64,000 nt of DNA, taken from Bifidobacterium pseudocatenulatum DSM 20438 = JCM 1200 = LMG 10505. Lineage in GTDB: Bacteria > Actinomycetota > Actinomycetes > Actinomycetales > Bifidobacteriaceae. The stretch spans positions 62,001 to 126,000 of the forward strand of contig NZ_AP012330.1 of assembly GCF_001025215.1 (NCBI RefSeq), in the 5' to 3' direction. A program made the position numbers and the translations under genes. The stretch's first letter is position 1, and each line of letters begins with the position of its first letter. Positions 1-64,000 of this stretch are shown here, piece by piece. Under the pieces are notes generated by a model. It was given only the letters and a program-made list of their open reading frames with translations. It was not told the DNA's origin and did not search any database.

Positions 1-1436
1 CGTATGTGGCTGGAACAGGGCGCCTTGCCAAAGCGGGAATCCTGATTAAAGCACAGGACGTGTTGGAAAATCTAGGTCGTGTATCGCATATTTTCTTCGA
101 TAAAACCGGCACGCTTACCGTCAAGCAACCGCAGGTCGTGCGCGTGGAGAAACCGTTCGGAACGAGTTCGCCGTTCAATGAAGACCATATTCTCATGATG
201 GCCGGTGTGGTGGAAAGTTACTCGGTGCACATTCTGTCGAAAGGTATTGCGGCGGCCGGGCGCAAGGCTATGGACGACTTGTATGCGCGATATGCGTCGG
301 GGCAGCGGTTATGCGCTGAGCGTGATTTGCCTGGGCATGGGCGCGACTATCCGGTGGTGAAGAACATTGTGGAGGATTCAGGTAAAGGTGTTTCCGGCGA
401 AGTGAACGGGCACCGGGTGCGTGTGGGGCGTTTTGCGTATGCGACGGCCGACGAATCCGGATTCATGCCGGTGTTGCATATGCCGAATGCAACGTATCAC
501 GTGTCCGATTCTCCAGAATCGGACAACCAGACGGGTGAAATGTACGCGAGGATGTCCGATTCTCCAGAAACGGACATCCAAAGGACTGAAATGCGTGCGT
601 ATGTGTCCGATTCTCCAGAATCGGACACTCTTGGAACGCGAGGTGGAGTGTCTGGCGAGGGACGGTCCACGGTTGTAGCCCCATCCGTGTCCGTCGCAGC
701 CGCGCAGACTGCATCCGCCCGCAAGCCTGAAACCGTCGGCTCGCTGTTTGCCCCGCTCGCGCCTGACGAAATGGCCGCATACGTGGCGATCGACGGCAAA
801 CTGGCCGCCCGCATCGTGCTTCGCGACGTGCCCCGTGCGAATACGAAACGTTCCTTGGCCCGTCTGCATGAGCTCGGCATCAAGGAACTGTCCATGCTTA
901 CCGGCGACAAGGCCGCATCCGCCCGCATCATCGCAAACGAGGTCGGTATCGATGACGTGCAATCCGAGCTGTTCCCTGAAGACAAGGTTGCCGCCGTTAA
1001 GAACGCCACCGAATCCATGCGTCAAAACCAGTCTATGCCCGCCCGCATCATACAGCGTATAACCGGCGAATCCAAGAATCGCCAAGTTACCATGATGGTC
1101 GGCGACGGCGTCAACGATGCCCCCGTACTTGCGGTCGCCGACATTGGCATGGCCATGACCGACGGCACGTCCACTGCGGCTTCCGAATCCGCGCAGGTGG
1201 TCATCATGAATGATGACATCGCCTCTGTGCCGCGTGCCATCGCCATCGCACGTCGTACGAAGAACGTGATGCTTCAGGCGGTGTTGATCGGCCTCGGCCT
1301 CGCCATCATCGGCATGGTCGCGGCCGCATTCAACTTGATTCCCGTGGTTGTTGGCGCATTCATGCAGGAGGTGATCGACGTGGTCAGCATTCTGTGGGCG
1401 CTCACCGTGCTTTTCGACCGCGGCGAATCCGCCTGA
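1..1436 (+). CDS. Heavy-metal-type P-type ATPase, C-terminal part (5' end outside window)
   Basis: ATP-driven cation pump of the cytoplasmic membrane, cut by the window edge. The frame is open from base 3 and leads straight into the phosphorylation motif DKTGTLT (Asp codon 99-101), so the actuator domain and first helices lie upstream. The P-domain motifs TGDK (900-911) and GDGVNDAP (about 1101-1124) follow, then two hydrophobic helices before the stop. The layout fits P1B metal pumps, but the usual His-Pro locus reads S-V-H-I (222-233), so the metal cannot be named. Three palindromic 51-base units (502-627) are read in frame inside the nucleotide-binding domain, adding a Ser/Asp/Glu-rich loop that the family normally lacks. 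The stop lies 42 bases from the convergent asparaginase gene. Confidence 0.88.
   Translation, partial: YVAGTGRLAKAGILIKAQDVLENLGRVSHIFFDKTGTLTVKQPQVVRVEKPFGTSSPFNEDHILMMAGVVESYSVHILSKGIAAAGRKAMDDLYARYASGQRLCAERDLPGHGRDYPVVKNIVEDSGKGVSGEVNGHRVRVGRFAYATADESGFMPVLHMPNATYHVSDSPESDNQTGEMYARMSDSPETDIQRTEMRAYVSDSPESDTLGTRGGVSGEGRSTVVAPSVSVAAAQTASARKPETVGSLFAPLAPDEMAAYVAIDGKLAARIVLRDVPRANTKRSLARLHELGIKELSMLTGDKAASARIIANEVGIDDVQSELFPEDKVAAVKNATESMRQNQSMPARIIQRITGESKNRQVTMMVGDGVNDAPVLAVADIGMAMTDGTSTAASESAQVVIMNDDIASVPRAIAIARRTKNVMLQAVLIGLGLAIIGMVAAAFNLIPVVVGAFMQEVIDVVSILWALTVLFDRGESA
502..627. repeat. Palindromic unit array, 3 copies, inside the P-type ATPase gene
   Basis: Copies start at 502, 553 and 604, spaced 51 bases. 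Arms are TGTCCGATTC and GAATCGGACA with loop TCCA; the middle copy has GAAACGGACA as right arm. All are read in the SDSPESD frame of the host gene (the middle one as SDSPETD). Confidence 0.95.
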
Positions 1437-1478
1437 TTTGCGAGGAGAGGTGTCATGCGCGGCGCTTTGGGGAAGCGT

Positions 1479-2489
1479 TTACAACGAGCTTGGCGAGATT
1501 TCTCCAGCGATCGATACGCGCATCCACTTGCCAAAGTCGACTCTGGTCACGCCTTGCGACAGCAGGAACATGATTTTCGCATACGTGGCTTCCAGCGTCA
1601 TATCACCGGATCCGATCGCGCCGGCGCGAGCGATCGCATCGCCCGTCTCGTAATGGCCGAGCAGTACTTCCGCCTGCTGGCATTGCGACGCGATCACAAC
1701 GGGAACGCCGTCATGCAGCACGTCGGCAATTACGTCGGTCAATCCCGGTTCGTCGCTCGGCACATTGCCGACGCCGTACGCGCGCAACAATACCGCTTCC
1801 GGACGCGGTGTAAGCATCGCTTCCAATCGCGCTGCGGAAATGCCGGGCGCCATATCAATCACGGCAACATCATGACGGGAGTAAGGTTGAGGTGACGTCC
1901 AGCCGTAACCGGCCGAAGCGGCGTCACCCGCATACCAATGCCATGGCGTGCCCGTACGAGCCAGTGGTCCGACGGAAGGCGCCGAAAATCCTTCAAACGC
2001 CCAACTCGACGACTTGCTCACGCGATTGCCGGCAAACAGGTGATGTCCAAAAAACAGTCCCACACCGTGGAATCGTCCGCTCATCGCGGCGTTCAGCGCG
2101 CCCGTGACATTCGCAGTGGCATCCGATTCGATTTTGCCGAGCGGATGTTGCGAGCCCGTGAAAATCACCGGCTTGCCGAAATCGGCCAATGCGTACGAAA
2201 GCGCGGCGCTCGAATAGCTCATCGTGTCGGTGCCATGCAGCACTACGAACGCGTCGGCATCATCGTGATGCGCACGCAAGTCATCAACCATCGTCTGCCA
2301 ATTGTCGGGCGTCGCGTTCGATGAGTCGATCAGCGGATCAAGTTCGGTGAACGTGAACAGGCTTGCGTCCATGTGCGCGTCCTCCAGCAGGCGGAACAGC
2401 CATCCGCGAGTGTCGGCGCCCGGAATCAGACCGTTCGGAGAGTCGATCATGCCGATGGTACCGCCGGTATATGTGATGTGAATGCGCAT
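1479..2489 (-). CDS. ansA: L-asparaginase
   Basis: Hydrolyses L-asparagine to aspartate and ammonia. The 336-residue product carries both threonine catalytic motifs of the asparaginase/glutaminase family: TGGTIG at residues 8-13 and HGTDTM at 85-90. No signal peptide is visible, so it is probably cytoplasmic (type I-like). The start at 2489 is chosen over a longer in-frame start at 2627 because an AAGGTGG ribosome site lies just upstream and the first motif then falls at the usual distance from the N-terminus. The gene lies 220 bases downstream of an asparagine-type permease on the same strand, which suggests joint uptake and breakdown of asparagine. Confidence 0.9.
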   Translation of the reverse strand: MRIHITYTGGTIGMIDSPNGLIPGADTRGWLFRLLEDAHMDASLFTFTELDPLIDSSNATPDNWQTMVDDLRAHHDDADAFVVLHGTDTMSYSSAALSYALADFGKPVIFTGSQHPLGKIESDATANVTGALNAAMSGRFHGVGLFFGHHLFAGNRVSKSSSWAFEGFSAPSVGPLARTGTPWHWYAGDAASAGYGWTSPQPYSRHDVAVIDMAPGISAARLEAMLTPRPEAVLLRAYGVGNVPSDEPGLTDVIADVLHDGVPVVIASQCQQAEVLLGHYETGDAIARAGAIGSGDMTLEATYAKIMFLLSQGVTRVDFGKWMRVSIAGEISPSSL

Positions 2490-2659
2490 TGCCACCTTCT
2501 TACGATTGCTTGGTACTTGATAAGTACTTGCTTGCGATTGCGGGATGAGTGAATTCCGATATTCCGGATTCCTGCATCCCGCGATTGTGCGACTACTTGC
2601 GATTGTACGTGCGTCTGCCGCGCTCATTGCGTGCGATTAATGCAGACGCACATTGTATT

Positions 2660-2695
2660 CATCTGGATTCAGCAATATCTGGTTGAATCCAGATG
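2660..2695. terminator. Perfect 12-bp hairpin between permease and asparaginase
   Basis: CATCTGGATTCA at 2660-2671 pairs with its exact reverse complement at 2684-2695. It follows the permease stop on the minus strand. No T-run follows, so it may be a weak or Rho-type terminator, or an mRNA-stabilising stem in an ansP-ansA transcript. Confidence 0.45.
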
Positions 2696-2709
2696 GCTTG
2701 CGATTTCGA

Positions 2710-4209
2710 CTACTTGCCCGGCACTTCCGTGGTTTCAAGCACGTCAGGCACGTCGTTGCCATTGTTGTCGAGCATTTCGTCCATCAGATCGCCGTTGATG
2801 CGGCCACGCATGTAGAACCAGCCTGCAACCATGGCGATGACCACCACTACGAACATGGCGAGCGTCCAACGGCCGGCGGCGCTGGTGAGATTCGACAGCA
2901 CGACAACTGCGAAGAAGATAAGCGAAATGTAATTCGTGTATGGAGCGCCCGGCATGTGGTAGTCGGGGCGAATCTCCTCACCGGTCTTCACCTTCTTCAA
3001 GAACGCAAGATGTGTGACGAGAATAGCCGCCCATGTTCCGGCAATGCCGATGCCGGCCAGATTCATGACGATCTCAAACGCGTCGGCAGGAAGTACCGCA
3101 TTCATCACCACGCCGATCAGGCCAAGAGCAGACGTGATGATAATGCCGCCATACGGCACATGATGCTTGTTCATGCGCGCGGCGAACCTCGGACCCGAGC
3201 CGGCCACAGCCAGTGAGCGCAGCGTACGGCCAGTGGAATACAAACCAGCGTTCAGGGAGGAAAGCGCCGCGGTGAGCACCACAACCTGAATCACATCTCC
3301 GGCATGCGGAATGCCAATGCCGGAGAAGAACGTGACGAACGGAGATTCGTTCGACGAGTAAGCGGTGTATGGCAGCACCAGCGCCATAAGCACTACGGAA
3401 CCCACGTAAAACACGAAAATACGGATGATCATCGAATTAATAGCCTTCGGCAGCACCTTTTCGGCGTCCTTCGCCTCACCTGCAGCCACGCCAACCATTT
3501 CGGTACCGCCGAACGCGAACACTACACCGAGGGTCAGTGCGAACACTGGAGCGATACCATTCGGGAACAGGCCGCCATTGTCGGTGATGTTCGCGACACC
3601 GGCATGCGCATCGCCAACCGGAGCGCCCGTGACAATCGCCCAAATCGCAATGACCATGAACGAGATGATCGTAGCCACCTTGATAGCAGCGAACCAGAAT
3701 TCCGCCTCACCGAACATCTTCACGCTCAGCAGATTCAACACGAACACCAACGCCAACGCGCACAAGGCAATCAGCCATTGAGGCACCCCCTGGAACGCCT
3801 TCCAATAGTGGAAATATACGGCGACGGCGGTGATGTCAGCCATAACCGTGACTGACCAGTCCAGGAAGAACAGCCAGCCGGTCACATACGCGCCCTTCTC
3901 GCCCAGGAATTCGCGGGCATATGAAACGAACGCGCCCGACGACGGACGGCGAATCGCAAGCTCACCCAACGCACGCACCATCAAGAACGCGAAAATGCCG
4001 CACACCGCGTATGCGATCGCAAGACCCGCGCCACCTTGCACAAGACGGCCGCCCGCACCCAAAAACAGGCCGGTGCCAATGGAACCGCCAATCGCAATCA
4101 TCTGAATATGACGCGGCTTCAAATCCTTCGCATAACCAGCATCGCTTTTATCCTGCTTCTGCGCGGACGACTGCTGCGTCGCGTTTGACGATGTATTGGA
4201 GTTACTCAT
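2710..4209 (-). CDS. ansP: Amino acid permease of the APC superfamily, probably asparagine permease
   Basis: A 499-residue polytopic membrane protein importing an amino acid with protons. After a Ser/Gln-rich N-terminal tail of about 30 residues come the AAT-family signatures GGSIGTGLFLG and, later, FGGTEMVGV and STGRTLRSLA. About 12 hydrophobic segments are apparent. The length equals that of E. coli AnsP, and the next gene on the strand is an asparaginase, so asparagine is the best substrate guess; specificity within this family cannot be read from sequence alone. The ATG start has only an AGAAAAGAAC-like purine stretch upstream. Confidence 0.82.
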   Translation of the reverse strand: MSNSNTSSNATQQSSAQKQDKSDAGYAKDLKPRHIQMIAIGGSIGTGLFLGAGGRLVQGGAGLAIAYAVCGIFAFLMVRALGELAIRRPSSGAFVSYAREFLGEKGAYVTGWLFFLDWSVTVMADITAVAVYFHYWKAFQGVPQWLIALCALALVFVLNLLSVKMFGEAEFWFAAIKVATIISFMVIAIWAIVTGAPVGDAHAGVANITDNGGLFPNGIAPVFALTLGVVFAFGGTEMVGVAAGEAKDAEKVLPKAINSMIIRIFVFYVGSVVLMALVLPYTAYSSNESPFVTFFSGIGIPHAGDVIQVVVLTAALSSLNAGLYSTGRTLRSLAVAGSGPRFAARMNKHHVPYGGIIITSALGLIGVVMNAVLPADAFEIVMNLAGIGIAGTWAAILVTHLAFLKKVKTGEEIRPDYHMPGAPYTNYISLIFFAVVVLSNLTSAAGRWTLAMFVVVVIAMVAGWFYMRGRINGDLMDEMLDNNGNDVPDVLETTEVPGK

Positions 4210-4427
4210 AGTAGTAGTTCTTTTCTCTGATTTCTTTTATTATTTTTGACTGCACGTCGCAATTTTCCGGCGGAAGCTGTTTCGTGAAAGCGGGCCGTAT
4301 CACCGCCATTATCGCTACCTCTGTGTGGATGCCGCGTACATTATATGGACCGTCCGTTACCGAACGTTGATATTTTGCCCATAGTGCGTCAGCAGTCACG
4401 GTCCGTGCCTTTCGTTCGGTGCAAAGA

Positions 4428-4553
4428 TGTCCGATTCTGGAGAAACGAACATTCAAACATGCGTTTTGTTGTCTTGCTTGTCCGTTTCTGGTGAATCGGA
4501 CAAGCAGATGCATGTTTCGGTATCCCACGTGTCCGATTCTGCAGAATCGGACA
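4428..4553. repeat. Palindromic unit array, 3 copies, divergent intergenic region
   Basis: Copies at 4428, 4479 and 4530, spaced 51. The first is degenerate on the right (GAAACGAACA), the second has TGTCCGTTTC on the left, and the third is perfect with a TGCA centre. Read in the SDSGE frame the region is an open 54-codon micro-frame from an ATG at 4427 to a stop at 4589-4591. No convincing ribosome site precedes it. The rest of 4210-4693 holds no other recognisable gene. Confidence 0.93.
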
Positions 4554-4659
4554 TCCAAAAACAGAAAACGCTGCGAATGGGACGGGCCTAAAAATCCAAA
4601 GGGCGAAACCAGAAGAAAACAAGGCGAAGAAGTCGTAAGAAAGTACGTAAGCACCCCTG

Positions 4660-4686
4660 TTGCAAATGCAGGGAATGCATTAGGCT
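4660..4686 (+). promoter_or_regulatory. Probable leaderless promoter of the ferredoxin/NADP reductase gene
   Basis: TTGCAA at 4660-4665 and TAGGCT at 4681-4686 place a transcription start about 7 bases downstream, on the GTG start codon at 4694. No ribosome site lies before the GTG. The 15-base spacer is short, so the -35 call is weak. Confidence 0.45.
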
Positions 4687-4693
4687 AGAGCGC

Positions 4694-6148
4694 GTGACTG
4701 AAACTAATGAACTTCGTATTGCTGTAATCGGCGCCGGCCCTGCAGGCGTCTACTCCTCCGACATTTTCCTGCGCCAGTTGAAGAAGCTCGGCGAGGAGCT
4801 TGGCCTCGGTACTGCCGCGCGCATCGACCTGTTCGAAAAGCTGCCGGTGCCGTTCGGTCTGGTGCGCTACGGAGTGGCCCCCGACCACCCGTCCATCAAA
4901 TTCATCGCGTCGGCGCTCGAAAAGACGCTCGACAACCCCGACATCCACCTGTATTGCGACGTGGAATTCGGCAAGGACGTGACCCTCGACGAGCTGCTTG
5001 AGCGTTACGATGCCGTGCTGTTCGCCACCGGTGCCGTTGAGGACAAGCCTCTTGGACTGCCGGGTGCCGACCTGGATGGCGTGTATGGCGCAGCCAAGTT
5101 TGTGGAATGGTACGACGGTTATCCGACCGGCGCTCGCGAATGGCCGCTTGAAGCTGAGGAAGTCGCCGTGATCGGCGGCGGCAACGTGGCCATGGATGTG
5201 GCGCGCGAACTCATGCGCAATGCCGACGATCTGAAGGAACGCACTGACATTCCAGACAATGTGTACGAGGGCATCAAGGCGAACAAGGCTCGCGTGCTGC
5301 ACCTGTTCATCCGCCGCGGTGTGGCGCAAGCCAAGTTCTCCGTACAGGAATTGCGTGAGATGGAGAAGCTGCCGGGAGTGCAGCTGATCATTAACGAAGA
5401 CGATTTCGATTTGGATGAAGACACGATTGAAGAGGCCGGCAAAGACAAGCTGACCCGTCAGATGGTCGAAGAGCTGTTCACGATTCGTGAGATGGCGGAA
5501 GACATGGAAGATGACGGTGACGTGGATTACGAGGGTAATACGGCTGATCGCAAGTATTATGTGCACTTCAATTCCGCGCCGGTCGAAGTGCTGGGCGAGG
5601 ACGGCAAGGTCGTTGGCATTCGCGTGGAGAAGACCGAAACGTCGGCTGACGGCAAGATGAGCCGTACCGGCGAGTTTGAAGAGTATCCGGTGCAGGCCGT
5701 GTACCATGCGATCGGCTACAAGCCGGCCACCGCGCCGGGCATCGCGTACGACGAGCGTCACGCGCATCTGGCGAACGCGAACGGTGACGGACGCATCACC
5801 ACGACCGCTTCGGCCGAGGACGGCGCGCAGGTGCGTGAACGTCTGTATGCCACCGGTTGGGCGAAGCGTGGCCCGGTCGGACTGATTGGCTCCACCAAGT
5901 CCGACGCGCTGCTCATCGTCACCAACATGCTGGAGGATCTGTCCAAGGCAGCCGAAGGTGGTCGTGTGGCGGCGGACCGCGATCCGGAATCCATCGACCG
6001 TCTGCTGGCCTCCCGTGGAGTCAAGCCGATCGACTTCGCCGGTTGGAAGAAGGTCGACGCGTACGAACGTGCCGACGGTGCGAAGGAAGGTCGCGAGCAT
6101 AAGAAGGTCATCGACCCGGAGCAGATGCGCGCCCTGGCTCACGCCTAA
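4694..6148 (+). CDS. fprA: Ferredoxin/ferredoxin-NADP reductase (adrenodoxin reductase-like)
   Basis: Flavoprotein moving electrons between NADPH and a ferredoxin. The 484-residue product has the FAD-binding motif GAGPAG at residues 13-18 followed by YRYGVAPDHP-type sequence (here VRYGVAPDHPSIK), an NAD(P)-binding GGGNVAMD at 161-168, and the IGYKP/GLIGSTKSDA tail typical of the FprA group. Size matches the family. The start is a GTG with no Shine-Dalgarno sequence but a -10-like TAGGCT seven bases upstream, consistent with a leaderless message. The gene is transcribed away from the amino acid permease and followed by htpX. Confidence 0.9.
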   Translation: MTETNELRIAVIGAGPAGVYSSDIFLRQLKKLGEELGLGTAARIDLFEKLPVPFGLVRYGVAPDHPSIKFIASALEKTLDNPDIHLYCDVEFGKDVTLDELLERYDAVLFATGAVEDKPLGLPGADLDGVYGAAKFVEWYDGYPTGAREWPLEAEEVAVIGGGNVAMDVARELMRNADDLKERTDIPDNVYEGIKANKARVLHLFIRRGVAQAKFSVQELREMEKLPGVQLIINEDDFDLDEDTIEEAGKDKLTRQMVEELFTIREMAEDMEDDGDVDYEGNTADRKYYVHFNSAPVEVLGEDGKVVGIRVEKTETSADGKMSRTGEFEEYPVQAVYHAIGYKPATAPGIAYDERHAHLANANGDGRITTTASAEDGAQVRERLYATGWAKRGPVGLIGSTKSDALLIVTNMLEDLSKAAEGGRVAADRDPESIDRLLASRGVKPIDFAGWKKVDAYERADGAKEGREHKKVIDPEQMRALAHA

Positions 6149-6204
6149 GGTGGGTGTTTGAAACCCAGTCTGATAGGTTTCAGGCTTCTTTCATGCGTCT
6201 TGGG

Positions 6205-6228
6205 TGTCCGATTCTGGAGAATCGGACA
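6205..6228. repeat. Palindromic unit, single perfect copy, intergenic
   Basis: Perfect arms TGTCCGATTC and GAATCGGACA with loop TGGA, 56 bases after the reductase stop and before the htpX promoter. Confidence 0.93.
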
Positions 6229-6328
6229 CCCGGGGAGAAGCTGAACGTGCGAACTTCCGCAACTGCCCCTAGTCCTTTCCGCAGCCCAGTCTCCAGCGCA
6301 TATCCAGCAAAAACTCAGACTCCGTTTC

Positions 6329-6334
6329 TACGCT
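6329..6334 (+). promoter_or_regulatory. -10 element for leaderless htpX
   Basis: TACGCT ends 7 bases before the ATG at 6342, with no ribosome site in between. The spacing matches a transcription start on the A of the start codon. No clear -35 is seen. Confidence 0.4.
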
Positions 6335-6341
6335 AGTGACC

Positions 6342-7442
6342 ATGAACGGCAAATTGCAGGTGCATGGCCATTGCAATGGCTTGAAGACAACGCTGTTATT
6401 CGCGTTGATGTGGGGCGTCATCATGCTCATTTGGTGGGCGACCGGTGGCAGCCAGCGCACACTTGGTATCTACATTCTCATCGGACTTGGCTCAACGTTC
6501 GCATCCTACTGGTTTTCCGACAAACTCGCGATCGCATCCATGCGTGCGCAGGAAGTCAGCGAGCAGGAAGCGCCGGTACTGTACAAAATCGTGCGCGAAC
6601 TGTCGGCAAAGGCGGGCAAGCCTATGCCACGTATTTATATCGCCCCAACCATGAGTCCCAATGCGTTCGCAACGGGACGCAATGAACGTCATGCGGCGGT
6701 CTGCTGCACACAGGGCATTCTGCAGATGCTCAACGAACGTGAGATTCGCGGCGTGCTCGGTCATGAGCTTATGCACGTGTACAATCACGACATCCTGACG
6801 TCTGCAATCGCGTCCGCAATGGCGACGGTCATTTCGTATCTAGGCTATTCGCTCATGTATTTCGGTGGTGGCAATTCGCGCGATGATCGTAATGACTCGT
6901 CTTCTAATGGTCTTGGATTGCTGGGTGTGCTGTTGAGTACGATTCTTGCGCCAATTGCCGCTTCGCTTATTCAGATGGCGATTTCGCGTACGCGAGAATA
7001 TGATGCTGACGAAGATGGTTCCATGCTTACGGAAGATCCGGAGGCGCTCGCGTCCGCATTGAATAAGATTTCGAACGGCGCTGAGACGATGCCGATGCAG
7101 AAGACTGCTGGTACGCAGTCGGTTGCTGCGATGATGATTGCGAATCCGTTTTCTGCGGAAGGTTTCTCCAAGCTGTTTTCTACGCACCCGCCGACCTCGG
7201 ATCGCATTGCGCGGCTGATGCAGATGGGGCAGGAGATGCGTCAGCAGGGCGTGCAGTCCGGATATTTGGCCGGTGGCTATGCCACGAGCGGCGTTGCGGC
7301 GGCGGATATTCGGCAAGGCGGACGTTCTGCGATGGCTGGTGCCGGTGGTCCGCAATTTGGAACGCAGTATGGGCCCGGGCATGATTCGGGCGGCTCGGCT
7401 GGCAGATATTCTCGCGACTATTCGCAGCGGCCGCGCGGCTGA
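6342..7442 (+). CDS. htpX: HtpX-type membrane zinc metalloprotease (M48)
   Basis: Membrane-bound protease that removes misfolded membrane proteins under stress. The 366-residue product has two N-terminal membrane helices, the zinc site HELMH at about residues 141-145, a further pair of hydrophobic segments, and the third-ligand region SRTREYDAD. The C-terminus is Gly/Arg-rich and looks disordered. A GTG two codons upstream (6336) is an alternative start; the ATG at 6342 is preferred because a -10 hexamer lies seven bases before it. It follows the reductase gene in the same direction. Confidence 0.9.
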   Translation: MNGKLQVHGHCNGLKTTLLFALMWGVIMLIWWATGGSQRTLGIYILIGLGSTFASYWFSDKLAIASMRAQEVSEQEAPVLYKIVRELSAKAGKPMPRIYIAPTMSPNAFATGRNERHAAVCCTQGILQMLNEREIRGVLGHELMHVYNHDILTSAIASAMATVISYLGYSLMYFGGGNSRDDRNDSSSNGLGLLGVLLSTILAPIAASLIQMAISRTREYDADEDGSMLTEDPEALASALNKISNGAETMPMQKTAGTQSVAAMMIANPFSAEGFSKLFSTHPPTSDRIARLMQMGQEMRQQGVQSGYLAGGYATSGVAAADIRQGGRSAMAGAGGPQFGTQYGPGHDSGGSAGRYSRDYSQRPRG

Positions 7443-7546
7443 GTCTCCGTGATATTGCGGAAAATTGGTATCGCATGTCGGTCTGTGTCCGCATACGCAT
7501 CCGTTGCGTGCTAAACTGAAGTTTCGTGCCCAAAAGGCACAGCCTT

Positions 7547-7620
7547 GCGGATGTAGTTCATCGGTAGAACGAAAGCTTCCCAAGCTTTAGAGGCGGGTTC
7601 GACTCCCGTCATCCGCTCCA
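7547..7620 (+). tRNA. tRNA-Gly (anticodon CCC)
   Basis: Acceptor GCGGATG (7547-7553) pairs with CATCCGC (7610-7616), with discriminator T and encoded CCA (7618-7620). The anticodon stem AAAGC/GCTTT encloses the loop TTCCCAA, anticodon CCC, reading GGG. The T-arm has the usual GGTTCGA sequence. Confidence 0.95.
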
Positions 7621-7628
7621 TTCGAAAC

Positions 7629-7659
7629 CCTTGGAATCGTTGGAATTCCAAGGTTTTTT
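7629..7659 (+). terminator. Rho-independent terminator after tRNA-Gly
   Basis: CCTTGGAAT (7629-7637) pairs with ATTCCAAGG (7645-7653) and is followed by six T. Confidence 0.9.
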
Positions 7660-7851
7660 CTATTGCCGTAAAAGACCCGTGAAGTCAACTTCGCGCCGCG
7701 CAACTGTCGGTTGCGTCGCAAAATTTGGTTGCGAATCGCAATGCAACCGAAAGATGGTGGCGTGGAACGCGACGCTTATGACAAGCTGTTGCTTGGCAAT
7801 CGCCAATAATCGCAAGTCGAGGCGATATGGAAACTCGACGAAAGGGCGGAC

Positions 7852-8355
7852 ATGAGTTTCAAAGAGAATCTGCAGTATCTGCGCGGTTCGCGCAACATGA
7901 CGCAGGAACAGCTGGCAATGCTGCTGGGCGTTTCCCGGCAGGCAATTTCGAAATGGGAGTCCGAGAAGGCATACCCCGAAATGGACAAGCTGCTGATGCT
8001 TTGCGACATGTTCGGCGTGACGTTGGATGATTTGGTCATGGGCGACGTGCGCGCGTCAGCGGGCTGTGGGGGTGCGGGACGCGTGGACTTGGCTGCTGAT
8101 ACGGATGGTGTGGCCGCGTCGGTTGGGGTGGCTGATGCTGCTGTTGGCGCGGTTCCGGGGGTAATCGGGTTTGCGGCATCGCAGGTCGCAGGAATGTCCG
8201 ATTCTGGTGAATCGGACGTGAGGGATACGAATCCGAATGTTTGTGCGTCCGTTTCTGGTGAATCGGACGCACAAGGTGCCAAAACCGGTGTTCAATTGTC
8301 CGTTTCTGCAGGATCGGACATGCGGGGTGGGCGGCAGGTAGGCTGGAATCCGTGA
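7852..8355 (+). CDS. XRE-family helix-turn-helix regulator with repeat-derived tail
   Basis: Probable DNA-binding regulator of 167 residues. An N-terminal Cro/C1-type helix-turn-helix (residues about 5-60, with QLAMLLGVSRQAISKWE as the recognition part) is followed by an Ala/Gly/Val-rich linker and then three palindromic units translated as SDSGESD, SVSGESD and SVSAGSD, which make up most of the last 55 residues. AAAGGGCGGA precedes the ATG at good distance. The TGA stop overlaps the GTG start of the exporter gene (GTGA), so the two are translationally coupled and the regulator may act on that gene. The ligand is unknown. Confidence 0.85.
   Translation: MSFKENLQYLRGSRNMTQEQLAMLLGVSRQAISKWESEKAYPEMDKLLMLCDMFGVTLDDLVMGDVRASAGCGGAGRVDLAADTDGVAASVGVADAAVGAVPGVIGFAASQVAGMSDSGESDVRDTNPNVCASVSGESDAQGAKTGVQLSVSAGSDMRGGRQVGWNP
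8195..8320. repeat. Palindromic unit array, 3 copies, inside the XRE regulator gene
   Basis: Copies at 8195, 8246 and 8297, spaced 51. The middle copy starts CGTCCG and ends CGGACG, a paired change at the outermost position. The first copy has T opposite G there, and the third is otherwise standard with GGATCGGACA on the right. All are in the SDSxESD frame. Confidence 0.93.
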
Positions 8356-9308
8356 ATACGGATCAGAAACTTCCCGCCGAATCCGCAGGCGAACGCCCCA
8401 GTAACCCCCTATTTGGCCATGCCATATCACACGCGGCGACACTCATCGGCCTGTTCGCAATCGTCCTGTGGGGCTTCATGGCCGGCCTCGTGCGACTCGT
8501 TTCCGAATCGTTCGGCGCCACGCTCGGCTCGGCGCTCATCTACACTGTCGGCGGCATGCTCCTGCTCATCGTGCGACGGCCGAAACCGATTAGCCAAGCG
8601 CCACGCAAGTACCTCGTCGCAGGCGGACTCATGTTCATCGCATACGAGGCGTCGATCTCGCTGTCGATCGGTCTGGCCACAACGAACGCGCAATCTGTGG
8701 AAGTCAGCCTCGTCAATTATTTGTGGCCGACGCTGCTGGTACTGATGACCGCCGCCGTGTCGCACAAACGCGGCTCGGTCTCCGAAGCGCTGCCGGGTGC
8801 AATCGTAGCCACCGTCGGCGTGGCAATGGCGGTCGGCGGTGAAAACCTTGACGTGCAGGAAGCGGTTGCCAATATCGCCAGCAATCCATTGCCGTACGCG
8901 CTCGCGTTCGCAGGTGCCTTTATTTGGGCGATTTACGCGACCGTGACGCCATCGATGTCCGATGGTTACGATGGTACGACGATTTTCTTCTGTTGCGTTG
9001 CTGTTGTGCTGTGGATTATCCATTTCGTTTCGGGCGACGGTTTGCCAGCTGTAGCGCCTGGCATCGGCGGCTATATTTCGCTGCTCGCATGTGCCGCGTC
9101 GATTGCTGGCGGCTACGCGTGCTGGGGGTATGGCATGCTACATGGCAGTATGGAAACGCTTGCGATCGGTTCGTATGCGACGCCGCTGTTCTCCACTGCT
9201 TCCAGCACGCTCCTATTGGGCGTGACGTTGGGCATGCCATTCTGGATCGGTGTCGCGCTGGTGGTAGTCGGCTCGCTGATCAACGTGTGGTTTGCGCGAC
9301 GCCGCTGA
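8352..9308 (+). CDS. EamA/DMT-family exporter, YddG-like
   Basis: Integral membrane exporter of 318 residues with about ten hydrophobic helices, the size and pattern of the drug/metabolite transporter superfamily. The N-terminal GLFAIVLWGFMAGLVRLVSE and the following GSALIYTVGGMLLL resemble the aromatic amino acid exporter YddG, which is the best guess for substrate class. The GTG start overlaps the stop of the XRE regulator by the GTGA arrangement. A palindromic unit begins one base after the stop codon and would continue in the same frame as SDSGESD. Confidence 0.82.
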   Translation: MNTDQKLPAESAGERPSNPLFGHAISHAATLIGLFAIVLWGFMAGLVRLVSESFGATLGSALIYTVGGMLLLIVRRPKPISQAPRKYLVAGGLMFIAYEASISLSIGLATTNAQSVEVSLVNYLWPTLLVLMTAAVSHKRGSVSEALPGAIVATVGVAMAVGGENLDVQEAVANIASNPLPYALAFAGAFIWAIYATVTPSMSDGYDGTTIFFCCVAVVLWIIHFVSGDGLPAVAPGIGGYISLLACAASIAGGYACWGYGMLHGSMETLAIGSYATPLFSTASSTLLLGVTLGMPFWIGVALVVVGSLINVWFARRR

Positions 9309-9309
9309 T

Positions 9310-9384
9310 TGTCCGATTCTGGTGAATCGGACGTCTGAGGTGTAATGCGCCCATCTTGGTTGTCCGTTTCTCCCGAATCGGACT
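9310..9384. repeat. Palindromic unit array, 2 copies, convergent intergenic
   Basis: Copies at 9310 and 9361, spaced 51, between the exporter and the convergent YhgE gene. The second is degenerate (TGTCCGTTTC left, ends GGACT). The first begins one base after the exporter stop and is in that gene's frame. Confidence 0.9.
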
Positions 9385-9450
9385 TCCAGACCGTGTGCCA
9401 GCCGAAACCGATCTAAACCGGCTTAAACCAGCCCGTTCAAATCCACCTCG

Positions 9451-11781
9451 TCACATCACCTTGGTGGATTCCAGATTGCGGCTCACCCAGTTGTTCAACC
9501 GGATCACCGGCTTGCGCAACACCAATCCCAGCAGCAGCGAAGGAATCAGGAACAAGGCGAGATACACCATGTCAAGCAGGTACTCATTGCCGTACGATCC
9601 GGCCATCGCGGCGTGCATGGCATCGATGGCGTGCGGGAACGGTAGGAACGGGTAGAGCATTTGGAAGAACTTCGGCAGCGTCTCGATAGGGAACGTACCG
9701 CCCGAACCGGCGACCTGCATCACCAGCAGCACCACGGCCACGGCCTTGCCGATATCGCCGAACGACACGGTCAGCGTATATACGATATTCGAGAACACGA
9801 GCGCGGCAAGCCACCCCACGGCAAGGAACTGCAGCGCATGATTCGCCTGCACGCCAAGGAAATACATGTCACCCAGGCAAACCAGTGTGCCCTGCAGCAA
9901 CGCGAGCAGTGCGAAGATCGCGTACCGTCCGAAATACTCGTGGTCGAGGCGCAGTCCCCAACGTGAGGCGTTCCCCGGGCCGGACGGGCCGGCGACGCGC
10001 GGCAGCGTGTCGCCCAAGCCCAGCACATGCGCCTTCTCGCGGTCCGAAATTGTCACTTTCAGCATGGCGCACAGGATGATCGCACCCACCCAGATTGACA
10101 GGATCGTATAGAACGGCGCCATGGCTGAACCGTAGTTCGCGATCGGGTACACTGAGACGCGATGCAGTGCGACGGGCGCGGAAATCAGCGTGGACAGTGT
10201 GGACGCGTTGGCGGTGGCCAGTGCACGTAGTTCGTCCGATTCACCCGAATCGGACGAACTGGCGTCGTTGTCACCGTCGCCACCATCGCTGTTGCCGTCA
10301 CCGGCGTTCCCGCCCGTCTCCAGCTTCGTGATCAGCTCCTTCACCGTCGCTGCCGACGAGTCGAGTTTCTTCGCGATCGCGCCGAGCGTGGAACGAATGG
10401 ATGTCACATTCGTCCCCACGTCGCCCGTCACATCGTCCAGATCGTCGGCGGTGCCGCTCAGCTGGGTGATCATGCTGTCGGTTTGGGAGATCAGCGTGCT
10501 GACTGTGGAGGCGAGCGCGTCGATTTTCGGCTTGACGTTCGTGGCGTAATCGTCGCGCACATTGCTGATCGACTGCTTCGCGGAGGTGATGCGGTTCAGG
10601 ATCTCCTTGCGGGAGCGTTCCGCGGCTGCGGTATCCTGCGTGACCTGCGTGGAAGCGTCTTTCAGCTGCTGCGCGAGCTTCTGCGAATCGCCTTTGGCGG
10701 CTTCCAGCAGCGTGATCTCTCGGTCGATGGCTTCCAGCAGCGCCTGTTTCGCGGAATCACTGTCCGGTAGTTGTTCCACCGATTCGTGCATGTGGTTGAG
10801 GCTTGTGATGTACGTGTCGTACAGCGATTCGCTGCTGGAGACTTGTTCGCTCAACGTTGTCAACTGGCTGGCTGCGGTGTCTGAGTCCTTGCCGAGCGCG
10901 TCGAACGCCTTGTTCACCTTGGCAGCTACTTGGTCGAACGCGTCTGACACCTGGTCGAGCGCGGTGTTCACTGAGGAGGTGACGTTCGCACCTGCCGAAG
11001 TGAGCGACGTGGCACCTGATTTGCCTTGCTTCAACGCGTTCTGGGCCTGTTTGCCCGCCTTGGTCGCCGAGGCGAGCAGTTTGCCCGTGGAATCCACGAT
11101 GTCGTTCGCCGAGCCGAGCAGCTGCGAATACGACGTTACCTGCTGCGATGCGCCGCTCAGCGTATCCGCCATGGTGGTGAGATTGCCGTTGAGGTTGCGC
11201 ATGTATTCGGCCATTTGCGGGCTTTGCGAATAGTGTAGGATGCTTGAGGCCAGGTCGAGTCCGACTTGCGCGATCGTTTTGGCGAAGGTTTTGTCGATTG
11301 TGTTGACCACGGTTGTCGCGCCCTGATCGGTGATATGCGGGGCGATCGGGTTGATTTTCTCGTTCAGATAGTACTTGAGCTGCGCGTGTTTGATGTCGGG
11401 GGAGAACAGCGTCATCATGTCGGCGCTGAAACCTTTCGGAATTACGATCGCCGCATAGTATTCGCCGGATTTCACCCCGTCGATTGCCTTGTCGCTTTTC
11501 ACGAACTGCCAGTCCAGCTGGTCGTTGGCGTGCAGTGTGCTGATGATGGTTTCGCCCACGTTGACGCGCACCGGTATGAGATCCGACTTGTAACCCTTGT
11601 CGTTATTGGCCACGGCGACCTTCAATGCCTTGGTGTTGCCGTAGGGGTCCCAGCTGGCCGCAATGTTGAACCAGGCGTACAGCGCCGGCACCACCACCAG
11701 GCCCATCGAGACGATCACGGCGATCACGTTGCGGGTGGCGTGGCACATGTCCCGCTTGAAGATGCCCCAGATCATTTTCAC
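9451..11781 (-). CDS. YhgE/Pip-family membrane protein, 776 residues
   Basis: Member of the YhgE/phage-infection-protein family, related to ABC-2 type permeases and to type VII secretion accessory proteins. One N-terminal membrane helix (about residues 18-38) precedes the family sequence YAWFNIAASWDPYGNT. A large extracytoplasmic region with long coiled-coil stretches (about 180-500) follows, then a C-terminal bundle of five or six helices. One palindromic unit (10233-10256) is read as SDSGESD in the low-complexity linker just before the C-terminal membrane domain. It starts at a GTG overlapping the TGA of the upstream paralogue (GTGA), so both belong to one operon. Function is not known from the sequence. 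Confidence 0.85.
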   Translation of the reverse strand: MKMIWGIFKRDMCHATRNVIAVIVSMGLVVVPALYAWFNIAASWDPYGNTKALKVAVANNDKGYKSDLIPVRVNVGETIISTLHANDQLDWQFVKSDKAIDGVKSGEYYAAIVIPKGFSADMMTLFSPDIKHAQLKYYLNEKINPIAPHITDQGATTVVNTIDKTFAKTIAQVGLDLASSILHYSQSPQMAEYMRNLNGNLTTMADTLSGASQQVTSYSQLLGSANDIVDSTGKLLASATKAGKQAQNALKQGKSGATSLTSAGANVTSSVNTALDQVSDAFDQVAAKVNKAFDALGKDSDTAASQLTTLSEQVSSSESLYDTYITSLNHMHESVEQLPDSDSAKQALLEAIDREITLLEAAKGDSQKLAQQLKDASTQVTQDTAAAERSRKEILNRITSAKQSISNVRDDYATNVKPKIDALASTVSTLISQTDSMITQLSGTADDLDDVTGDVGTNVTSIRSTLGAIAKKLDSSAATVKELITKLETGGNAGDGNSDGGDGDNDASSSDSGESDELRALATANASTLSTLISAPVALHRVSVYPIANYGSAMAPFYTILSIWVGAIILCAMLKVTISDREKAHVLGLGDTLPRVAGPSGPGNASRWGLRLDHEYFGRYAIFALLALLQGTLVCLGDMYFLGVQANHALQFLAVGWLAALVFSNIVYTLTVSFGDIGKAVAVVLLVMQVAGSGGTFPIETLPKFFQMLYPFLPFPHAIDAMHAAMAGSYGNEYLLDMVYLALFLIPSLLLGLVLRKPVIRLNNWVSRNLESTKVM
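10233..10256. repeat. Palindromic unit, single copy, inside the YhgE gene
   Basis: CGTCCGATTC and GAATCGGACG around ACCC. The outermost T-A pair is replaced by C-G on both sides, keeping the stem perfect. On the minus-strand gene it again reads SDSGESD. Confidence 0.93.
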
Positions 11782-14561
11782 TGTTCGTTCCCCTCCTCAC
11801 GCAGACTCCTGCCAGCATTTCCGTCTGTGTTTCCAGCCGCATACTCAGCCGTATACTCAGCCGCATGTTCAGCCGCATGTCCGGCCGCATGTCCGGCCGC
11901 ATGTCCGGCCGCATGTCCGGCCGCATGTCCGGCCGCATGTCCGGCCGAACCACCATGCGCAGCCGCATACAGCCTCGTATGTATGGCATGCATCGGCTTG
12001 TAATGCATGCCCGGCCGGAATAGCAGGTTCTCGTGCAGGATCGCGCTGCGGAACTCTTCCGCACTCATCGCTTCCTTGCCCAGATAATTCGCATACCGTT
12101 CGCGCAGATACTCCACCACGATGAGATACGTGTCGATGGCGATGATCGAAATGATCCAACCGAGCAGCATGGCGAGCTTCATGCGCGTGATGAATAGCAA
12201 CAGCAGGAACACGAACGGCAGTACCGCCAGCGCGAGGAATCCCCAGCGCACCAGGCGCGGGTACAGGCGGAAGAAATGAATCGCCCGTCTGCGGGCGAGT
12301 TCGGGGAACTCCTCGGCGATCTGCTGCGCGGTCTCGGTGAGCCGCAACGGTTCCACCGTGCCTTCGTTATGTTCGGTGATCATCAGATCAGTGTCCGCCA
12401 GACGGTTGTCGAACAGGCGGTTGAGGTTCAACGCCAGCTTGCGGACGACCAAGCCGATGAACAGCGCCACAGGCAGATACCAGAACAGCGAGAGCATGTC
12501 GATCCAATAATGGTTGGCATACATGCCGCCGATCGGCCCGCGCATCGCGTTGATGCCGTAGGTGAACGGTAGGAACGGTTTCAGACGGCGGAAGAATTCC
12601 GGCATCATCTCGATGGGGTAGAGGCCTGCCGCGCCCGGAATCTGGATGATCACCAGAATCACGGCGACGGCCTTGCCGATATGCCGGAACGCCACGGCGA
12701 GCGCGTAAATGATGTTCACGTAGACGAACGAGGCGAAAATGCCGGCGAGGATGAACAGGAACGGATGCTCGCATTGGATGCCCAGCGCGAGATCGCCGAT
12801 CGTGGCGATGATCGCCTGCAGAAATCCGACCGTGACGAACAGCAGCCAACGGCCCATATAGCCTTGGCGTGGCGTGTACATGCGGATCTTCTCATCGCGG
12901 TCCACTTCAAGCTTGTAGATCGCGACGAGCACGAATCCGCCGACCCACAGCGCAAGATTCGTGTAGAACGGCGTGACCGCGGAACCATAGTTTTTGACCG
13001 GGTAGAGGACCTGTTCGTCCAAATGCACCGGCTCGCCCACGAACGAGCCGACCTCGCTCGCGTCAAGTCCGAGCGCTTGGGAAAGCTGCTGGAACATCGC
13101 CGAACTGCTCAACGCGGCCACATCGGTGCGCGTGGTGTTGAGCTGTTTGGCGAGATTGGCGAGCTGTGTCTGCGTGCCAGCAATGGTGGTGTTCGTTTGG
13201 GTCACGGTGCGCGACAACTGGTCGAGCAGCCCGTTGCCCTGTTCCAGCGTGCTTTGCAGCGTGGTAAGCGTGCCGGACAGCGACCCATTGGCCAGGCTGA
13301 GTGTATCGAGCCCGGTGTTGAGATTCGGCATGACCGTGCCGGTGATGGTCGTGCGTGCGCTCGTCATCGACGCCGTGCCGTTCTTCGCCAGCGTGGTGAC
13401 ATCGTCGTTGAACCCGTTCGCGGTGTTCTTCCCCGCGTTGATCGCAGCCGTGGTGTCCTGATCGAAGGCGTCGATGCGCTGCTGCTGGAACGTCAGCTGT
13501 TTGCGGGCTTCGGCGAGCTGCGCGGAAAGATCCTTATACGTTTGGCTGTTCGGATCCAGCTGGCTGGCCTGCAACGCCTTCTCCACGCCGTCGAGCACGG
13601 TGCCGGTGGTGGTGTTGATGCGATGCATGGTGCTGGACACTTGGTCGAGCGCGTCCTGCGTGGTGTTCAGTCCGCTGAGCACGGTGCCGGTGGCATTGCT
13701 CACGTTGACCTGCAGGCCGGACAGTTGCGTGCTGCCGTTGTCGAGCGCTCCGACCAGCGTGTTCGAGAATCGTTCGGTTTGTGTGCGCGTCTCGCTCAGC
13801 AAGTCGGACGCCTTGCCGACGGTGTCAAGCGAGTTGGTGATTTCCGAGGCGAGCGCGATGTTGGACTGTTTGGCCGAATCGATGGTGGTGAGGGCCTTGT
13901 CGAGCGTGGAACGGGTGTCGCGCAGCTGCTGTTGGACGGTTTCGAGCTGGTTGATGGTGTCGGTCAGATCGTTGATGACGTCGCTTTGCGCGCTTTTCAC
14001 GCTGCCGGTGGTTTCTCCCGCTGCCTCCTTTACTTCCTTCGCCACGGCGTCGGCCACGCTGGAAACGAAAGTGGTGTTGATCTGCTCGTCGATCGTGGTC
14101 GCGCCCGTATCGGTGATTTTCGGCGCGATCGCGTTCAGCTTTTCGTTGATGTAGTACGTGATCGACGGTCGGTCGCCTTTACCGGTGACGGTGCCGATGA
14201 GTCTGGAGCTGAAGTCTTCCGGCAGTACGATCGCCGCATAGTATTTGCCGGATTCCACGCCTTCGATGGCTTGCTGCTTGGGAACGAAATGCCAGCCGAG
14301 CTGATGGTTCTTCTTAAGCTGGTTGACGGTCTGCTGGCCAGCGTCGAGATGGCCGACCAGCGTGGAGGTTGTGCCCTTGTCCTCGTTCGCCACAGCGACT
14401 TGGATGTTGCCCGTGTTCGCGTACGGGTCCCAGTTGGCGAGGATATTGCACCATGCGTACAGTGATGGGATGATAGCCACACCCAGCGTGACGACGAGCG
14501 CCACAGGGTTCTTCAGAATGCGTTTCACGTCTCGAAGGAAGATGGCGAAAACCTGGTGCAT
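11778..14561 (-). CDS. YhgE/Pip-family membrane protein, 927 residues
   Basis: Paralogue of the next gene and first in a two-gene operon. N-terminal helix at about residues 20-40 followed by LYAWCNILANWDPYANT, an extracytoplasmic coiled-coil region (about 180-530), a bundle of C-terminal helices, and a cytoplasmic tail with two further hydrophobic segments. The extreme C-terminus is a run of AGHA four-residue repeats encoded by 12-base tandem repeats (11841-11948). The ATG at 14561 has GAGGAGG upstream and is preferred to the in-frame start at 14624. A role in envelope or secretion biology is only inferred from the family. Confidence 0.84.
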   Translation of the reverse strand: MHQVFAIFLRDVKRILKNPVALVVTLGVAIIPSLYAWCNILANWDPYANTGNIQVAVANEDKGTTSTLVGHLDAGQQTVNQLKKNHQLGWHFVPKQQAIEGVESGKYYAAIVLPEDFSSRLIGTVTGKGDRPSITYYINEKLNAIAPKITDTGATTIDEQINTTFVSSVADAVAKEVKEAAGETTGSVKSAQSDVINDLTDTINQLETVQQQLRDTRSTLDKALTTIDSAKQSNIALASEITNSLDTVGKASDLLSETRTQTERFSNTLVGALDNGSTQLSGLQVNVSNATGTVLSGLNTTQDALDQVSSTMHRINTTTGTVLDGVEKALQASQLDPNSQTYKDLSAQLAEARKQLTFQQQRIDAFDQDTTAAINAGKNTANGFNDDVTTLAKNGTASMTSARTTITGTVMPNLNTGLDTLSLANGSLSGTLTTLQSTLEQGNGLLDQLSRTVTQTNTTIAGTQTQLANLAKQLNTTRTDVAALSSSAMFQQLSQALGLDASEVGSFVGEPVHLDEQVLYPVKNYGSAVTPFYTNLALWVGGFVLVAIYKLEVDRDEKIRMYTPRQGYMGRWLLFVTVGFLQAIIATIGDLALGIQCEHPFLFILAGIFASFVYVNIIYALAVAFRHIGKAVAVILVIIQIPGAAGLYPIEMMPEFFRRLKPFLPFTYGINAMRGPIGGMYANHYWIDMLSLFWYLPVALFIGLVVRKLALNLNRLFDNRLADTDLMITEHNEGTVEPLRLTETAQQIAEEFPELARRRAIHFFRLYPRLVRWGFLALAVLPFVFLLLLFITRMKLAMLLGWIISIIAIDTYLIVVEYLRERYANYLGKEAMSAEEFRSAILHENLLFRPGMHYKPMHAIHTRLYAAAHGGSAGHAAGHAAGHAAGHAAGHAAGHAAEHAAEYTAEYAAGNTDGNAGRSLREEGNEQ
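11841..11948. repeat. 12-base tandem repeat in the tail of the 927-residue YhgE gene
   Basis: Six near-identical units of ATGTCCGGCCGC from 11877 to 11948 are preceded by three diverged units from 11841. Unit length is a multiple of three, so copy-number change would add or remove AGHA blocks without shifting frame. Confidence 0.95.
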
Positions 14562-14833
14562 CAAGCCTCCTCGCGGGTATTGGTCGCAACATCTACGTGC
14601 GGCGGCATGCCCGTGCGGGAACACCCGGTTGGGCTCTTCGTCGCGCGATCCGGTGAATATTCTATGACTTCCGATGGAACGATCGCAATGGTTTCGCCAT
14701 GTTTATTGGTCGGTCCCGCAAGTGTCGGGATATGAGACGAGAACGCTCGGCATATGGCCCTAGTGGGGCGGGCGACCTGGATATGGAGCGGACGGTCGGG
14801 AAAACGGAAAGGAAAGATGGCGAATGTTGTCAC

Positions 14834-14863
14834 ATGACAAGTGGGATAGGGTTGGGCGATAAT
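14834..14863 (+). promoter_or_regulatory. Probable leaderless promoter of fba
   Basis: ATGACA (14834-14839), an 18-base spacer and GATAAT (14858-14863) place the start of transcription on or next to the ATG at 14870. The GGAGG at 14864-14868 leaves only one base before the ATG, too close to act as a normal ribosome site. Confidence 0.55.
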
Positions 14864-14869
14864 GGAGGC

Positions 14870-15937
14870 ATGACTATTGCAACGCCGGAACGTTATGCGC
14901 AAATGCTGGACGCCGCACGCCGCGGCGGTTACGCCTATCCCGCGATCAATGTGACCAGCACGCAGACCCTGAACGCCGCACTCCAGGGTTTCGCCGAGGC
15001 GGAATCCGATGGCATCATCCAAGTCTCCGTAGGCGGCGCCGCCTACTTCTCCGGGCAACGCGTCAACGACCGCGTCACCGGCTCGCTTGCCTTCGCAGCC
15101 TTCGCGCACGAAGTCGCGGCGAAATACCCCAACATCACCATCGCCCTGCACACCGACCACTGCGCCAAACAGTATTTGGACGAATGGGTGCGCCCCCTGC
15201 TCGATCATGAAGTCGAACAGGTGAAGCACGGTCAGGAACCGACCTTCCAGTCACACATGTGGGACGGTTCCACAGTGCCGCTGGGTGAAAACCTCGACAT
15301 CGCAGAAGAACTGCTCGACAAATCCCAAGCCGCGCACACCGTGCTGGAAATCGAAATCGGCGCGGTCGGCGGCGAAGAAGACGGGCACAGCGCCGAAATC
15401 AATGACAAACTGTATTCCACGCCCGCGCAAGGCATCGCCGTCGCGCAACGACTCGGCCTCGGCGAGCGCGGACGCTACATGGCCGCCTTCACCTTCGGCA
15501 ACGTGCACGGCGCATACAAACCAGGCGTGGTGAAACTGCGCCCCGAACTGCTCGACGAAATCCAGACCACGGTCGCGCTCGCGATTAAGGCCGGCGAAAT
15601 GCCCGACCCCGCGCACTCGCTGGATGTCGCTTCCGGTAAGCCGTTCGCCCTGGTGTTCCACGGCGGTTCCGGCTCCGCGCCGGAGGAGATCGCGCAGGCC
15701 GTGAGCTACGGCGTGGTGAAGATGAACATCGACACCGATACGCAGTACGCATTCAGCCGTGCGGTGGCCGGTCACATGTTCTCCAACTATGATTCGGTGC
15801 TCAAAATCGATGGCGAGGTGGGCAACAAGAAGATGTACGACCCGCGTTCGTGGGGGCGCGAAGCGGAAAGCGCCATGGCCGCACGCGTGGTGGAGGCTTG
15901 CAGGCAGCTTGGCAGCGCGGGCAAGGCGTTGAAGTAG
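14870..15937 (+). CDS. fba: Class II fructose-bisphosphate aldolase
   Basis: Zinc-dependent aldolase splitting fructose 1,6-bisphosphate into two triose phosphates; in bifidobacteria it feeds gluconeogenesis and works beside the bifid shunt. The 355-residue protein carries class II landmarks: AINVTSTQTLNAALQGF near the N-terminus, the catalytic/metal region LHTDHC, EIEIGAVGGEEDG, the phosphate-binding HGGSGS, and NIDTDTQYAF. Length is usual for the long class II type. The start at 14870 fits the family N-terminus; upstream in-frame codons to 14699 carry no conserved sequence. Confidence 0.95.
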   Translation: MTIATPERYAQMLDAARRGGYAYPAINVTSTQTLNAALQGFAEAESDGIIQVSVGGAAYFSGQRVNDRVTGSLAFAAFAHEVAAKYPNITIALHTDHCAKQYLDEWVRPLLDHEVEQVKHGQEPTFQSHMWDGSTVPLGENLDIAEELLDKSQAAHTVLEIEIGAVGGEEDGHSAEINDKLYSTPAQGIAVAQRLGLGERGRYMAAFTFGNVHGAYKPGVVKLRPELLDEIQTTVALAIKAGEMPDPAHSLDVASGKPFALVFHGGSGSAPEEIAQAVSYGVVKMNIDTDTQYAFSRAVAGHMFSNYDSVLKIDGEVGNKKMYDPRSWGREAESAMAARVVEACRQLGSAGKALK

Positions 15938-15942
15938 TGTGA

Positions 15943-15981
15943 TGCCGCACGCGCCGTGTAATGCATGCGGCGTGTGCGGCA
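15943..15981 (+). terminator. GC-rich hairpin after fba
   Basis: TGCCGCACGCGCCG (15943-15956) pairs with CGGCGTGTGCGGCA (15968-15981) with one G-T mismatch. It lies directly after the fba stop. There is no T-run. Confidence 0.5.
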
Positions 15982-16114
15982 CGATGGGTGTGTCGCGTTG
16001 TATGAGACGAAAACGATGGAACTGACTAGTTTCAACGGCCGATCGGTGCATATCCGGCAGATATCCGGTAGAGGGCGCAGGGTAGTCTTTGTAAGGCCTT
16101 GGGTAAGGCTTTGA

Positions 16115-17434
<1,320 letters not shown>

Positions 17435-17457
17435 CCGTCTGCAACGAATTTCCCGGC

Positions 17458-19041
17458 TTGACTGGTAACGACGCGGCACATGATATCCGCCGGCTGATTC
17501 CGCGATTCGACCACTTGAAGTGGAAGATGGCGGCGGCCGGCATAGTCGTTGGTCTGGTTTCAGGATTGCTGGTTGTCGTATACCGTCTCGGCATCGAATA
17601 CGGCACGGATGCGTCCCGTTGGATATATGCGCGGATTCGCGAGACCCCGTGGCTGATTGCGCCATGGGCGGTTGCCGCGGTGGCGGCCGCGCTGGCGATC
17701 GCGTGGATGGTCGGTAAGGAGCCGATGGCTGGTGGCAGCGGCATCCCGCAGACCAACGGCGTGGTGATATGCGGCTTGAAGATGCGTTGGCAGACGATTC
17801 TGCCAGTCCGTTTCGTCGGTGGACTGTTGGGCGCGTTGTTTGGTCTGTCGCTCGGCCGTGAGGGGCCGTCCATTCAGATTGGTGCGTCTGGCGCGCAGTG
17901 CGTGTCCCACCGTTTGCGCGGCCGACGTCGTGAGGACATGCAGGAGCATTATCTGGTCACCGCCGGTGCCGCGGCCGGCTTGTCCGCCGCGTTCAGCGCG
18001 CCGCTGTCCGGCATGATGTTCGCTTTGGAAGGGGTGCATCGGAGTTTTTCCCCTGCGATTCTGATGGGCGCTACCGCCGCATCGCTGACCGCCGATTTCG
18101 TCTCGAAATACTGTTTCGGTCTGCGTCCGGTTTTGGATTTCGGTGATATCGGTCAGCTGTCGTTGGAAGAGTATGTGTGGCTGATTCCGTTGGGATTGGT
18201 GGCCGGTTTGGTTGGTTCGCTGATGAACCGCTCGTTGCTTGGCTTCCAGACGCTGTACGGCAAACTGCCGGCACGGAGCCGCCCGATGATTGCGATTGCG
18301 ATCGCGTTGCCTGTCGGCATCTGGTTGCCCGATGTGCTCGGCGGCGGCTCGAATCTGATTGATACCGCCGAACATGCGCGCGTCGGCTTGGGAATGCTGT
18401 GTCTGCTGTTCGTGGCGAAGACGCTGTTCACATCCACGAGTTTCGGCTCAGGTGCGCCTGGTGGTATTTTCATGCCGATTCTTGCGGTCGGTTCGCTGGC
18501 CGGCGGCATCTGCGGTGAAGTGTTGCATCGATTCGGTGATCTGCCATCCGACGCAGTGGCGGTGTTTGCGGTGTGCGTGATGACGGGCACGCTCGCCGCG
18601 TCCGTGAAAACGCCGATCACGTCGATTCTGTTGGCTGTGGAGATGTCCGGAACGTTGACGCACATGCTGCCGGTCGCGGCTGTCGCTTTCATCGCGCTGT
18701 TGGTGTCCGATCTGCTGCGCACCAAACCGATCTATGGGGAGTTGCTGGAGCGGTACGTGCGCGCGCAAGGCATGCAGATGGCGATCGCAAGCCATGTGGG
18801 CAGCGGCATTATGGAACTGCCATTGGAAATGGGGGCGATTGCGGACGGCAAGCGGGTGCGTGACGTGCGTTGGCCGTCTGGGTGTTTGATCATCGGCCTG
18901 CGTCGCGGCGAAAGCGAGATCGTGCCGCGCGGTGATACACGGCTGCGTGCCGGTGACTATCTGGTGGTGCTGTTCAGTGGCGAGGAGGAGCGCGAGGTGC
19001 GACCTGCGATGCGGCGGCTGTGTGATGCCCGGCTTGACTGA
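17458..19041 (+). CDS. ClC-family chloride channel/antiporter with C-terminal TrkA-C domain
   Basis: Chloride/proton exchanger or channel. The three ion-path motifs are visible: GGSGIPQ, GREGPSIQ (with the gating glutamate) and GAPGGIFMP. The position of the internal proton glutamate is kept in FALEGVH, which favours an antiporter. After the membrane core (about 430 residues) comes a regulatory RCK_C/TrkA-C domain of about 75 residues ending the protein. The start is uncertain: TTG 17458 is used here, while ATG 17527 is possible and an ATG at 17362 would overlap purA by 73 bases. The stop is 28 bases before a palindromic unit and the crcB pair. Confidence 0.85.
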   Translation: MTGNDAAHDIRRLIPRFDHLKWKMAAAGIVVGLVSGLLVVVYRLGIEYGTDASRWIYARIRETPWLIAPWAVAAVAAALAIAWMVGKEPMAGGSGIPQTNGVVICGLKMRWQTILPVRFVGGLLGALFGLSLGREGPSIQIGASGAQCVSHRLRGRRREDMQEHYLVTAGAAAGLSAAFSAPLSGMMFALEGVHRSFSPAILMGATAASLTADFVSKYCFGLRPVLDFGDIGQLSLEEYVWLIPLGLVAGLVGSLMNRSLLGFQTLYGKLPARSRPMIAIAIALPVGIWLPDVLGGGSNLIDTAEHARVGLGMLCLLFVAKTLFTSTSFGSGAPGGIFMPILAVGSLAGGICGEVLHRFGDLPSDAVAVFAVCVMTGTLAASVKTPITSILLAVEMSGTLTHMLPVAAVAFIALLVSDLLRTKPIYGELLERYVRAQGMQMAIASHVGSGIMELPLEMGAIADGKRVRDVRWPSGCLIIGLRRGESEIVPRGDTRLRAGDYLVVLFSGEEEREVRPAMRRLCDARLD

Positions 19042-19069
19042 GCCTGGCTGAATTCGGCTGGACTCTGGA

Positions 19070-19093
19070 TGTCCGAATCTGCGGAATCGGACA
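19070..19093. repeat. Palindromic unit, single copy, between ClC and crcB genes
   Basis: Left arm TGTCCGAATC, loop TGCG, right arm GAATCGGACA. The symmetry extends outwards: CTCTGGA before it is complementary to TCCAGAG after it, giving a longer stem than other copies. Confidence 0.9.
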
Positions 19094-19227
19094 TCCAGAG
19101 TGCATACGTTGGCGCTCCGTGTAAACTCATATGCGTTAGGAAGGCGGCAACCGCGGCCCAGCTCGTTGTTGCACGGCCTATGGGCGGAACAACGCTGTCC
19201 GCAGGAGGCCAGTACAGGGGGAGCGCA

Positions 19228-20322
19228 ATGGAATCGCAAGAACAATCGCCGGGAGACGTGGTGACTGCGGGTGAGGACTCGCATCCCATCACGCAGACAA
19301 TCGACACTGTTGAGGTGACGCATGCTGGTGCAACCGCGCCCGCCGCTAACACCATGGATCCGCCTACGATTCCCCTGGCACCGATGAAACGTATGCAGGC
19401 GCGGTTCAATCCGCTCGCCGACGGACTGATGTATGTTGTGGTGTTCGTCGGTGGATTTGTTGGAGTCGGCTGTCGGCATGCGTTGGATATGCTTCTGCCG
19501 TCGGTCAGCGGGACGCCGTTCGTTGTGGGCACGTTTGTGTCGAATATGGTCGCCTGCTTCCTGTTCGCGATGCTGACCGAATTCATGGCGACCGCTTCGT
19601 GGCTGCGTCGCCGGGTGCGGCAGGTTGTCAGCCGTGGCGTTGGGCTCGGCTTGCTCGGTGGGCTTTCGACGATGTCCGGCGTGATGCTGGAAACGATGGA
19701 AGGTCTGCACGAGCGGCATATCGCCAGTGCGCTTGGCTATCTTGCGGGAAATTTTGCAGGCGGTTTGTTCACTGCCGCCGCCGGCGTGGTTCTGATGCAG
19801 GCACTGCTGTCACGGAGTACTCGAAAGCGGGTTCGAGGTGCGTTTTCAGCTGTTTCCGTGTCCGATTCTGCCGAATCGGACACGCAGGGCGTACGCCATG
19901 TGAAAGTGGCCGACGTAGCGCGTTCTGCCGCGCAGGCCGCAATGGAAGCCGCGCAGGCGGCGCAGCAGGCCGCGCAGGCGGCCCAGCAGATTGCACAGAC
20001 GGGACAGGTTCCGCGAGTCGAAACGCCAACCGTGCCGCCGACCGCCAGCCAGCCTATGCAGACAGGCCGCGTTCCGCAGATTCCTCCGCTGGCCGTTCCT
20101 CAGCTGACACAGCCATCGCAGCCGTTGCTGCGCGAGCCGGATACTCCAGACTTGGGGCAGCTGCCCGAGCCGATTCAGCAGTCGCAACCAATCCAGCAGC
20201 CCCAGCAGCAGTCGCAGCCGATCCGGCAGCCGGCCAACCCGCTTCCGCCCAGCTTCGAGCCCAAACCGATCACTGCGGAGATTTCGCTTGTCGCCGACCC
20301 GGCTACCGGGGAGGTGCGCTGA
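19228..20322 (+). CDS. crcB: CrcB/Fluc fluoride channel subunit with long C-terminal extension
   Basis: Subunit of a small fluoride exporter. Residues about 70-200 form a four-helix CrcB domain with GGFVGVGCRH, a GTFVSNMVACF helix and GLLGGLSTMSG, matching the G-x-x-R, GT-x-x-N and G-G-x-ST pattern of Fluc. It is unusual in having an acidic N-terminal tail of about 60 residues and a C-terminal extension of about 160 residues: first a palindromic unit read as SDSAESD, then Ala/Gln heptad-like repeats, then a Pro/Gln-rich stretch. ATG 19228 has AGGGGGA upstream; the frame is open back to an ATG at 19069 inside another palindromic unit. The stop overlaps the next crcB start. Confidence 0.83.
   Translation: MESQEQSPGDVVTAGEDSHPITQTIDTVEVTHAGATAPAANTMDPPTIPLAPMKRMQARFNPLADGLMYVVVFVGGFVGVGCRHALDMLLPSVSGTPFVVGTFVSNMVACFLFAMLTEFMATASWLRRRVRQVVSRGVGLGLLGGLSTMSGVMLETMEGLHERHIASALGYLAGNFAGGLFTAAAGVVLMQALLSRSTRKRVRGAFSAVSVSDSAESDTQGVRHVKVADVARSAAQAAMEAAQAAQQAAQAAQQIAQTGQVPRVETPTVPPTASQPMQTGRVPQIPPLAVPQLTQPSQPLLREPDTPDLGQLPEPIQQSQPIQQPQQQSQPIRQPANPLPPSFEPKPITAEISLVADPATGEVR
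19859..19882. repeat. Palindromic unit, single perfect copy, inside crcB
   Basis: Arms TGTCCGATTC and GAATCGGACA, loop TGCC, read as SDSAESD at the junction between the CrcB membrane domain and its C-terminal extension. Confidence 0.93.
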
Positions 20323-20717
20323 TGATGTGGATGATCTGTCTGTTCGGCGGTCTGGGAGCCATGGCCCGTTACGTGCTCGACGTGTCAATTCAACGAGGCT
20401 GGAATCGCGAGAATCGGAGAACGAGCCGCAACTTCCCGCTATCCACGCTCGTCATCAACGGCGTCGCCTCGCTATGCGCGGGCATCGCCATGATGTCCTA
20501 CTATTCGCAATCGGTGGATATGGGCACGGTCATGATGTTCGTTGTCGGATTTCTCGGTGGTTTCTCAACATTCTCCACAGCGCTCAACGAAGTGGTTTCA
20601 TTGATTCGCCAGCGTCGTTTTACGCTGGCTCTGGGCTATGGAATAGCAACCGTCGCGGTGCCTCTCATTTGCGTGGCCACCGGTTTCGGCATTGCGCTGC
20701 TCGTCAATCCGGCGTAA
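20322..20717 (+). CDS. crcB: CrcB/Fluc fluoride channel subunit, standard length
   Basis: The 131-residue partner of the upstream CrcB, with GGLGAMARYVLD, a PLSTLVINGVAS helix and GFLGGFSTFSTALNE, all standard Fluc motifs. Two crcB genes in tandem are common in Gram-positive bacteria, where the two subunits form a heterodimer. The ATG at 20322 overlaps the preceding stop by one base, so the genes are co-translated. No fluoride riboswitch was recognised upstream of the pair. Confidence 0.92.
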   Translation: MMWMICLFGGLGAMARYVLDVSIQRGWNRENRRTSRNFPLSTLVINGVASLCAGIAMMSYYSQSVDMGTVMMFVVGFLGGFSTFSTALNEVVSLIRQRRFTLALGYGIATVAVPLICVATGFGIALLVNPA

Positions 20718-20748
20718 TTTTCACGTTACACGGGCGGTCGCTGAGTAA

Positions 20749-20997
20749 CGTGAAAGAAATCTGAGCGCAACCGACATCAAGGCCGCCAGTCCGGATGCAA
20801 CGCTGGTGATTGCATTCGACTAGACCAAGCTGCTGCTGAAGGATGGCAAGGATATCCAGTACCAGGGCCAGACCGGTATCGGGCCGTTCAATAAGAACAA
20901 TGATCCGAGTTCTGCGAATATTGGCGTCTACACTTTCGACAAAGACAACAAGCCGGTCTTTGACCACACGCAGTCTGGTGACGTTCCGACCGACTGA
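20749..20997 (+). pseudogene. Remnant of a branched-chain amino acid-type substrate-binding protein
   Basis: Translated from 20749 the sequence reads like the C-terminal end of a periplasmic-binding-protein type 1 solute-binding protein (TGIGPFNKNNDPSSANIGVY and a following VYTFD-type strand), but an in-frame TAG at 20821-20823 interrupts it, no start codon is present and everything upstream is missing. It ends at TGA 20995-20997 and is followed by a good terminator. It appears to be the decayed 3' end of a lost transporter gene. The family call rests on resemblance only. Confidence 0.55.
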
Positions 20998-21026
20998 TCG
21001 CAATGTAGGTCATCATCAATACAAGA

Positions 21027-21077
21027 AGACGGCGCAAAGTGAGCGTGTATATCGCAAGCTTTGTGCCGTCTCTTTCG
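21027..21077 (+). terminator. Terminator after the binding-protein remnant
   Basis: AGACGGCGCAAAG (21027-21039) pairs with CTTTGTGCCGTCT (21059-21071), then CTTTCGTT. From here to 21261 there is no recognisable gene. Confidence 0.75.
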
Positions 21078-21261
21078 TTGTGCGTAATTGTGATGTTTTG
21101 CAAGATGTTGTGCATGATGTATCTTCCATCGATGCAGTATCGACTGCAGTGCAAAAGTGATCCATGAATGTGATTTCAAGGGATCATCAAAAAAACACAT
21201 GATGGAAATAAAGTGAGGGGTGCCCCCGTCAAACGATATACACACCGGACTGTCGAACAGG

Positions 21262-21300
21262 TTCGAGAGAATGTGAAAATAAGTATAATATCTCGCGAGA
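21262..21300 (+). promoter_or_regulatory. Promoter of the LacI regulator gene with symmetric start-site motif
   Basis: TTCGAG (21262-21267), a 16-base spacer and TATAAT (21284-21289). A perfect palindrome TCTCGCGAGA covers 21291-21300 at the expected transcription start and could be an operator. Confidence 0.6.
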
Positions 21301-21361
21301 GGCGCGTGGTAAGCACGTGAGAATACAGCGATGGAACAGTGATAACGGGAAAGGTGCGATC

Positions 21362-22447
21362 ATGGTCGGCATGCGCGATGTGGCGAAGAAGGCCGGGGTG
21401 TCTCTGAGCACCGTCTCGCTGGTGGTGAACGGCAACGGGTACGTGTCTGATGACATGCGCGACCGCGTGCGTAAGGCCATGCAAGCCCTCAATTATGTGC
21501 CGAACGAGCTTGCCCGCAATCTGTATCATGATCGCACGAATCTGGTCGGCGTCATCGTGCCTACTATTCGTCATCCGTTCTTTGCGACGTTTACCGCACA
21601 TCTGCAGCATGCACTCGCCGCGCAAGGATTACGCACTATGCTGTGCTCTACTGCAGATGAGGCGGAGGGCGAAATCCAGTATGTCGACATGTTGCGTCGG
21701 CACATGATGGACGGCATCGTCATGTGTGCGCACACTTCGCATCCCGGCGATTATTGGACGTCGATTCATCGCCCGATCGTCGCGTTCGACCGTGTGCTTG
21801 GAGACGGTATTTCGTCAATTGGATCCGACCACGAGCAGGGTGGGCGATTGATTGCGCAGATGCTGATCCGCAATGGTGCCAAGCATGTGGTGATGATTGG
21901 CGGTCCGCGAGATCAATTCTTCGATTTGGCTGCGCGCGGAGAAGTCGAGGAAGGATCGTTCGATTTGGGAAAGACCACGTTCCCGACGGTGCGCTACTAC
22001 CTCACGTTGGAACAGGAATTGACCTCCGCAGGCGTGAAATACGAGTATGTTGAAGCTGGCGAAGTAATGGATTTTGCCGGCTATCATCGTGCGGTCAGCA
22101 ATGTGCTCGACAAGGTGACGACCGACGGTGTCGATGCCGTAGTTAGTTCCGATATTGGTGCGTCGTTCTGCGTGCGCGAAGCGTTGAGCCGCGGAATTTC
22201 CATTCCTGACGAGCTGCAGATCGTTGCCTACGATGGTACGTATTTGACTGATTTGGCCGGCATGAAACTGACCGCGGTCGCGCAGGATTTCGCGGCGATC
22301 GCACAGTCGGCAGCCGACCATATTGTGCAGGCGATTGCCAATGAGGAAGTGGCCGCAGCTAACGCTTCACGCAAGAACATCCCCAAGCCGTTCGAGCCGA
22401 ACGTGCTTATTCCCATGACGCTGGTGCCAGGCGATACCACGCGTTGA
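21362..22447 (+). CDS. scrR: LacI-family transcriptional regulator, likely of sucrose utilisation
   Basis: A 361-residue repressor with the N-terminal LacI helix-turn-helix (MRDVAKKAGVSLSTVSLVVN) and a sugar-binding periplasmic-binding-protein-like domain (VGVIVPTIRHPFF onward). GGAAAGGTG lies before ATG 21362; the in-frame GTG at 21317 overlaps the promoter region and is rejected. It sits directly upstream of sucrose phosphorylase, whose leader has two LacI-type operators of the AACCGGTT class. The same operator occurs twice at the ABC sugar importer promoter, so this regulator probably controls both. The inducer is inferred, not shown. Confidence 0.87.
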   Translation: MVGMRDVAKKAGVSLSTVSLVVNGNGYVSDDMRDRVRKAMQALNYVPNELARNLYHDRTNLVGVIVPTIRHPFFATFTAHLQHALAAQGLRTMLCSTADEAEGEIQYVDMLRRHMMDGIVMCAHTSHPGDYWTSIHRPIVAFDRVLGDGISSIGSDHEQGGRLIAQMLIRNGAKHVVMIGGPRDQFFDLAARGEVEEGSFDLGKTTFPTVRYYLTLEQELTSAGVKYEYVEAGEVMDFAGYHRAVSNVLDKVTTDGVDAVVSSDIGASFCVREALSRGISIPDELQIVAYDGTYLTDLAGMKLTAVAQDFAAIAQSAADHIVQAIANEEVAAANASRKNIPKPFEPNVLIPMTLVPGDTTR

Positions 22448-22486
22448 TGCTGTGCATTGGAACGCCGGGTTGCATAGAACACCGAA

Positions 22487-22500
22487 TCAAACCGGTTCGA
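22487..22500. promoter_or_regulatory. LacI-type operator, sucrose phosphorylase leader (distal)
   Basis: TCAAACCGGTTCGA, an inverted repeat with the central CG typical of LacI-family sites, 40 bases after the regulator stop. It is the exact reverse complement of the sites at 27457 and 27477. Confidence 0.75.
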
Positions 22501-22551
22501 CACGCGCATTGCCACCTTCGGACTGGACAACAACGCCCCTCTCGAGGTAGC

Positions 22552-22567
22552 ATCGAACCGGTTCGAT
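22552..22567. promoter_or_regulatory. LacI-type operator, sucrose phosphorylase leader (proximal)
   Basis: ATCGAACCGGTTCGAT, a perfect 16-base palindrome 143 bases before the sucrose phosphorylase start, centred 66 bases from the distal site. Confidence 0.8.
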
Positions 22568-22710
22568 ACGTACGTGAGTACGCAAATCCGTACGTACTTA
22601 TGCGCAGGCAATGCGCGCAAGTACGTGCAACACAGTCATAAACACATATAAACAGCAAACAGGTAGACGCGCACACATTGCATCCGCGCCCATGAGCCAA
22701 GGGAGGTCCC

Positions 22711-24225
22711 ATGAAAAACAAAGTGCAACTCATCACTTACGCCGATCGTCTCGGCGATGGCACTCTTAGCTCGATGACCGACATCCTGCGCACCCGCTTC
22801 GACGGCGTGTATGACGGCGTGCATATCCTGCCGTTCTTCACTCCGTTCGATGGTGCGGATGCAGGCTTCGACCCGATCGACCATACCAAAGTCGACCCGC
22901 GTCTCGGCAGCTGGGATGACGTTGCTGAACTTTCCAAGACCCACGGCATCATGGTCGATGCCATCGTCAACCACATGAGCTGGGAATCCAAGCAGTTCCA
23001 AGACGTGCTTGAAAAAGGTGAGGAATCCGAGTATTACCCGATGTTTCTGACCATGAGCTCCGTCTTCCCGAACGGCGCGACCGAAGAGGATCTGGCCGGC
23101 ATTTACCGTCCGCGCCCGGGTCTGCCGTTCACCCACTACAAGTTCGCGGGCAAGACCCGTCTGGTATGGGTCAGCTTCACTCCGCAGCAGGTGGACATCG
23201 ACACGGATTCCGACAAAGGCTGGGAATACCTCATGTCCATCTTCGATCAAATGGCCGCGTCCCACGTCAGCTACATTCGTCTCGACGCCGTCGGCTACGG
23301 CGCTAAGGAAGCTGGTACCAGCTGCTTCATGACGCCGAAAACGTTCAAGCTCATCTCCCGCCTGCGTGAGGAGGGCATCAAGCGCGGTCTGGAAATCCTC
23401 ATCGAAGTGCATTCCTACTACAAGAAGCAGGTCGAGATCGCGTCGAAGGTCGATCGCGTCTACGATTTCGCCCTTCCGCCGCTGCTGCTGCATTCGCTGA
23501 ATACCGGTCATGTCGAGCCGGTCGCGCATTGGACCGACATCCGTCCGAACAATGCCGTCACCGTACTTGACACGCATGATGGCATCGGCGTGATCGACAT
23601 CGGTTCCGATCAGCTGGACCGTTCGCTCAAGGGGCTCGTGCCGGATGAGGATGTCGACAATCTCGTCAACGCCATTCATGCGAACACTCACGGCGAATCG
23701 CAGGCCGCTACCGGTGCCGCCGCATCCAATCTTGACCTGTACCAGGTCAACAGCACCTACTATTCGGCGCTGGGATGCAACGATCAGCACTATATTGCGG
23801 CTCGCGCAGTGCAGTTCTTCCTGCCAGGCGTTCCGCAGGTCTACTATGTTGGCGCGCTTGCCGGCAAGAACGACATGGAGTTGCTGCGCAAGACTAACAA
23901 TGGCCGCGATATCAATCGCCATTACTATTCCACGGCTGAGATCGACGAGAATCTGCAGCGTCCGGTGGTGAAGGCACTGAACGCGCTTGCCAAGTTCCGC
24001 AACGAGCTTGATGCGTTCGATGGCACCTTCTCGTACAGCGCCGACGGCGATACGTCCATCAGCTTCACGTGGGAGGGCACGACCACTCAGGCCACGCTCA
24101 CGTTTGAGCCGGGCCGTGGTCTTGGTGTGGAGAACACCGCGTCCGTCGCCACGCTCGAATGGCGTGATGCCGCCGGTGAGCACCGCACGGACGATCTGAT
24201 CGCCAATCCGCCGGTCGTGGCCTGA
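22711..24225 (+). CDS. sucP: Sucrose phosphorylase (GH13)
   Basis: Converts sucrose and phosphate into glucose 1-phosphate and fructose in the cytoplasm, saving ATP and feeding the bifid shunt. The 504 residues match the length of the B. adolescentis enzyme and align with it without gaps over nearly all of the sequence as I recall it. The nucleophile Asp192 (RLDAVG), acid/base Glu232 (LIEVHS) and third acid Asp290 (LDTHDG) are all in place. GGGAGG precedes the ATG at 22711. Two LacI-type operators lie in the 263-base leader and a strong terminator follows. The regulator gene is directly upstream. Confidence 0.98.
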   Translation: MKNKVQLITYADRLGDGTLSSMTDILRTRFDGVYDGVHILPFFTPFDGADAGFDPIDHTKVDPRLGSWDDVAELSKTHGIMVDAIVNHMSWESKQFQDVLEKGEESEYYPMFLTMSSVFPNGATEEDLAGIYRPRPGLPFTHYKFAGKTRLVWVSFTPQQVDIDTDSDKGWEYLMSIFDQMAASHVSYIRLDAVGYGAKEAGTSCFMTPKTFKLISRLREEGIKRGLEILIEVHSYYKKQVEIASKVDRVYDFALPPLLLHSLNTGHVEPVAHWTDIRPNNAVTVLDTHDGIGVIDIGSDQLDRSLKGLVPDEDVDNLVNAIHANTHGESQAATGAAASNLDLYQVNSTYYSALGCNDQHYIAARAVQFFLPGVPQVYYVGALAGKNDMELLRKTNNGRDINRHYYSTAEIDENLQRPVVKALNALAKFRNELDAFDGTFSYSADGDTSISFTWEGTTTQATLTFEPGRGLGVENTASVATLEWRDAAGEHRTDDLIANPPVVA

Positions 24226-24280
24226 TTCAGCCTCGCCTGATCCGGTCGCTGCCTGACCGCGCATAAATCCATAAATCTGT

Positions 24281-24336
24281 AATCGTCCTTCCTGTCACCT
24301 CTCCTTCAGGAAGGACGATTCGCATTTTCGTTTTTT
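24281..24336 (+). terminator. Terminator of sucrose phosphorylase
   Basis: AATCGTCCTTCCTG (24281-24294) pairs perfectly with CAGGAAGGACGATT (24307-24320), followed by a T-rich stretch to 24336. Confidence 0.85.
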
Positions 24337-24413
24337 CGAGAAATCGTCTTATCGGGAAAACAATTTTCCCGGGAATCAGCTGAAATCCCAGCAAAAACGG
24401 GTAAGGTGAGCTT

Positions 24414-25070
24414 ATGTCAAAGATGTCAAAGCTTTTCGATCAAGACAACATGTTTTTCGCCATTATGGGCGTGCTGTTCGATCTGATTATTCTCAACGTG
24501 CTCACGCTGTTGTGCTGCCTGCCGGTCGTCACGGCCGGCGCATCGTTCACTGCGATGCACAGTGTGCTCTGGCGCATGGTCCGCCATGAGGAAACGTATG
24601 TGGCGCGCCAGTTTTTCGACTCGTTCAAGCGCAATCTCAAGCAGTCGCTGCTGCCGTGGCTTGCGTTCCTGCTGGCGGCGATTGTGCTGGTGGTCGACGG
24701 CATGCTCGCCCGGTCCATGGGGTCGATGCGCGGGCCGCTGATGGCGTGCGTCGCGTTCATGGGATTGGTGATTATTGCGATTGCGCAGTACTTCTTCCCG
24801 CTGCTTTCTCGCTATGAGAATCCGACTTCCGAAACGTTGAAGAATGCGACGAAACTTGCGCTCGGCTTTTTCCCGCGCACCTTGTGCATGCTGGTGATTT
24901 TGGCCGCGTTCGCCGTGCTGTATGCGCAGTTTTTCATATATATGATTCCGCTGCTGATTTTGATGGGCGTCACGTTGCCGCAATACTGTTGCGCGTGGAT
25001 CTACAACTGGATTTTCCGCCGTATCGACGGTGAGATCGACGCCAAGGGGCGCAAGGTAGCGCAGTCCTGA
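24414..25070 (+). CDS. YesL-family (DUF624) membrane protein
   Basis: A 218-residue membrane protein with five or six hydrophobic segments. The pattern near the N-terminus (NVLTLLCCLPVVTAGAS followed by LWRMVRHEE) is that of the YesL/DUF624 family, commonly encoded beside ABC sugar importers and glycosidases in Gram-positive bacteria. Here it lies between sucrose phosphorylase and a GH13 glycosidase/ABC importer block, which agrees with a supporting role in sugar uptake. No biochemical function is known for the family. A perfect 16-bp terminator follows. Confidence 0.85.
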   Translation: MSKMSKLFDQDNMFFAIMGVLFDLIILNVLTLLCCLPVVTAGASFTAMHSVLWRMVRHEETYVARQFFDSFKRNLKQSLLPWLAFLLAAIVLVVDGMLARSMGSMRGPLMACVAFMGLVIIAIAQYFFPLLSRYENPTSETLKNATKLALGFFPRTLCMLVILAAFAVLYAQFFIYMIPLLILMGVTLPQYCCAWIYNWIFRRIDGEIDAKGRKVAQS

Positions 25071-25082
25071 AATTGTTTGCTC

Positions 25083-25133
25083 GTAAAGGCCGTTCCGCAG
25101 ATTGCAAGTTCCGCGGAACGGCCTTTACGCGTT
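25083..25133 (+). terminator. Terminator of the YesL gene
   Basis: GTAAAGGCCGTTCCGC (25083-25098) and its exact complement at 25113-25128 form a 16-bp stem, followed by GCGTTTT. Confidence 0.85.
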
Positions 25134-25147
25134 TTCGTCGCCTTGAG

Positions 25148-25375
25148 TGTCCGATTCTGGAGAATCGGACAACTGGAACGTACTTTTGGGCGCGTGAATG
25201 TCCGTTTCTCCCGAATCGGACAACTACAGGTCAAAGTGGGGTGCTTGAATGACCGATTCTGGAGAATCGGACAACCGTGGGTCTGTTTTGGTGTTCCGGT
25301 TATCCGTTTCTGGTGAATCGGACAACCGGAACATGTTTTGAGGCGCTTGGATGTCCGATTCTCCAGAATCGGACA
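25148..25375. repeat. Palindromic unit array, 5 copies, convergent intergenic (largest in window)
   Basis: Copies at 25148, 25199, 25250, 25301 and 25352, all exactly 51 apart. The first and last are perfect; the others carry single left-arm changes (TGTCCGTTTC, TGACCGATTC) or, in the fourth, two (TATCCGTTTC). Linkers share only short stretches such as an opening AC, a central T- or A-rich block and GCGCTTGA/GTGCTTGA near the end. The array lies between the YesL terminator and the end of the GH13 gene. Confidence 0.95.
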
Positions 25376-25389
25376 CGCTGGGGGCAGGA

Positions 25390-27267
25390 TTAGCAGGGGA
25401 GGATGGTGGCGCTGCGGGCTGGGACGTGCAGTTGGGTGCCGTCGAAGCGTGCGGGGTTGCCGATGCTCAGCAGTACTGTTTTCTCCGCTGGTTCTTGCGA
25501 TATTTCCTGCGCTAAGCCGCCAGACAGCAGTTTCACATAGTCGCTCGGCAGTGTGCAGCTTGCGTCGGTGTTTGACGGATTGATGGCGACGACGATGCGC
25601 TCGCCACCTGCTTCGCGATTAATCTTGCTGCATGTTTCACAAGGTGTTTCACAGCTGGTTTCGTGTGCTGTTCCGCTGCGTTCGCCGTCAGTTGCGTCGC
25701 GTTCGGCTTCGCCGGCCTCGGAGCTTCTCGCGTACACCAGCGGATACGCGTGATCTTCCGCGTAGAGGAACTCGATGCCTCCGTCGGCCTGCAGTGCGGG
25801 ATGTGCCAGGCGTAGCGTGTTCAGTGCGCGTACGGTTTCCAGTAGCGAGTCGCTGCGTCCGGTCTGCGAAGCCACGTTCGGGCGCTCGCTGTCGGCATCG
25901 ATCGGCAGATACAGATCATCGGGCCGGGCTGCGGAGAATCCTGCGTTGGTTGCGCAGCTCCATTGCATTGGTGTGCGCGATCCGGTGCGCTCGTATCCGC
26001 CTTCCTTGGATTTGAGCCCGTGCATGTAGCGCATGCCGATTTCGTCGCCGTAGTAGATGAACGGGCAGCCGGGCATGGTCAGCAGAAATGTGAACGCGAG
26101 CTTCATTTCATCGGTGGTCAAGGTGTCGCGCATGCGGATCATGTCGTGATTGCCCGACGGAATGCAGATGTATCCAGGCGTTCCGGCGGTGCTGGCAAGC
26201 ATGGCCGTATATGTGTCCGCAAACGCCTTGATGTCGCCGCTCGCATTGCCGACATTGTCGTTATTGCAATTTGGATTGTCTCCGTCGACGACTGAATTGC
26301 CGTTGCTGTCGCACCCGCTGCTGCCCGCGCCGTCGCATTCGCTGCGTTCGCCGTCGTGTTCCGTTTCGGCAGTTTCGGCGCTGCCCGTAGCTTCGGAAGA
26401 TCCGGCCGAAAAATACGGATTCTCGCGGAACAGGTCAAGATAATGCGACGGCCCGAAATGCAGCAGGAAGTCCATGTCGAATCCGGCGTGCAGCGCCTCT
26501 TCGGGGTCACCCCATTCCGATACGAGCACCGCTTCCGGGTAGGTTTCGTCCAGATGCGCTCGCACTTGCTGCCACAAGAGTTTCGTCCAATAGTGGTCGG
26601 GGTCTTCCTTGACGAGGCTGCCTGCCATGTCCACGCGGAAGCCGTCCGCTCCCAACCCGAGCCAGAAGTCCATGATGTCTTGGATGAGCAGCCGGCCCTG
26701 CACCGCTTCGGGGGAGTCGGCGGCGAACTGCCAGTCTTCGGTGACGGTGCCGAATCCGTAGTTGAGGCATGCCTGCGTGGAGAAGCAGTTCACGGCCGCC
26801 GCGTCGGGACGTTCCGCAATGCCTCCGAGGAATCCGCGGATTGATTCGTATGGCGAGTTCAGATTCGGCGATTGCGTCATCGGTCGCCAGATGTAGCGGT
26901 CGGTCCATGCGTTGCGTTCGTCCTTGCCGGATTCAAGAAACCATGGATTGTCGACCGCGGAATGCCCGGGTACGAGGTCGAGCAGTACGTGCATGCCTAG
27001 TTCGTGCGCGCGCTCGAAGAGCCGCTGCAGGTCCGCGTTGCTGCCGTAGCGTTCCGCGGCTGTGTAGTAGTCGCGTACGTCGTAGCCGGCATCGTAGAAC
27101 GACGAGTCGAAGCATGGGTTGATCCAGATCGCATTGCACCCCAGATCGTGCACGTATTGCAGTTTGTCGATGATGCCTTGGAAGTCACCGATGCCGTCGC
27201 CGTTCGAGTCGTTGAATGATTGCGGATAGATTTCATAAAAGATTGCGTTGTTGAGCCAGCTTGCCAT
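25390..27267 (-). CDS. GH13 alpha-glucosidase-like glycosidase with acidic/Cys-rich insertions
   Basis: Alpha-amylase-superfamily enzyme of 625 residues acting on alpha-linked glucosides. It opens with FYEIYPQSFNDSNGDGIGDF and contains the catalytic triad regions GFRVDMA (nucleophile), LVSEWGDP (acid/base) and PSGNHDM. No signal peptide is seen, so it is probably cytoplasmic and processes what the adjacent ABC importer brings in. Two odd insertions break the usual fold: about residues 287-345, rich in Ser/Glu/Asp/Asn with two spaced Cys, and about 525-565 with closely spaced Cys and repeated DGERS. AGGAGG precedes the ATG at 27267. It is transcribed divergently from the importer. The precise substrate is not evident. 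Confidence 0.85.
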   Translation of the reverse strand: MASWLNNAIFYEIYPQSFNDSNGDGIGDFQGIIDKLQYVHDLGCNAIWINPCFDSSFYDAGYDVRDYYTAAERYGSNADLQRLFERAHELGMHVLLDLVPGHSAVDNPWFLESGKDERNAWTDRYIWRPMTQSPNLNSPYESIRGFLGGIAERPDAAAVNCFSTQACLNYGFGTVTEDWQFAADSPEAVQGRLLIQDIMDFWLGLGADGFRVDMAGSLVKEDPDHYWTKLLWQQVRAHLDETYPEAVLVSEWGDPEEALHAGFDMDFLLHFGPSHYLDLFRENPYFSAGSSEATGSAETAETEHDGERSECDGAGSSGCDSNGNSVVDGDNPNCNNDNVGNASGDIKAFADTYTAMLASTAGTPGYICIPSGNHDMIRMRDTLTTDEMKLAFTFLLTMPGCPFIYYGDEIGMRYMHGLKSKEGGYERTGSRTPMQWSCATNAGFSAARPDDLYLPIDADSERPNVASQTGRSDSLLETVRALNTLRLAHPALQADGGIEFLYAEDHAYPLVYARSSEAGEAERDATDGERSGTAHETSCETPCETCSKINREAGGERIVVAINPSNTDASCTLPSDYVKLLSGGLAQEISQEPAEKTVLLSIGNPARFDGTQLHVPARSATILPC

Positions 27268-27404
27268 AAATCCTCCTGTTTTCGCATCTTTGCTGTTGGT
27301 CTACCGATGTATCGCAACGTTGGAAACGTCGGTCACTGCTTTTCCGTCATTATAGCCCGTGAAGACACTTTTTAGGGGTGTATGGAATGCCAATGTTTGC
27401 AATA

Positions 27405-27420
27405 CGTCAATCGATTGACG
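27405..27420. promoter_or_regulatory. Perfect 16-base palindrome, candidate operator
   Basis: CGTCAATCGATTGACG lies in the 339-base divergent region between the GH13 gene and the importer. The central CG and symmetric half-sites suit a LacI-family protein, but the sequence differs from the AACCGGTT sites 40 bases away. Confidence 0.6.
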
Positions 27421-27456
27421 CGACACGCCGACGGATGGCACTGTGCACAAGGTTTC

Positions 27457-27496
27457 TCGAACCGGTTTGACAACTCTCGAACCGGTTTGATATCCT
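27457..27496 (+). promoter_or_regulatory. Importer promoter overlapped by two LacI-type operators
   Basis: TTGACA (27467-27472), an 18-base spacer and TATCCT (27491-27496). Operator TCGAACCGGTTTGA occurs twice, at 27457-27470 and 27477-27490, 20 bases apart. The first covers most of the -35 and the second fills the spacer, a classic repressing arrangement. Confidence 0.78.
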
Positions 27497-27606
27497 GTAT
27501 ACCAAGGACGGAGAGATTCCGACAACGCGAGTCGGGGATTCACCTTCCTTTATCACCTCATTGGGCAGGGCTGCTCGGTGAATAGTGGATAGAAAGGGAT
27601 TGGAAA

Positions 27607-28893
27607 ATGAGCAAGTTCTCTTCTTGGAAGAAGGCTGGCACCGCTATTGTTGCAACGCTGATGACCGTTGGCATGCTGGGAGCATGCGGATCGTCGTCCA
27701 GCTCCAGCGGCACCAAGATCACCATCTTCAACTCCAAGGTTGAAATCGAAAGCCAAATGGAAGACATGGCTGCGAAGTACTCCAAGGAAAAGGGTGTGGA
27801 CGTTGAGGTCTACTACTCCAACGACACCGTCGCAGCGCATCTCGCCACCAAGTACGCATCCAAGGATCCGTACACCATCTCCATGGTCGACGCCAAGGAC
27901 ATCTACTCCTTGGCTGAAGAGCACGCCGTCGATCTGTCCGACCAGGATTGGGTCAAAGACACCGACTACGCCATCAGCATTAACGGCAAGACCTACGGCT
28001 TCCCGGTCTCCATCGAAGCCCGTGGCCTGATCTACAATGCTGACGCCATCAAGCAGGTCACCGGTAAGGAATTCAAGCCTGAGAACTACAAGACCCTTGA
28101 CGAGTTCAAGGATCTCATCGACGAGCTCAAGGCCGGCGGCATGGAATCCCCGACCGGTGTCATGAAGGAAGACTGGTCCCTCGCCGCGCACTTCCTGCCA
28201 GAAGTCTACGAGGAGCAGGAAGATCCGGACGCCTTCTGCCATGAGCTCAAGGACGGCAAGGTTGACCTCAGCTCCAACGCCAAGTGGAACTCCCTGATGG
28301 ACTTCTTCGACGTGATGAAAGACAACAACTACGCCAAGTCCTCCGCCATCTCCGCCGAGCGTGAGGTGACCGAGCAGAAGCTGGCTGAAGGTGAAATCGC
28401 CTTCATGTTCGGCGGCAACTGGGATTGGTCCGTGCTGAACCAGTACGATTACACCGAGAACATGGGTCTCATGCCGGTTCCGCAGAACACTGATGACGGC
28501 TCCAATGAGAAGCTCGTCGGCGGCGGCTCCAAGTACTTCTTCATCGACTCCTCCGACAACACCTCCGACGAACAGCGCCAGGCCGCCAAGGACTTCCTGA
28601 ACTGGCTCGCCGAAGATAAGGCAGGCCAGGAGTTCATCTCCACTGATGCTGCTCTGATCTCCCCATTCAAGAACAACGAGATCGAAGCATCCGATCCGCT
28701 GGGCAAGTCCGTGAAGTCCTACGCTGACGCCGGCAAGCTGATCGACAACTACAACTACCTGCCTGACGACCACTTCTCTGTGCTCGGCGCCGCCTTCCAG
28801 AAGTGGCTCGCAGGTGAAGAGGACCGTGCAGGCCTCGCTCAGGACATCCAGGACTACTGGAAGACCGCTAAGTTCACCGGCGCAACCGCCTGA
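27607..28893 (+). CDS. ABC sugar importer, substrate-binding lipoprotein
   Basis: Extracytoplasmic sugar-binding protein of 428 residues. The signal peptide ends in a lipobox (MLGACG, Cys at about residue 24), followed by a Ser-rich linker and a family 1 extracellular solute-binding fold (TIFNSKVEIESQ at its start). First gene of an importer operon with two permeases. The ATPase is not encoded here; importers of this type commonly share a MsiK-like ATPase encoded elsewhere. AGAAAGGGATTGG lies before the ATG. The promoter carries two operators identical in class to those of sucrose phosphorylase. The sugar is probably a glucoside or sucrose-type oligosaccharide, by context only. Confidence 0.92.
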   Translation: MSKFSSWKKAGTAIVATLMTVGMLGACGSSSSSSGTKITIFNSKVEIESQMEDMAAKYSKEKGVDVEVYYSNDTVAAHLATKYASKDPYTISMVDAKDIYSLAEEHAVDLSDQDWVKDTDYAISINGKTYGFPVSIEARGLIYNADAIKQVTGKEFKPENYKTLDEFKDLIDELKAGGMESPTGVMKEDWSLAAHFLPEVYEEQEDPDAFCHELKDGKVDLSSNAKWNSLMDFFDVMKDNNYAKSSAISAEREVTEQKLAEGEIAFMFGGNWDWSVLNQYDYTENMGLMPVPQNTDDGSNEKLVGGGSKYFFIDSSDNTSDEQRQAAKDFLNWLAEDKAGQEFISTDAALISPFKNNEIEASDPLGKSVKSYADAGKLIDNYNYLPDDHFSVLGAAFQKWLAGEEDRAGLAQDIQDYWKTAKFTGATA

Positions 28894-28920
28894 ACTTCCA
28901 AATAATGCACCATGATGCAG

Positions 28921-28949
28921 GGTCCGCCGCTTCCTTCCTGCGGCGGACC
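28921..28949 (+). other. Intergenic hairpin between binding protein and first permease
   Basis: GGTCCGCCGC pairs with GCGGCGGACC around a 9-base loop, with no T-run. Such stems often protect the 3' end of the binding-protein mRNA, giving more of it than of the permeases. Confidence 0.6.
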
Positions 28950-28978
28950 TTACATCCCCGGCACGTATGGGATCCATC

Positions 28979-29857
28979 ATGAAACAGAATAAGCTTTCCT
29001 ATAAAATCGGCCAGTTTCTGATGTTCGGTGGTCCGGCGACGATTCTTTTCTTCGCCGTGGTGATCCTGCCGTTCTTCTATGGCCTCTATCTGACACTTAC
29101 CAGCTGGGACGGCGTTTCGACAACGAAGCCGTTCGTCGGTCTCGAAAACTACAAGGCGGCTCTTGCCGACACCGCATATTGGCAGTCGCTTGGACGCACC
29201 TTCATCTACTCCGTCATCGCCGTCATCCTCACCAACATCGTCGCCTTTCTGCTGGCCTACCTCGTGACCAGCGGCATCAAGGGCCAGAACTTCTTCCGTG
29301 CGGGCTTCTTCATTCCGAACCTCATCGGCGGCATCGTTCTGGGCTACGTGTGGAAGTTCGTCTTCAACCGCGCATTCGTGGCCATCGCCGAAGTGGCGAC
29401 GCAAACAGACCACGCATCGCTGCTCTCCACGCCAAACGGCGCAATGTTCTGCTTGATCCTCGTTTCGGTCTGGCAGTACGCAGGCTACATGATGCTGATT
29501 TACGTGGCAGGCTTCATGAGCGTTGACCAGAGCCTGAAGGAAGCGGCCATGATCGATGGCTGCAACAAGGGCAAGGCCATGTGGCACGTGGTCATCCCGC
29601 TGATGCGCTCCTCCTTCGTGCAGTGCATCTTCCTGAGCACCACCCGTTGCTTCATGGTGTACGACCTGAACCTTTCGCTTACCAAGGGCGAACCGTTCAA
29701 CCAGTCGGTGCTCGCGGCAATGCACGTCTACAACCAGGCATTCGTTTACAAGAACTATGGCACCGGTCAGGCGGAGGCGTTGGTCCTCTTCATCGTCTGC
29801 GCAGTGATCGGCATGCTGCAGGTGTACTTCGGCAAGAAGGGTGAGGTGGCAGCATAA
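28979..29857 (+). CDS. ABC sugar importer permease 1
   Basis: Membrane component of the carbohydrate importer, MalF-like, 292 residues with six predicted helices. The coupling (EAA) loop reads EAAMIDGCNKGKAMWHVVIP, the contact with the ATPase. Start choice between ATG 28967 and ATG 28979 is uncertain; a GGGA lies six bases before the second. The stop overlaps the next permease start by one base. Confidence 0.9.
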   Translation: MKQNKLSYKIGQFLMFGGPATILFFAVVILPFFYGLYLTLTSWDGVSTTKPFVGLENYKAALADTAYWQSLGRTFIYSVIAVILTNIVAFLLAYLVTSGIKGQNFFRAGFFIPNLIGGIVLGYVWKFVFNRAFVAIAEVATQTDHASLLSTPNGAMFCLILVSVWQYAGYMMLIYVAGFMSVDQSLKEAAMIDGCNKGKAMWHVVIPLMRSSFVQCIFLSTTRCFMVYDLNLSLTKGEPFNQSVLAAMHVYNQAFVYKNYGTGQAEALVLFIVCAVIGMLQVYFGKKGEVAA

Positions 29858-30714
29858 TGAAGGGTCAAACCAGCACTCGCACCAAGGTTCTGCATGCACT
29901 GATGATCGTCGTTCTGACGATTCTGCTGCTGCTGTTCATCGCACCGTTCATTCTGGTCGTGATCAACGTCTTCAAGACCAAGGCGGACATCAACACCGCT
30001 CCGCTGGCACTGATCGGCAAGCACGGGTTCACCCTGGAGAACTTCCCCAGGGCAATGGACAAGATGAACTTCGTCACCGTGTTCGGCAACTCCGCGGTCA
30101 TCACCATCAGCGCAACCATACTGACCATCCTGTTCTCCGCGATGTGCGCATACGTGATCGTGCGCAACCCCTCGTGGAAGTTCGGCGGCATGGTGTTCGC
30201 ACTTATGGTGGCCTCCATGGTCATTCCGTTCCAGGTGCTCATGGTCCCGCTCGTGTCCGTCTACGGCGGCCTGCTTGACGTGTTGAACAGTCGTATCACG
30301 CTGATCCTCATGCACACCGGCTTCTCGGTCTCCCTGGCGGTGTTCATGTTCCACGGTGCGATCAAGACGAACATTCCGAACGAACTTGAGGAAGCGGCCA
30401 GCATCGACGGCTGTTCCAAGTGGCGCACCTTCTGGACGATCGTGTTCCCGCTGCTCAAGCCGACCGTCGCTACCGTCGCCATCATCGACGCCATGGCGTT
30501 CTGGAACGACTACCTGCTGCCGTCCCTGGTGCTGGGCCGTCGCGAACTGTACACCATCCCGATCGCAACCCAGATCTTCTACGGCACCTACTCCAACGAT
30601 ATCGGCCTGATCATGGCGGCCCTGCTGCTGGCCATGCTGCCGATCCTCATCCTGTACCTGTTCCTGCAGCGCTACATCGTCGAAGGCGTGACCTCCGGCG
30701 CAGTCAAGGGCTGA
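29857..30714 (+). CDS. ABC sugar importer permease 2
   Basis: Second membrane component, MalG-like, 285 residues with six predicted helices. The EAA loop reads EAASIDGCSKWRTFWTIVFP. The ATG at 29857 shares one base with the TAA of permease 1, so the two are co-translated. A strong terminator follows 50 bases later, closing a three-gene operon without its own ATPase. Confidence 0.92.
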   Translation: MKGQTSTRTKVLHALMIVVLTILLLLFIAPFILVVINVFKTKADINTAPLALIGKHGFTLENFPRAMDKMNFVTVFGNSAVITISATILTILFSAMCAYVIVRNPSWKFGGMVFALMVASMVIPFQVLMVPLVSVYGGLLDVLNSRITLILMHTGFSVSLAVFMFHGAIKTNIPNELEEAASIDGCSKWRTFWTIVFPLLKPTVATVAIIDAMAFWNDYLLPSLVLGRRELYTIPIATQIFYGTYSNDIGLIMAALLLAMLPILILYLFLQRYIVEGVTSGAVKG

Positions 30715-30764
30715 TCGAACGGTACGGAATCCGCAATCATAACTGAACAGACTCACACAACCGG

Positions 30765-30800
30765 TCCGGATGCGAAGCGATAATCGCATCCGGGCTTTTC
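30765..30800 (+). terminator. Terminator of the ABC importer operon
   Basis: TCCGGATGCGA (30765-30775) pairs with TCGCATCCGGG (30784-30794, last base unpaired), followed by CTTTTCTT. Confidence 0.8.
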
Positions 30801-30831
30801 TTATGCGATATCGATTCTTATGCGATATCGA
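30798..30831. repeat. 17-base tandem duplication
   Basis: TTCTTATGCGATATCGA occurs twice in direct succession. Each unit holds the palindrome CGATATCG. The remainder of the 331-base gap to the MFS gene shows nothing else definite. Confidence 0.85.
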
Positions 30832-31045
30832 TATTGAGATTGCCATCGCATGTTTCTGCTGTCTGACAGGACGTATTGATATGGTTGATTTCGCCGAAAG
30901 AATCGCTCGAATGCACTGGTGCAGTGTGTCCGGGCGATTTTCATATGTGCTGAATATCGTGTGACATTTCGAAACGAGCAACGAAATAGAAGCAAGAACG
31001 AGAAGCGACGATACAAAACAGGAAAAACAGGAATAGAAATAAGAG

Positions 31046-32647
31046 ATGACTGAAGACAATCAACATAATGCAGGTGAGCAGCAGACTCCAATGCAGCCGC
31101 AGCCGCTGCCGGGCCAGGTGTTCGTGCGCCCCGGTATCGATGACCGTCCCGATTACGAAAAAACGCTGACCGAAGAGACCAAAGCGGCCCTGAAGCGCTT
31201 GGCCGTACAGCAGAATCCGCGCGTGCCCGAGGCTTCCAACGAGCGTCCGGAAGTGCAGCAGACCCTCATCAACACGGAAGGCGGCTCCCCGCTGACCGCG
31301 TTCGCCCATCTCGACGCCGCTGTGCCGAACCTCGAATCGTCGTTCCTTGACCTGCGCGATCCGATGACCGCGCCCGACGGCACCACGCCCACCAAACCGC
31401 AGGTGCATCGTCTCACCGCCGGCTTCGCGCTTGGTGCGCTGCTGTTCACCGCGCCGATGGCCGCGCTCAACTCTGTGCTCATTCCGCAGACCATCAGCCG
31501 TCTTTCCGGCACCGACCGCGTCACCGATCTGGCGCTGCTCAGCGTCGTCGGCACGTTGTTGACGTTCCTGATGAACGCGTGGATTTCCGTCGGATCCGAC
31601 CATTCGTACTGCCCGCTGGGCCGCCGCACCCCGTGGATCATCGCCGGCACGGTGCTGACCGCCACGTCGGTGGCGATTCTTTCCGCATGCGATTTCATGC
31701 CGTTGGTCATCGTGTTCTGGCTGTTTACGCTGATCGGACATGCGATGGTATCGATGCCGCTGGCGGCCGCTTTCGGTGAGCGCGTGCCTGACAAGTTCCG
31801 TGATCGTGCGGACGCGTGGCGTGGCGTTGGCCAAGCGTTCGGCCAGGTGTTGGGCATTATCGCGGCCGTTTCGATTACGTGGGCTGCCGACGATTCCGGT
31901 TGGGATGGCACCACGCGTTTCGCCATGATGGTGTTTGCGTTGTGCCTGGTGGTGGCTGGTGTGGCTACGTTGCTGGTGTTGCCGTTTGAGGGTTCCAGCA
32001 GCTATTTGCCTCGTGAGGGTGTGAAGAAGGGCGATTATTTTTCGCAGTATCGTCCGCCGAAGGGCGCTCCGAAGTTCTTCATTGCGTTTGCCGCGCGCAT
32101 GTTTGCCATCGCAGCCACTTCCGGCATTGCGATTTACCAGTGGTATCTTGCGCAGGATGGTTTGGGTGATGTTTCGCAGGTCACCATGTTTGGTTTGTCC
32201 GGAGCGGCTGCGGTTATGTCGATGATGGCCGTTGCCGCGTTCGTCGGCTCGCTGTTGGCTGCGCTGCTGCTTGGCCGCATCGCCCGCGCTTTCAAAGATT
32301 CCCGTATTCCCGCGATTGCCGCCTGCTTGTTATTTGTGGTTGCTGTGGTGCTTCCGTTGACGCCGATCGATAGTGCTATGGCGGTCGCGCTGTATGCGCT
32401 GTTTGCAGGTTTCGCGTATGTGGTGTATGACGGCGTGAGCCAAGGGTTGAATCTTGCGACGTTGCCGGATGTGCGTTCCGTTGGTCGTTCGTTGGCTGCG
32501 TTCAGTTTGGCGAATACGTTCGGTTCGTTGATTGGCGCTGTCGTTTGCGCGATTGCGATTGCGGTGACTGGCGAGTATCTGCTGATTTTCGCTGTTGCCG
32601 CCGGTTGCATGGCTGTTGCGGGCGTGCTGACGTTGCTGCTGAAATGA
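31046..32647 (+). CDS. MFS transporter, GPH-like sugar carrier
   Basis: A 533-residue secondary transporter with a hydrophilic, Pro/Gln/Glu-rich N-terminal tail of about 110 residues followed by 12 hydrophobic segments. The loop after helix 2 reads SDHSYCPLGRRTPW, a pattern of the glycoside-pentoside-hexuronide/sucrose-type carriers, and PDVRSVGRSLA resembles their later loop. Position after sucrose and glucoside genes suggests a sugar substrate, but no operator of the AACCGGTT class was seen in front of it. The long N-terminal tail is unusual. A long hairpin terminator follows. Confidence 0.8.
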   Translation: MTEDNQHNAGEQQTPMQPQPLPGQVFVRPGIDDRPDYEKTLTEETKAALKRLAVQQNPRVPEASNERPEVQQTLINTEGGSPLTAFAHLDAAVPNLESSFLDLRDPMTAPDGTTPTKPQVHRLTAGFALGALLFTAPMAALNSVLIPQTISRLSGTDRVTDLALLSVVGTLLTFLMNAWISVGSDHSYCPLGRRTPWIIAGTVLTATSVAILSACDFMPLVIVFWLFTLIGHAMVSMPLAAAFGERVPDKFRDRADAWRGVGQAFGQVLGIIAAVSITWAADDSGWDGTTRFAMMVFALCLVVAGVATLLVLPFEGSSSYLPREGVKKGDYFSQYRPPKGAPKFFIAFAARMFAIAATSGIAIYQWYLAQDGLGDVSQVTMFGLSGAAAVMSMMAVAAFVGSLLAALLLGRIARAFKDSRIPAIAACLLFVVAVVLPLTPIDSAMAVALYALFAGFAYVVYDGVSQGLNLATLPDVRSVGRSLAAFSLANTFGSLIGAVVCAIAIAVTGEYLLIFAVAAGCMAVAGVLTLLLK

Positions 32648-32695
32648 TTTGGATGACCTGAGATAATCCGAAAAACGAATATCAAATTCAAAATT

Positions 32696-32750
32696 GCGCG
32701 TCCACATAGTGAACCTTTAGTAGAAAGGGTCTGTGGACGCGCTTATCTTT
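32696..32750. terminator. Long hairpin terminator after the MFS gene
   Basis: GCGCGTCCACA (32696-32706) pairs with TGTGGACGCGC (32732-32742). The loop holds a second stem, ACCTTT with AAAGGGT. TTATCTTT follows. Confidence 0.7.
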
Positions 32751-32813
32751 ACGGCTTAGTTCGAGCGGATAATCCGCCGAATACAAGACTTTGCGAAAGG
32801 AGGTTCGCCACGA

Positions 32814-32882
32814 TGAACGGAATGGTTGCACGCGTACTGCTGTCCGCACGAATTATTATTCCGCTTTCGTTGGCGGACTGAT
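32814..32882 (+). CDS. Branched-chain amino acid leader peptide (22 residues)
   Basis: Short gene with a strong AAAGGAGG ribosome site 10 bases before the ATG. The 22-residue peptide contains V-A-R-V-L-L, three consecutive Ile codons (ATT ATT ATT) and P-L-S-L. Eleven bases of hydrophobic Ile/Leu/Val coding density next to a downstream terminator is the layout of ilv/leu-type attenuation. A GATAAT at 32769-32774 could be its -10 box. Ribosome stalling at the Ile/Leu/Val codons would be expected to favour read-through into the transporter gene at 33100. Confidence 0.75.
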
Positions 32883-32952
32883 TCGAGCAATGCAGCTTCA
32901 ATCCCTCGCCAACGGAGGCAGGGTTTGAGGCGCGCAAAACACACACGTTGAT

Positions 32953-32978
32953 GGCCCTGCATGCTGCGGGGTCTTTTT
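32953..32978 (+). terminator. Attenuator terminator downstream of the leader peptide
   Basis: GGCCCTGCA (32953-32961) pairs with TGCGGGGTC (32965-32973) using two G-U pairs, followed by five T. Between peptide and terminator, CTTCAATCCCT and AGGGTTTGAGG can pair as an alternative stem, and GCAGC near 32896 could compete for GCTGC in the terminator. Confidence 0.75.
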
Positions 32979-33099
32979 GTTGCCGCCCACAAGGCGTAAG
33001 GCAACGAAATGAAGACTGCACACAAGAGAATAGAAGAAAGACGTTATCGGCGCATGTTGGGAGCCGGCAACGCATGACAGACGTAACAGGAGTAATCCA

Positions 33100-34449
33100 A
33101 TGAGTGCAGTCGAAGCAGCCGCTGGCAAAGCGCAGGCAATGGTGCGCGATTCGGTGAAAACCGTTATCGCCGCTTCCATGGTCGGCACCGCCATTGAGTT
33201 CTACGACTTCTACGCATACGGCACCGCCGCTGCGAACTATTTCCCGAAGGTGTTCTTCGGAGACACCACCAATCCGACTGTCGCACTGCTGGCCAGCCTG
33301 CTGACCTTCGCCATCGCGTTCATCGCACGCCCGCTCGGATCCTTGGTGTTCGGCCATTTCGGCGACCGCATGGGCCGCAAGACCACGCTGGTGGTTTCGC
33401 TGTTGACCATGGGCATCGCCACGTTCCTGATCGGCTGCCTGCCGACTTACAGCCAGTGGGGCATTGTGGCTGTCGCCGCGCTGTGCCTGTGCCGTTTCGT
33501 GCAGGGCATCGGTCTGGGCGGCGAATGGTCGGGTGCCGCTTTGGTGGCCACCGAGAACGCTCCGGAAGACAAGCGCGCGCTGTATGGCTCCTTCCCGGAA
33601 TTGGGCGCTCCGATCGGTTTCTTCCTGTCGAACGGTACCTACTTCCTGTTGGAAACGTTCAACGATGACGATGCGATGCTGGCATGGGGCTGGCGTGTGC
33701 CGTTCCTGCTGTCCGCAGTGCTGGTGATCGTCGGCCTCGTCGTGCGCGTGCAGATGGAGGAGACCCCGATCTTCCGCATGGCCCAGGAGCAGAAGAAGGT
33801 CGTCAAGTCCCCGTTGACCGAAGTGTTCAAGAAGAGCTGGAAGGAAGTCATCCAAGCCACGTTCCTGGTGGCCGTCACCTACACGCTGTTCTACACGCTG
33901 GCAACCTGGTCCCTCGCTTGGGGCACCAAAACCGTCGAGCAGGGCGGCGGAGACCTTGGTTTCACCAATCGTGAATACCTGCTCATGCTGATGCTTGCCA
34001 TCTGCGTGTTCGCCGCGTTCATCGTCATTTCCTGCGTGAACGCCGATAAATTCGGCCGCAAGCGCGTGATCGTCATCTCGTCCTGCTGCCTCGTGGCATT
34101 CGCGCTGCTCTTCCCGTTCCTGCTTGATCCGTCGGTCGTCGGCCAGCGTAACTTCGCCGCCAACCTGCTGTTCCTATGCATCGGCTTCGCGTTGATGGGC
34201 ACCGCATTCGGTCCGATCGGCGCGTTCCTGCCGGAGCTGTTCGACGCCAACGTGCGTTATTCCGGCTCCGGCATCGGCTACAACCTGGCCGCCATCGTCG
34301 GCGCGGCATTCGTGCCGACCATCGCCACTTGGCTGTCCCACCACTGGGGTGTGCACTCCGTCGGTCTGTACCTCGGCGTGATGGCCGTGTGCTGCCTTGT
34401 TGCGGTGCTGAGCTGCAAGGAGACTAAGGATGTTGATTTCACCAAGTGA
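33100..34449 (+). CDS. MFS transporter, metabolite:H+ symporter (MHS) family, under branched-chain attenuation
   Basis: A 449-residue carrier of the ShiA/ProP-like MHS family with 12 predicted helices. The N-terminal AIEFYDFYAYGTAA, the loop GHFGDRMGRKTTL and RFVQGIGLGGEWSGA are family hallmarks. AGGAG lies 7 bases before the ATG. The leader region carries an Ile/Leu/Val-rich peptide and terminator, and two ilvC genes follow in the same direction. The substrate is therefore likely tied to branched-chain amino acids or their keto acids; this is an inference from regulation, as MHS members transport many organic acids and zwitterions. Confidence 0.88.
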   Translation: MSAVEAAAGKAQAMVRDSVKTVIAASMVGTAIEFYDFYAYGTAAANYFPKVFFGDTTNPTVALLASLLTFAIAFIARPLGSLVFGHFGDRMGRKTTLVVSLLTMGIATFLIGCLPTYSQWGIVAVAALCLCRFVQGIGLGGEWSGAALVATENAPEDKRALYGSFPELGAPIGFFLSNGTYFLLETFNDDDAMLAWGWRVPFLLSAVLVIVGLVVRVQMEETPIFRMAQEQKKVVKSPLTEVFKKSWKEVIQATFLVAVTYTLFYTLATWSLAWGTKTVEQGGGDLGFTNREYLLMLMLAICVFAAFIVISCVNADKFGRKRVIVISSCCLVAFALLFPFLLDPSVVGQRNFAANLLFLCIGFALMGTAFGPIGAFLPELFDANVRYSGSGIGYNLAAIVGAAFVPTIATWLSHHWGVHSVGLYLGVMAVCCLVAVLSCKETKDVDFTK

Positions 34450-34513
34450 TCAATCGCCAAGTGCCGTTTGACCGGCTATTCAGCGACGTGTCAAGATGAC
34501 ATCGACGGAAGCC

Positions 34514-34542
34514 TTACTAAAAACGTTTGACGCGAATATAAC
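34514..34542 (+). promoter_or_regulatory. Probable ilvC1 promoter
   Basis: TTACTA (34514-34519), a 17-base spacer and TATAAC (34537-34542), giving a leader of about 210 bases. Confidence 0.5.
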
Positions 34543-34599
34543 CACTATGTGAACGTCAGCAACCAATATAAAGAAAGCGGGACTAAAACAGTTCCGCAG

Positions 34600-34665
34600 G
34601 AGAGGCGGGGTGGTTCCTCGGACACAATCCGGGGGGAGTAATCTCCTAGGAACCATCGCCCGCTG
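34600..34665 (+). ncRNA. Structured 5' leader of ilvC1 (three-way junction)
   Basis: An outer stem (GCGGGGTGGTTCCT at 34605-34618 with AGGAACCATCGCCCGC at 34648-34663) encloses two small hairpins, CGGAC/ATCCG (about 34619-34632) and GGAG-TAAT-CTCC (about 34635-34646). A further hairpin, TTCGGGA with TCCCGAA, lies at 34703-34723 before the ribosome site. No T-run follows, so control, if any, would be at translation or stability. It does not match a riboswitch class I know. Confidence 0.5.
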
Positions 34666-34757
34666 TGAACAACCGAAACAAGAATTAAATATCGCGAGTT
34701 TGTTCGGGAATGCAAGTCCCGAATCGCTATAAAAAGAAAAATAAAGGAGCGCCTATT

Positions 34758-35810
34758 ATGGCAGCAACTATCTGGTACGAGAAGGATGCCGATCTGTCCG
34801 TGTTCGATGGCAAGAAGGTGGCCATCCTCGGTTACGGTTCCCAGGGTCACGCCCACGCGCTGAACCTGCGCGATTCCGGTGTGGATGTCGTCGTCGGCCT
34901 GCGTCCTACCTCTAAGTCCGTGGAATACGCCAAGGAGCAGGGCCTCGAGGTCAAGCCTGTTGCCGAGGCCGTTGCCGAAGCCGACGTTGTGATGATCCTG
35001 CTGCCTGACCAGTACCAGGCCGCCGTGTACAAGAAGGACGTTGAGCCGAACCTGAAGCCGGGCGCTGCTCTGGCTTTCGCTCACGGCTTCAACATCCACT
35101 ACGGCTACATCAAGCCGTCCGAGGATCATCCGGTGTTCATGGTCGCCCCGAAGGGCCCGGGCCACATCGTTCGTCGTGAGTACGCCGCCGGCCGTGGCGT
35201 TCCGGTCGTTGTGGCTGTGGAGCAGGATCCGGATGGCAAGACCTGGCCGCTGTGCCTGGCTTACGCCAAGGCTCTGGGCGCTCTGCGCGCAGGCGCCATC
35301 AAGACCACCTTCACCGAGGAGACCGAAACCGATCTGTTCGGTGAGCAGGACGTGCTCATGGGTGGCATCAACCACCTGTGCGATATGGGCTTCGATGTGC
35401 TGACCGAGGCTGGCTACCAGCCGGAGATCGCCTACTTCGAGGTGTTCCACGAGCTGAAGATGCTGGTGGATCTGGCCAACGAGGGTGGTCTGAACAAGGC
35501 TCGCTGGAGCTGCTCCGACACCGCTCAGTACGGCGATTACACCTCCACCGTCATCACTGAAGAGACCAAGAAGCGCATGCAGTACCAGCTCAAGCGCATT
35601 CAGGACGGCTCCTTCGCCAAGGAGTTCATGGATGATCAGGCCGCGGGCGCTCCGAAGTTCAAGGAGCTGCAGGAAGAGTACAGCCACCCGCACCTGGAGA
35701 CCGTTGGTCCGAAGCTGCGCGCCATGTTCTCTTGGAACAACCAGACGGACGCCGATGCCGATATGGCCGAGTCCTTCAACGGCAAGATCGCTCGTACCCA
35801 GGTTCAGTGA
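34758..35810 (+). CDS. ilvC: Ketol-acid reductoisomerase, copy 1
   Basis: Converts acetolactate and acetohydroxybutyrate to dihydroxy acids with NAD(P)H, second step of valine, leucine and isoleucine synthesis. The 350-residue short (class I) form has the nucleotide site [17 protein letters not shown] and metal-binding regions [11 protein letters not shown] and [16 protein letters not shown] precedes ATG 34758. The next gene is a close paralogue with its own ribosome site; a terminator (35881-35914) separates them, so they are separately controlled. Confidence 0.96.
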
Positions 35811-35880
35811 TTTCGCTGTAGCGGCTGCATGTTAAGGGCCGATGAATAACGTAGTAGCGCAATACACGCGAAACGTGTTG

Positions 35881-35914
35881 GAAGCCACCGTCTCACCGCG
35901 GTGGCTTCTTTTTT
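35881..35914 (+). terminator. Terminator between ilvC copies
   Basis: GAAGCCACCG (35881-35890) pairs with CGGTGGCTTC (35899-35908), then six T. The rest of 35811-36166 shows no gene; it presumably holds the promoter of copy 2. Confidence 0.9.
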
Positions 35915-36166
35915 GTTGCTGTGTTGTTTTATGACTGGGATATTTCGTATGCGGGATCGCAGTACTGATTGTCGGGAGAGCCGCACGGCTAGGCGGTGGC
36001 CCACTTTGTGGACTCAATGCTTATTTAGGAAGGGACGGGAGTAGGATAGACCCCAGTTTGCAGGACAAAATCCATGCACAAAAACACGCGAATTCATCTG
36101 CGAATGGTAGAAACCCGAGCGCCGGGAGGCGTTCACCCCACTACATAAAAAGGAGTGCCAAGTACA

Positions 36167-37207
36167 ATGGCTGCACAAATCTGGTACGAGAACGACGGCG
36201 ATCTCTCGGTCCTCGAAGGTAAGAAGGTTGCCATCATCGGTTACGGTTCCCAGGGTCATGCTCACGCTCTGAACCTGCGCGATTCCGGTGTGGACGTCGT
36301 CGTTGGCCTGCGTCCGACCTCCAAGTCCGTCGAGCACGCCAAGGAGCAGGGTCTGGAAGTCAAGTCCGTTCCGGAAGCTGCTGCTGAGGCCGATATCATC
36401 ATGATTCTGGCTCCGGATCAGTACCAGCGCACCATCTGGGCCAATGACATCGAGCCGAACATCAAGCCGGGTGCAGCTGTTGCTTTCGCTCACGGCTTCA
36501 ACATCCACTACGGCTACATCAAGCCGTCCGAGGATCATCCGGTGTTCATGGTCGCCCCGAAGGGCCCGGGCCACATCGTGCGTCGTGAGTACGCCAACGG
36601 CCGTGGCGTTCCGGTCGTCGTGGCCGTGGAGCAGGATCCGCGCGGCGACGCTTGGGACATCACCCTGGCTTACGCCAAGGCTCTGGGCGCTCTGCGTGCA
36701 GGCGCCATCAAGACCACCTTCACCGAGGAGACCGAGACCGATCTGTTCGGCGAGCAGAATGTGCTCATGGGCGGCGTGAACAAGCTTGTTGAAATGGGCT
36801 TCGAGGTCCTCACCGACGCCGGCTACCAGCCTGAAATCGCCTACTTCGAGGTCTGCCACGAGTTGAAGATGCTCGTCGACCTCATGAACGAGGGTGGTCT
36901 GAACAAGGCTCGCTGGTCCTGCTCCGACACCGCCCAGTACGGCGACTACACCAACACCTGCATCGACGAGCACGTGCGTGAGCGCATGCAGTACCACCTG
37001 CAGCGCATCCAGGACGGCTCCTTCGCCAAGGAGTTCATCGAGGACCAGGACGCTGGCGCTCCGAAGTTCAAGGCTCTGCAGGAAGAGTACGGCAACGTCC
37101 GCATCGAGACCGTCGGTCCGAAGCTGCGCGCCATGTTCTCCTGGAACAACGGCAAGGATGACGACGCTGATATGGCCACCTTCACCGGCAAGATCGCCCG
37201 TGGCTGA
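36167..37207 (+). CDS. ilvC: Ketol-acid reductoisomerase, copy 2
   Basis: A 346-residue paralogue of the preceding gene with the same nucleotide and metal sites. The two differ mainly around residues 65-100 ([18 protein letters not shown] here against [18 protein letters not shown]), after residue 150, and in the C-terminal 30 residues, so both look functional rather than one being a decayed copy. AAAAGGAG lies 12 bases before the ATG at 36167. A strong terminator follows. Tandem duplication of ilvC may allow different cofactor use or expression. Confidence 0.96.
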
Positions 37208-37241
37208 TGTGGCTCATTCGGCTAATCGCTGAGTCTTTTAC

Positions 37242-37275
37242 AAGACCGCTGCCCTTACGGGTGGCGGTCTTTTTT
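37242..37275 (+). terminator. Terminator of ilvC copy 2
   Basis: AAGACCGCTGCCC (37242-37254) pairs with GGGTGGCGGTCTT (37259-37271) with one mismatch; T-run follows. Confidence 0.9.
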
Positions 37276-37348
37276 GTATGTTCTGTCGCATATTGTTCTA
37301 GGATAGATATGTACGGTTTCTTACGGTTTTTCTATAGGAAGAGATGTC

Positions 37349-39166
37349 ATGGTCACTGCGACTGGTCCCGCACCTGGTTCTGAAATGACAACGTCGGCTG
37401 AACCTACCGAAGACCGTAGCACGTCAGGAGTTCTGCACGTCGCCGCGATTTTCGCCTCGCATATGGTGTTGCAGCGTAACAAGCCCATCGCCGTGTTCGG
37501 CGCGCTTGATGCCGATTGCGCCGGACTTGAGGTTTCCGCGGAAATCCGCGATTTCGATGGTTCCGTGATCGTGCAGGCGCATGCGTACGCCTCCAAAGAG
37601 ATCAAGAACGGTTTTTCACCGTGGCGCGTCATGCTGCCGGCACAGCCCGAAGGTGGCCCTTACACGTTGCGCGTCACCGCAGGCAACGATTTCATCGAAT
37701 ATTATGACGTGCTTATCGGCGAAGTATGGCTGGCCGGCGGTCAAAGCAATATGGAACTTGAATTGCGCAACAGTGAAGACGCCGAGGAAGCCCTCGATAA
37801 CTGTGCCGATCCGTTACTGCGCTTCTACAATGTGCCGAAAACCGGTGTGATCAATCGCAACGCCGAACATGCGGCAAGCTGGCAGGAATCATCGCCTGAA
37901 AATAGTGGCGTAATGAGTGCGGTAGCGTACTATTTTGCGCGAAAACTGCGTGATGAACTTGATTCCGACCTTCCGATCGGCATTATCGACTGCTATATCG
38001 GGGGTACGTCGATCAGTTGCTGGACGAGCGAAGATGCACTGAATTCCAGCGAATCCGGGCGCGGCTATCTTGCGCGCTATGAGCAGGCGATCGCAGGTAA
38101 AACGCAGGAACAGTTCGATTTGGAGTACGGCGAATGGCAGTCGCGTTCTGATACGTGGAATGCGTCGATCGCAGCCGCCCGCGAAGACGATCCTGATGTG
38201 ACGTGGGATACGCTGACCCAACAGTATGGCGAATGCCCGTGGCCGCCGCCGATGACGCCGACCTCGCAGTGGCGTCCGTCAGGCGCGTTCCATGCCATGC
38301 TGGAGCGCATTGTGCCTTACTCCTTGGCGGGATTCCTATGGTATCAGGGCGAGGAAGACGAGCCGTATTGCGGATCCTACCGTGAGTTGCTGGGCATGAT
38401 GATTGGTGAATGGCGTGCGCTGTGGAGCGAAAGCCTGCCGTTCCTGATCGTGCAATTGCCGCAGTGGATTGACAAGAAGGTCGACGAGGGCGACGGCGAT
38501 CCGATGCTGTGGCCGGTGTTGCGCGAGGCCCAGTGGGATGCCGCGCAGTCCATCGACAATGTGTTCGCCATCTGCACTATGGATTGCGGCGAATACAACA
38601 ACATTCATCCGGTTGATAAACGTACACCGGGCGAGCGTCTAGGCAATTGTGCGCTTCGCCAAGTGTATGGTATGAGCCGTATTCCGGTGTATGGGCCGAC
38701 TGTGCTGGGTTTCCGCTGCGACGAAGGCGGCCGCGTACGCCTGTTCTTCCGGTACGCGCACGGCCTGCATTTCAGCGGTACTGCGCCCGACAGTTTTGGT
38801 GACGAGTTCGCCAAGAGCCTGCCTTCGCTGGTGCGTCTGCCGGAACGTTCCGGTTTCGAGCTTGCCGGTGCCGATGGTGTGTTCCATCCGGCCTACGCCG
38901 CGATTTTCGTGGATTGCGATATTGACGATCTGGTCAACGCAAAGGTCAACGTGGTCGATTACAACGCCACGGAATTCGGTATTCCGATCAACAGCCGCAG
39001 TATCGGCACGATTACGTTGGCCACGCCGGAAGTGCCAGCGCCGGTGATGATGCGCTACGCATGGCGTAGCTGGGGTCCGGCACCGTTGTTTAATGACAAT
39101 AATCTGCCTGCTCACCCATTCAAGCTGGACCTGACCGATCACACCGACTCTGATCACGCTGAATAA
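37349..39166 (+). CDS. SGNH-type carbohydrate esterase, sialate O-acetylesterase-like
   Basis: A 605-residue hydrolase that probably removes acetyl groups from sugars. The nucleophile block GGQSNMELELRNSED, the oxyanion/Asn block WYQGEEDEPYCG and the C-terminal acid/histidine block NNIHPVDKRTPGERLG are those of sialate O-acetylesterase-like enzymes. No signal peptide is visible, so the substrate would be taken up first. GGAAGAGATG lies before the ATG at 37349. The native substrate is uncertain; relatives in bifidobacteria act on sialic acid or xylan-type acetyl sugars. Confidence 0.83.
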   Translation: MVTATGPAPGSEMTTSAEPTEDRSTSGVLHVAAIFASHMVLQRNKPIAVFGALDADCAGLEVSAEIRDFDGSVIVQAHAYASKEIKNGFSPWRVMLPAQPEGGPYTLRVTAGNDFIEYYDVLIGEVWLAGGQSNMELELRNSEDAEEALDNCADPLLRFYNVPKTGVINRNAEHAASWQESSPENSGVMSAVAYYFARKLRDELDSDLPIGIIDCYIGGTSISCWTSEDALNSSESGRGYLARYEQAIAGKTQEQFDLEYGEWQSRSDTWNASIAAAREDDPDVTWDTLTQQYGECPWPPPMTPTSQWRPSGAFHAMLERIVPYSLAGFLWYQGEEDEPYCGSYRELLGMMIGEWRALWSESLPFLIVQLPQWIDKKVDEGDGDPMLWPVLREAQWDAAQSIDNVFAICTMDCGEYNNIHPVDKRTPGERLGNCALRQVYGMSRIPVYGPTVLGFRCDEGGRVRLFFRYAHGLHFSGTAPDSFGDEFAKSLPSLVRLPERSGFELAGADGVFHPAYAAIFVDCDIDDLVNAKVNVVDYNATEFGIPINSRSIGTITLATPEVPAPVMMRYAWRSWGPAPLFNDNNLPAHPFKLDLTDHTDSDHAE

Positions 39167-39227
39167 TCACGTTAGATAGTTGCGTTGAACGGCTGCGTCA
39201 CATGATTGTCGATAGTTGACGATGAAT

Positions 39228-39275
39228 AGCGTGCGATTGCTGTGCTTATAGTGTGCTGCAATCGCACGCTTTATA
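39228..39275 (+). terminator. Terminator of the esterase gene
   Basis: AGCGTGCGATTGC (39228-39240) pairs perfectly with GCAATCGCACGCT (39258-39270), then TTATATT. Confidence 0.8.
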
Positions 39276-39356
39276 TTGCGATTGAAGTCCTGCTGATCGC
39301 ACGTCAGTCAAATACGAATCAAATACCAGTCAAATAAAAAATCGTTGAAAAATCAA

Positions 39357-39393
39357 CGTTTCTGCGATTTATGCCACCAAAATCGCAGAAACG
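39357..39393 (-). terminator. Terminator for the minus-strand remnant
   Basis: CGTTTCTGCGATTT and its exact complement AAATCGCAGAAACG form a 14-bp stem; on the minus strand a T-rich stretch follows. TCAAATA repeats flank it at 39307-39335. Confidence 0.7.
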
Positions 39394-39429
39394 AATCAAA
39401 TAAAATGCGCTGCACTGCGAGCGCATAGG

Positions 39430-39549
39430 CTATTGCCAGAGGTCCGGGCCGAATGATTCCAGGTATGCGGTCAGTTCGGCGGCCATCTGTTCGTCTTCCG
39501 GAACGCGCGGATGGCCATCCGTGCCGCAACCATTGCGTGAATACAAGAA
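39430..39549 (-). pseudogene. 3' remnant of an unidentified minus-strand gene
   Basis: About 39 codons ending at 39430 read like a real C-terminus (acidic, EDEQMAAELTAYLESFGPD) and are followed by a proper terminator, but the upstream part is replaced by an unrelated remnant on the other strand. The family is not recognised. Confidence 0.35.
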
Positions 39550-39828
39550 ATGTTTTACGTGAAACTCGCCCTCAGTGCCGCGGCCGTTGCCGTGGAAGAT
39601 GGCGTGGAACTTACCGCCACAGCCAAGAGCTACGTGCGCGACCTGTTCTGCATGGCAGATAAGGTCGACGCGAAGGCTTCGGTGGCCGAGGGCATGGTCT
39701 CGCTGCTTCCGGGCGAAAGCGTCGTGCTGCATATCGCCACTGCCGATGCCGCAGCGCTTGCCGCTCCGGGTGCGTTCGCAGCCGCCAACGTGCCGCGTTC
39801 CGCCAACGATCCGAAGCGCGAATGGTGA
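39550..39828 (+). pseudogene. C-terminal remnant of a GH2 beta-mannosidase-like gene
   Basis: Ninety-odd codons resemble the last beta-sandwich of a GH2 mannosidase: a strand ATAKSYVRDLFCMAD, then MVSLLPGESVVLHI, the typical LLPGE segment. Nothing corresponding to the catalytic barrel is present upstream, where another remnant begins. A long hairpin terminator lies downstream and a LacI regulator gene follows, which may once have controlled the lost enzyme. The family call is from resemblance only. Confidence 0.5.
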
Positions 39829-39926
39829 GCTTCCGCGAGTACGCCGTCTACTGAAGCGGTAGAAGAGTGGATAGAGGACTACTGAAATTTCAGTTGACGT
39901 GTTCGGTTGAGTAAAAACATAAGTTG

Positions 39927-40000
39927 AAGCGCCGCCAACCTTAAGAAACGAAAGTGTTGTGAACGCTGACTTTTCAAGAGGTTGGTCGGCGCTTTTACTG
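39927..40000 (+). terminator. Long hairpin terminator after the GH2 remnant
   Basis: AAGCGCCGCCAACCTT (39927-39942) pairs with AGGTTGGTCGGCGCTT (39979-39994) apart from one or two positions, then TT. Confidence 0.65.
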
Positions 40001-40056
40001 TACGATGTAGATGAACCGTTTAAGTTGCGATTTAAGTTAAGAAGAAGGACACGGAC

Positions 40057-41091
40057 ATGCCTATTCAAAAAAGCAAGGTGACGATTTTTGACGTTGCCAA
40101 GGCTTCGGGAGTCTCTAGTAGCGCCGTTTCGTATGCGCTCAACGGCAAGTCTGGTGTTTCCGATGTGACTCGAGACAAAGTGTTGAAGGTCGCACACGAA
40201 CTGGGATGGAAGCCGAATGGCGCGGCACAGGCGCTGGCCAAGGCGAAGACGCAGCGCGTGGGTCTAGCGCTGGGTTACGACCCGAAGCTGCTTTCCGTCG
40301 AATCCTACATGATGGAACTTATTTCCGGTCTTGGCGCCGAGCTGGAAAAATACGATTATTCTCTGCTGGTACGCATGGCCGTGGGTGAGGACGCGAAGCT
40401 TTCGATCATCGATGATTGGATTGCTACTGGCAACGTCGACGCCATGCTGCTCGTCAATGTCGAGCTTGGAGACCCTTGCGTTGCCTTGCTTGAGGAGCAT
40501 GAGGAGATGCCGGTGCTTGCCATTGCCGATGCCTCCGTGGTCGGCAATCTGCCGAGTCTGTCAAGCGCCGACGCCGATGCCGTGCGCCGAGCGGTGCGAT
40601 ACCTGTATGATCTCGGGCATCGTCAGATCGCCCGCGTCGGCGGTCCCGAATCGCTTGCGCACTCGTATATTCGCGATTCCGCCTTTGCGGACGTCGCTTC
40701 CGAGCTGGGCATGCGTTATCGTTGCCTGCACACCGACTACACGCCGGAAACCGGTCGCGAGGCCACGAAGCGCCTGCTGGCGTTCTCTGAGCATCCGACG
40801 GCGATCATCTACGACAATGATGTGATGGCGTTGGCTGGCCTTGGCGTGGCAGCTTCGCAAGGCATCAAAGTACCGGAGGAAATCTCCATCATGTCGTGGG
40901 ATGATTCCCTCATGTGCACCGCGGCGTATCCGAACCTGACCGCCATGGGCCGTGACGTGGTCGATACCGGTAAGCAGGCCGCCGGATTGCTGCTCAAGCT
41001 GATCGGCGGCGAGCGTGTGGGGCATCTGATGGAAGGGCCGTACGAATTGCGTGCCCGCGCTTCGACCGGTCCCGCTCCGGCAGCGGAATAA
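40057..41091 (+). CDS. LacI-family transcriptional regulator
   Basis: A 344-residue repressor with the helix-turn-helix TIFDVAKASGVSSSAVSYAL and hinge GAAQALAKAKT, then a sugar-binding domain. AGAAGGACACGGAC lies before the ATG. Its intact neighbours are gene remnants upstream and an amino acid permease on the other strand, so its target is not evident; the adjacent GH2 mannosidase remnant suggests a former beta-mannoside locus. The symmetric site CGTCAATCGATTGACG at 27405 is one possible binding site. Confidence 0.88.
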   Translation: MPIQKSKVTIFDVAKASGVSSSAVSYALNGKSGVSDVTRDKVLKVAHELGWKPNGAAQALAKAKTQRVGLALGYDPKLLSVESYMMELISGLGAELEKYDYSLLVRMAVGEDAKLSIIDDWIATGNVDAMLLVNVELGDPCVALLEEHEEMPVLAIADASVVGNLPSLSSADADAVRRAVRYLYDLGHRQIARVGGPESLAHSYIRDSAFADVASELGMRYRCLHTDYTPETGREATKRLLAFSEHPTAIIYDNDVMALAGLGVAASQGIKVPEEISIMSWDDSLMCTAAYPNLTAMGRDVVDTGKQAAGLLLKLIGGERVGHLMEGPYELRARASTGPAPAAE

Positions 41092-41121
41092 GATGCGATG
41101 ATGAGTTAATGCGATGATGAA

Positions 41122-41310
41122 TTAAAAAATTGCGATTGCGCATTTGCTGCGCCCCGACAAGGGCAGGATGAAAGCGAGCAGCGAGCCGATCGCGGCGATC
41201 GCCGCAAGGGTTACGCCATACAGGATTGCGACGGTGTTGCCGGACTGCTTCGACAGGTACCACAGGTCGAACGGCGCGAGTCCCCAGAACAGCCCGGGAA
41301 TCGCGGATTG
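41122..41310 (-). pseudogene. Possible membrane-protein C-terminal remnant
   Basis: On the minus strand about 60 codons read as two membrane segments (PGLFWGLAPFDLWYL and VTLAAIAAIGSLLAFILPL) ending in a stop near 41122. No start or upstream part is present; the region before it consists of short direct repeats of TCTGAAATC (about 41310-41349). It looks like the decayed end of a transporter gene. Confidence 0.35.
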
Positions 41311-41349
41311 GAAATCAAAATCTGAAATCTGAAATCGTAATCTGAAATC

Positions 41350-41386
41350 AAAAAGCGCCCGTGCCCCTCGCTTGAGGCATGGGCGC
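41350..41386 (-). terminator. Terminator of the amino acid permease
   Basis: GCGCCCGTGCC (41355-41365) and GGCATGGGCGC (41376-41386) pair with one mismatch; on the minus strand five T follow. Confidence 0.85.
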
Positions 41387-41403
41387 ATTGTTGCCTTACG
41401 ACT

Positions 41404-42873
41404 TCAGGCGCGCTTCTGTGTGATCTGATAGGCGGCGAACAGCACGACCAGCCAAATCACGCCGGCGACCACTGCGATGCGATAGCTTGCGGAGAAGCAC
41501 ATCAGCACCACGACCAGCAGCATGAACGCGATCACCACATACGGCGTCACCTTGGCGAACGGCAGCTTGAACGCAAGTTTGTCAAGTGCTTCCTGGCCCT
41601 TCAATCCCTTTAAATCATTCGGACCGTCGCCGGCGGCGACAACGCGACGGAACTTAATTTCCGTAATCATGATCATGATCCAATTAATCGCAGCGGCAAT
41701 CGTGGCAATCGACATCAAATAATTGAACGCGAAATCAGGCCACACGAACACCACCACCACGGCGATCGCAATGATGATGGCCGACGTGATCACACCCCCG
41801 ACCGGAACGCCGCGCTTGTTCAGGCGGCCCAGATACGCGGGCGCATTGCCCTGCTTCGCCAACGAATACAGCATGCGCGAGTTCGCGTACAGGCCGGAGT
41901 TGTACACGCTCATCACGGCGGTCAAGCACACGAAATTCAGAATGCCGGCGGCCGCATGCACGCCCACCGAGTCGAAAATCTGCACGAACGGGCTGGAATT
42001 GCCGTCGATCGTGCTCCACGGCACCACGGCCATAATCACGCCGAGCGCGCAGATGTAGAACACGAGAATACGCCAGATAATGCCGTTCGTGGCCTTCGGG
42101 ATGGTGGTGCGCGGATTTTCGGTTTCGCCCGCGGTGATGCCGATGAGCTCGGTACCGCCGAAGCTGAACATCACCACGACCAGCGCCATCAGCAGGCCGG
42201 TCCACGTGCCGTCCGCATTGCGAGACATCAGGCCATGCGGCAGGAATCCGCCGTCAACGGTAAACCAGTTGGCGAACGACGCGCGAATGCCCGAAGCGGT
42301 CGGCACATTCGCGATGATCACATACAAACCGCCGAAAATCATGGCAAGCACGGCCACGATCTTGATGATGGCGAACCAGAATTCAAATTCGCCGAACTTG
42401 TTCACGCCCATAAGATTCAGCGCCGCGATGGCCACCAGGAACACCGCCGCCGACACCCACTTCGGAATGTTCGGGAACCAGTAATTCACGAACGAGCCAA
42501 CCACGGCCAACTCCACCATGGCCACGAGCACGTAGTTGAACCAGTAATTCCAGCCGGAAATAAAGCCGGCTCGCTTCGACCAGTACTGCGTGGCGTAATA
42601 GCTGAACGCGCCCGCCTTCGGATCCTCGACCGCCATTTCGGACAGGGCGCGCACGATCAGGAAAATCGCCAGACCGCCGATCAGATAGGCGAGCAGAATG
42701 GCCGGGCCCGCCAGCTGAATCGACTCGCTGGAACCATAGAACAGGCCGGTGCCGATCGCGCCGCCCAATGCGATCAATTGAATATGACGATTCTTCAAAG
42801 ACTTGCGCAGCGTCGGCGGAACCGGCACATCGTCGGTTTCGCGCGGTTTCTTCGCAACGGTTGCGTCGCTCAT
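41404..42873 (-). CDS. Amino acid permease, APC superfamily (AAT family)
   Basis: A 489-residue permease with about 12 helices. It has the AAT signature GGAIGTGLFYGSS after SLKNRHIQLIAL, then SFGGTELIGITAGETENP and the RMLYSLAKQGNAP loop. It resembles the D-serine/alanine/glycine and aromatic amino acid permeases; the substrate cannot be settled by sequence. It differs clearly from the two other APC permeases in the window, at 2.7 kb and 55.3 kb. A terminator follows directly after the stop. Confidence 0.87.
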   Translation of the reverse strand: MSDATVAKKPRETDDVPVPPTLRKSLKNRHIQLIALGGAIGTGLFYGSSESIQLAGPAILLAYLIGGLAIFLIVRALSEMAVEDPKAGAFSYYATQYWSKRAGFISGWNYWFNYVLVAMVELAVVGSFVNYWFPNIPKWVSAAVFLVAIAALNLMGVNKFGEFEFWFAIIKIVAVLAMIFGGLYVIIANVPTASGIRASFANWFTVDGGFLPHGLMSRNADGTWTGLLMALVVVMFSFGGTELIGITAGETENPRTTIPKATNGIIWRILVFYICALGVIMAVVPWSTIDGNSSPFVQIFDSVGVHAAAGILNFVCLTAVMSVYNSGLYANSRMLYSLAKQGNAPAYLGRLNKRGVPVGGVITSAIIIAIAVVVVFVWPDFAFNYLMSIATIAAAINWIMIMITEIKFRRVVAAGDGPNDLKGLKGQEALDKLAFKLPFAKVTPYVVIAFMLLVVVLMCFSASYRIAVVAGVIWLVVLFAAYQITQKRA

Positions 42874-43125
42874 GAATGCTTCCTCTTCTTGGGTGCCTCG
42901 GCAATATTCGGCAAATTCGGCAAAAGTTTGCGATCTTGGCGATGTTGCGTTCGGCAGTAGTGGTAGGTGACGCGCCTATGGTTTTTGGTATGGCGCGTCT
43001 TCCCCGATTGTAGCTGTAGCGCGTGGATTCGGTTTCATAGTGTTCAATAGTTCGATAGTTCAATAAAATGAAGGTTTTGGGAGCAATGGTTGGTGCTGCT
43101 TGAGCGCTACGGGCTGGAGGTCGTC

Positions 43126-46100
43126 ATGGCATTCATCAAAGACATGGTGCGTATGTGGTTGCATGCGTGGAAGCGATTCATCTCCATCGCACTGATCTCG
43201 TTGCTGGGCGTCGCCGTGCTTACGGGCATTTACGCGGGTTGCCGAGACGCTTTTCTTGCGACGGATCGTTTTTTCGACACCCAAGGATTGCACGACATTC
43301 AGGTGTTGTCGACGGCCGGATTGACCGATGACGATATTGCCGCGCTCCGTAAGATTTCCGGTGTCGCGAAAGTGCAGGGCGAACGTTCGCAAACCGTGAC
43401 CGTCGATCTGAACGGCAAAAAAACCGTGACCATGCAGGAGATCGGCACGAACGGCATTGACCAGCCGTATTTGCAAAGCGGACGCATGCCGGAGAAGTCC
43501 GGTGAGATCGCGGTGACGCGCAAATTCATCAAGGATTCCGGATATAAAAAGGGCGACCATATTACGGTGACACCGCAGGATTCGGCGTCTTCTTCTGTGT
43601 CCGATTCTGCAGAATCGGACAATCAAACGGGCGAAAACGGGTCCCAGATGTCCGATTCTGCAGAATCGGACACGCAGGATGGCAAACGTGCCGCACGGGT
43701 GACCGATTCTGGTGAATCGGACAATCAGGCACCGAGCTTCCCCACCGAACTGACTATTGTGGGCGTGGTGCTTGACCCGCAGGATCTCACCAATCCAGAC
43801 GGCTATTCGGGTACGAACGCATTCCGTTCCTCCGCCACCAGCGACTACACGTTCTTTGCGCCGTCCGACGGTGTGACCGGCAGCATGTACACGGCCGTCA
43901 CCATTCTCGTGAAAGGCACCGCCGACAAGGACTCGTTCAGTGACGTGTACGACGACACCGTCAGCGAAGTAGCTGACCGCATCGACGGCACGGTGCGAAC
44001 CAATCGCCAGAAAGCGCGTCATCAGGAACTACTCGACGCTGGAACCAAACAAATCGACGAGGCGAAAGCGCAAACCGACAAACAGTTCGCCGCAGCGCAA
44101 CAGCAGATCGACAGCAATCGCAGCCAGCTCAATCAGCAAATCGACCAAATCGTCAATATGCAGGCGGGCGCGGCTGCAGGATCCCTCGACGAAACAACCC
44201 GTGAAACACTACGTGAAACGGTAATTGCCGCAAGCCCGCAATTAGCGGAAGCCAAAGCGCAACTCGACCAGGCACAATCGAAATTGGACCAGCAGAAAAA
44301 AGACACCGAACGGACACTGCAATCCAAGCAAAACGAGCTGGAAGACAGCATTCCGCAAGTGCGTTGGTATGTGCAGGACCGGTCGCAAATCGGCGGATTC
44401 AGCTCGCTGAAATCTGATCTGGAATCCATCCAATCGCTGGGCAACGCATTCCCGATCGTGTTCTTGCTCGTGGCGGTGATGATGAGTCTGACCGCCATGG
44501 CGCGCATGGTCGAAGAGGATCGCGGGCTGATCGGCACATACACAGGGCTCGGCTACGGGCGTCTTGCGGTCGCCTCACGATACCTGTTGTTCGCGCTGTT
44601 CGCCTGCCTGATCGGCGGTGGACTCGGCCTGATCGCAGGCTTCCTTGGCATTCCGGCGTTCCTGCTCGTCGTATTGCGAGGCTTGTATGTGATGCCGGAC
44701 GTACGCTTGGCATACGACTGGCTGTACGGAACGGCCGGAGTCGCGCTGTTCGTGGTCGGCGTGCTTGCCGCAACCGTGTATGCGTGCGCGCAGGAAATGC
44801 GACAGAAGCCGGCCAGTCTCATGCGTCCGAAAGCGCCGCGTGCAGGATCGCGCATTCTACTGGAGCGTATCAAGCCGTTGTGGAATCGCATGAGCTTCCT
44901 CGGCAAAGTCACGGCGCGCAACATTTTCCGCTTCAAATCGCGTCTGATCATGACGGTCGGCGGCGTGGCCGGCTGCACCGCGCTGATTGTGTGCGGACTT
45001 GCGATCAACGACACCGTTGCCGCATTGGGCGCGAAACAGTATCAGGACGTGTATCAGTACGATTTGATGGTGGTCGCGAACGATGATGACGCTGATGCGA
45101 TGCGGCAGAAAGTCGCTTCGGATGGTCGCGTCACGTCGAGCATGGACGTGCGCGTTGAATCGGGTGATTTGACCGGCGATTCGGGGAGCGAAAGCATTCA
45201 GCTGGTTGCCGTGCCCGACAGTGAACGCAGCGAGTTCGGCAAGATGGTCACGTTGCAGCCGGTGCGCTCCAGTTGGGTGGATGGTGCGGCCGATACGGTA
45301 AGTCTGGGCGATGACGGCGTGATCGTATCGCAGTCCGCGGCAAGCGCGATGGGCGTCAAAGCGGGCGGTATGGTAACGCTGACCAACGGTGACGATATGC
45401 AGGCCGAAGCGCATGTCAGCGCGGTGATCCGCAGTGTGATCGGATCGGACGTGTATGTGAGCGAAACCTATTATCGCCAGCTGTTCGATACTGCTGCATC
45501 CGGCACGTCTTCCGCATCTTCCGCGTCCGATTCTGGAGAATCGGACAATCAAAACGGCGAATCCGGTACCTCGAATGGCGCATCGTCAAACGGCCAACAA
45601 TTGGTGTGGAACGCCATGTATGCGAAGCTCAAAGGTTCAGGCGAATCCCAGGCCGCCTATGCGGAAAAGCTGGAAGACGACGATGCGGTCATGAAAGCCG
45701 TGAGCTGCGCGCACATGGCGGAAAGCTTCAAATTCGATCTGATGGGTGCGGTGGTCGCGCTGATCGTGGCGCTCGCGGGCGGGCTCGCGCTCGTGGTGTT
45801 GTTCACGCTCGCCAACACCAACGTGTCAGAACGTGAACGCGAGATGGCCACGCTCAAGGTGCTCGGATTCTTCGACAAAGAGGTTCACCACTATGTGAAC
45901 CGTGAAATGATGGTGCTCACCATGATGGGCGTGGTGCTGGGCTTGCCTCTCGGCCGTTTCGTCGGCGGATTGCTGACGGCTGCGTTGAATATGCCCGCAC
46001 TGTATTTCGAAGTGGAATGCACGCCGTTGAGTTATGTGATTGCGGCCGGCGCGACCATGGCTTTCGCGCTGCTCGTGCAGTTGTTCGTGAATCCGGTGTT

Positions 46101-46143
46101 GGATCGTATCGACCCGATTAGTTCGCTCAAATCCGTCGAATAG
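43126..46143 (+). CDS. FtsX-type ABC transporter permease, 1005 residues, no ATPase nearby
   Basis: Large permease with one N-terminal helix (ISIALISLLGVAVLTGIYAG), a first extracytoplasmic domain including a coiled coil (about residues 300-420), three helices, a second extracytoplasmic domain, and three C-terminal helices. This is the double-FtsX layout of Gram-positive MacB/FtsX-like permeases. GGAGG lies five bases before ATG 43126. Three palindromic units (43598-43723) sit in the first outer domain and one (45534-45557) in the second, all as SDSxESD. The usual partner ATPase gene is missing on both sides. Confidence 0.87.
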   Translation: MAFIKDMVRMWLHAWKRFISIALISLLGVAVLTGIYAGCRDAFLATDRFFDTQGLHDIQVLSTAGLTDDDIAALRKISGVAKVQGERSQTVTVDLNGKKTVTMQEIGTNGIDQPYLQSGRMPEKSGEIAVTRKFIKDSGYKKGDHITVTPQDSASSSVSDSAESDNQTGENGSQMSDSAESDTQDGKRAARVTDSGESDNQAPSFPTELTIVGVVLDPQDLTNPDGYSGTNAFRSSATSDYTFFAPSDGVTGSMYTAVTILVKGTADKDSFSDVYDDTVSEVADRIDGTVRTNRQKARHQELLDAGTKQIDEAKAQTDKQFAAAQQQIDSNRSQLNQQIDQIVNMQAGAAAGSLDETTRETLRETVIAASPQLAEAKAQLDQAQSKLDQQKKDTERTLQSKQNELEDSIPQVRWYVQDRSQIGGFSSLKSDLESIQSLGNAFPIVFLLVAVMMSLTAMARMVEEDRGLIGTYTGLGYGRLAVASRYLLFALFACLIGGGLGLIAGFLGIPAFLLVVLRGLYVMPDVRLAYDWLYGTAGVALFVVGVLAATVYACAQEMRQKPASLMRPKAPRAGSRILLERIKPLWNRMSFLGKVTARNIFRFKSRLIMTVGGVAGCTALIVCGLAINDTVAALGAKQYQDVYQYDLMVVANDDDADAMRQKVASDGRVTSSMDVRVESGDLTGDSGSESIQLVAVPDSERSEFGKMVTLQPVRSSWVDGAADTVSLGDDGVIVSQSAASAMGVKAGGMVTLTNGDDMQAEAHVSAVIRSVIGSDVYVSETYYRQLFDTAASGTSSASSASDSGESDNQNGESGTSNGASSNGQQLVWNAMYAKLKGSGESQAAYAEKLEDDDAVMKAVSCAHMAESFKFDLMGAVVALIVALAGGLALVVLFTLANTNVSEREREMATLKVLGFFDKEVHHYVNREMMVLTMMGVVLGLPLGRFVGGLLTAALNMPALYFEVECTPLSYVIAAGATMAFALLVQLFVNPVLDRIDPISSLKSVE
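43598..43723. repeat. Palindromic unit array, 3 copies, inside the FtsX-type gene
   Basis: Copies at 43598, 43649 and 43700, spaced 51. The first two are perfect with TGCA centre; the third has TGACCGATTC left. Linkers encode NQTGENGSQM and TQDGKRAARV, the clearest examples of the conserved linker peptide. Confidence 0.95.
45534..45557. repeat. Palindromic unit, single copy, inside the FtsX-type gene
   Basis: CGTCCGATTC, TGGA, GAATCGGACA; read as SDSGESDNQNGESG within a Ser/Ala-rich linker of the second outer domain. Confidence 0.92.
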
Positions 46144-46156
46144 GCGCATGTCTGAA

Positions 46157-46282
46157 TGTCCGATTCTCCAGAATCGGACAACTAGACGGGTAAAAGTGCG
46201 TTACGGTTGTCCGTTTCTCCAGAATCGGACAAGTAATGCGGCGAAAGTGCCCTGTGGTTGTCCGTTTCTCCAGAATCGGACA
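46157..46282. repeat. Palindromic unit array, 3 copies, convergent intergenic
   Basis: Copies at 46157, 46208 and 46259, spaced 51; the first is perfect, the others have TGTCCGTTTC left. The array starts 13 bases after the FtsX-type stop and is in that gene's frame. Each copy is followed, one codon later, by a stop codon (TAG, TAA, TAG) where coding copies mostly have Gln. Confidence 0.94.
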
Positions 46283-46314
46283 CTTAGAGTGCCGGAAAGG
46301 CTCGGATTCGCGTT

Positions 46315-47811
46315 TCAGTTCTTCGGATAACGGTAGTTGTGTGGCAGTTGCGTGGTGAGCTGCGGGTCCAGGCCGAGTTCCTTCAACTGCCGGTCGATTT
46401 CGCGGCGCGCACGTTTCACAAGTTCGGCTCGATATTCATCGCCATGTCCGGCATTGCTATGTGCCGCATCGCCATGTCCCATCGTTCCCATCTTCTCCAG
46501 TGCGTCCAATGTTTCCGCCATACGCTTGAGCCGGTCCTGATGGTGCAGCAGCGCACGCACCTGCGCATGTTCGTGCACGATCGTCCGCCAATCGGATGGT
46601 GTGTGTGCAATCTCCCGAACCGCGGTGACCGGATGTACGTCGGCCACCTGATATGTGATCGAGCCAAGCAGCGGCATTAGGAACACCGTAATCGCGCCGG
46701 CTGCGACCAGTGTTGACGCGGTGTCGCCTTGCATGGTGCCGACCTTCACCGCCAGTGACGTGACGGCGACGATGATCGGCAGCGCGGTCGTGCAATACAG
46801 CGCTACGGTGACGCGATGATGCGATGACAGCGGATTCTCGCGTTTGTCGAGCGATAGCGCAACATATACGGGCACCGCGCGAATCAGCATGAGCATTACG
46901 ATGAACGCGACGAGCAGCGCGGGTCGGCCTGCCACGGCGCGCACGTTGATCGCGGCTCCTGACACCACGAAAAACACAGGAATAAGGAATCCGTAGCCGA
47001 CGCCTTCCAGTTTCATTTCCAGCGACTTGCTGCCGTCGGGGATGATGTAACGCAGGATGAAGCCTGCGGCGAACGCGCCGAGCACCGCGTCAAGTTCGAA
47101 CAGTGCAGAAATGGTGACAAGGAAGATGAGCAGGAATGTGGTCAGTCGCATGAGCGTTTGCGATGACGTGTTCGCGTTTTCCGTAAGGAAACGGTACAGG
47201 CGATGGCCGGTTTTCAGTGCTTTCGTGGGTAGCATTGCGCACAGTAGACAGATGGTAAGGAACGCGCCGAGCACGAGCATGGTCTGCCAGCCGGTTCGGG
47301 TGGATAGCAGGATGGCCATGGCAAGGATTGGGCCGAGTTCGCCCCACGTTCCGTACGAGATGATGGCGTCGCCGATGGGGGTGCCTTCGAGGTTGCGTTC
47401 CTTGAGAATCGGCATGAGTGTGCCGAGAGCGGTGGTGGTAAGTGCTATTACCGTGGCGATGCCGTTGATGCCTTGCTTTGCGAAGAATGGAAGCAGGGTC
47501 ACGACGAGTCCGGCGAGCCCCAAGGTGATGATCCATGTGACAAGGCCGACTTTGCCTTGATGCCCGGCGAGTCGTTTTGGGTCGATTTCGTAGCCGGCGA
47601 GCAGGAATAGGAACGCCATGCCGAGCTCGCTCAAGAGTTTCACGGCGTCGTTCACCTCGATTACGCCCAGTCCGTACGGACCGAGTGCGGCTCCGGTGAC
47701 GAGCAGCAGCACGGTTTGTGGAATGAACCTTCCTGGAATCAGCTGCGCCACAATCGGGCTGACGGCCGTCACCGCCATGATGATAGTCAATGAAACGAGC
47801 TCTTGCGTCAT
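46315..47811 (-). CDS. CPA2-family cation/proton antiporter (KefB-like membrane domain)
   Basis: A 498-residue sodium or potassium/proton exchanger with 12-13 helices of the Na_H_Exchanger fold (LLLVTGAALGPYGLG, LAGYEIDPKRL, FFVVSGAAINVRA). There is no TrkA-N domain at the C-terminus; instead about 100 hydrophilic residues, His/Met-rich in part and predicted helical, end the protein. The ATG is at 47811 and the gene is convergent with the FtsX-type gene. The exact ion is not evident. Confidence 0.86.
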   Translation of the reverse strand: MTQELVSLTIIMAVTAVSPIVAQLIPGRFIPQTVLLLVTGAALGPYGLGVIEVNDAVKLLSELGMAFLFLLAGYEIDPKRLAGHQGKVGLVTWIITLGLAGLVVTLLPFFAKQGINGIATVIALTTTALGTLMPILKERNLEGTPIGDAIISYGTWGELGPILAMAILLSTRTGWQTMLVLGAFLTICLLCAMLPTKALKTGHRLYRFLTENANTSSQTLMRLTTFLLIFLVTISALFELDAVLGAFAAGFILRYIIPDGSKSLEMKLEGVGYGFLIPVFFVVSGAAINVRAVAGRPALLVAFIVMLMLIRAVPVYVALSLDKRENPLSSHHRVTVALYCTTALPIIVAVTSLAVKVGTMQGDTASTLVAAGAITVFLMPLLGSITYQVADVHPVTAVREIAHTPSDWRTIVHEHAQVRALLHHQDRLKRMAETLDALEKMGTMGHGDAAHSNAGHGDEYRAELVKRARREIDRQLKELGLDPQLTTQLPHNYRYPKN

Positions 47812-47900
47812 GTTTCTAGCCTAGTGAGTCTGCATGACGGTGTTCAAGGACGTGATGCCCCATGATGAGCCAAAGGGCACTCTGGGGCAAGGTTAAGTTT

Positions 47901-47936
47901 TTGTAAATTTTATGGGGGGGGGGGTAATTCTATGAG
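47901..47936 (+). promoter_or_regulatory. 11-G tract in a possible promoter spacer upstream of the pilus locus
   Basis: Eleven consecutive G (47914-47924) lie between TTGTAA (47901-47906) and TAATTC/TATGAG (47925-47936). With TAATTC as -10 the spacer is 18 bases. Slippage of the tract would change the spacer, or alternatively the frame of a short reading frame that starts at ATG 47912 directly before the G-run (12 G would give an open frame of about 36 codons). The rest of 47812-48105 has no other recognisable feature. Confidence 0.5.
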
Positions 47937-48105
47937 CGTTACTATCTGTGCAAAATGGCGGAACTGTTTTGTTTTGAAGATGGAACTCCTTCTTTTCATT
48001 GGGGGAAGGGTGGGCTTTATTCGAGGGTTTTAACGAGGGTGCCAATGGGAAAGCTCCGATACGATTCTGAACCAAGCTGTTTAGGCAATATAGGGGGAGG
48101 GAAGA

Positions 48106-48567
48106 ATGGTTGATGGAAAATTCACCGCAAAGGAGCGCGCGTATTTGGCCAGCCTTCCCGCAGTGGAAAGCGTGAGCGCGTCGCATATCCGGTATGCCGA
48201 CAGTTTCCGCATCGAAGTCATGTGCAGATACAATGCGGGCGAATCGCCGGCCGCCATCTTCCGCGAGGCGGGTCTCGACCCGAAACTCATCGGATACAAA
48301 CGCATTGAGCGGTGCATTGCACGCTGGAAAAAGCAGGAGGAACGAGACCGCCGCAACAGCAAGCGGGTGGACCGCGACGACCTGCTCGTCATTCGGCATC
48401 ATGATCTTATGCGCGATGATGCGCAATCGTCGGCAACGGAATCGCAGGATGCGCTTTCGAAGCTCGCCCAAGCGCAACTCATCATCAACCAATGCGACGA
48501 ATTGATCGCGAAACAGGCGTTGCGCATCGACGAACTGGAACGTGTGCTGCGAAAGCTTGTCGGGTGA
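48106..48567 (+). CDS. Putative DNA-binding protein flanking the pilus locus (copy A)
   Basis: A 153-residue basic protein. Residues about 30-75 (IEVMCRYNAGESPAAIFREAGL, then LIGYKRIERCIARW) look like a transposase-type helix-turn-helix; residues 115-153 form a probable coiled coil. A clear paralogue is encoded at 54446-54952 on the other side of the pilus genes. The gene is preceded by GGGAGGGAAG and its stop overlaps the sortase GTG (GTGA). Coupling to the sortase gene argues for a role in pilus control, but no function is established. Confidence 0.75.
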   Translation: MVDGKFTAKERAYLASLPAVESVSASHIRYADSFRIEVMCRYNAGESPAAIFREAGLDPKLIGYKRIERCIARWKKQEERDRRNSKRVDRDDLLVIRHHDLMRDDAQSSATESQDALSKLAQAQLIINQCDELIAKQALRIDELERVLRKLVG

Positions 48568-49757
48568 CGGCACGGTTGCGTGAGATGGAGGAAACGGCGG
48601 AATGGCATGACGGTCGTTGGCCGTCACCCGAAGAGGCTCCGATGGGTGGTCGACTTTCGTTGGAAAGTCGCTTTCCGTCGTTCGAAGAGGCGATTGACGT
48701 TGCCGACGAAATGCGTCAACGACGTCACGCTCGCGGCAAAACGCTGGCGATGCGTGCGATTGCGGCGCTGTTGATTGTCGCTGCGATCTGTATTGGCGGT
48801 TTTCCGGCGATGTTGCAGTATCGGTCGGCGCGTGATCTGTCGGGAACGTCGGTAAGATCCGCGCATACGGTTGCGGGCTGGCCGTATCCGCAGGCGGATG
48901 ACGCGTTCGCCGCGGCCCAGGACTATAACAAGCGGCTTGCGGAATCCGGACAGCCGATTTTGGGTGAGGCGAAGGATCCGTTCGCTGATGTGCGCGGAGG
49001 ATCGCGTGCCAGTGTGTCCGATTCTGGTGAATCGGACAATGAAGCGGGTGAAAGTGGACCACAGTTGTCCGATTCTGGTGAATCGGACAATCAGAGTGGT
49101 GCGGGTACAGGCGCGGACGCCGGTTCCGCGGACGCTGGTTCCGCAAGCGCCAGTTCGGCGGACGCGGAGTACCGGAGTCTGTTGGATTCCGGCGGTGGCG
49201 TGATGGGTACGATTCGCATTCCGAAAATTTCCGTGAGACTGCCGATCTACCATGGCACCTCCGAATCGGCGCTCGCCTCGGGCGCGGGCCACCTGTACGG
49301 CAGCAGCCTGCCAGTCGGCGGCAAGAGCACGCATGCGGTGCTCACCGGGCATCGCGGACTGGTCGAGGCGGCCATGTTCACGCGGCTCGATGAAATGCGT
49401 GTCGGCGACTACTTCTACATCGAAGTGATGGGTCGAACGCTCGGCTATCAGGTGGACCGTATCACGGTGATCGAGCCGAACGACACGTCGCAGCTGAAAA
49501 TCGTGCCTGGTGAGGATCGCGTGACCCTGATGACCTGCACGCCGTATGGCGTCAACACGCACCGTCTGCTGGTTTCGGCCACACGTTCCGCCATTCCAGA
49601 TGAGATTCCCGCCGAAAACGACGCGGTGAAGGATGCCCGCGCGATTGGTGCGATCACAGGTATTGCGACTCTCGTAGTGGGCGTGTTGTTGGTTTGGTTG
49701 CGACGCAAGCCGTGGCATATTCGCAGGCATGCTGCTTGGTGGCCGAAGCGTGGCTGA
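48564..49757 (+). CDS. Class C (pilus-assembling) sortase
   Basis: Membrane transpeptidase that polymerises pilin subunits. The 397-residue product has an N-terminal helix (about residues 75-95), a lid motif D-P-F at 138-140, the catalytic His263 (TGHRG), Cys325 in TLMTC, and Arg334 (THRLLV), then a C-terminal helix. Two palindromic units are inserted about 12 residues after the lid motif, before the catalytic barrel. GTG 48564 overlaps the preceding stop; ATG 48585 is an alternative start. The two genes after it encode LPLTG pilins, its likely substrates. Confidence 0.93.
   Translation: MTARLREMEETAEWHDGRWPSPEEAPMGGRLSLESRFPSFEEAIDVADEMRQRRHARGKTLAMRAIAALLIVAAICIGGFPAMLQYRSARDLSGTSVRSAHTVAGWPYPQADDAFAAAQDYNKRLAESGQPILGEAKDPFADVRGGSRASVSDSGESDNEAGESGPQLSDSGESDNQSGAGTGADAGSADAGSASASSADAEYRSLLDSGGGVMGTIRIPKISVRLPIYHGTSESALASGAGHLYGSSLPVGGKSTHAVLTGHRGLVEAAMFTRLDEMRVGDYFYIEVMGRTLGYQVDRITVIEPNDTSQLKIVPGEDRVTLMTCTPYGVNTHRLLVSATRSAIPDEIPAENDAVKDARAIGAITGIATLVVGVLLVWLRRKPWHIRRHAAWWPKRG
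49015..49089. repeat. Palindromic unit array, 2 copies, inside the sortase gene
   Basis: Perfect copies at 49015 and 49066, both with TGGT loops, read SDSGESD. The linker encodes NEAGESGPQL. Confidence 0.95.
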
Positions 49758-50008
49758 TTCGGTTACATTTGCGTGAATAATCGCGCTTTTCGCACGTTTT
49801 TCCTTTTGTGATGTCGGGTGATTGCGCCGTAGGAAATGTGTTGCAGGGATTTTGTTGTTGCGCTGTTGCCAAACCCCGACTTTCCCGCACGTAGGGTGTG
49901 CGCGCGATTGTTTGATTTCCTTTAGTTTTCAGGGTTGAAGCAGTGTCGGATTGCTCCAGGCGAGTCAGTGGCGCGATTCGATGAGAGACGTGAATTAAGG
50001 GGATGCAT

Positions 50009-52435
50009 ATGAGACATGCGCACAACGAGGCAAAGCCGAGGGGAAGCTTTGTTCAACGCATGGTTGCGGCGCTCGCTGCGATTGCCATGCTTGGCGGCTT
50101 GGGTTACGTCACCACGTCTTCCGCCATTGCGGAAGACGACCAGAATCCTTCCGGTGACACTTCCACCTTGCAGCCTGCGAATAGTAAAAGCATTGCCAAA
50201 ATCGAAGGTGGAGACGGTGATCAGTATGCGTTGCATTTGACTGCGTCCGGCGATAGTTCGTCGTCCACGGTTACGACCGCGGTGCCTGCCGATATTGTGC
50301 TGGTGCTTGACAAGTCCGGCAGTATGAAAAACAGCAACCGTGACACGAATGCGAAAAACGCTGCCACGGCCTTGGCGAGTAAGCTTCTGACGGCCGCGAA
50401 TGCCGCTCTTCCGGCTGAGCAGCAAGTACAGATGGCGGTGGTGACGTTCAGCGACAGGGCGCGAACAACTTCGCAGTTCACGACTTCCCCTGGCGCTATC
50501 GGCACGGCCGTCAGTGCGTGGCCAAATGGCGGAACCAACTGGGAAGACGCCCTGAAAACAGCGAACGATCTGTCGTCGGGACGTTCCGGTGTGCAGAAGC
50601 ATATCGTCTTCCTGTCTGACGGCAATCCGACCTTCAGAATCACATCCTATTCCGGATGCTTCAAGTGGAGTGGGTTCGGTCAGGGATGGGAAAGCCATCC
50701 TGAATACGGGACACAGGCGGAGTGCGAGGCTAACAATAAGTGGTTGGACCAGTCCTACCAGTGGAAAACCGACCCGGACGGCTCGGACGGAAACATCCAC
50801 GGCGAGGGCGATGACGATAGCTACGGCTACAACTATGCGGCCGCTCTGTCGGAAGCCAACGAACGCGGGAACGCAGCCCTGTATGTGGTGAAGGTTTCGG
50901 CCGACGCCAATAAGATGAGCGACCTAGCCAAAGAAGCGAACGCCGTCACCGGCAAGGAATACGACGGAACGTCCGCGGAAAATCTGACGAAGGCATTCGA
51001 ACAGATCTACAACACCATCACCACAACCGCGAAAATCAGAGCGTATTCCATCACCGACACCCTGTCTCAATGGGTTGATCCGGTCGATTTCGCCGATGTG
51101 GCAAACGGCGCCGATATCACGCAATATGTGACGGTAACCAACAATGGCACAACCGTAAGCGGATATACGGCCGTCTACAACGTCGACGACAACGGCAATC
51201 GCACGATTACCGTGACATTCAACAATGGGAACGGCATGATCGTCGACAAAAACGAAACCATCGACGTTTCCTTCAAGGTAAAACCAAGCGACGCCGCATA
51301 TGCGGATTACGCAAGCAAGCAGCAATACCCGGACACGGGAGAAGCCAATACCGGCAATGAATCCGCAGGAAAGCAAGGATACTTCTCCAATGCCGGAGCG
51401 CATCTGAACTACTGCGTGGTCACGTCCGTTAACGACCAGGAATCGGAATGCACCCAACAGACGCTCGACTATGCCAAACCGGTCGTGCAAGTCAGACTTG
51501 GCCAAATCACCATCAACAAGGTGTGGTCCGACGGTGCGAGCAAGCATGCGAGCGACGCGGTGACGGTCCAATTGCAGCGCACGAAGACCGGGGAAGCGGC
51601 CGCACAGGCTGAAAAAGTAGGCGATCCAATCACGTTGAACGCGTCGAATAATTGGACGGCCACGATCGGCAGATTGCAGCCCGGATACACCTACAGCGTG
51701 GCTGAAACGTCGGAAGACAGCCGCTACGCGGTCTCCTACCAGTATGGCAATGCTGCGAGCAACGCGACCGGCGTGGACCTCACCAAAGCCATGGTCTGGC
51801 AGAGTGACGGCAACGGCGGCAACATGACGGCCACATTGACCAACACGTTGAAGAGCGCGACGCTATCCAATGTGATCACCGTGCAGAAAATCCTAGAGGG
51901 GCGCGACTGGAAGGCAGGCGATTCGTTCGATTTCGAACTGACCGCAGACGGCAACGCGCCGCTGCCGGCCGATTGCGCGCAACAGGCGCAACAGTCGTGC
52001 AAGGTGACGGTCGCCTATGATGCTGATTCCCCGGATAGCCAGCATTCCGCAACGTTCGGTGACATCACCTACAACGCTGGAAAAGCCGACTACACGTACA
52101 CCATTACGGAAGGCAACGGCAATATCGCAGCCCTGCACTATTCGGGCGCGAAATACCAGATTGTGGTCGCCGTTACCGAAACGAACGGCGCATGGACGGC
52201 TTCGGTGAAATCCGTGACGAAACTGCTCGACGACAACGGCAAGAACGTTTCCGAATCGCAGAAAATCGGCGATCCGATCGCATTCACCAATACGTATGTG
52301 GCGGTGTCGGCGTTGCCGTTGACGGGCGGAACCACGGATCGTCAATGGCTGCTGGTTGGCGGCTCGATCGGCGGACTCGCAGTACTGCTGGTTGGCGCGG
52401 CTGGCGTCTGGAACAGCAGGAAGCGTCTCGTCTGA
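50009..52435 (+). CDS. Pilus tip/adhesin subunit with von Willebrand factor A domain
   Basis: Surface protein of 808 residues. A signal peptide (hydrophobic core about residues 20-40) is followed by a vWA domain with MIDAS sequence DKSGSM (Asp101) and a T-x-D-type site later, then two Cna-B-like domains, and a cell-wall sorting signal LPLTGG at 769-774 with helix and basic tail. The vWA domain and position before the backbone pilin fit a tip adhesin. AAGGGG lies six bases before ATG 50009; ATG 50003 is directly against it and less likely. A 14-bp hairpin separates it from the next gene. Confidence 0.92.
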   Translation: MRHAHNEAKPRGSFVQRMVAALAAIAMLGGLGYVTTSSAIAEDDQNPSGDTSTLQPANSKSIAKIEGGDGDQYALHLTASGDSSSSTVTTAVPADIVLVLDKSGSMKNSNRDTNAKNAATALASKLLTAANAALPAEQQVQMAVVTFSDRARTTSQFTTSPGAIGTAVSAWPNGGTNWEDALKTANDLSSGRSGVQKHIVFLSDGNPTFRITSYSGCFKWSGFGQGWESHPEYGTQAECEANNKWLDQSYQWKTDPDGSDGNIHGEGDDDSYGYNYAAALSEANERGNAALYVVKVSADANKMSDLAKEANAVTGKEYDGTSAENLTKAFEQIYNTITTTAKIRAYSITDTLSQWVDPVDFADVANGADITQYVTVTNNGTTVSGYTAVYNVDDNGNRTITVTFNNGNGMIVDKNETIDVSFKVKPSDAAYADYASKQQYPDTGEANTGNESAGKQGYFSNAGAHLNYCVVTSVNDQESECTQQTLDYAKPVVQVRLGQITINKVWSDGASKHASDAVTVQLQRTKTGEAAAQAEKVGDPITLNASNNWTATIGRLQPGYTYSVAETSEDSRYAVSYQYGNAASNATGVDLTKAMVWQSDGNGGNMTATLTNTLKSATLSNVITVQKILEGRDWKAGDSFDFELTADGNAPLPADCAQQAQQSCKVTVAYDADSPDSQHSATFGDITYNAGKADYTYTITEGNGNIAALHYSGAKYQIVVAVTETNGAWTASVKSVTKLLDDNGKNVSESQKIGDPIAFTNTYVAVSALPLTGGTTDRQWLLVGGSIGGLAVLLVGAAGVWNSRKRLV

Positions 52436-52447
52436 GACGGTTCCTCG

Positions 52448-52487
52448 GGCTGGACTGCCCTACCAACCTTCGCAGGGCAGTCCAGCC
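52448..52487 (+). terminator. Perfect 14-bp hairpin between tip and backbone pilin genes
   Basis: GGCTGGACTGCCCT (52448-52461) and its exact complement (52474-52487). No immediate T-run, although AAATTTTG follows at 52497-52504. It could be a partial terminator or an mRNA-end stabiliser. Confidence 0.6.
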
Positions 52488-52584
52488 GTGCATCACAAAT
52501 TTTGTGGATCCAGAGCATGTTGGGCTTCGGATCCCGTTAGCAGAAACAAACACAACATCAACAACACAAGGAGAGGGGATTCTC

Positions 52585-54120
52585 ATGAAGATGAGGAAAC
52601 TTTTCGCCGGTATCGCCGCCGCTGCGACGTTGCTGGGCGGCATGGCCCTGGGCGCAACCAGCGCACAGGCCGACGGCAGCGGCACTGTCGTCAAGAGTGA
52701 TGTGAATTTCACATTCACTGCTCAGGACGCCAAGCAGCTGACCAATCGTAAGCTGGACGCCTACAAGATCGCTGACTACGTGCAGTACGGCACTGGTAGC
52801 AATGCAACGTACGGTGTGCAGACTGCCGGCACGGTGACGGATAACTCCGGCATCAAGGCTGCGCTCGAAGCTGCTGTTGCAGGCACTAATAAGACGGTTC
52901 CGACCGATGGCGGCGATCTGATGGCTTGGGCGCTCGCCGAAGGCGTGCTGTCTGTGGACAATTCTGCAGATGGTGCATGGAATAATAGCGCTTCCCGTAA
53001 GTTTGTGGAATCGCTGAAGACCACGACTGACAAGCTTGGTACCGCAGAAGAGGTTGATTTGGGTGCTGCCGCTAATGGCACTTCCGCTACTGTGACGCTC
53101 CCTACAGGCCTGTACCTGTTTGTGGACGCGGATTACTCGGTTGGCACCAATGGAGCTGCCACTCCGTCTATCGCAATCCTCGTTGGCTCCGGTAACGTTA
53201 AGGATGGCGTGCTGAATCCGCTCACTGAGGCAACTGTGACCATTAAGAACCAGACCACCACTGTGAGCAAGACGGTGAGCGCTGCAACCGCTTCCGCCGG
53301 CCAGACGGTGACTTACACCATTACGAGCAAGGTGCCGCAGAACACGCAGTACTACAGCGATTACGCCTACACCTACACGGATACCCCGAGCGCTGGCCAG
53401 ACCGTGAATCTCAACTCCCTTAAGGTGAAGGTTGCTAACGCCGAACTGAAGAAGGATACGGATTACACCGTGACCGGGGGCGCTAATGGCCAACCTTTCA
53501 CTGTTGCCATCCGCTCCATCCAGACGCAGCGCGCAGGCGCAGAGATCGCTGTGACCTACAATGCCACTGTTACCAGTGAGGAAGCCGCCGGCAGCAAGGC
53601 CGTGACTAATACGGTTGTGCTCTCCGACAATGGTGCTGAAGCTACTGACAGCACTACCATCACCAACGGTCAGTTCTCCTTCACCAAGACCGACGCCCAG
53701 GGCAATGCTCTGGCCGGTGCTAAGTTTGAGATCGAAGGACAGAACGGTGCCTCGACTCCGTCCACTGCTACTGCGACTTCCGAGTCAAATGGAACGGTGA
53801 CTTTCAAGGGTCTTGCGGACGGTACTTACAAGGTCACCGAGACCGAGGTTCCTGCAGGCTTCCAGCCGAATCTCAAAGCTGCATTTACCGTTACCATTAC
53901 GAACGGTAAGGCCGTCAAGTATACAGGTGCCGATATCTGGGGCTTGGCTCCGAGCACTGAGGTCTCCGATAACTACACGTACAAGGTCAAGAACGTGAAG
54001 AACGTCACCCAGCTGCCGCTTACCGGTGCTGCGGGCACGACCCTCTTCACCGTGGTGGCGCTGCTCGTGGCAGGTGCCGGCGTTACCGTCGCACTCAAGT
54101 CGCGCCAGCGCGTGCGCTGA
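52585..54120 (+). CDS. Major (backbone) pilin, isopeptide-forming, LPLTGA-anchored
   Basis: A 511-residue pilin. The signal peptide ends near ATSAQA (about residue 32), followed by an isopeptide-type fimbrial subunit domain, a C-terminal Cna-B domain with E-box TETEVPAGF (about 418-426), and the sorting signal LPLTGA at 477-482 with helix and Arg-rich tail. Length and order fit FimA/FimP-type shaft pilins polymerised by a class C sortase. AAGGAGAGG precedes ATG 52585. Codon use is markedly less GC-rich than in neighbouring genes, with more T- and A-ending codons, which may reflect high expression or separate history. Confidence 0.93.
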   Translation: MKMRKLFAGIAAAATLLGGMALGATSAQADGSGTVVKSDVNFTFTAQDAKQLTNRKLDAYKIADYVQYGTGSNATYGVQTAGTVTDNSGIKAALEAAVAGTNKTVPTDGGDLMAWALAEGVLSVDNSADGAWNNSASRKFVESLKTTTDKLGTAEEVDLGAAANGTSATVTLPTGLYLFVDADYSVGTNGAATPSIAILVGSGNVKDGVLNPLTEATVTIKNQTTTVSKTVSAATASAGQTVTYTITSKVPQNTQYYSDYAYTYTDTPSAGQTVNLNSLKVKVANAELKKDTDYTVTGGANGQPFTVAIRSIQTQRAGAEIAVTYNATVTSEEAAGSKAVTNTVVLSDNGAEATDSTTITNGQFSFTKTDAQGNALAGAKFEIEGQNGASTPSTATATSESNGTVTFKGLADGTYKVTETEVPAGFQPNLKAAFTVTITNGKAVKYTGADIWGLAPSTEVSDNYTYKVKNVKNVTQLPLTGAAGTTLFTVVALLVAGAGVTVALKSRQRVR

Positions 54121-54160
54121 TATGCGCTCAATCGCTGAAACAATAAGCGAAAAAAACGAA

Positions 54161-54203
54161 ATAAGCGGGCATTCGCGGAAACCATCCGTGGATGCCCGCT
54201 TAT
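54161..54203. terminator. Hairpin after the backbone pilin gene
   Basis: ATAAGCGGGCAT (54161-54172) pairs with ATGCCCGCTTAT (54192-54203). The T-rich side is on the minus strand; on the plus strand CGTGCCTTTCC follows. Confidence 0.55.
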
Positions 54204-54263
54204 CGTGCCTTTCCATACTTTTTAGGGGTGAAGGTTTTGCACGGGGCAATACGGGATCGAAGC

Positions 54264-54296
54264 GGGTGAAATCCGGTACCAAACGGCGAAATCCGG
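54264..54296. repeat. Direct repeat GGYGAAATCCGG, 20 bases apart
   Basis: GGGTGAAATCCGG (54264-54276) and CGGCGAAATCCGG (54284-54296) are in tandem with a 20-base step, upstream of the second DNA-binding-like gene. They could be a binding site covering two helical turns. The remainder of 54121-54445 shows nothing else definite. Confidence 0.4.
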
Positions 54297-54445
54297 CATG
54301 AAAAAGGTATCCGCAGGTGGCGAGTAGGTGGCAAAACAGGCGTCAACCAAAGCAATCATACAGGGGTTGCAGGTGGGGGCATCTCACGACAATGGCACCC
54401 TACAATCGCAAGCACATCCATGAAAACAGTGGAAAGGCGGGTGTC

Positions 54446-54952
54446 ATGGCACGAGGTGGGGGAGCGTTCAGCGACGAGGAAATCCAACTATTGCGCGGAC
54501 TGCCAGCGGTCGCCAACGTAACGCGCAATCGCATCACCTACGCCGATTCGTTCAAGCAAGTGTGCACCATCCGCTACTTGACAGGCGAATCGCCAACCAA
54601 AATCTTCCGGGAAGCGGGACTTCCGCCGGATCTCATCGGATACAAGCGCATCGAACGGTGTGTGGATCGTTGGAAAACGTCGGCCATCAAATCCGTGACC
54701 GGCAGCGGCAACATGAGCGACAGCGAGATCATCGCGCAACTCGTCAACCGGTATGAGCATGCGTTCGTGATGAGGCGCAACCTCGATAGCATCACCAACA
54801 GGACGATGGAACATATTCCCGTCAAAGCGCAAGGCGACGACGGCATCGACGTGGGAACCGCGAGCATCATCATCAAACAGCAGGCACGCCGTATCGACGA
54901 ACTGGAGCGCGCGAACGCCGAACTGCGCGGGCAAATCGCCGCCACCGCCTGA
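54446..54952 (+). CDS. Putative DNA-binding protein flanking the pilus locus (copy B)
   Basis: A 168-residue paralogue of the 48106-48567 product. Shared core: LPAV near residue 20, YADSFK, a GESPTKIFREAGL helix pair, LIGYKRIERCVDRW, and a C-terminal coiled coil with RRIDELERAN. GGAAAGGCGGG lies before the ATG at 54446. It forms the downstream border of the pilus locus in the same direction. A regulator derived from a transposase-type DNA-binding domain is the simplest reading; it lacks any visible catalytic transposase domain. Confidence 0.75.
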   Translation: MARGGGAFSDEEIQLLRGLPAVANVTRNRITYADSFKQVCTIRYLTGESPTKIFREAGLPPDLIGYKRIERCVDRWKTSAIKSVTGSGNMSDSEIIAQLVNRYEHAFVMRRNLDSITNRTMEHIPVKAQGDDGIDVGTASIIIKQQARRIDELERANAELRGQIAATA

Positions 54953-54978
54953 CCCAGACCATCGTTATGCTGCGTAAG

Positions 54979-55002
54979 TGTCTGATTCTGCAGAATCGGA
55001 CA
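54979..55002. repeat. Palindromic unit, single copy, intergenic
   Basis: TGTCTGATTC, TGCA, GAATCGGACA, with one C-to-T change in the left arm that leaves a G-T pair in the stem. It lies 27 bases after the copy B stop. Confidence 0.88.
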
Positions 55003-55038
55003 AGCGAGGCGCGATTTGTGTCGGACAGTTGGGCGTAT

Positions 55039-55174
55039 CTCACTTATATATGGCAGTCAACCTGCGGAAATACGCCCAAAACGTACCCCCTAAGTGGTGT
55101 TTTGCCGTGAGCAAGTGCCATATATAAGCGAGAAAGTAGCGGTCAACCTCGTGAATCTGCCATATATAGGCGAG
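55039..55174. repeat. Three copies of a TGCCATATATA motif before the permease gene
   Basis: TGCCATATATAAGCGAG (55116-55132) and TGCCATATATAGGCGAG (55158-55174) are direct copies; an inverted copy, CTCACTTATATATGGCA, is at 55039-55055. GTCAACCT occurs near two of them. Nothing else is recognised in 55003-55342. It may be a regulator-binding region. Confidence 0.6.
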
Positions 55175-55342
55175 ATAGGGCGGCAGGGGGTATGTCGAGG
55201 CGAAAATACGGGAATAAGGTGGTCGGATGGGCACGGTTGACCACAAACGGGATGCGCCAGTGCCGCAAAATCTGCGTACGTGCCCAAAAACAAAGCTTCG
55301 GCGGGCGCAATGTGCGGTTCGCGGGGTAGGGTAGTGAACATT

Positions 55343-56857
55343 ATGACTTCCGAGAACACCAATTCCGCGGGCTCAAGCGCCGCGCACATCAAATCCGTCG
55401 AAAGCCTCGACCAGAGCAATGAAATGGAGCGAGGCCTGAAAAACCGCCATGTCCAGTTCATCGCCATCGGAGGCACCATAGGCACCGGCCTGTTCCTAGG
55501 CTCCGGCAAGTCGATCGCACTGACCGGCCCGAGCATCATTTTCGTGTACATCGGCGTTGGCCTGATCATGTTCCTGCTGATGCGTGCCATCGGCGAAATG
55601 ATGTACAGCGACCCCAGCCAGCACACGTTCATCAATTTCATCACGCGCTATCTCGGCCGCGGGTGGGGTAAGTTCGCCGGCTGGACGTATTGGATCGTGC
55701 TCATTCTGACTGGCATGACCGAAATCACTGCCGTAAGCACGTATTTCGTAACGTTCTTCGGCACATTCGGCATAGACCTGAACTCGTGGAAGTGGCTGAT
55801 CGAACTGTGCTTCCTCGTGGCGCTCACTGGCATCAATCTGATTGCGGTGAAAGTGTTCGGCGAGGCGGAATTCTGGTTCTCCATGATCAAGATCACGCTG
55901 ATCGTCGGCCTGATCGTCACCGCCATCGTGATGCTAGTCATCGGCTTCAGCTACCCTGCCACGCATATCGAGGGCGTGGACGGCACAGTGTCGGGCGCCA
56001 CGGTGAGCCTCACGAACATCACCGACGGCTTCCAGCTCGCGCCGAACGGCTGGATGAACTTCTTCATGAGCTTCCAAATGGTGTTTTTCGCCTACCAGCT
56101 CATCGAATTCGTGGGTGTCACGGTGTCGGAAACGCAGAATCCGCGCGAGGTGCTGCCGAAGGCCGTGAACGAGCTGATCGTGCGTATTCTGATCTTCTAC
56201 GTGGGCGCGCTGATCGCGATCATGGCTATTGTGCCGTGGCGTAATTTCCACGAGAATTCCGACGGCTCGTTCGGTTCGCCGTTCATCATGGTATTCAAAT
56301 ATGCGGGTCTTGATTGGGCTGCCGCACTGGTGTTCTTCGTGGTGATTACGGCTGCCGCGTCGGCGTTGAATTCGCTGATTTATTCGGCCGGTCGCCACTT
56401 GTATCAGCTCGCTTCCGATTCTGAGTCGCCTGCGATGGCTCGTTTGGCTGAAGTTTCCGAACACAAGGTGCCTGCGAAGGCGATTGTCGCTTCGGGTTGC
56501 ATGATTCTGTTCTCCCCGATTATCAACGCTATTCCAGGCATTTCCGGCGCGTTCGTGCTGTTCGCTTCGGCCGCCAGCGCTGTGGTGATTTTTATTTACG
56601 TGCTGACGATGCTCGCCCACCGCAAGTATCGTCAGAGCAGCGATTTTCTGCCAGACGGTTTCGTCATGCCCGCTTGGCAGGTGCTTGATTGGATTGCGAT
56701 CGCGTTCTTTGTGCTCGTGTATGTCACGTTGTTCCTGTCGGCGGACACGATTGGTTCTGCGATCGCCGGTCTGATTTGGCTGGTTGCGTTCGGCGGATAT
56801 TGCTTGCTGCACGAACGATTCCAGAATCGCGATCTTAAGGAAGCCTTGCCGCGGTAG
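55343..56857 (+). CDS. Amino acid permease, APC superfamily (AAT family)
   Basis: A 504-residue permease with about 12 helices and AAT hallmarks: GLKNRHVQFIAIGGTIGTGLF (N-terminal part of it), MVFFAYQLIEFVGVTVSETQNP and YSAGRHLYQLA. The loop DGSFGSPF and the VFKYAGLDWA region resemble the D-serine/D-alanine/glycine (CycA)-like members, only as a guess. The frame is open further upstream to 55280. ATG 55343 places the conserved region at normal distance; TAGGGT at 55327-55332 could be a -10 for a nearly leaderless message. A long terminator follows. Confidence 0.87.
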   Translation: MTSENTNSAGSSAAHIKSVESLDQSNEMERGLKNRHVQFIAIGGTIGTGLFLGSGKSIALTGPSIIFVYIGVGLIMFLLMRAIGEMMYSDPSQHTFINFITRYLGRGWGKFAGWTYWIVLILTGMTEITAVSTYFVTFFGTFGIDLNSWKWLIELCFLVALTGINLIAVKVFGEAEFWFSMIKITLIVGLIVTAIVMLVIGFSYPATHIEGVDGTVSGATVSLTNITDGFQLAPNGWMNFFMSFQMVFFAYQLIEFVGVTVSETQNPREVLPKAVNELIVRILIFYVGALIAIMAIVPWRNFHENSDGSFGSPFIMVFKYAGLDWAAALVFFVVITAAASALNSLIYSAGRHLYQLASDSESPAMARLAEVSEHKVPAKAIVASGCMILFSPIINAIPGISGAFVLFASAASAVVIFIYVLTMLAHRKYRQSSDFLPDGFVMPAWQVLDWIAIAFFVLVYVTLFLSADTIGSAIAGLIWLVAFGGYCLLHERFQNRDLKEALPR

Positions 56858-56886
56858 CGTTTGCGGGTAACGCAGGATACAAGTAA

Positions 56887-56939
56887 GGGGCGTCTGCCGA
56901 ACGTGAGTGCATCACATACGTTCGGCAAATGCCCCTTTT
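56887..56939 (+). terminator. Terminator of the permease gene
   Basis: GGGGCGTCTGCCGAACGT (56887-56904) pairs with ACGTTCGGCAAATGCCCC (56918-56935) apart from an internal 3-base mismatch, then TTTT. It also serves the convergent thi operon side. Confidence 0.85.
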
Positions 56940-56984
56940 CAGTATGGTCTTTGCGCGAATCCCCATTATGGGATTCAGCGCACT

Positions 56985-57899
56985 TTAGCCGATGTAGTCG
57001 GCCTCGTTCGTTGGGCTGGACGGCACGGCATGATCTTCCGTAACCTTGCCCAAGCCAGACAAATACGCTTCACGACCAGCTTCGATCGCCTTCTTGAACG
57101 CGCGTGCCATCAGCGGAATATTGCCGGCGGAAGCGATGGCCGTGTATGCCATCACCGCGTCCGCGCCCATTTCCATGGCTTCCGCAGCCTGGCTCGGACG
57201 GCCAATACCAGCGTCGATAATCACCGGAACATTGGAATTCTTGATAATCACTTCAATGAAATCGCGTGCACGCAGACCCTTATTCGAGCCGATCATCGCG
57301 CCGAGTGGCATCACGCAAGCCGCACCAGCGTCTTCAAGACGCTTCGCCGCAATCGGATCGGGGAACATGTACGGCATGACCACGAAGCCTTCTTTTGCCA
57401 GCTGTTTCGTGGCTTTGATGGTTTCCTCATTGTCGGGCAGCAGATACTTCGCCTCATGCTCGATCTCCACCTTCACAAAATCCGTCTGGCACACTTCGCG
57501 CGCGAGACGGGCAATACGCACCGCTTCCTCGGCATTGCGTGCGCCGGACGTGTTCGGCAGCATGGTGATGCCCTTCGGAATGTAGTCGAGCAGATTGTTT
57601 TCGGTGGTACGGCAGCGACGCAACGCCATGGTGACGATTTGCGTACCCGCGTTCTCAATGGTCGCCTTGATGAGGTTCAGATCGTAGCGGCCGGAACCGA
57701 GAATGAAACGGCTCGTGAACTTGTGTCCGCCGAGGATCAACGGATCGGCGTCACCGGTGGCGATTTCGTCATACGCGTGCGCATCCGGTTCCGGCAGCAG
57801 TGCGGTGTTCGTGGTGGTGCCGACCAGCTCGTCGAGTGTGGCATTCGGTGCCGCTGCGAAGTCTTTTTCCGCGGTGGTGATCGTGTTTTCGGTGCTCAT
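56985..57899 (-). CDS. thiG: Thiazole synthase
   Basis: Makes the thiazole phosphate of thiamine from deoxyxylulose phosphate, dehydroglycine and ThiS thiocarboxylate. The 304-residue product has the ThiG core from about residue 55: [12 protein letters not shown] (usual form has GTGKY), TVALRR-type TMALRRC with the Lys-containing region following, [23 protein letters not shown], and [27 protein letters not shown] hydrophilic N-terminal extension of about 45 residues is longer than usual. Third gene of the thiS-thiF-thiG operon. Confidence 0.93.
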
Positions 57900-57982
57900 G
57901 GTTAATCCTTACTATGCGATTAGTGTCGTGTCATTCGTTGCGATTTGCGATTGCAACTTGCGTTTGCGTTTGCGTTTCGCTG

Positions 57983-58696
57983 TCAGGCGTCTTCTTCGCC
58001 GAGAATCAAGCGAGTGATCATATTGGCTTCGTGGCAGGCGACCACACCCACGCGCGGTGCCATCAGACCAGCGCCTGGCACCGGAGCGGTTTCGCCGTCG
58101 CCGCAGAAGTAGAAATTCTTCGAAACGCGACGAGTATTCACCAAATTGGAACTGCGGAATCCCGCCATTCCAGAAGCACTCACCAGCTTCTTGTTCGGCA
58201 GATTCTCAAGTACGGCATTCACCAGCATCGTCTTGTTTTCCGGCACGTCGAACGCTTCGCAGATAATATCTTCATTACCGAACAGCATCGGCACGTTCTC
58301 GTCGGTCACTTTCACGGTATCAATGGTGATATCGATAAAAGGATTGATCTGACGCAAGTTACTGCGCAATGCTTCCGTCTTGTACTGCCCAAGATCCTTC
58401 AAAAAATACTGCTGACGATTCAGATTCGTCATATCCACGCGATCAAAATCAATCAAATGCAGGTGACCGACGCCAATGCGGGTCAACGCCACTGCAATCG
58501 TGGATCCGAGGCCGCCGCAGCCGCAAATGGCCACGTGCGCCGCGTCGAGCTTGTCTTGCGTGGCCGCGGTGTGGCGGTCGAGCAGGGCCGCGCGGATTTC
58601 TTCGCGGCTGACGAGCGTGGTCGGGTCGGGCTGGTTGTCGAAAGCGTGCTGGCGGGCGTCGATCTGCGCCTGCGATATGGATGGTTCAAAAGTCAT
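57983..58696 (-). CDS. thiF: Sulfur-carrier adenylyltransferase ThiF (short form)
   Basis: Activates the C-terminal glycine of ThiS with ATP for sulfur loading. The 237 residues contain the nucleotide-binding ICGCGGLGST, the acidic/asparagine block FDRVDMTNLNRQQYF, and CEAFDVPENK. This is the short ThiF type, without the C-terminal zinc/active-site cysteine region of MoeB-like enzymes. It lies between thiS and thiG on the minus strand, with gaps of 127 and 83 bases. Confidence 0.92.
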   Translation of the reverse strand: MTFEPSISQAQIDARQHAFDNQPDPTTLVSREEIRAALLDRHTAATQDKLDAAHVAICGCGGLGSTIAVALTRIGVGHLHLIDFDRVDMTNLNRQQYFLKDLGQYKTEALRSNLRQINPFIDITIDTVKVTDENVPMLFGNEDIICEAFDVPENKTMLVNAVLENLPNKKLVSASGMAGFRSSNLVNTRRVSKNFYFCGDGETAPVPGAGLMAPRVGVVACHEANMITRLILGEEDA

Positions 58697-58823
58697 GGTT
58701 GTTCTCGTATTCTCGTTTTCCGTTCGTGTGTTGTTTTTGCCGGGTTGGTTGTGTCTTGTATGTTCTTGCGATTGTTACGCGTATATTGCGCCGGTCGTAA
58801 TCGCAAGAAATTTTGAAAGTGGT

Positions 58824-59018
58824 TCAGCCGCCCTGCACGAACGTGACGATTTCCAACGTATCGGTGCCCTTGAGCTGCGTCTGCGCACGCTGGGTGCGAG
58901 GCACGATTTCGCCGTTGAGCTCGACAGCCACGCGGTCGGCGCGCAATCCCTTGCTTTCGATGAGTTCGGCCACGGTGATTGGCGTGGCGATGTTCTCTTC
59001 CTTACCGTTGATGATCAT
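58824..59018 (-). CDS. thiS: Sulfur carrier protein ThiS
   Basis: A 64-residue ubiquitin-like sulfur carrier for thiazole synthesis, ending in the required Gly-Gly. It starts MIINGKEE, with TVAELIESKGL and VAVELNGEIVPR in the middle. AAGGGAACCACA precedes ATG 59018; an in-frame ATG at 59096 would start inside the palindromic unit and is rejected. First gene of the operon, behind a TPP riboswitch and its terminator. Confidence 0.95.
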   Translation of the reverse strand: MIINGKEENIATPITVAELIESKGLRADRVAVELNGEIVPRTQRAQTQLKGTDTLEIVTFVQGG

Positions 59019-59067
59019 TGTGGTTCCCTTCTGCGTCTGTCGTGACACATGCTTCCTGCGCTCCAAA

Positions 59068-59091
59068 TGTCCGTTTCTGCAGAATCGGACA
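59068..59091. repeat. Palindromic unit, single copy, in the thiS leader
   Basis: TGTCCGTTTC, TGCA, GAATCGGACA, between the riboswitch terminator and the thiS ribosome site, so it is transcribed in the thi mRNA leader. Confidence 0.92.
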
Positions 59092-59106
59092 CTCAATGCT
59101 GGTACG

Positions 59107-59135
59107 AAAAAAGGGTCGCCGAAGGAACCGTACCC
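59107..59135 (-). terminator. Riboswitch-controlled terminator of the thi operon
   Basis: On the minus strand GGGTACGG pairs with CGGCGACCC (imperfect) around TTCCTT, followed by six T (59107-59112 as A on the plus strand). Confidence 0.7.
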
Positions 59136-59221
59136 TATGAGGTGGTGCGCCCCTCCGTGACCCTAATCACGCGATATTCGGTTATCGCGAACGGAAGATG
59201 AGATACGCCTTGCGGCGCGAA

Positions 59222-59315
59222 CAACCCGTCTCCTTACGGCGGCATTACCCGCATCAAGTCCTCGGTCGAAGCTTTATGAGCTCCCTCTCAGCCTTTCGGC
59301 TCCCGTTCGGTTGTG
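59222..59315 (-). promoter_or_regulatory. TPP (THI-box) riboswitch
   Basis: On the minus strand ACAACC (59310-59315) and GGTTGT (59222-59227) close the first stem. The hallmark CTGAGAGGG is at 59284-59292 and the second conserved part, TGATGCGGGTAATGCC then GTAAGGAGA, at about 59233-59259. It controls thiS-thiF-thiG by transcription termination. Confidence 0.93.
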
Positions 59316-59420
59316 CCTTTATCTTCGCGCACGCGCCCGACAAGCTTGCGCCGGTTCACGTTGGGTTAGTCTTGATGTGAACATGTGCGAATCGGCTGCG
59401 TGCTTGCAAGGAAGGGGAAG

Positions 59421-60494
59421 ATGATGATGAACGGTGAGTTGGCAGGATTTACGATTCCTCGGCTCGGCATGGGAACGATGGCTTTGGCGATTGAGGGGCG
59501 TCCGGATCGCGATACTGCGATTCGTACGATTCACGCCGGTTTGGACGCGGGTGTTCGCTATTTGGATACGGCTTGGTCGTATTATCTGCCGAGCGAGCCT
59601 GGCACTGGCACTGCGAAAGATTTGGGGTACGGCGAAAAGTTGGTGCGTGATGCGCTCGCTTCGTGGAATGGCCCCCGAGATGAAGTGCTGGTCGCCACGA
59701 AAACTGGCTATCGACGCACCATGGAGGTCCCCGCTTTTGTTGCTCCTGTGTCCGATTCTGGAGAATCGGGCACACAGGGTGCCGGATTTGGAGTACAGAT
59801 GTCCGATTCACCAGAATCGGACACTCAGGGGCGGGATTCTGAGGGATGCGGCCGTCGGCCTGGCGAGGAACGCCAGCATTTGCAGGCGGCGGGCAGTCAA
59901 TACGGGTGGATGGCGGATTCGCGCCCCGAAACCATGATTCGTGACGCCAAGGAATCCGCGCTGCACTTGGGCGTCGATACGCTCGACCTGTTGTATTCGC
60001 ACGGCCCCGATCCCGCGGTTCCTTACGAAGACCAATGTGGCGCGTTGAAACAGCTGCTCGACGAAGGCGTGATCAAATATGCGGGCATCTCCCGTGTGAA
60101 TAACGAGCAGATCGATCTTGCGCGCAGCATTATCGGCAACGGATTGATCGCCGTGCAGAACCAGTTCTCGCCATCGCACCCTGATCCTGAGCGTACGATG
60201 GAGCACTGCAAGGAGTTGGGGCTTGCATTCGTTTGTTGGAGTCCGCTCGGCGGCTTTCTTGATGCGTTCGACCATCGCGCGTACGACCTGTTCCGTGAAG
60301 TCGCAGGCAATCATGGCTGCTCCTACCAGCGCGTGGTGTTGGCATGGGAATTGACTCGTTACGGACGTCTGTTCACCATTCCTAGCGCCCGCAATCCTCA
60401 GGAGATCAACGATTCCTTTGCCGCCGCCGAATTGACGCTTACATCGGACGAACTGGCGATGTTGAACACGTCAGTTGACGCCCGTCGCGGCTGA
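59421..60494 (+). CDS. Aldo/keto reductase with a repeat-derived surface-loop insertion
   Basis: NADPH-dependent oxidoreductase of 357 residues with the AKR catalytic tetrad Asp49, Tyr54, Lys94 and His194 (RYLDTAWSYY, VATKTGY, LLYSHGPD). Between the Lys94 strand and the His194 strand is an insertion of roughly 60 residues carrying two palindromic units, read SDSGESG and SDSPESD. This is the loop region over the active site. GGAAGGGG lies before three successive ATG codons (59421, 59424, 59427). Substrate unknown; it is divergent from the thi operon. Confidence 0.9.
   Translation: MMMNGELAGFTIPRLGMGTMALAIEGRPDRDTAIRTIHAGLDAGVRYLDTAWSYYLPSEPGTGTAKDLGYGEKLVRDALASWNGPRDEVLVATKTGYRRTMEVPAFVAPVSDSGESGTQGAGFGVQMSDSPESDTQGRDSEGCGRRPGEERQHLQAAGSQYGWMADSRPETMIRDAKESALHLGVDTLDLLYSHGPDPAVPYEDQCGALKQLLDEGVIKYAGISRVNNEQIDLARSIIGNGLIAVQNQFSPSHPDPERTMEHCKELGLAFVCWSPLGGFLDAFDHRAYDLFREVAGNHGCSYQRVVLAWELTRYGRLFTIPSARNPQEINDSFAAAELTLTSDELAMLNTSVDARRG
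59749..59823. repeat. Palindromic unit array, 2 copies, inside the aldo/keto reductase gene
   Basis: Copies at 59749 (right arm GAATCGGGCA) and 59800 (loop ACCA), spaced 51. The linker encodes TQGAGFGVQM. Confidence 0.94.
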
Positions 60495-60640
60495 GTTTCA
60501 AGCAGCCCGTACGGTTGGTCGCGCCCGATTTCGCACAATAATTGCGATTCGGGCTGCGGCCATTTTCGTCTCTTTCGTAATTTCCGCGGCTTTCGTACCA
60601 TCTCGGCCTTTTGCGCAACGCAGAATCACCCGAAAATAAC

Positions 60641-60670
60641 TTACGATATAAATTGTTTACACTGTAAGAT
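60641..60670 (+). promoter_or_regulatory. Promoter of the marR gene with candidate operator
   Basis: TTACGA (60641-60646), an 18-base spacer and TAAGAT (60665-60670). TTGTTTACACTGTAA (60653-60667) inside it recurs inverted before the ABC exporter, so it may be the MarR-binding site. Confidence 0.6.
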
Positions 60671-60705
60671 ATTATGACGGCGATTGCAACGTAAGGAGGT
60701 GCCGC

Positions 60706-61197
60706 GTGGGTTTTGAAGAGGAACTATTCCACGAATTGGCGACCAGCACATGGGATAAACGCTCGCGTATGCAGCAGGAGATGGCGAAAGGCGCGAAAGG
60801 TGAACCCTTTGCGGTGCAGGAACTGTACAGGAAGGGTCCGCTGACGCCATCGCAACTCGCCGCTTCGATGAAAACCACCACCGGACGCGTGTCCGCACTG
60901 TTGTCCGCACTGGAGAAAAAAGGCCAGATCACGCGCGAATCCGACCCTGACGATCGCCGTGTGGTGCATGTGGACCTTACCGAAGCCGGCAGGGAGCGCG
61001 CCGAACGTCAGCGCGAAAGCATGCGCGAGGCGATCTGCTGGATCTTCTCGCAAATGGGGGAGCGCCGCGCGCGCGAATTCGTTGAGCTTACCGAGGAATT
61101 CACCACGTACATGTCACTGTGCATGCCCGGCAAGCCGCGTCCGACCCCAGAAGAGGTCGCCAAGGCATTTTCAGAAAACACACAGGAAGTTGCATAA
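60706..61197 (+). CDS. MarR-family regulator of the adjacent ABC exporter
   Basis: A 163-residue winged-helix repressor. The recognition region is PLTPSQLAASMKTTTGRVSALLSALE, read with the wing motif SDPDDRRVVHVDLTEAGRE. GTG start with AAGGAGG at good distance. It is followed within 110 bases by two ABC exporter half-transporter genes. The same 15-base motif occurs, in opposite orientation, in front of marR and in front of the exporter, which suggests autoregulation and control of the exporter. Confidence 0.9.
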   Translation: MGFEEELFHELATSTWDKRSRMQQEMAKGAKGEPFAVQELYRKGPLTPSQLAASMKTTTGRVSALLSALEKKGQITRESDPDDRRVVHVDLTEAGRERAERQRESMREAICWIFSQMGERRAREFVELTEEFTTYMSLCMPGKPRPTPEEVAKAFSENTQEVA

Positions 61198-61216
61198 TAC
61201 TTCACACTGCAAGAAA

Positions 61217-61232
61217 TTTACAGTATAAACAA
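61217..61232 (+). promoter_or_regulatory. Candidate MarR operator before the ABC exporter
   Basis: TTTACAGTATAAACAA is the reverse complement, with one change, of the motif at 60653-60667. Confidence 0.6.
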
Positions 61233-61304
61233 TCGTGGTTCGAGAATCGCAAATCAGCTAACCGAATTAACCAAGCCAACAAAACGTAAGAGAAGGAACC
61301 AAGC

Positions 61305-63056
61305 ATGCTTCGCATTGTGCGATACCTCTCCAAAGCGGAGATAGTCCAGATGCTCATTGCACTGGTCAGCATCGTCGGTCAGATCTGGTTCGATCTGACG
61401 CTACCGGATTACATGGCCGACATCACGCAGCTCGTGGAAACGCCGGGCAGTGAAATGAGTGATATCTGGATAGCGGGCGGCAAAATGCTGCTCGTCTCGC
61501 TCGGCTCGGTGGCGTGCGCGGTCGTCACCGGCTTCATCGCCGCGCGCGTCGGCGCGTCGTTCAGCCAACGTCTGCGTTCGCTCGAATTCAAGAAGGTGGA
61601 AAGCTTCGGACCGGCGGAAATGAACCGTTTCTCCACCGCATCGCTCATCACCCGCTCCACGAACGACATCACGCAGATACAGATGTTCGTGACTATGGGT
61701 CTGATGATGCTGATCAAAGCGCCGATCATGGCCGTGTGGGCCGTATGCAAAATCGCGAACAAAGGCCTTGAATGGACGTTCGCCACTGGCGTCGCAGTAG
61801 CCGTGCTGCTGGCGGTGATCGGCGTGATCATGAGTTTCGTCATGCCGAAGTTCAAGGCCATGCAGCGCCTGACCGACAATATCAACCTCGTGGCGCGCGA
61901 GAACCTCACCGGCCTGCGCGTGGTGCGCGCATACAACGCCGAGGAGTACCAGGAAGACAAGTTCACCGAGGCCAACAAGGAACTCACCGAGACCCAGCTG
62001 TTCACCAACCGCTCCATGGCCATCATGATGCCGTTGATGAACACCGTCATGAACGGTCTGATGCTGGCCGTCTACTGGATCGGCGCCTACCTCATCGACG
62101 CCGCCGAAGCGCTCGACAAGCTCACCACCTTCTCCAACATGGTGGTGTTCTCCAGCTACTCCATCCAGGTGATTATGAGCTTCCTGCTGCTGAGCATGGT
62201 GTTCGTGCTCTGGCCACGCGCCGACGTGTCCGCGCAGCGCGTGCTCGAAGTCATCGACACCGATCCGATGGTCGCCGACGGTGTGAAGACCGCCGGCAAG
62301 CCTGGCATGGAAGGCGAAATCGAATTCCGCAACGTGAGCTTCGCCTACCCCGATTCGCGTCAAGCTATGTTGGAAGGCGTCAATTTCACAGCCAAGAAGG
62401 GCGAAACGGTCGCATTCATCGGCTCGACCGGCTCCGGAAAATCGTCTCTCGTCAACCTCGTGCCGCGCTTTTATGACGCGACGCAAGGCGAGGTTCTCGT
62501 CGACGGCGTTGACGTGCGCGACTACACGCTCAAGGCGTTGCGCGACAAGATCGGCTACGTGCCGCAGCAGTCGTTCCTGTTCAAAGGCACGATTGCCAGC
62601 AATGTCGCGTACGGAGATACGGAACGCAACGACGCCGACGTGAAGACGGCATGCGATGTCGCGCAGGCCACGGAATTCATCGACAAGAAGGACAAGAAAT
62701 ACGATTCCGGCATTGCGCAGGGTGGTTCCAACGTGTCGGGCGGGCAGAAACAGCGCCTGTCGATTGCACGCGCCGTTTACCGTCATCCGGAAATCCTGAT
62801 TTTCGACGACTCCTTCTCTGCGCTTGATTTCAAGACCGATCGCGCCGTACGCGACGCGCTCGAACGGGAAGCGAAGAATTCCACGAAACTCATCGTCGCG
62901 CAGCGCATCGGCACCATTATGAACGCCGACCGCATCATCGTGCTCGACGATGGCAAAGTCGTTGGCCAAGGTACGCACCACGAACTGCTCGACAACTGCG
63001 AAGTATATCGGCAGATCGCCGAATCGCAGTTGAGCGAAGACGAGTTGAATCGCTGA
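61305..63056 (+). CDS. ABC exporter half-transporter with degenerate ATP site
   Basis: A 583-residue multidrug/lipid-type exporter half: six helices, then a nucleotide-binding domain with Walker A GSTGSGKSS (from residue 373), Q-loop YVPQQSFLF, signature NVSGGQKQR and Walker B. The catalytic glutamate is replaced: the motif reads F-D-D-S (Asp501-Asp502). The H-loop histidine is Gln533 (VAQRIGTI). This is the pattern of the degenerate half in heterodimeric exporters such as LmrCD, BmrCD or TM287/288. The partner starts 15 bases downstream. Confidence 0.93.
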   Translation: MLRIVRYLSKAEIVQMLIALVSIVGQIWFDLTLPDYMADITQLVETPGSEMSDIWIAGGKMLLVSLGSVACAVVTGFIAARVGASFSQRLRSLEFKKVESFGPAEMNRFSTASLITRSTNDITQIQMFVTMGLMMLIKAPIMAVWAVCKIANKGLEWTFATGVAVAVLLAVIGVIMSFVMPKFKAMQRLTDNINLVARENLTGLRVVRAYNAEEYQEDKFTEANKELTETQLFTNRSMAIMMPLMNTVMNGLMLAVYWIGAYLIDAAEALDKLTTFSNMVVFSSYSIQVIMSFLLLSMVFVLWPRADVSAQRVLEVIDTDPMVADGVKTAGKPGMEGEIEFRNVSFAYPDSRQAMLEGVNFTAKKGETVAFIGSTGSGKSSLVNLVPRFYDATQGEVLVDGVDVRDYTLKALRDKIGYVPQQSFLFKGTIASNVAYGDTERNDADVKTACDVAQATEFIDKKDKKYDSGIAQGGSNVSGGQKQRLSIARAVYRHPEILIFDDSFSALDFKTDRAVRDALEREAKNSTKLIVAQRIGTIMNADRIIVLDDGKVVGQGTHHELLDNCEVYRQIAESQLSEDELNR

Positions 63057-63070
63057 AGGGGAGGACCAAC

Positions 63071-64000
63071 ATGGCAAGAGGACCAATGGGACGCTCTCGC
63101 GGACCCGTGGAAAAGCCGAAGGATTTCGGCGGTGTGATGAGCAAACTGGCGAAATTCTGCCGTCACTACATTCCTGTGATGATTTTCGCCCTGATTCTGG
63201 GTGCAGCCGGCACGATCTGCCAGATTGTCGGACCGGACAAGCTCAAAGACATGACCAACGAGATCACGAAGGGACTGCCGGCCATGGTGCATGGCAGGCC
63301 GGTCATGCACTCGATTGATATGGATGCTGTTTCGCGCATCGCATGGCTGCTTGTCGCGCTGTATGTTGGGTACGCGCTGCTGAGCTACTTGCAGAGCTGG
63401 TTGATGGCCAACGTTACGCAGCGCACCGCCCAGGAGCTGCGTGAGGCGATCAGCAAGAAGATTAATCGCCTGCCGCTCAAATATTTCGACAAGATCAGCT
63501 ACGGCGATGTGCTCAGCCGCATCACCAACGATGTGGACGCGATCGGCCAGACGCTCGGCCAGTCGGTCGGTTCGCTGATCACTTCAATCACGCTGTTCGT
63601 CGGCGCGCTCATCATGATGTTCTACAACAACGTGATCATGACGCTGTGCGCCATCGGTTCCGCGTTGCTTGGCCTGGTGATCATGGGCGTGATCATGGTC
63701 GCCTCGCAGAAGTACTTCACCCGACAGCAGATCGCGTTGGGAGATGTGAACGGGCACGTTGAGGAAATGTACACCGGCCACACCGTGGTCAAGGCGTACT
63801 GCGGCGAAGAGGACTCCATCGAACAGTTCGAGAAATACAACGATGATCTGTACGTCTCCGGCTGGAAGAGCCAGTTCCTCTCCGGCCTGATGATGCCGCT
63901 CATGAACTTCATCGGCAACTTCGGTTACGTGGTCGTGTGCGTGGTCGGCGCGGTGCTGGCCATGGACGGCAAGATCGAATTCGGCGTGATCGTGGCGTTC
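63071..64000 (+). CDS. ABC exporter half-transporter, partner subunit (3' end outside window)
   Basis: Second half of the heterodimeric exporter. The frame is open from ATG 63071, with GGGGAGG upstream, to the window end, giving about 310 residues: a hydrophilic N-terminus, membrane helices from about residue 33, and family sequences RLPLKYFDKISYGDVLSRITNDVDAI (a conserved cytoplasmic helix region) and GHTVVKAYCGEEDS. The nucleotide-binding domain lies beyond the window. It should carry the intact catalytic glutamate if the heterodimer reading is right. Confidence 0.9.
   Translation, partial: MARGPMGRSRGPVEKPKDFGGVMSKLAKFCRHYIPVMIFALILGAAGTICQIVGPDKLKDMTNEITKGLPAMVHGRPVMHSIDMDAVSRIAWLLVALYVGYALLSYLQSWLMANVTQRTAQELREAISKKINRLPLKYFDKISYGDVLSRITNDVDAIGQTLGQSVGSLITSITLFVGALIMMFYNNVIMTLCAIGSALLGLVIMGVIMVASQKYFTRQQIALGDVNGHVEEMYTGHTVVKAYCGEEDSIEQFEKYNDDLYVSGWKSQFLSGLMMPLMNFIGNFGYVVVCVVGAVLAMDGKIEFGVIVAF

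Follow-up and report, generated by a model that had tools for sequence, protein, structure and literature searches.

Arrays of 24-base palindromes set 51 bp apart near the origin of Bifidobacterium pseudocatenulatum are candidate sites for a DNA-binding protein

Repeated chromosomal sites serve as landmarks for a DNA-binding protein in the cases of RacA and its ram sites, RefZ and RBM, and SlmA and SBS (PMC6593407, PMC6657595); by these accounts ram is dense near the origin, and the positions of RBM relative to oriC are conserved in Bacillus. Short palindromes are also known as CGTC-tagged REPs, for which Di Nocera 2013 (PMC3733652) describes a loop of 4-5 bases, a CGTC or TGTC end, intragenic copies and, in the families as presented there, no associated transposase. 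Their tag is unpaired, their stem of 8-9 bp starts with AT, dimers are head-to-head, clusters are rare and most families are genome-wide. The same paper places the Rickettsia elements RPE-4 and RPE-6 among them. A third class is the orphan CRISPR repeat: Table 1 of PMC4521832 (2015) gives a repeat found in B. dentium and in B. ruminantium as an 'Undetermined' CRISPR, with cas marked 'N' for both arrays. This was the only paper concerning Bifidobacterium among the matches listed by a literature search with the 10-base half of the palindrome studied here.

We analysed a window of 64,000 nucleotides of the B. pseudocatenulatum DSM 20438 chromosome, in which the original prediction had noticed palindromes of no recognised class. 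The pattern TGTCCGATTC-N4-GAATCGGACA, allowing up to three mismatches, was found 33 times (0.02 expected from 100 dinucleotide shuffles) at 16 loci of at most five copies, and the spacing within loci was exactly 51 bp. These counts and starts agree with the prediction, except that the copy placed at 45534 sits at 45524; independent gene calls gave the same division into 16 copies inside genes and 17 between them. An Rfam search of the window returned no match to the family, its sole match being a tRNA. The claim of novelty holds to that extent, but the repeat is identical to the one printed as an 'Undetermined' CRISPR in PMC4521832; its arrays are unlike those of a CRISPR in being short and scattered and in having symmetric spacer ends. 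They share with CGTC-tagged REPs, as characterised in PMC3733652, the short palindrome, the loop, the CGTC/TGTC end, the intragenic copies and the lack of an associated transposase, but are symmetric, form 51-bp arrays and are region-bound in mapped B. adolescentis-group genomes. The four bases at one end pair with the four at the other, so that there is no unpaired tag, nor is there an AT-starting stem of 8-9 bp; among these three REP features only loop length fits. An analogy had also been drawn with Rickettsia palindromic elements, and it applies to the in-frame copies within diverse proteins but not to the sequence, which differs. Compared with the RacA, RefZ and SlmA sites of PMC6593407 and PMC6657595, ours form exact 51-bp arrays, lie on one side of oriC only, are often in genes and have no known binding protein. 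The palindromes lack the ParB/parS core GTTTCACGTGAAAC; canonical parS sites occur elsewhere, the majority of them to the left of oriC.

All 16 copies inside genes of the window are read in a single frame as SDSxESD or a near variant. Three (502, 553 and 604; 502..627) encode SDSPESD, SDSPETD and SDSPESD in a gene that we take to be P-type-ATPase-like by its DKTGTLT motif. Three more (8195..8320) lie within an HTH_3 (XRE-type) gene (7852-8355), in its 3' part, and an FtsX-permease gene (43093-46143) holds both an array of three (43598..43723) and a lone copy (45524..45547). Pairs occur in a presumably sortase-like gene (49015..49089 in 48585-49757) and in an aldo/keto-reductase gene (59749..59823 in 59421-60494). 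Single copies are found in the minus-strand gene 9451-11781 (10233..10256) and in gene 19228-20322, presumably CrcB-like (19859..19882). Between convergent genes lie the arrays of two at 9310..9384 (EamA transporter, 8352-9308, and ABC2-membrane, 9451-11781), of five at 25148..25375 (spacing 51-51-51-51) and of three at 46157..46282. The other intergenic copies are an array of three at 4428..4553 (4428, 4479 and 4530) and lone palindromes at 6205..6228 (57 bp 3' of a gene), 19070..19093 (intergenic by the gene call used), 54979..55002 (27 bp 3' of a small gene with a weak HTH_Tnp_2 match) and 59068..59091. The longest ORF at 19069-20322 would start within the palindrome at 19070..19093.

We then compared the studied genome (G000) with other Bifidobacterium genomes (other G-numbers), of which G001 is B. 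adolescentis-like. Of the 59 palindromes in the whole of G000, 56 are no more than 326 kb from dnaA; the 100 kb to the left of dnaA has none. Twelve genus genomes carry 29-73 copies each and, where mapped, mostly in the same dnaA-near region. The near-origin share is at least 69/77 in G028 and 52/59 in G041; in G006, 39 of 42 copies fall in three stretches, and the region is on the other arm. B. ruminantium has 69 copies, G019 has 29, G001 only 13, and G100 only two matches to the core pattern. Four further genus genomes have a variant, shifted consensus with the 51-bp period kept (three seen as sequence), and G072, the sole variant genome mapped, has 99 sites dispersed over at least 10 contigs. 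Near-origin placement is therefore not general: clustering relative to oriC is present in placeable B. adolescentis-group assemblies and absent in G072. Occurrence across the genus is patchy, and where portions of G044 and G074 were searched for palindromes, no comparable array emerged besides the G044 copies already known.

A profile was built from 586 unique sites, conditional on at most three mismatches and drawn in part from loci fetched via near-exact matches. Left and right arms of 10 bp, TGTCCG(A/T)TTC, share one position-specific profile around the 4-base centre. Position 4 is C in 583 left and 584 right arms, position 9 is T in 583 of each, and position 10 is C in 581 and 578; position 7 is A or T and position 3 is variable. 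The central dinucleotide is GG (242), CC (194) or GC (140) in 576 of the 586 sites, never CG, and another in 10. At position 7, 3 sites had both arms altered, where independence would give 16.7, and pairing was retained in 2 of these; compensatory changes elsewhere in the stem numbered six at position 1, two at position 3 and none at the other seven positions.

Inside genes the constraint extends to the DNA itself. Coding copies encode SDSxESD-like linkers, and synonymous positions are fixed as well. In G000 all 24 coding copies share one frame, and among 144 positions in coding copies where a synonymous change is possible, 3 depart from the palindrome. For five codon positions, the share of 23 copies with the palindrome base is 91-100%, where codon usage would give 34-60%. 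The 26 arrays in the 326 kb comprise 13 intergenic (3.2 expected), four of them divergent (0.9 expected) and four convergent, and 13 coding.

Of 349 close pairs, 313 are spaced by 51 bp. The 27-bp spacers are mostly unconserved, and 114 of them hold 7.9 bits (at most 2.0 when shuffled), chiefly near the ends, which show a symmetric conserved pattern. Related spacers were found at far-apart arrays in both orientations, up to 21/27 alike when opposite, and by eye between neighbours within G072 arrays. Judged by the relatedness at distant arrays, the palindromes have likely been dispersed in the past. Turnover is 15.1% in the centre and 14.0% in the spacer but 2.9% in the arms; such fast turnover, together with related spacers at distant arrays, shows exchange between copies, and homogenisation or mobility may account for part of the conservation.

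Thirteen of 26 loci are common to G028 at 81% flank identity, and the G028 copies there have 0.84 mismatches per 20 arm positions. The 9310..9384 locus is common to many of the compared species. The site orthologous to 6205..6228 has 1-4 copies in other species, and in G072 an array lies between orthologs of its two flanking genes. Arrays differ between species by 51-bp steps, multiples of 51 bp making up 43 of 78 nonzero length differences (both directions counted). At 59068..59091, G020 and G041 have two units and are exactly 51 bp longer, and the array at 59749..59823 is one unit in G001.

Palindrome-free alleles, proposed as a check on mobility, do exist in relatives. With strict flanks the unit was missing in 4/337 comparisons, a filter too tight that concealed cases; when unaligned flank of as much as 90 bp was tolerated, it was missing in 184/825. 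Most of these alleles have diverged sequence where the array would be, and a few are near-clean (G028 114773, G028 208900 and G000 108157 among eight aligned). At G028 114773 (one copy) the G001 allele is 51 bp shorter, and 150 bp shorter than that of B. moukalabense (three copies). At G000 108157, which is window 46157..46282 (three copies), the palindrome-free G001 allele is 153 bp shorter, and 102 bp shorter than that of N4G05 (two copies). At G028 208900 (two copies) the palindrome-free alleles of G000, G019 and G041 are 99 bp shorter. Other comparisons differ by 40, 42, 71, 135, 144 bp and more. Given the alleles that are shorter by about 51 bp for each copy, units evidently come and go; the suggested invasion of reading frames is borne out as presence and absence, which may reflect gains or losses.

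We propose, at a probability of roughly 40%, that a dimeric, sequence-specific protein recognises the palindrome as double-stranded DNA, with chromosome organisation as the preferred role. A single putative dimer would read every palindrome through the half-site TGTCCG(A/T)TTC, weaker pyrimidine-purine preferences reaching outward to about 38 bp, and an almost G/C-only centre. From the 51 bp, about five helical turns, neighbouring dimers would be phased on the same face of the helix, where they could co-operate to form a nucleoprotein array. Arrays would gain or lose 51-bp units, probably palindrome-centred, through recombination between copies. Since the sites of placeable B. adolescentis-group assemblies are, with few exceptions, no further than about 300 kb from oriC, we favour a role in organising or anchoring the near-oriC part of the chromosome in this group; the empty 100 kb left of dnaA in G000 is odd for an origin-centred function. 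A bolder version, which we consider doubtful, is that bifidobacteria have a further system, independent of ParB, that acts like a centromere or anchors the chromosome. A dedicated dimeric protein would load onto phased 51-bp arrays, its specificity would have diverged between the two lineages, and the system would be failing in B. adolescentis.

Almost equally likely is a REP-like selfish palindrome, in which miniature elements of about 51 bp are spread by a recombinase or transposase whose recognition conserves the arms, with no gain to the host. Palindrome-free alleles that at some loci fall short by about 51 bp for each copy, the similar spacers at distant, opposite arrays and within G072, the one harmless frame of coding copies and the patchy occurrence would all follow, and the ends and 4-base centre resemble the CGTC-type REPs that PMC3733652 likewise presents without a transposase. 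Against this, other palindrome-free comparisons are off by other lengths, near-perfect copies are kept at old common loci, sites are limited to about 300 kb in mapped B. adolescentis-group genomes, and most carriers lack a Y1 transposase. That the sites are phased palindromic operators through which a transcription factor controls a regulon is improbable: the symmetric half-site profile, the enrichment of intergenic and divergent arrays and an array that G000 and its relatives have between tetR and ftsY would suit it, but half of the arrays are coding, four are convergent, the flanking genes examined are of unrelated kinds and the tetR recognition helix is unchanged in genomes without sites.

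We give still less credence to site-specific recombination sites bounding removable cassettes. Two interspecies length differences (2.6 kb and 0.8 kb) span palindrome to palindrome and the 51-bp multiples agree, but most indels of at least 150 bp in eight species pairs end away from any palindrome, and homologous recombination between repeats would be expected to leave the same pattern. Transcribed hairpins or terminators working as RNA are very unlikely. At one locus (G001, G019) the palindrome caps a longer stem that has changed in its outer bases on either side and runs into T6, and position 1 changed in both arms in 6 sites against 3.2 expected; yet one-sided, pair-breaking changes at position 7 are common and compensated in 2/586, and half of the copies are inside reading frames. 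The orphan CRISPR arrays of the 2015 listing, suggested by 24-bp repeats and 27-bp spacers, can practically be dismissed, as short arrays and lone copies are numerous, in genes as well, the spacer ends are symmetric and conserved rather than free of internal pattern, and PMC4521832 itself gives no cas genes for these arrays. The shared arm profile, the rarity of two-arm changes and the fixed synonymous positions argue for protein-read double-stranded DNA over both of these last readings. One array folds strongly as RNA, as any palindrome array is expected to.

Candidates for the cognate protein were sought among TetR, small HTH, XRE, extra ParB and MerR proteins, and none tracks the sites. The TetR beside ftsY has matches in 99/112 genus genomes, and its recognition-helix stretch is identical in the 29 readable of 30 fetched loci (9 with palindromes, 21 without). 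The small HTH/zipper protein at 116446 has no close relative in the site-rich G030 and G046 and a close one in G100. The XRE gene at 69852 (window 7852-8355) is missing at its place in G019 despite that genome's copies. Extra ParB (112 genomes) and MerR counts (20 genomes) showed no pattern with sites. As predicted, the window has no Y1/RAYT transposase, the sole match in the genome being at 1.697 Mb; a RAYT-type mobiliser acting from elsewhere is not supported, since a Y1 transposase, the mark of REP/RAYT systems, is present in just 4 of 16 carriers, the 12 without it including G028, G038 and G072.

Should a protein bind these sites, a genus common in the human gut would possess a DNA-binding system of chromosome scale that has yet to be described, and for which a target list, a consensus and a spacing rule are now available. 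If they are selfish, they form a family that resembles REPs, is built on a rigid unit of 51 bp, places SDSxESD linkers in proteins and has no known mobilising enzyme. Under either reading, the label 'undetermined CRISPR' seems mistaken for the repeat in B. dentium and B. ruminantium. It was under that label that this specific repeat had already appeared in print; the 51-bp rhythm was not part of the original prediction.

The 33 palindromes of the original prediction (24 bp, with two 10-base arms of the TGTCCG(A/T)TTC type around a 4-base centre) were borne out by a search of the window, which gave 33 matches at ≤3 mismatches against 0.02 expected from shuffling. They occupy 16 loci, with 16 copies in genes and 17 between genes, all as claimed, and the listed starts were correct save one, the copy placed at 45534 lying ten bases away at 45524. 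Inside each locus the repeat period is exactly 51 bp, made up of the palindrome and a 27-bp spacer. Five 12-bp direct repeats, TCCGGCCGCATG-like, were also seen at about 11880-11950 of the window.

On the whole B. pseudocatenulatum chromosome (G000; 2,313,752 bases, dnaA being its first gene and bases 62,001-126,000 making up the window) we counted 59 palindromes at ≤3 mismatches, 56 in the first 326 kb and the remaining 3 at 1.905 Mb; the last 100 kb before dnaA contained none even at 5 mismatches. A scan of the genus at ≤2 mismatches matched 20 of 112 genomes, with 29-73 copies in 12 genomes, 13 in the B. adolescentis-like G001 and 1-6 in 7. In three genomes sampled by stretches, the origin-near share was at least 69/77 (G028), 52/59 (G041) and 39/42 (G006). 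Copies in G006 are concentrated on the other arm relative to the origin, an arrangement that is an inversion about the origin; its 1.75-1.95 Mb stretch corresponds to the origin-proximal right region of other species, here on the left arm, and tetR is on the opposite strand. A near-exact pattern scan of GTDB contigs returned 63 stretches, 60 from Bifidobacterium and the other 3 with one place each. In two longum-group genomes, palindrome-bearing segments lie at 118-121 kb (B. breve-like G015) and 126-130 kb (B. longum-like G044). Around their first two sites, most flanking sequence matches catenulatum-group genomes at 97-99% identity, one flank being lower (90-94%), and judging from this identity the segments are most likely imports by recent between-species exchange.

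A second lineage with a variant consensus was detected with the core pattern GTCCGAT-N8-ATCGGAC at one mismatch: 99 copies in G072, 33 in G071, 27 in G068 and 15 in G017, with sequences inspected for G072, G071 and G017 and G068 represented by its count alone. The G072 consensus, CGTCCGATNC, differs from the first lineage in its centre and leaves arm position 9 free. On G072 contig C19 (≤2 mismatches), spacing was 51 bp in 26/36 close pairs and 102 bp in 5. One G072 array sits between orthologs of both genes bordering window locus 6205. G072 sites are spread over at least 10 contigs, the one with dnaA and parAB carrying 28 of the 99, and origin proximity is therefore not general. At the 6205 orthologs of G001 and G019, the palindrome forms the tip of an extended stem. 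The outer bases of this stem show compensated changes and T6 comes next, giving a terminator-like hairpin built on the repeat.

Palindrome-free sites in relatives were near-clean in a few cases; in most, diverged sequence replaced the array. With strict flanks the unit was absent in 4/337 comparisons, and with ≤90 bp of unaligned flank in 184/825, many of these being the same loci viewed from several species. At G028 114773 (1 copy) the G001 allele is 51 bp shorter, and 150 bp shorter than that of B. moukalabense (3 copies). At G000 108157 (3 copies) G001 is 153 bp shorter, 102 bp shorter than N4G05 (2 copies) and merely 40-42 bp shorter than G020, G019 and G041 (1 copy). At G028 208900 (2 copies) the G000, G019 and G041 alleles are each 99 bp shorter, and this absence from three relatives hints at gain in G028. 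Other palindrome-free loci differ by 71, 135 or 144 bp. In the tidy cases the length difference lies closer to 51 bp for each copy than to the length of the array as seen, suggesting a 51-bp unit with the palindrome at its centre.

Arrays also change in place. Among 230 orthologous array comparisons, length was equal in 152 and unequal in 78, the difference being a multiple of 51 bp in 43 of the latter (both directions counted). At one locus the unit count is 1, 2, 4 and 4 across four relatives whose flanks are almost the same and whose spacers are shared in part, as though a longer array had shed units. In 101 unit comparisons from ≤76 equal-length array pairs, some loci recurring across pairs, arms differed at 59/2020 positions, centres at 61/404, spacers at 102/729 and flanks, pre-selected for likeness, at 259/7400. 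From the turnover of centre and spacer relative to arms, copies seem to swap both; distant arrays hold related spacers in both orientations. Old palindrome loci are retained, 13/26 being common to G000 and G028 at 81% flank identity, where G028 copies show 0.84 arm mismatches per 20.

Across 586 unique sites (each ≤3 mismatches), left and right arms share one profile: positions 2, 4, 9 and 10 are almost fixed, 7 is A or T, and 3, 5 and 6 are moderately variable. Paired RNA would favour compensated changes, yet two-arm changes were few, being rarer than expected at position 7 (3 against 16.7) and zero at positions 5 and 6 (4.1 and 1.5 expected); position 1 had more than expected (6 against 3.2). 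In 576 sites the central bases are GG, CC or GC, and in none are they CG. In 114 non-redundant spacers conserved bases lie mainly and symmetrically at the ends, so the site extends to roughly 38 bp. CRISPR spacers would not have such symmetric ends. A 2015 paper (PMC4521832) prints the repeat as an undetermined CRISPR, with 8 repeats in B. dentium and 16 in B. ruminantium; the best-ranked literature matches, whose coverage leaves out most subscription journals, held no further mention. In G000 coding copies, 3/144 synonymous-capable positions depart from the palindrome, far off codon-usage expectation; selection or homogenisation therefore works on DNA, not on peptide alone.

This symmetric, position-specific, DNA-level profile with few two-arm changes points to a dimeric DNA-binding protein, for which each palindrome would be a site. 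The rigid 51-bp spacing, near five turns, suggests that adjacent dimers would have to face alike. The candidate binding proteins examined, among them the TetR beside ftsY, failed to fit the site distribution. We prefer a putative chromosomal role, from the location of first-lineage sites and by analogy with RacA, RefZ and SlmA as described in PMC6593407 and PMC6657595. This role is weakened because the second lineage is dispersed, sites are one-sided, copies exchange and near-clean empty sites exist, which makes a REP-like selfish repeat nearly as likely; an enzyme moving such a repeat could leave the same arm profile. The family belongs with the short palindromic repeats, and resembles CGTC-type REPs yet misses two of their defining features.

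ParB_N matches occurred in 110/112 genus genomes, in many as two separate matches (about 3-50 and 51-95) in a single reading frame, as though the domain bore an insertion. parS sites were present in 9/10 genomes searched; the whole G044 genome gave zero ParB_N matches and zero parS at one mismatch. A different palindrome, patterned GCTCCCCTC-N-GAGGGGAGC, is scattered over 1-160 kb of Bifidobacterium genome G074, with 15 copies in these 160 kb.
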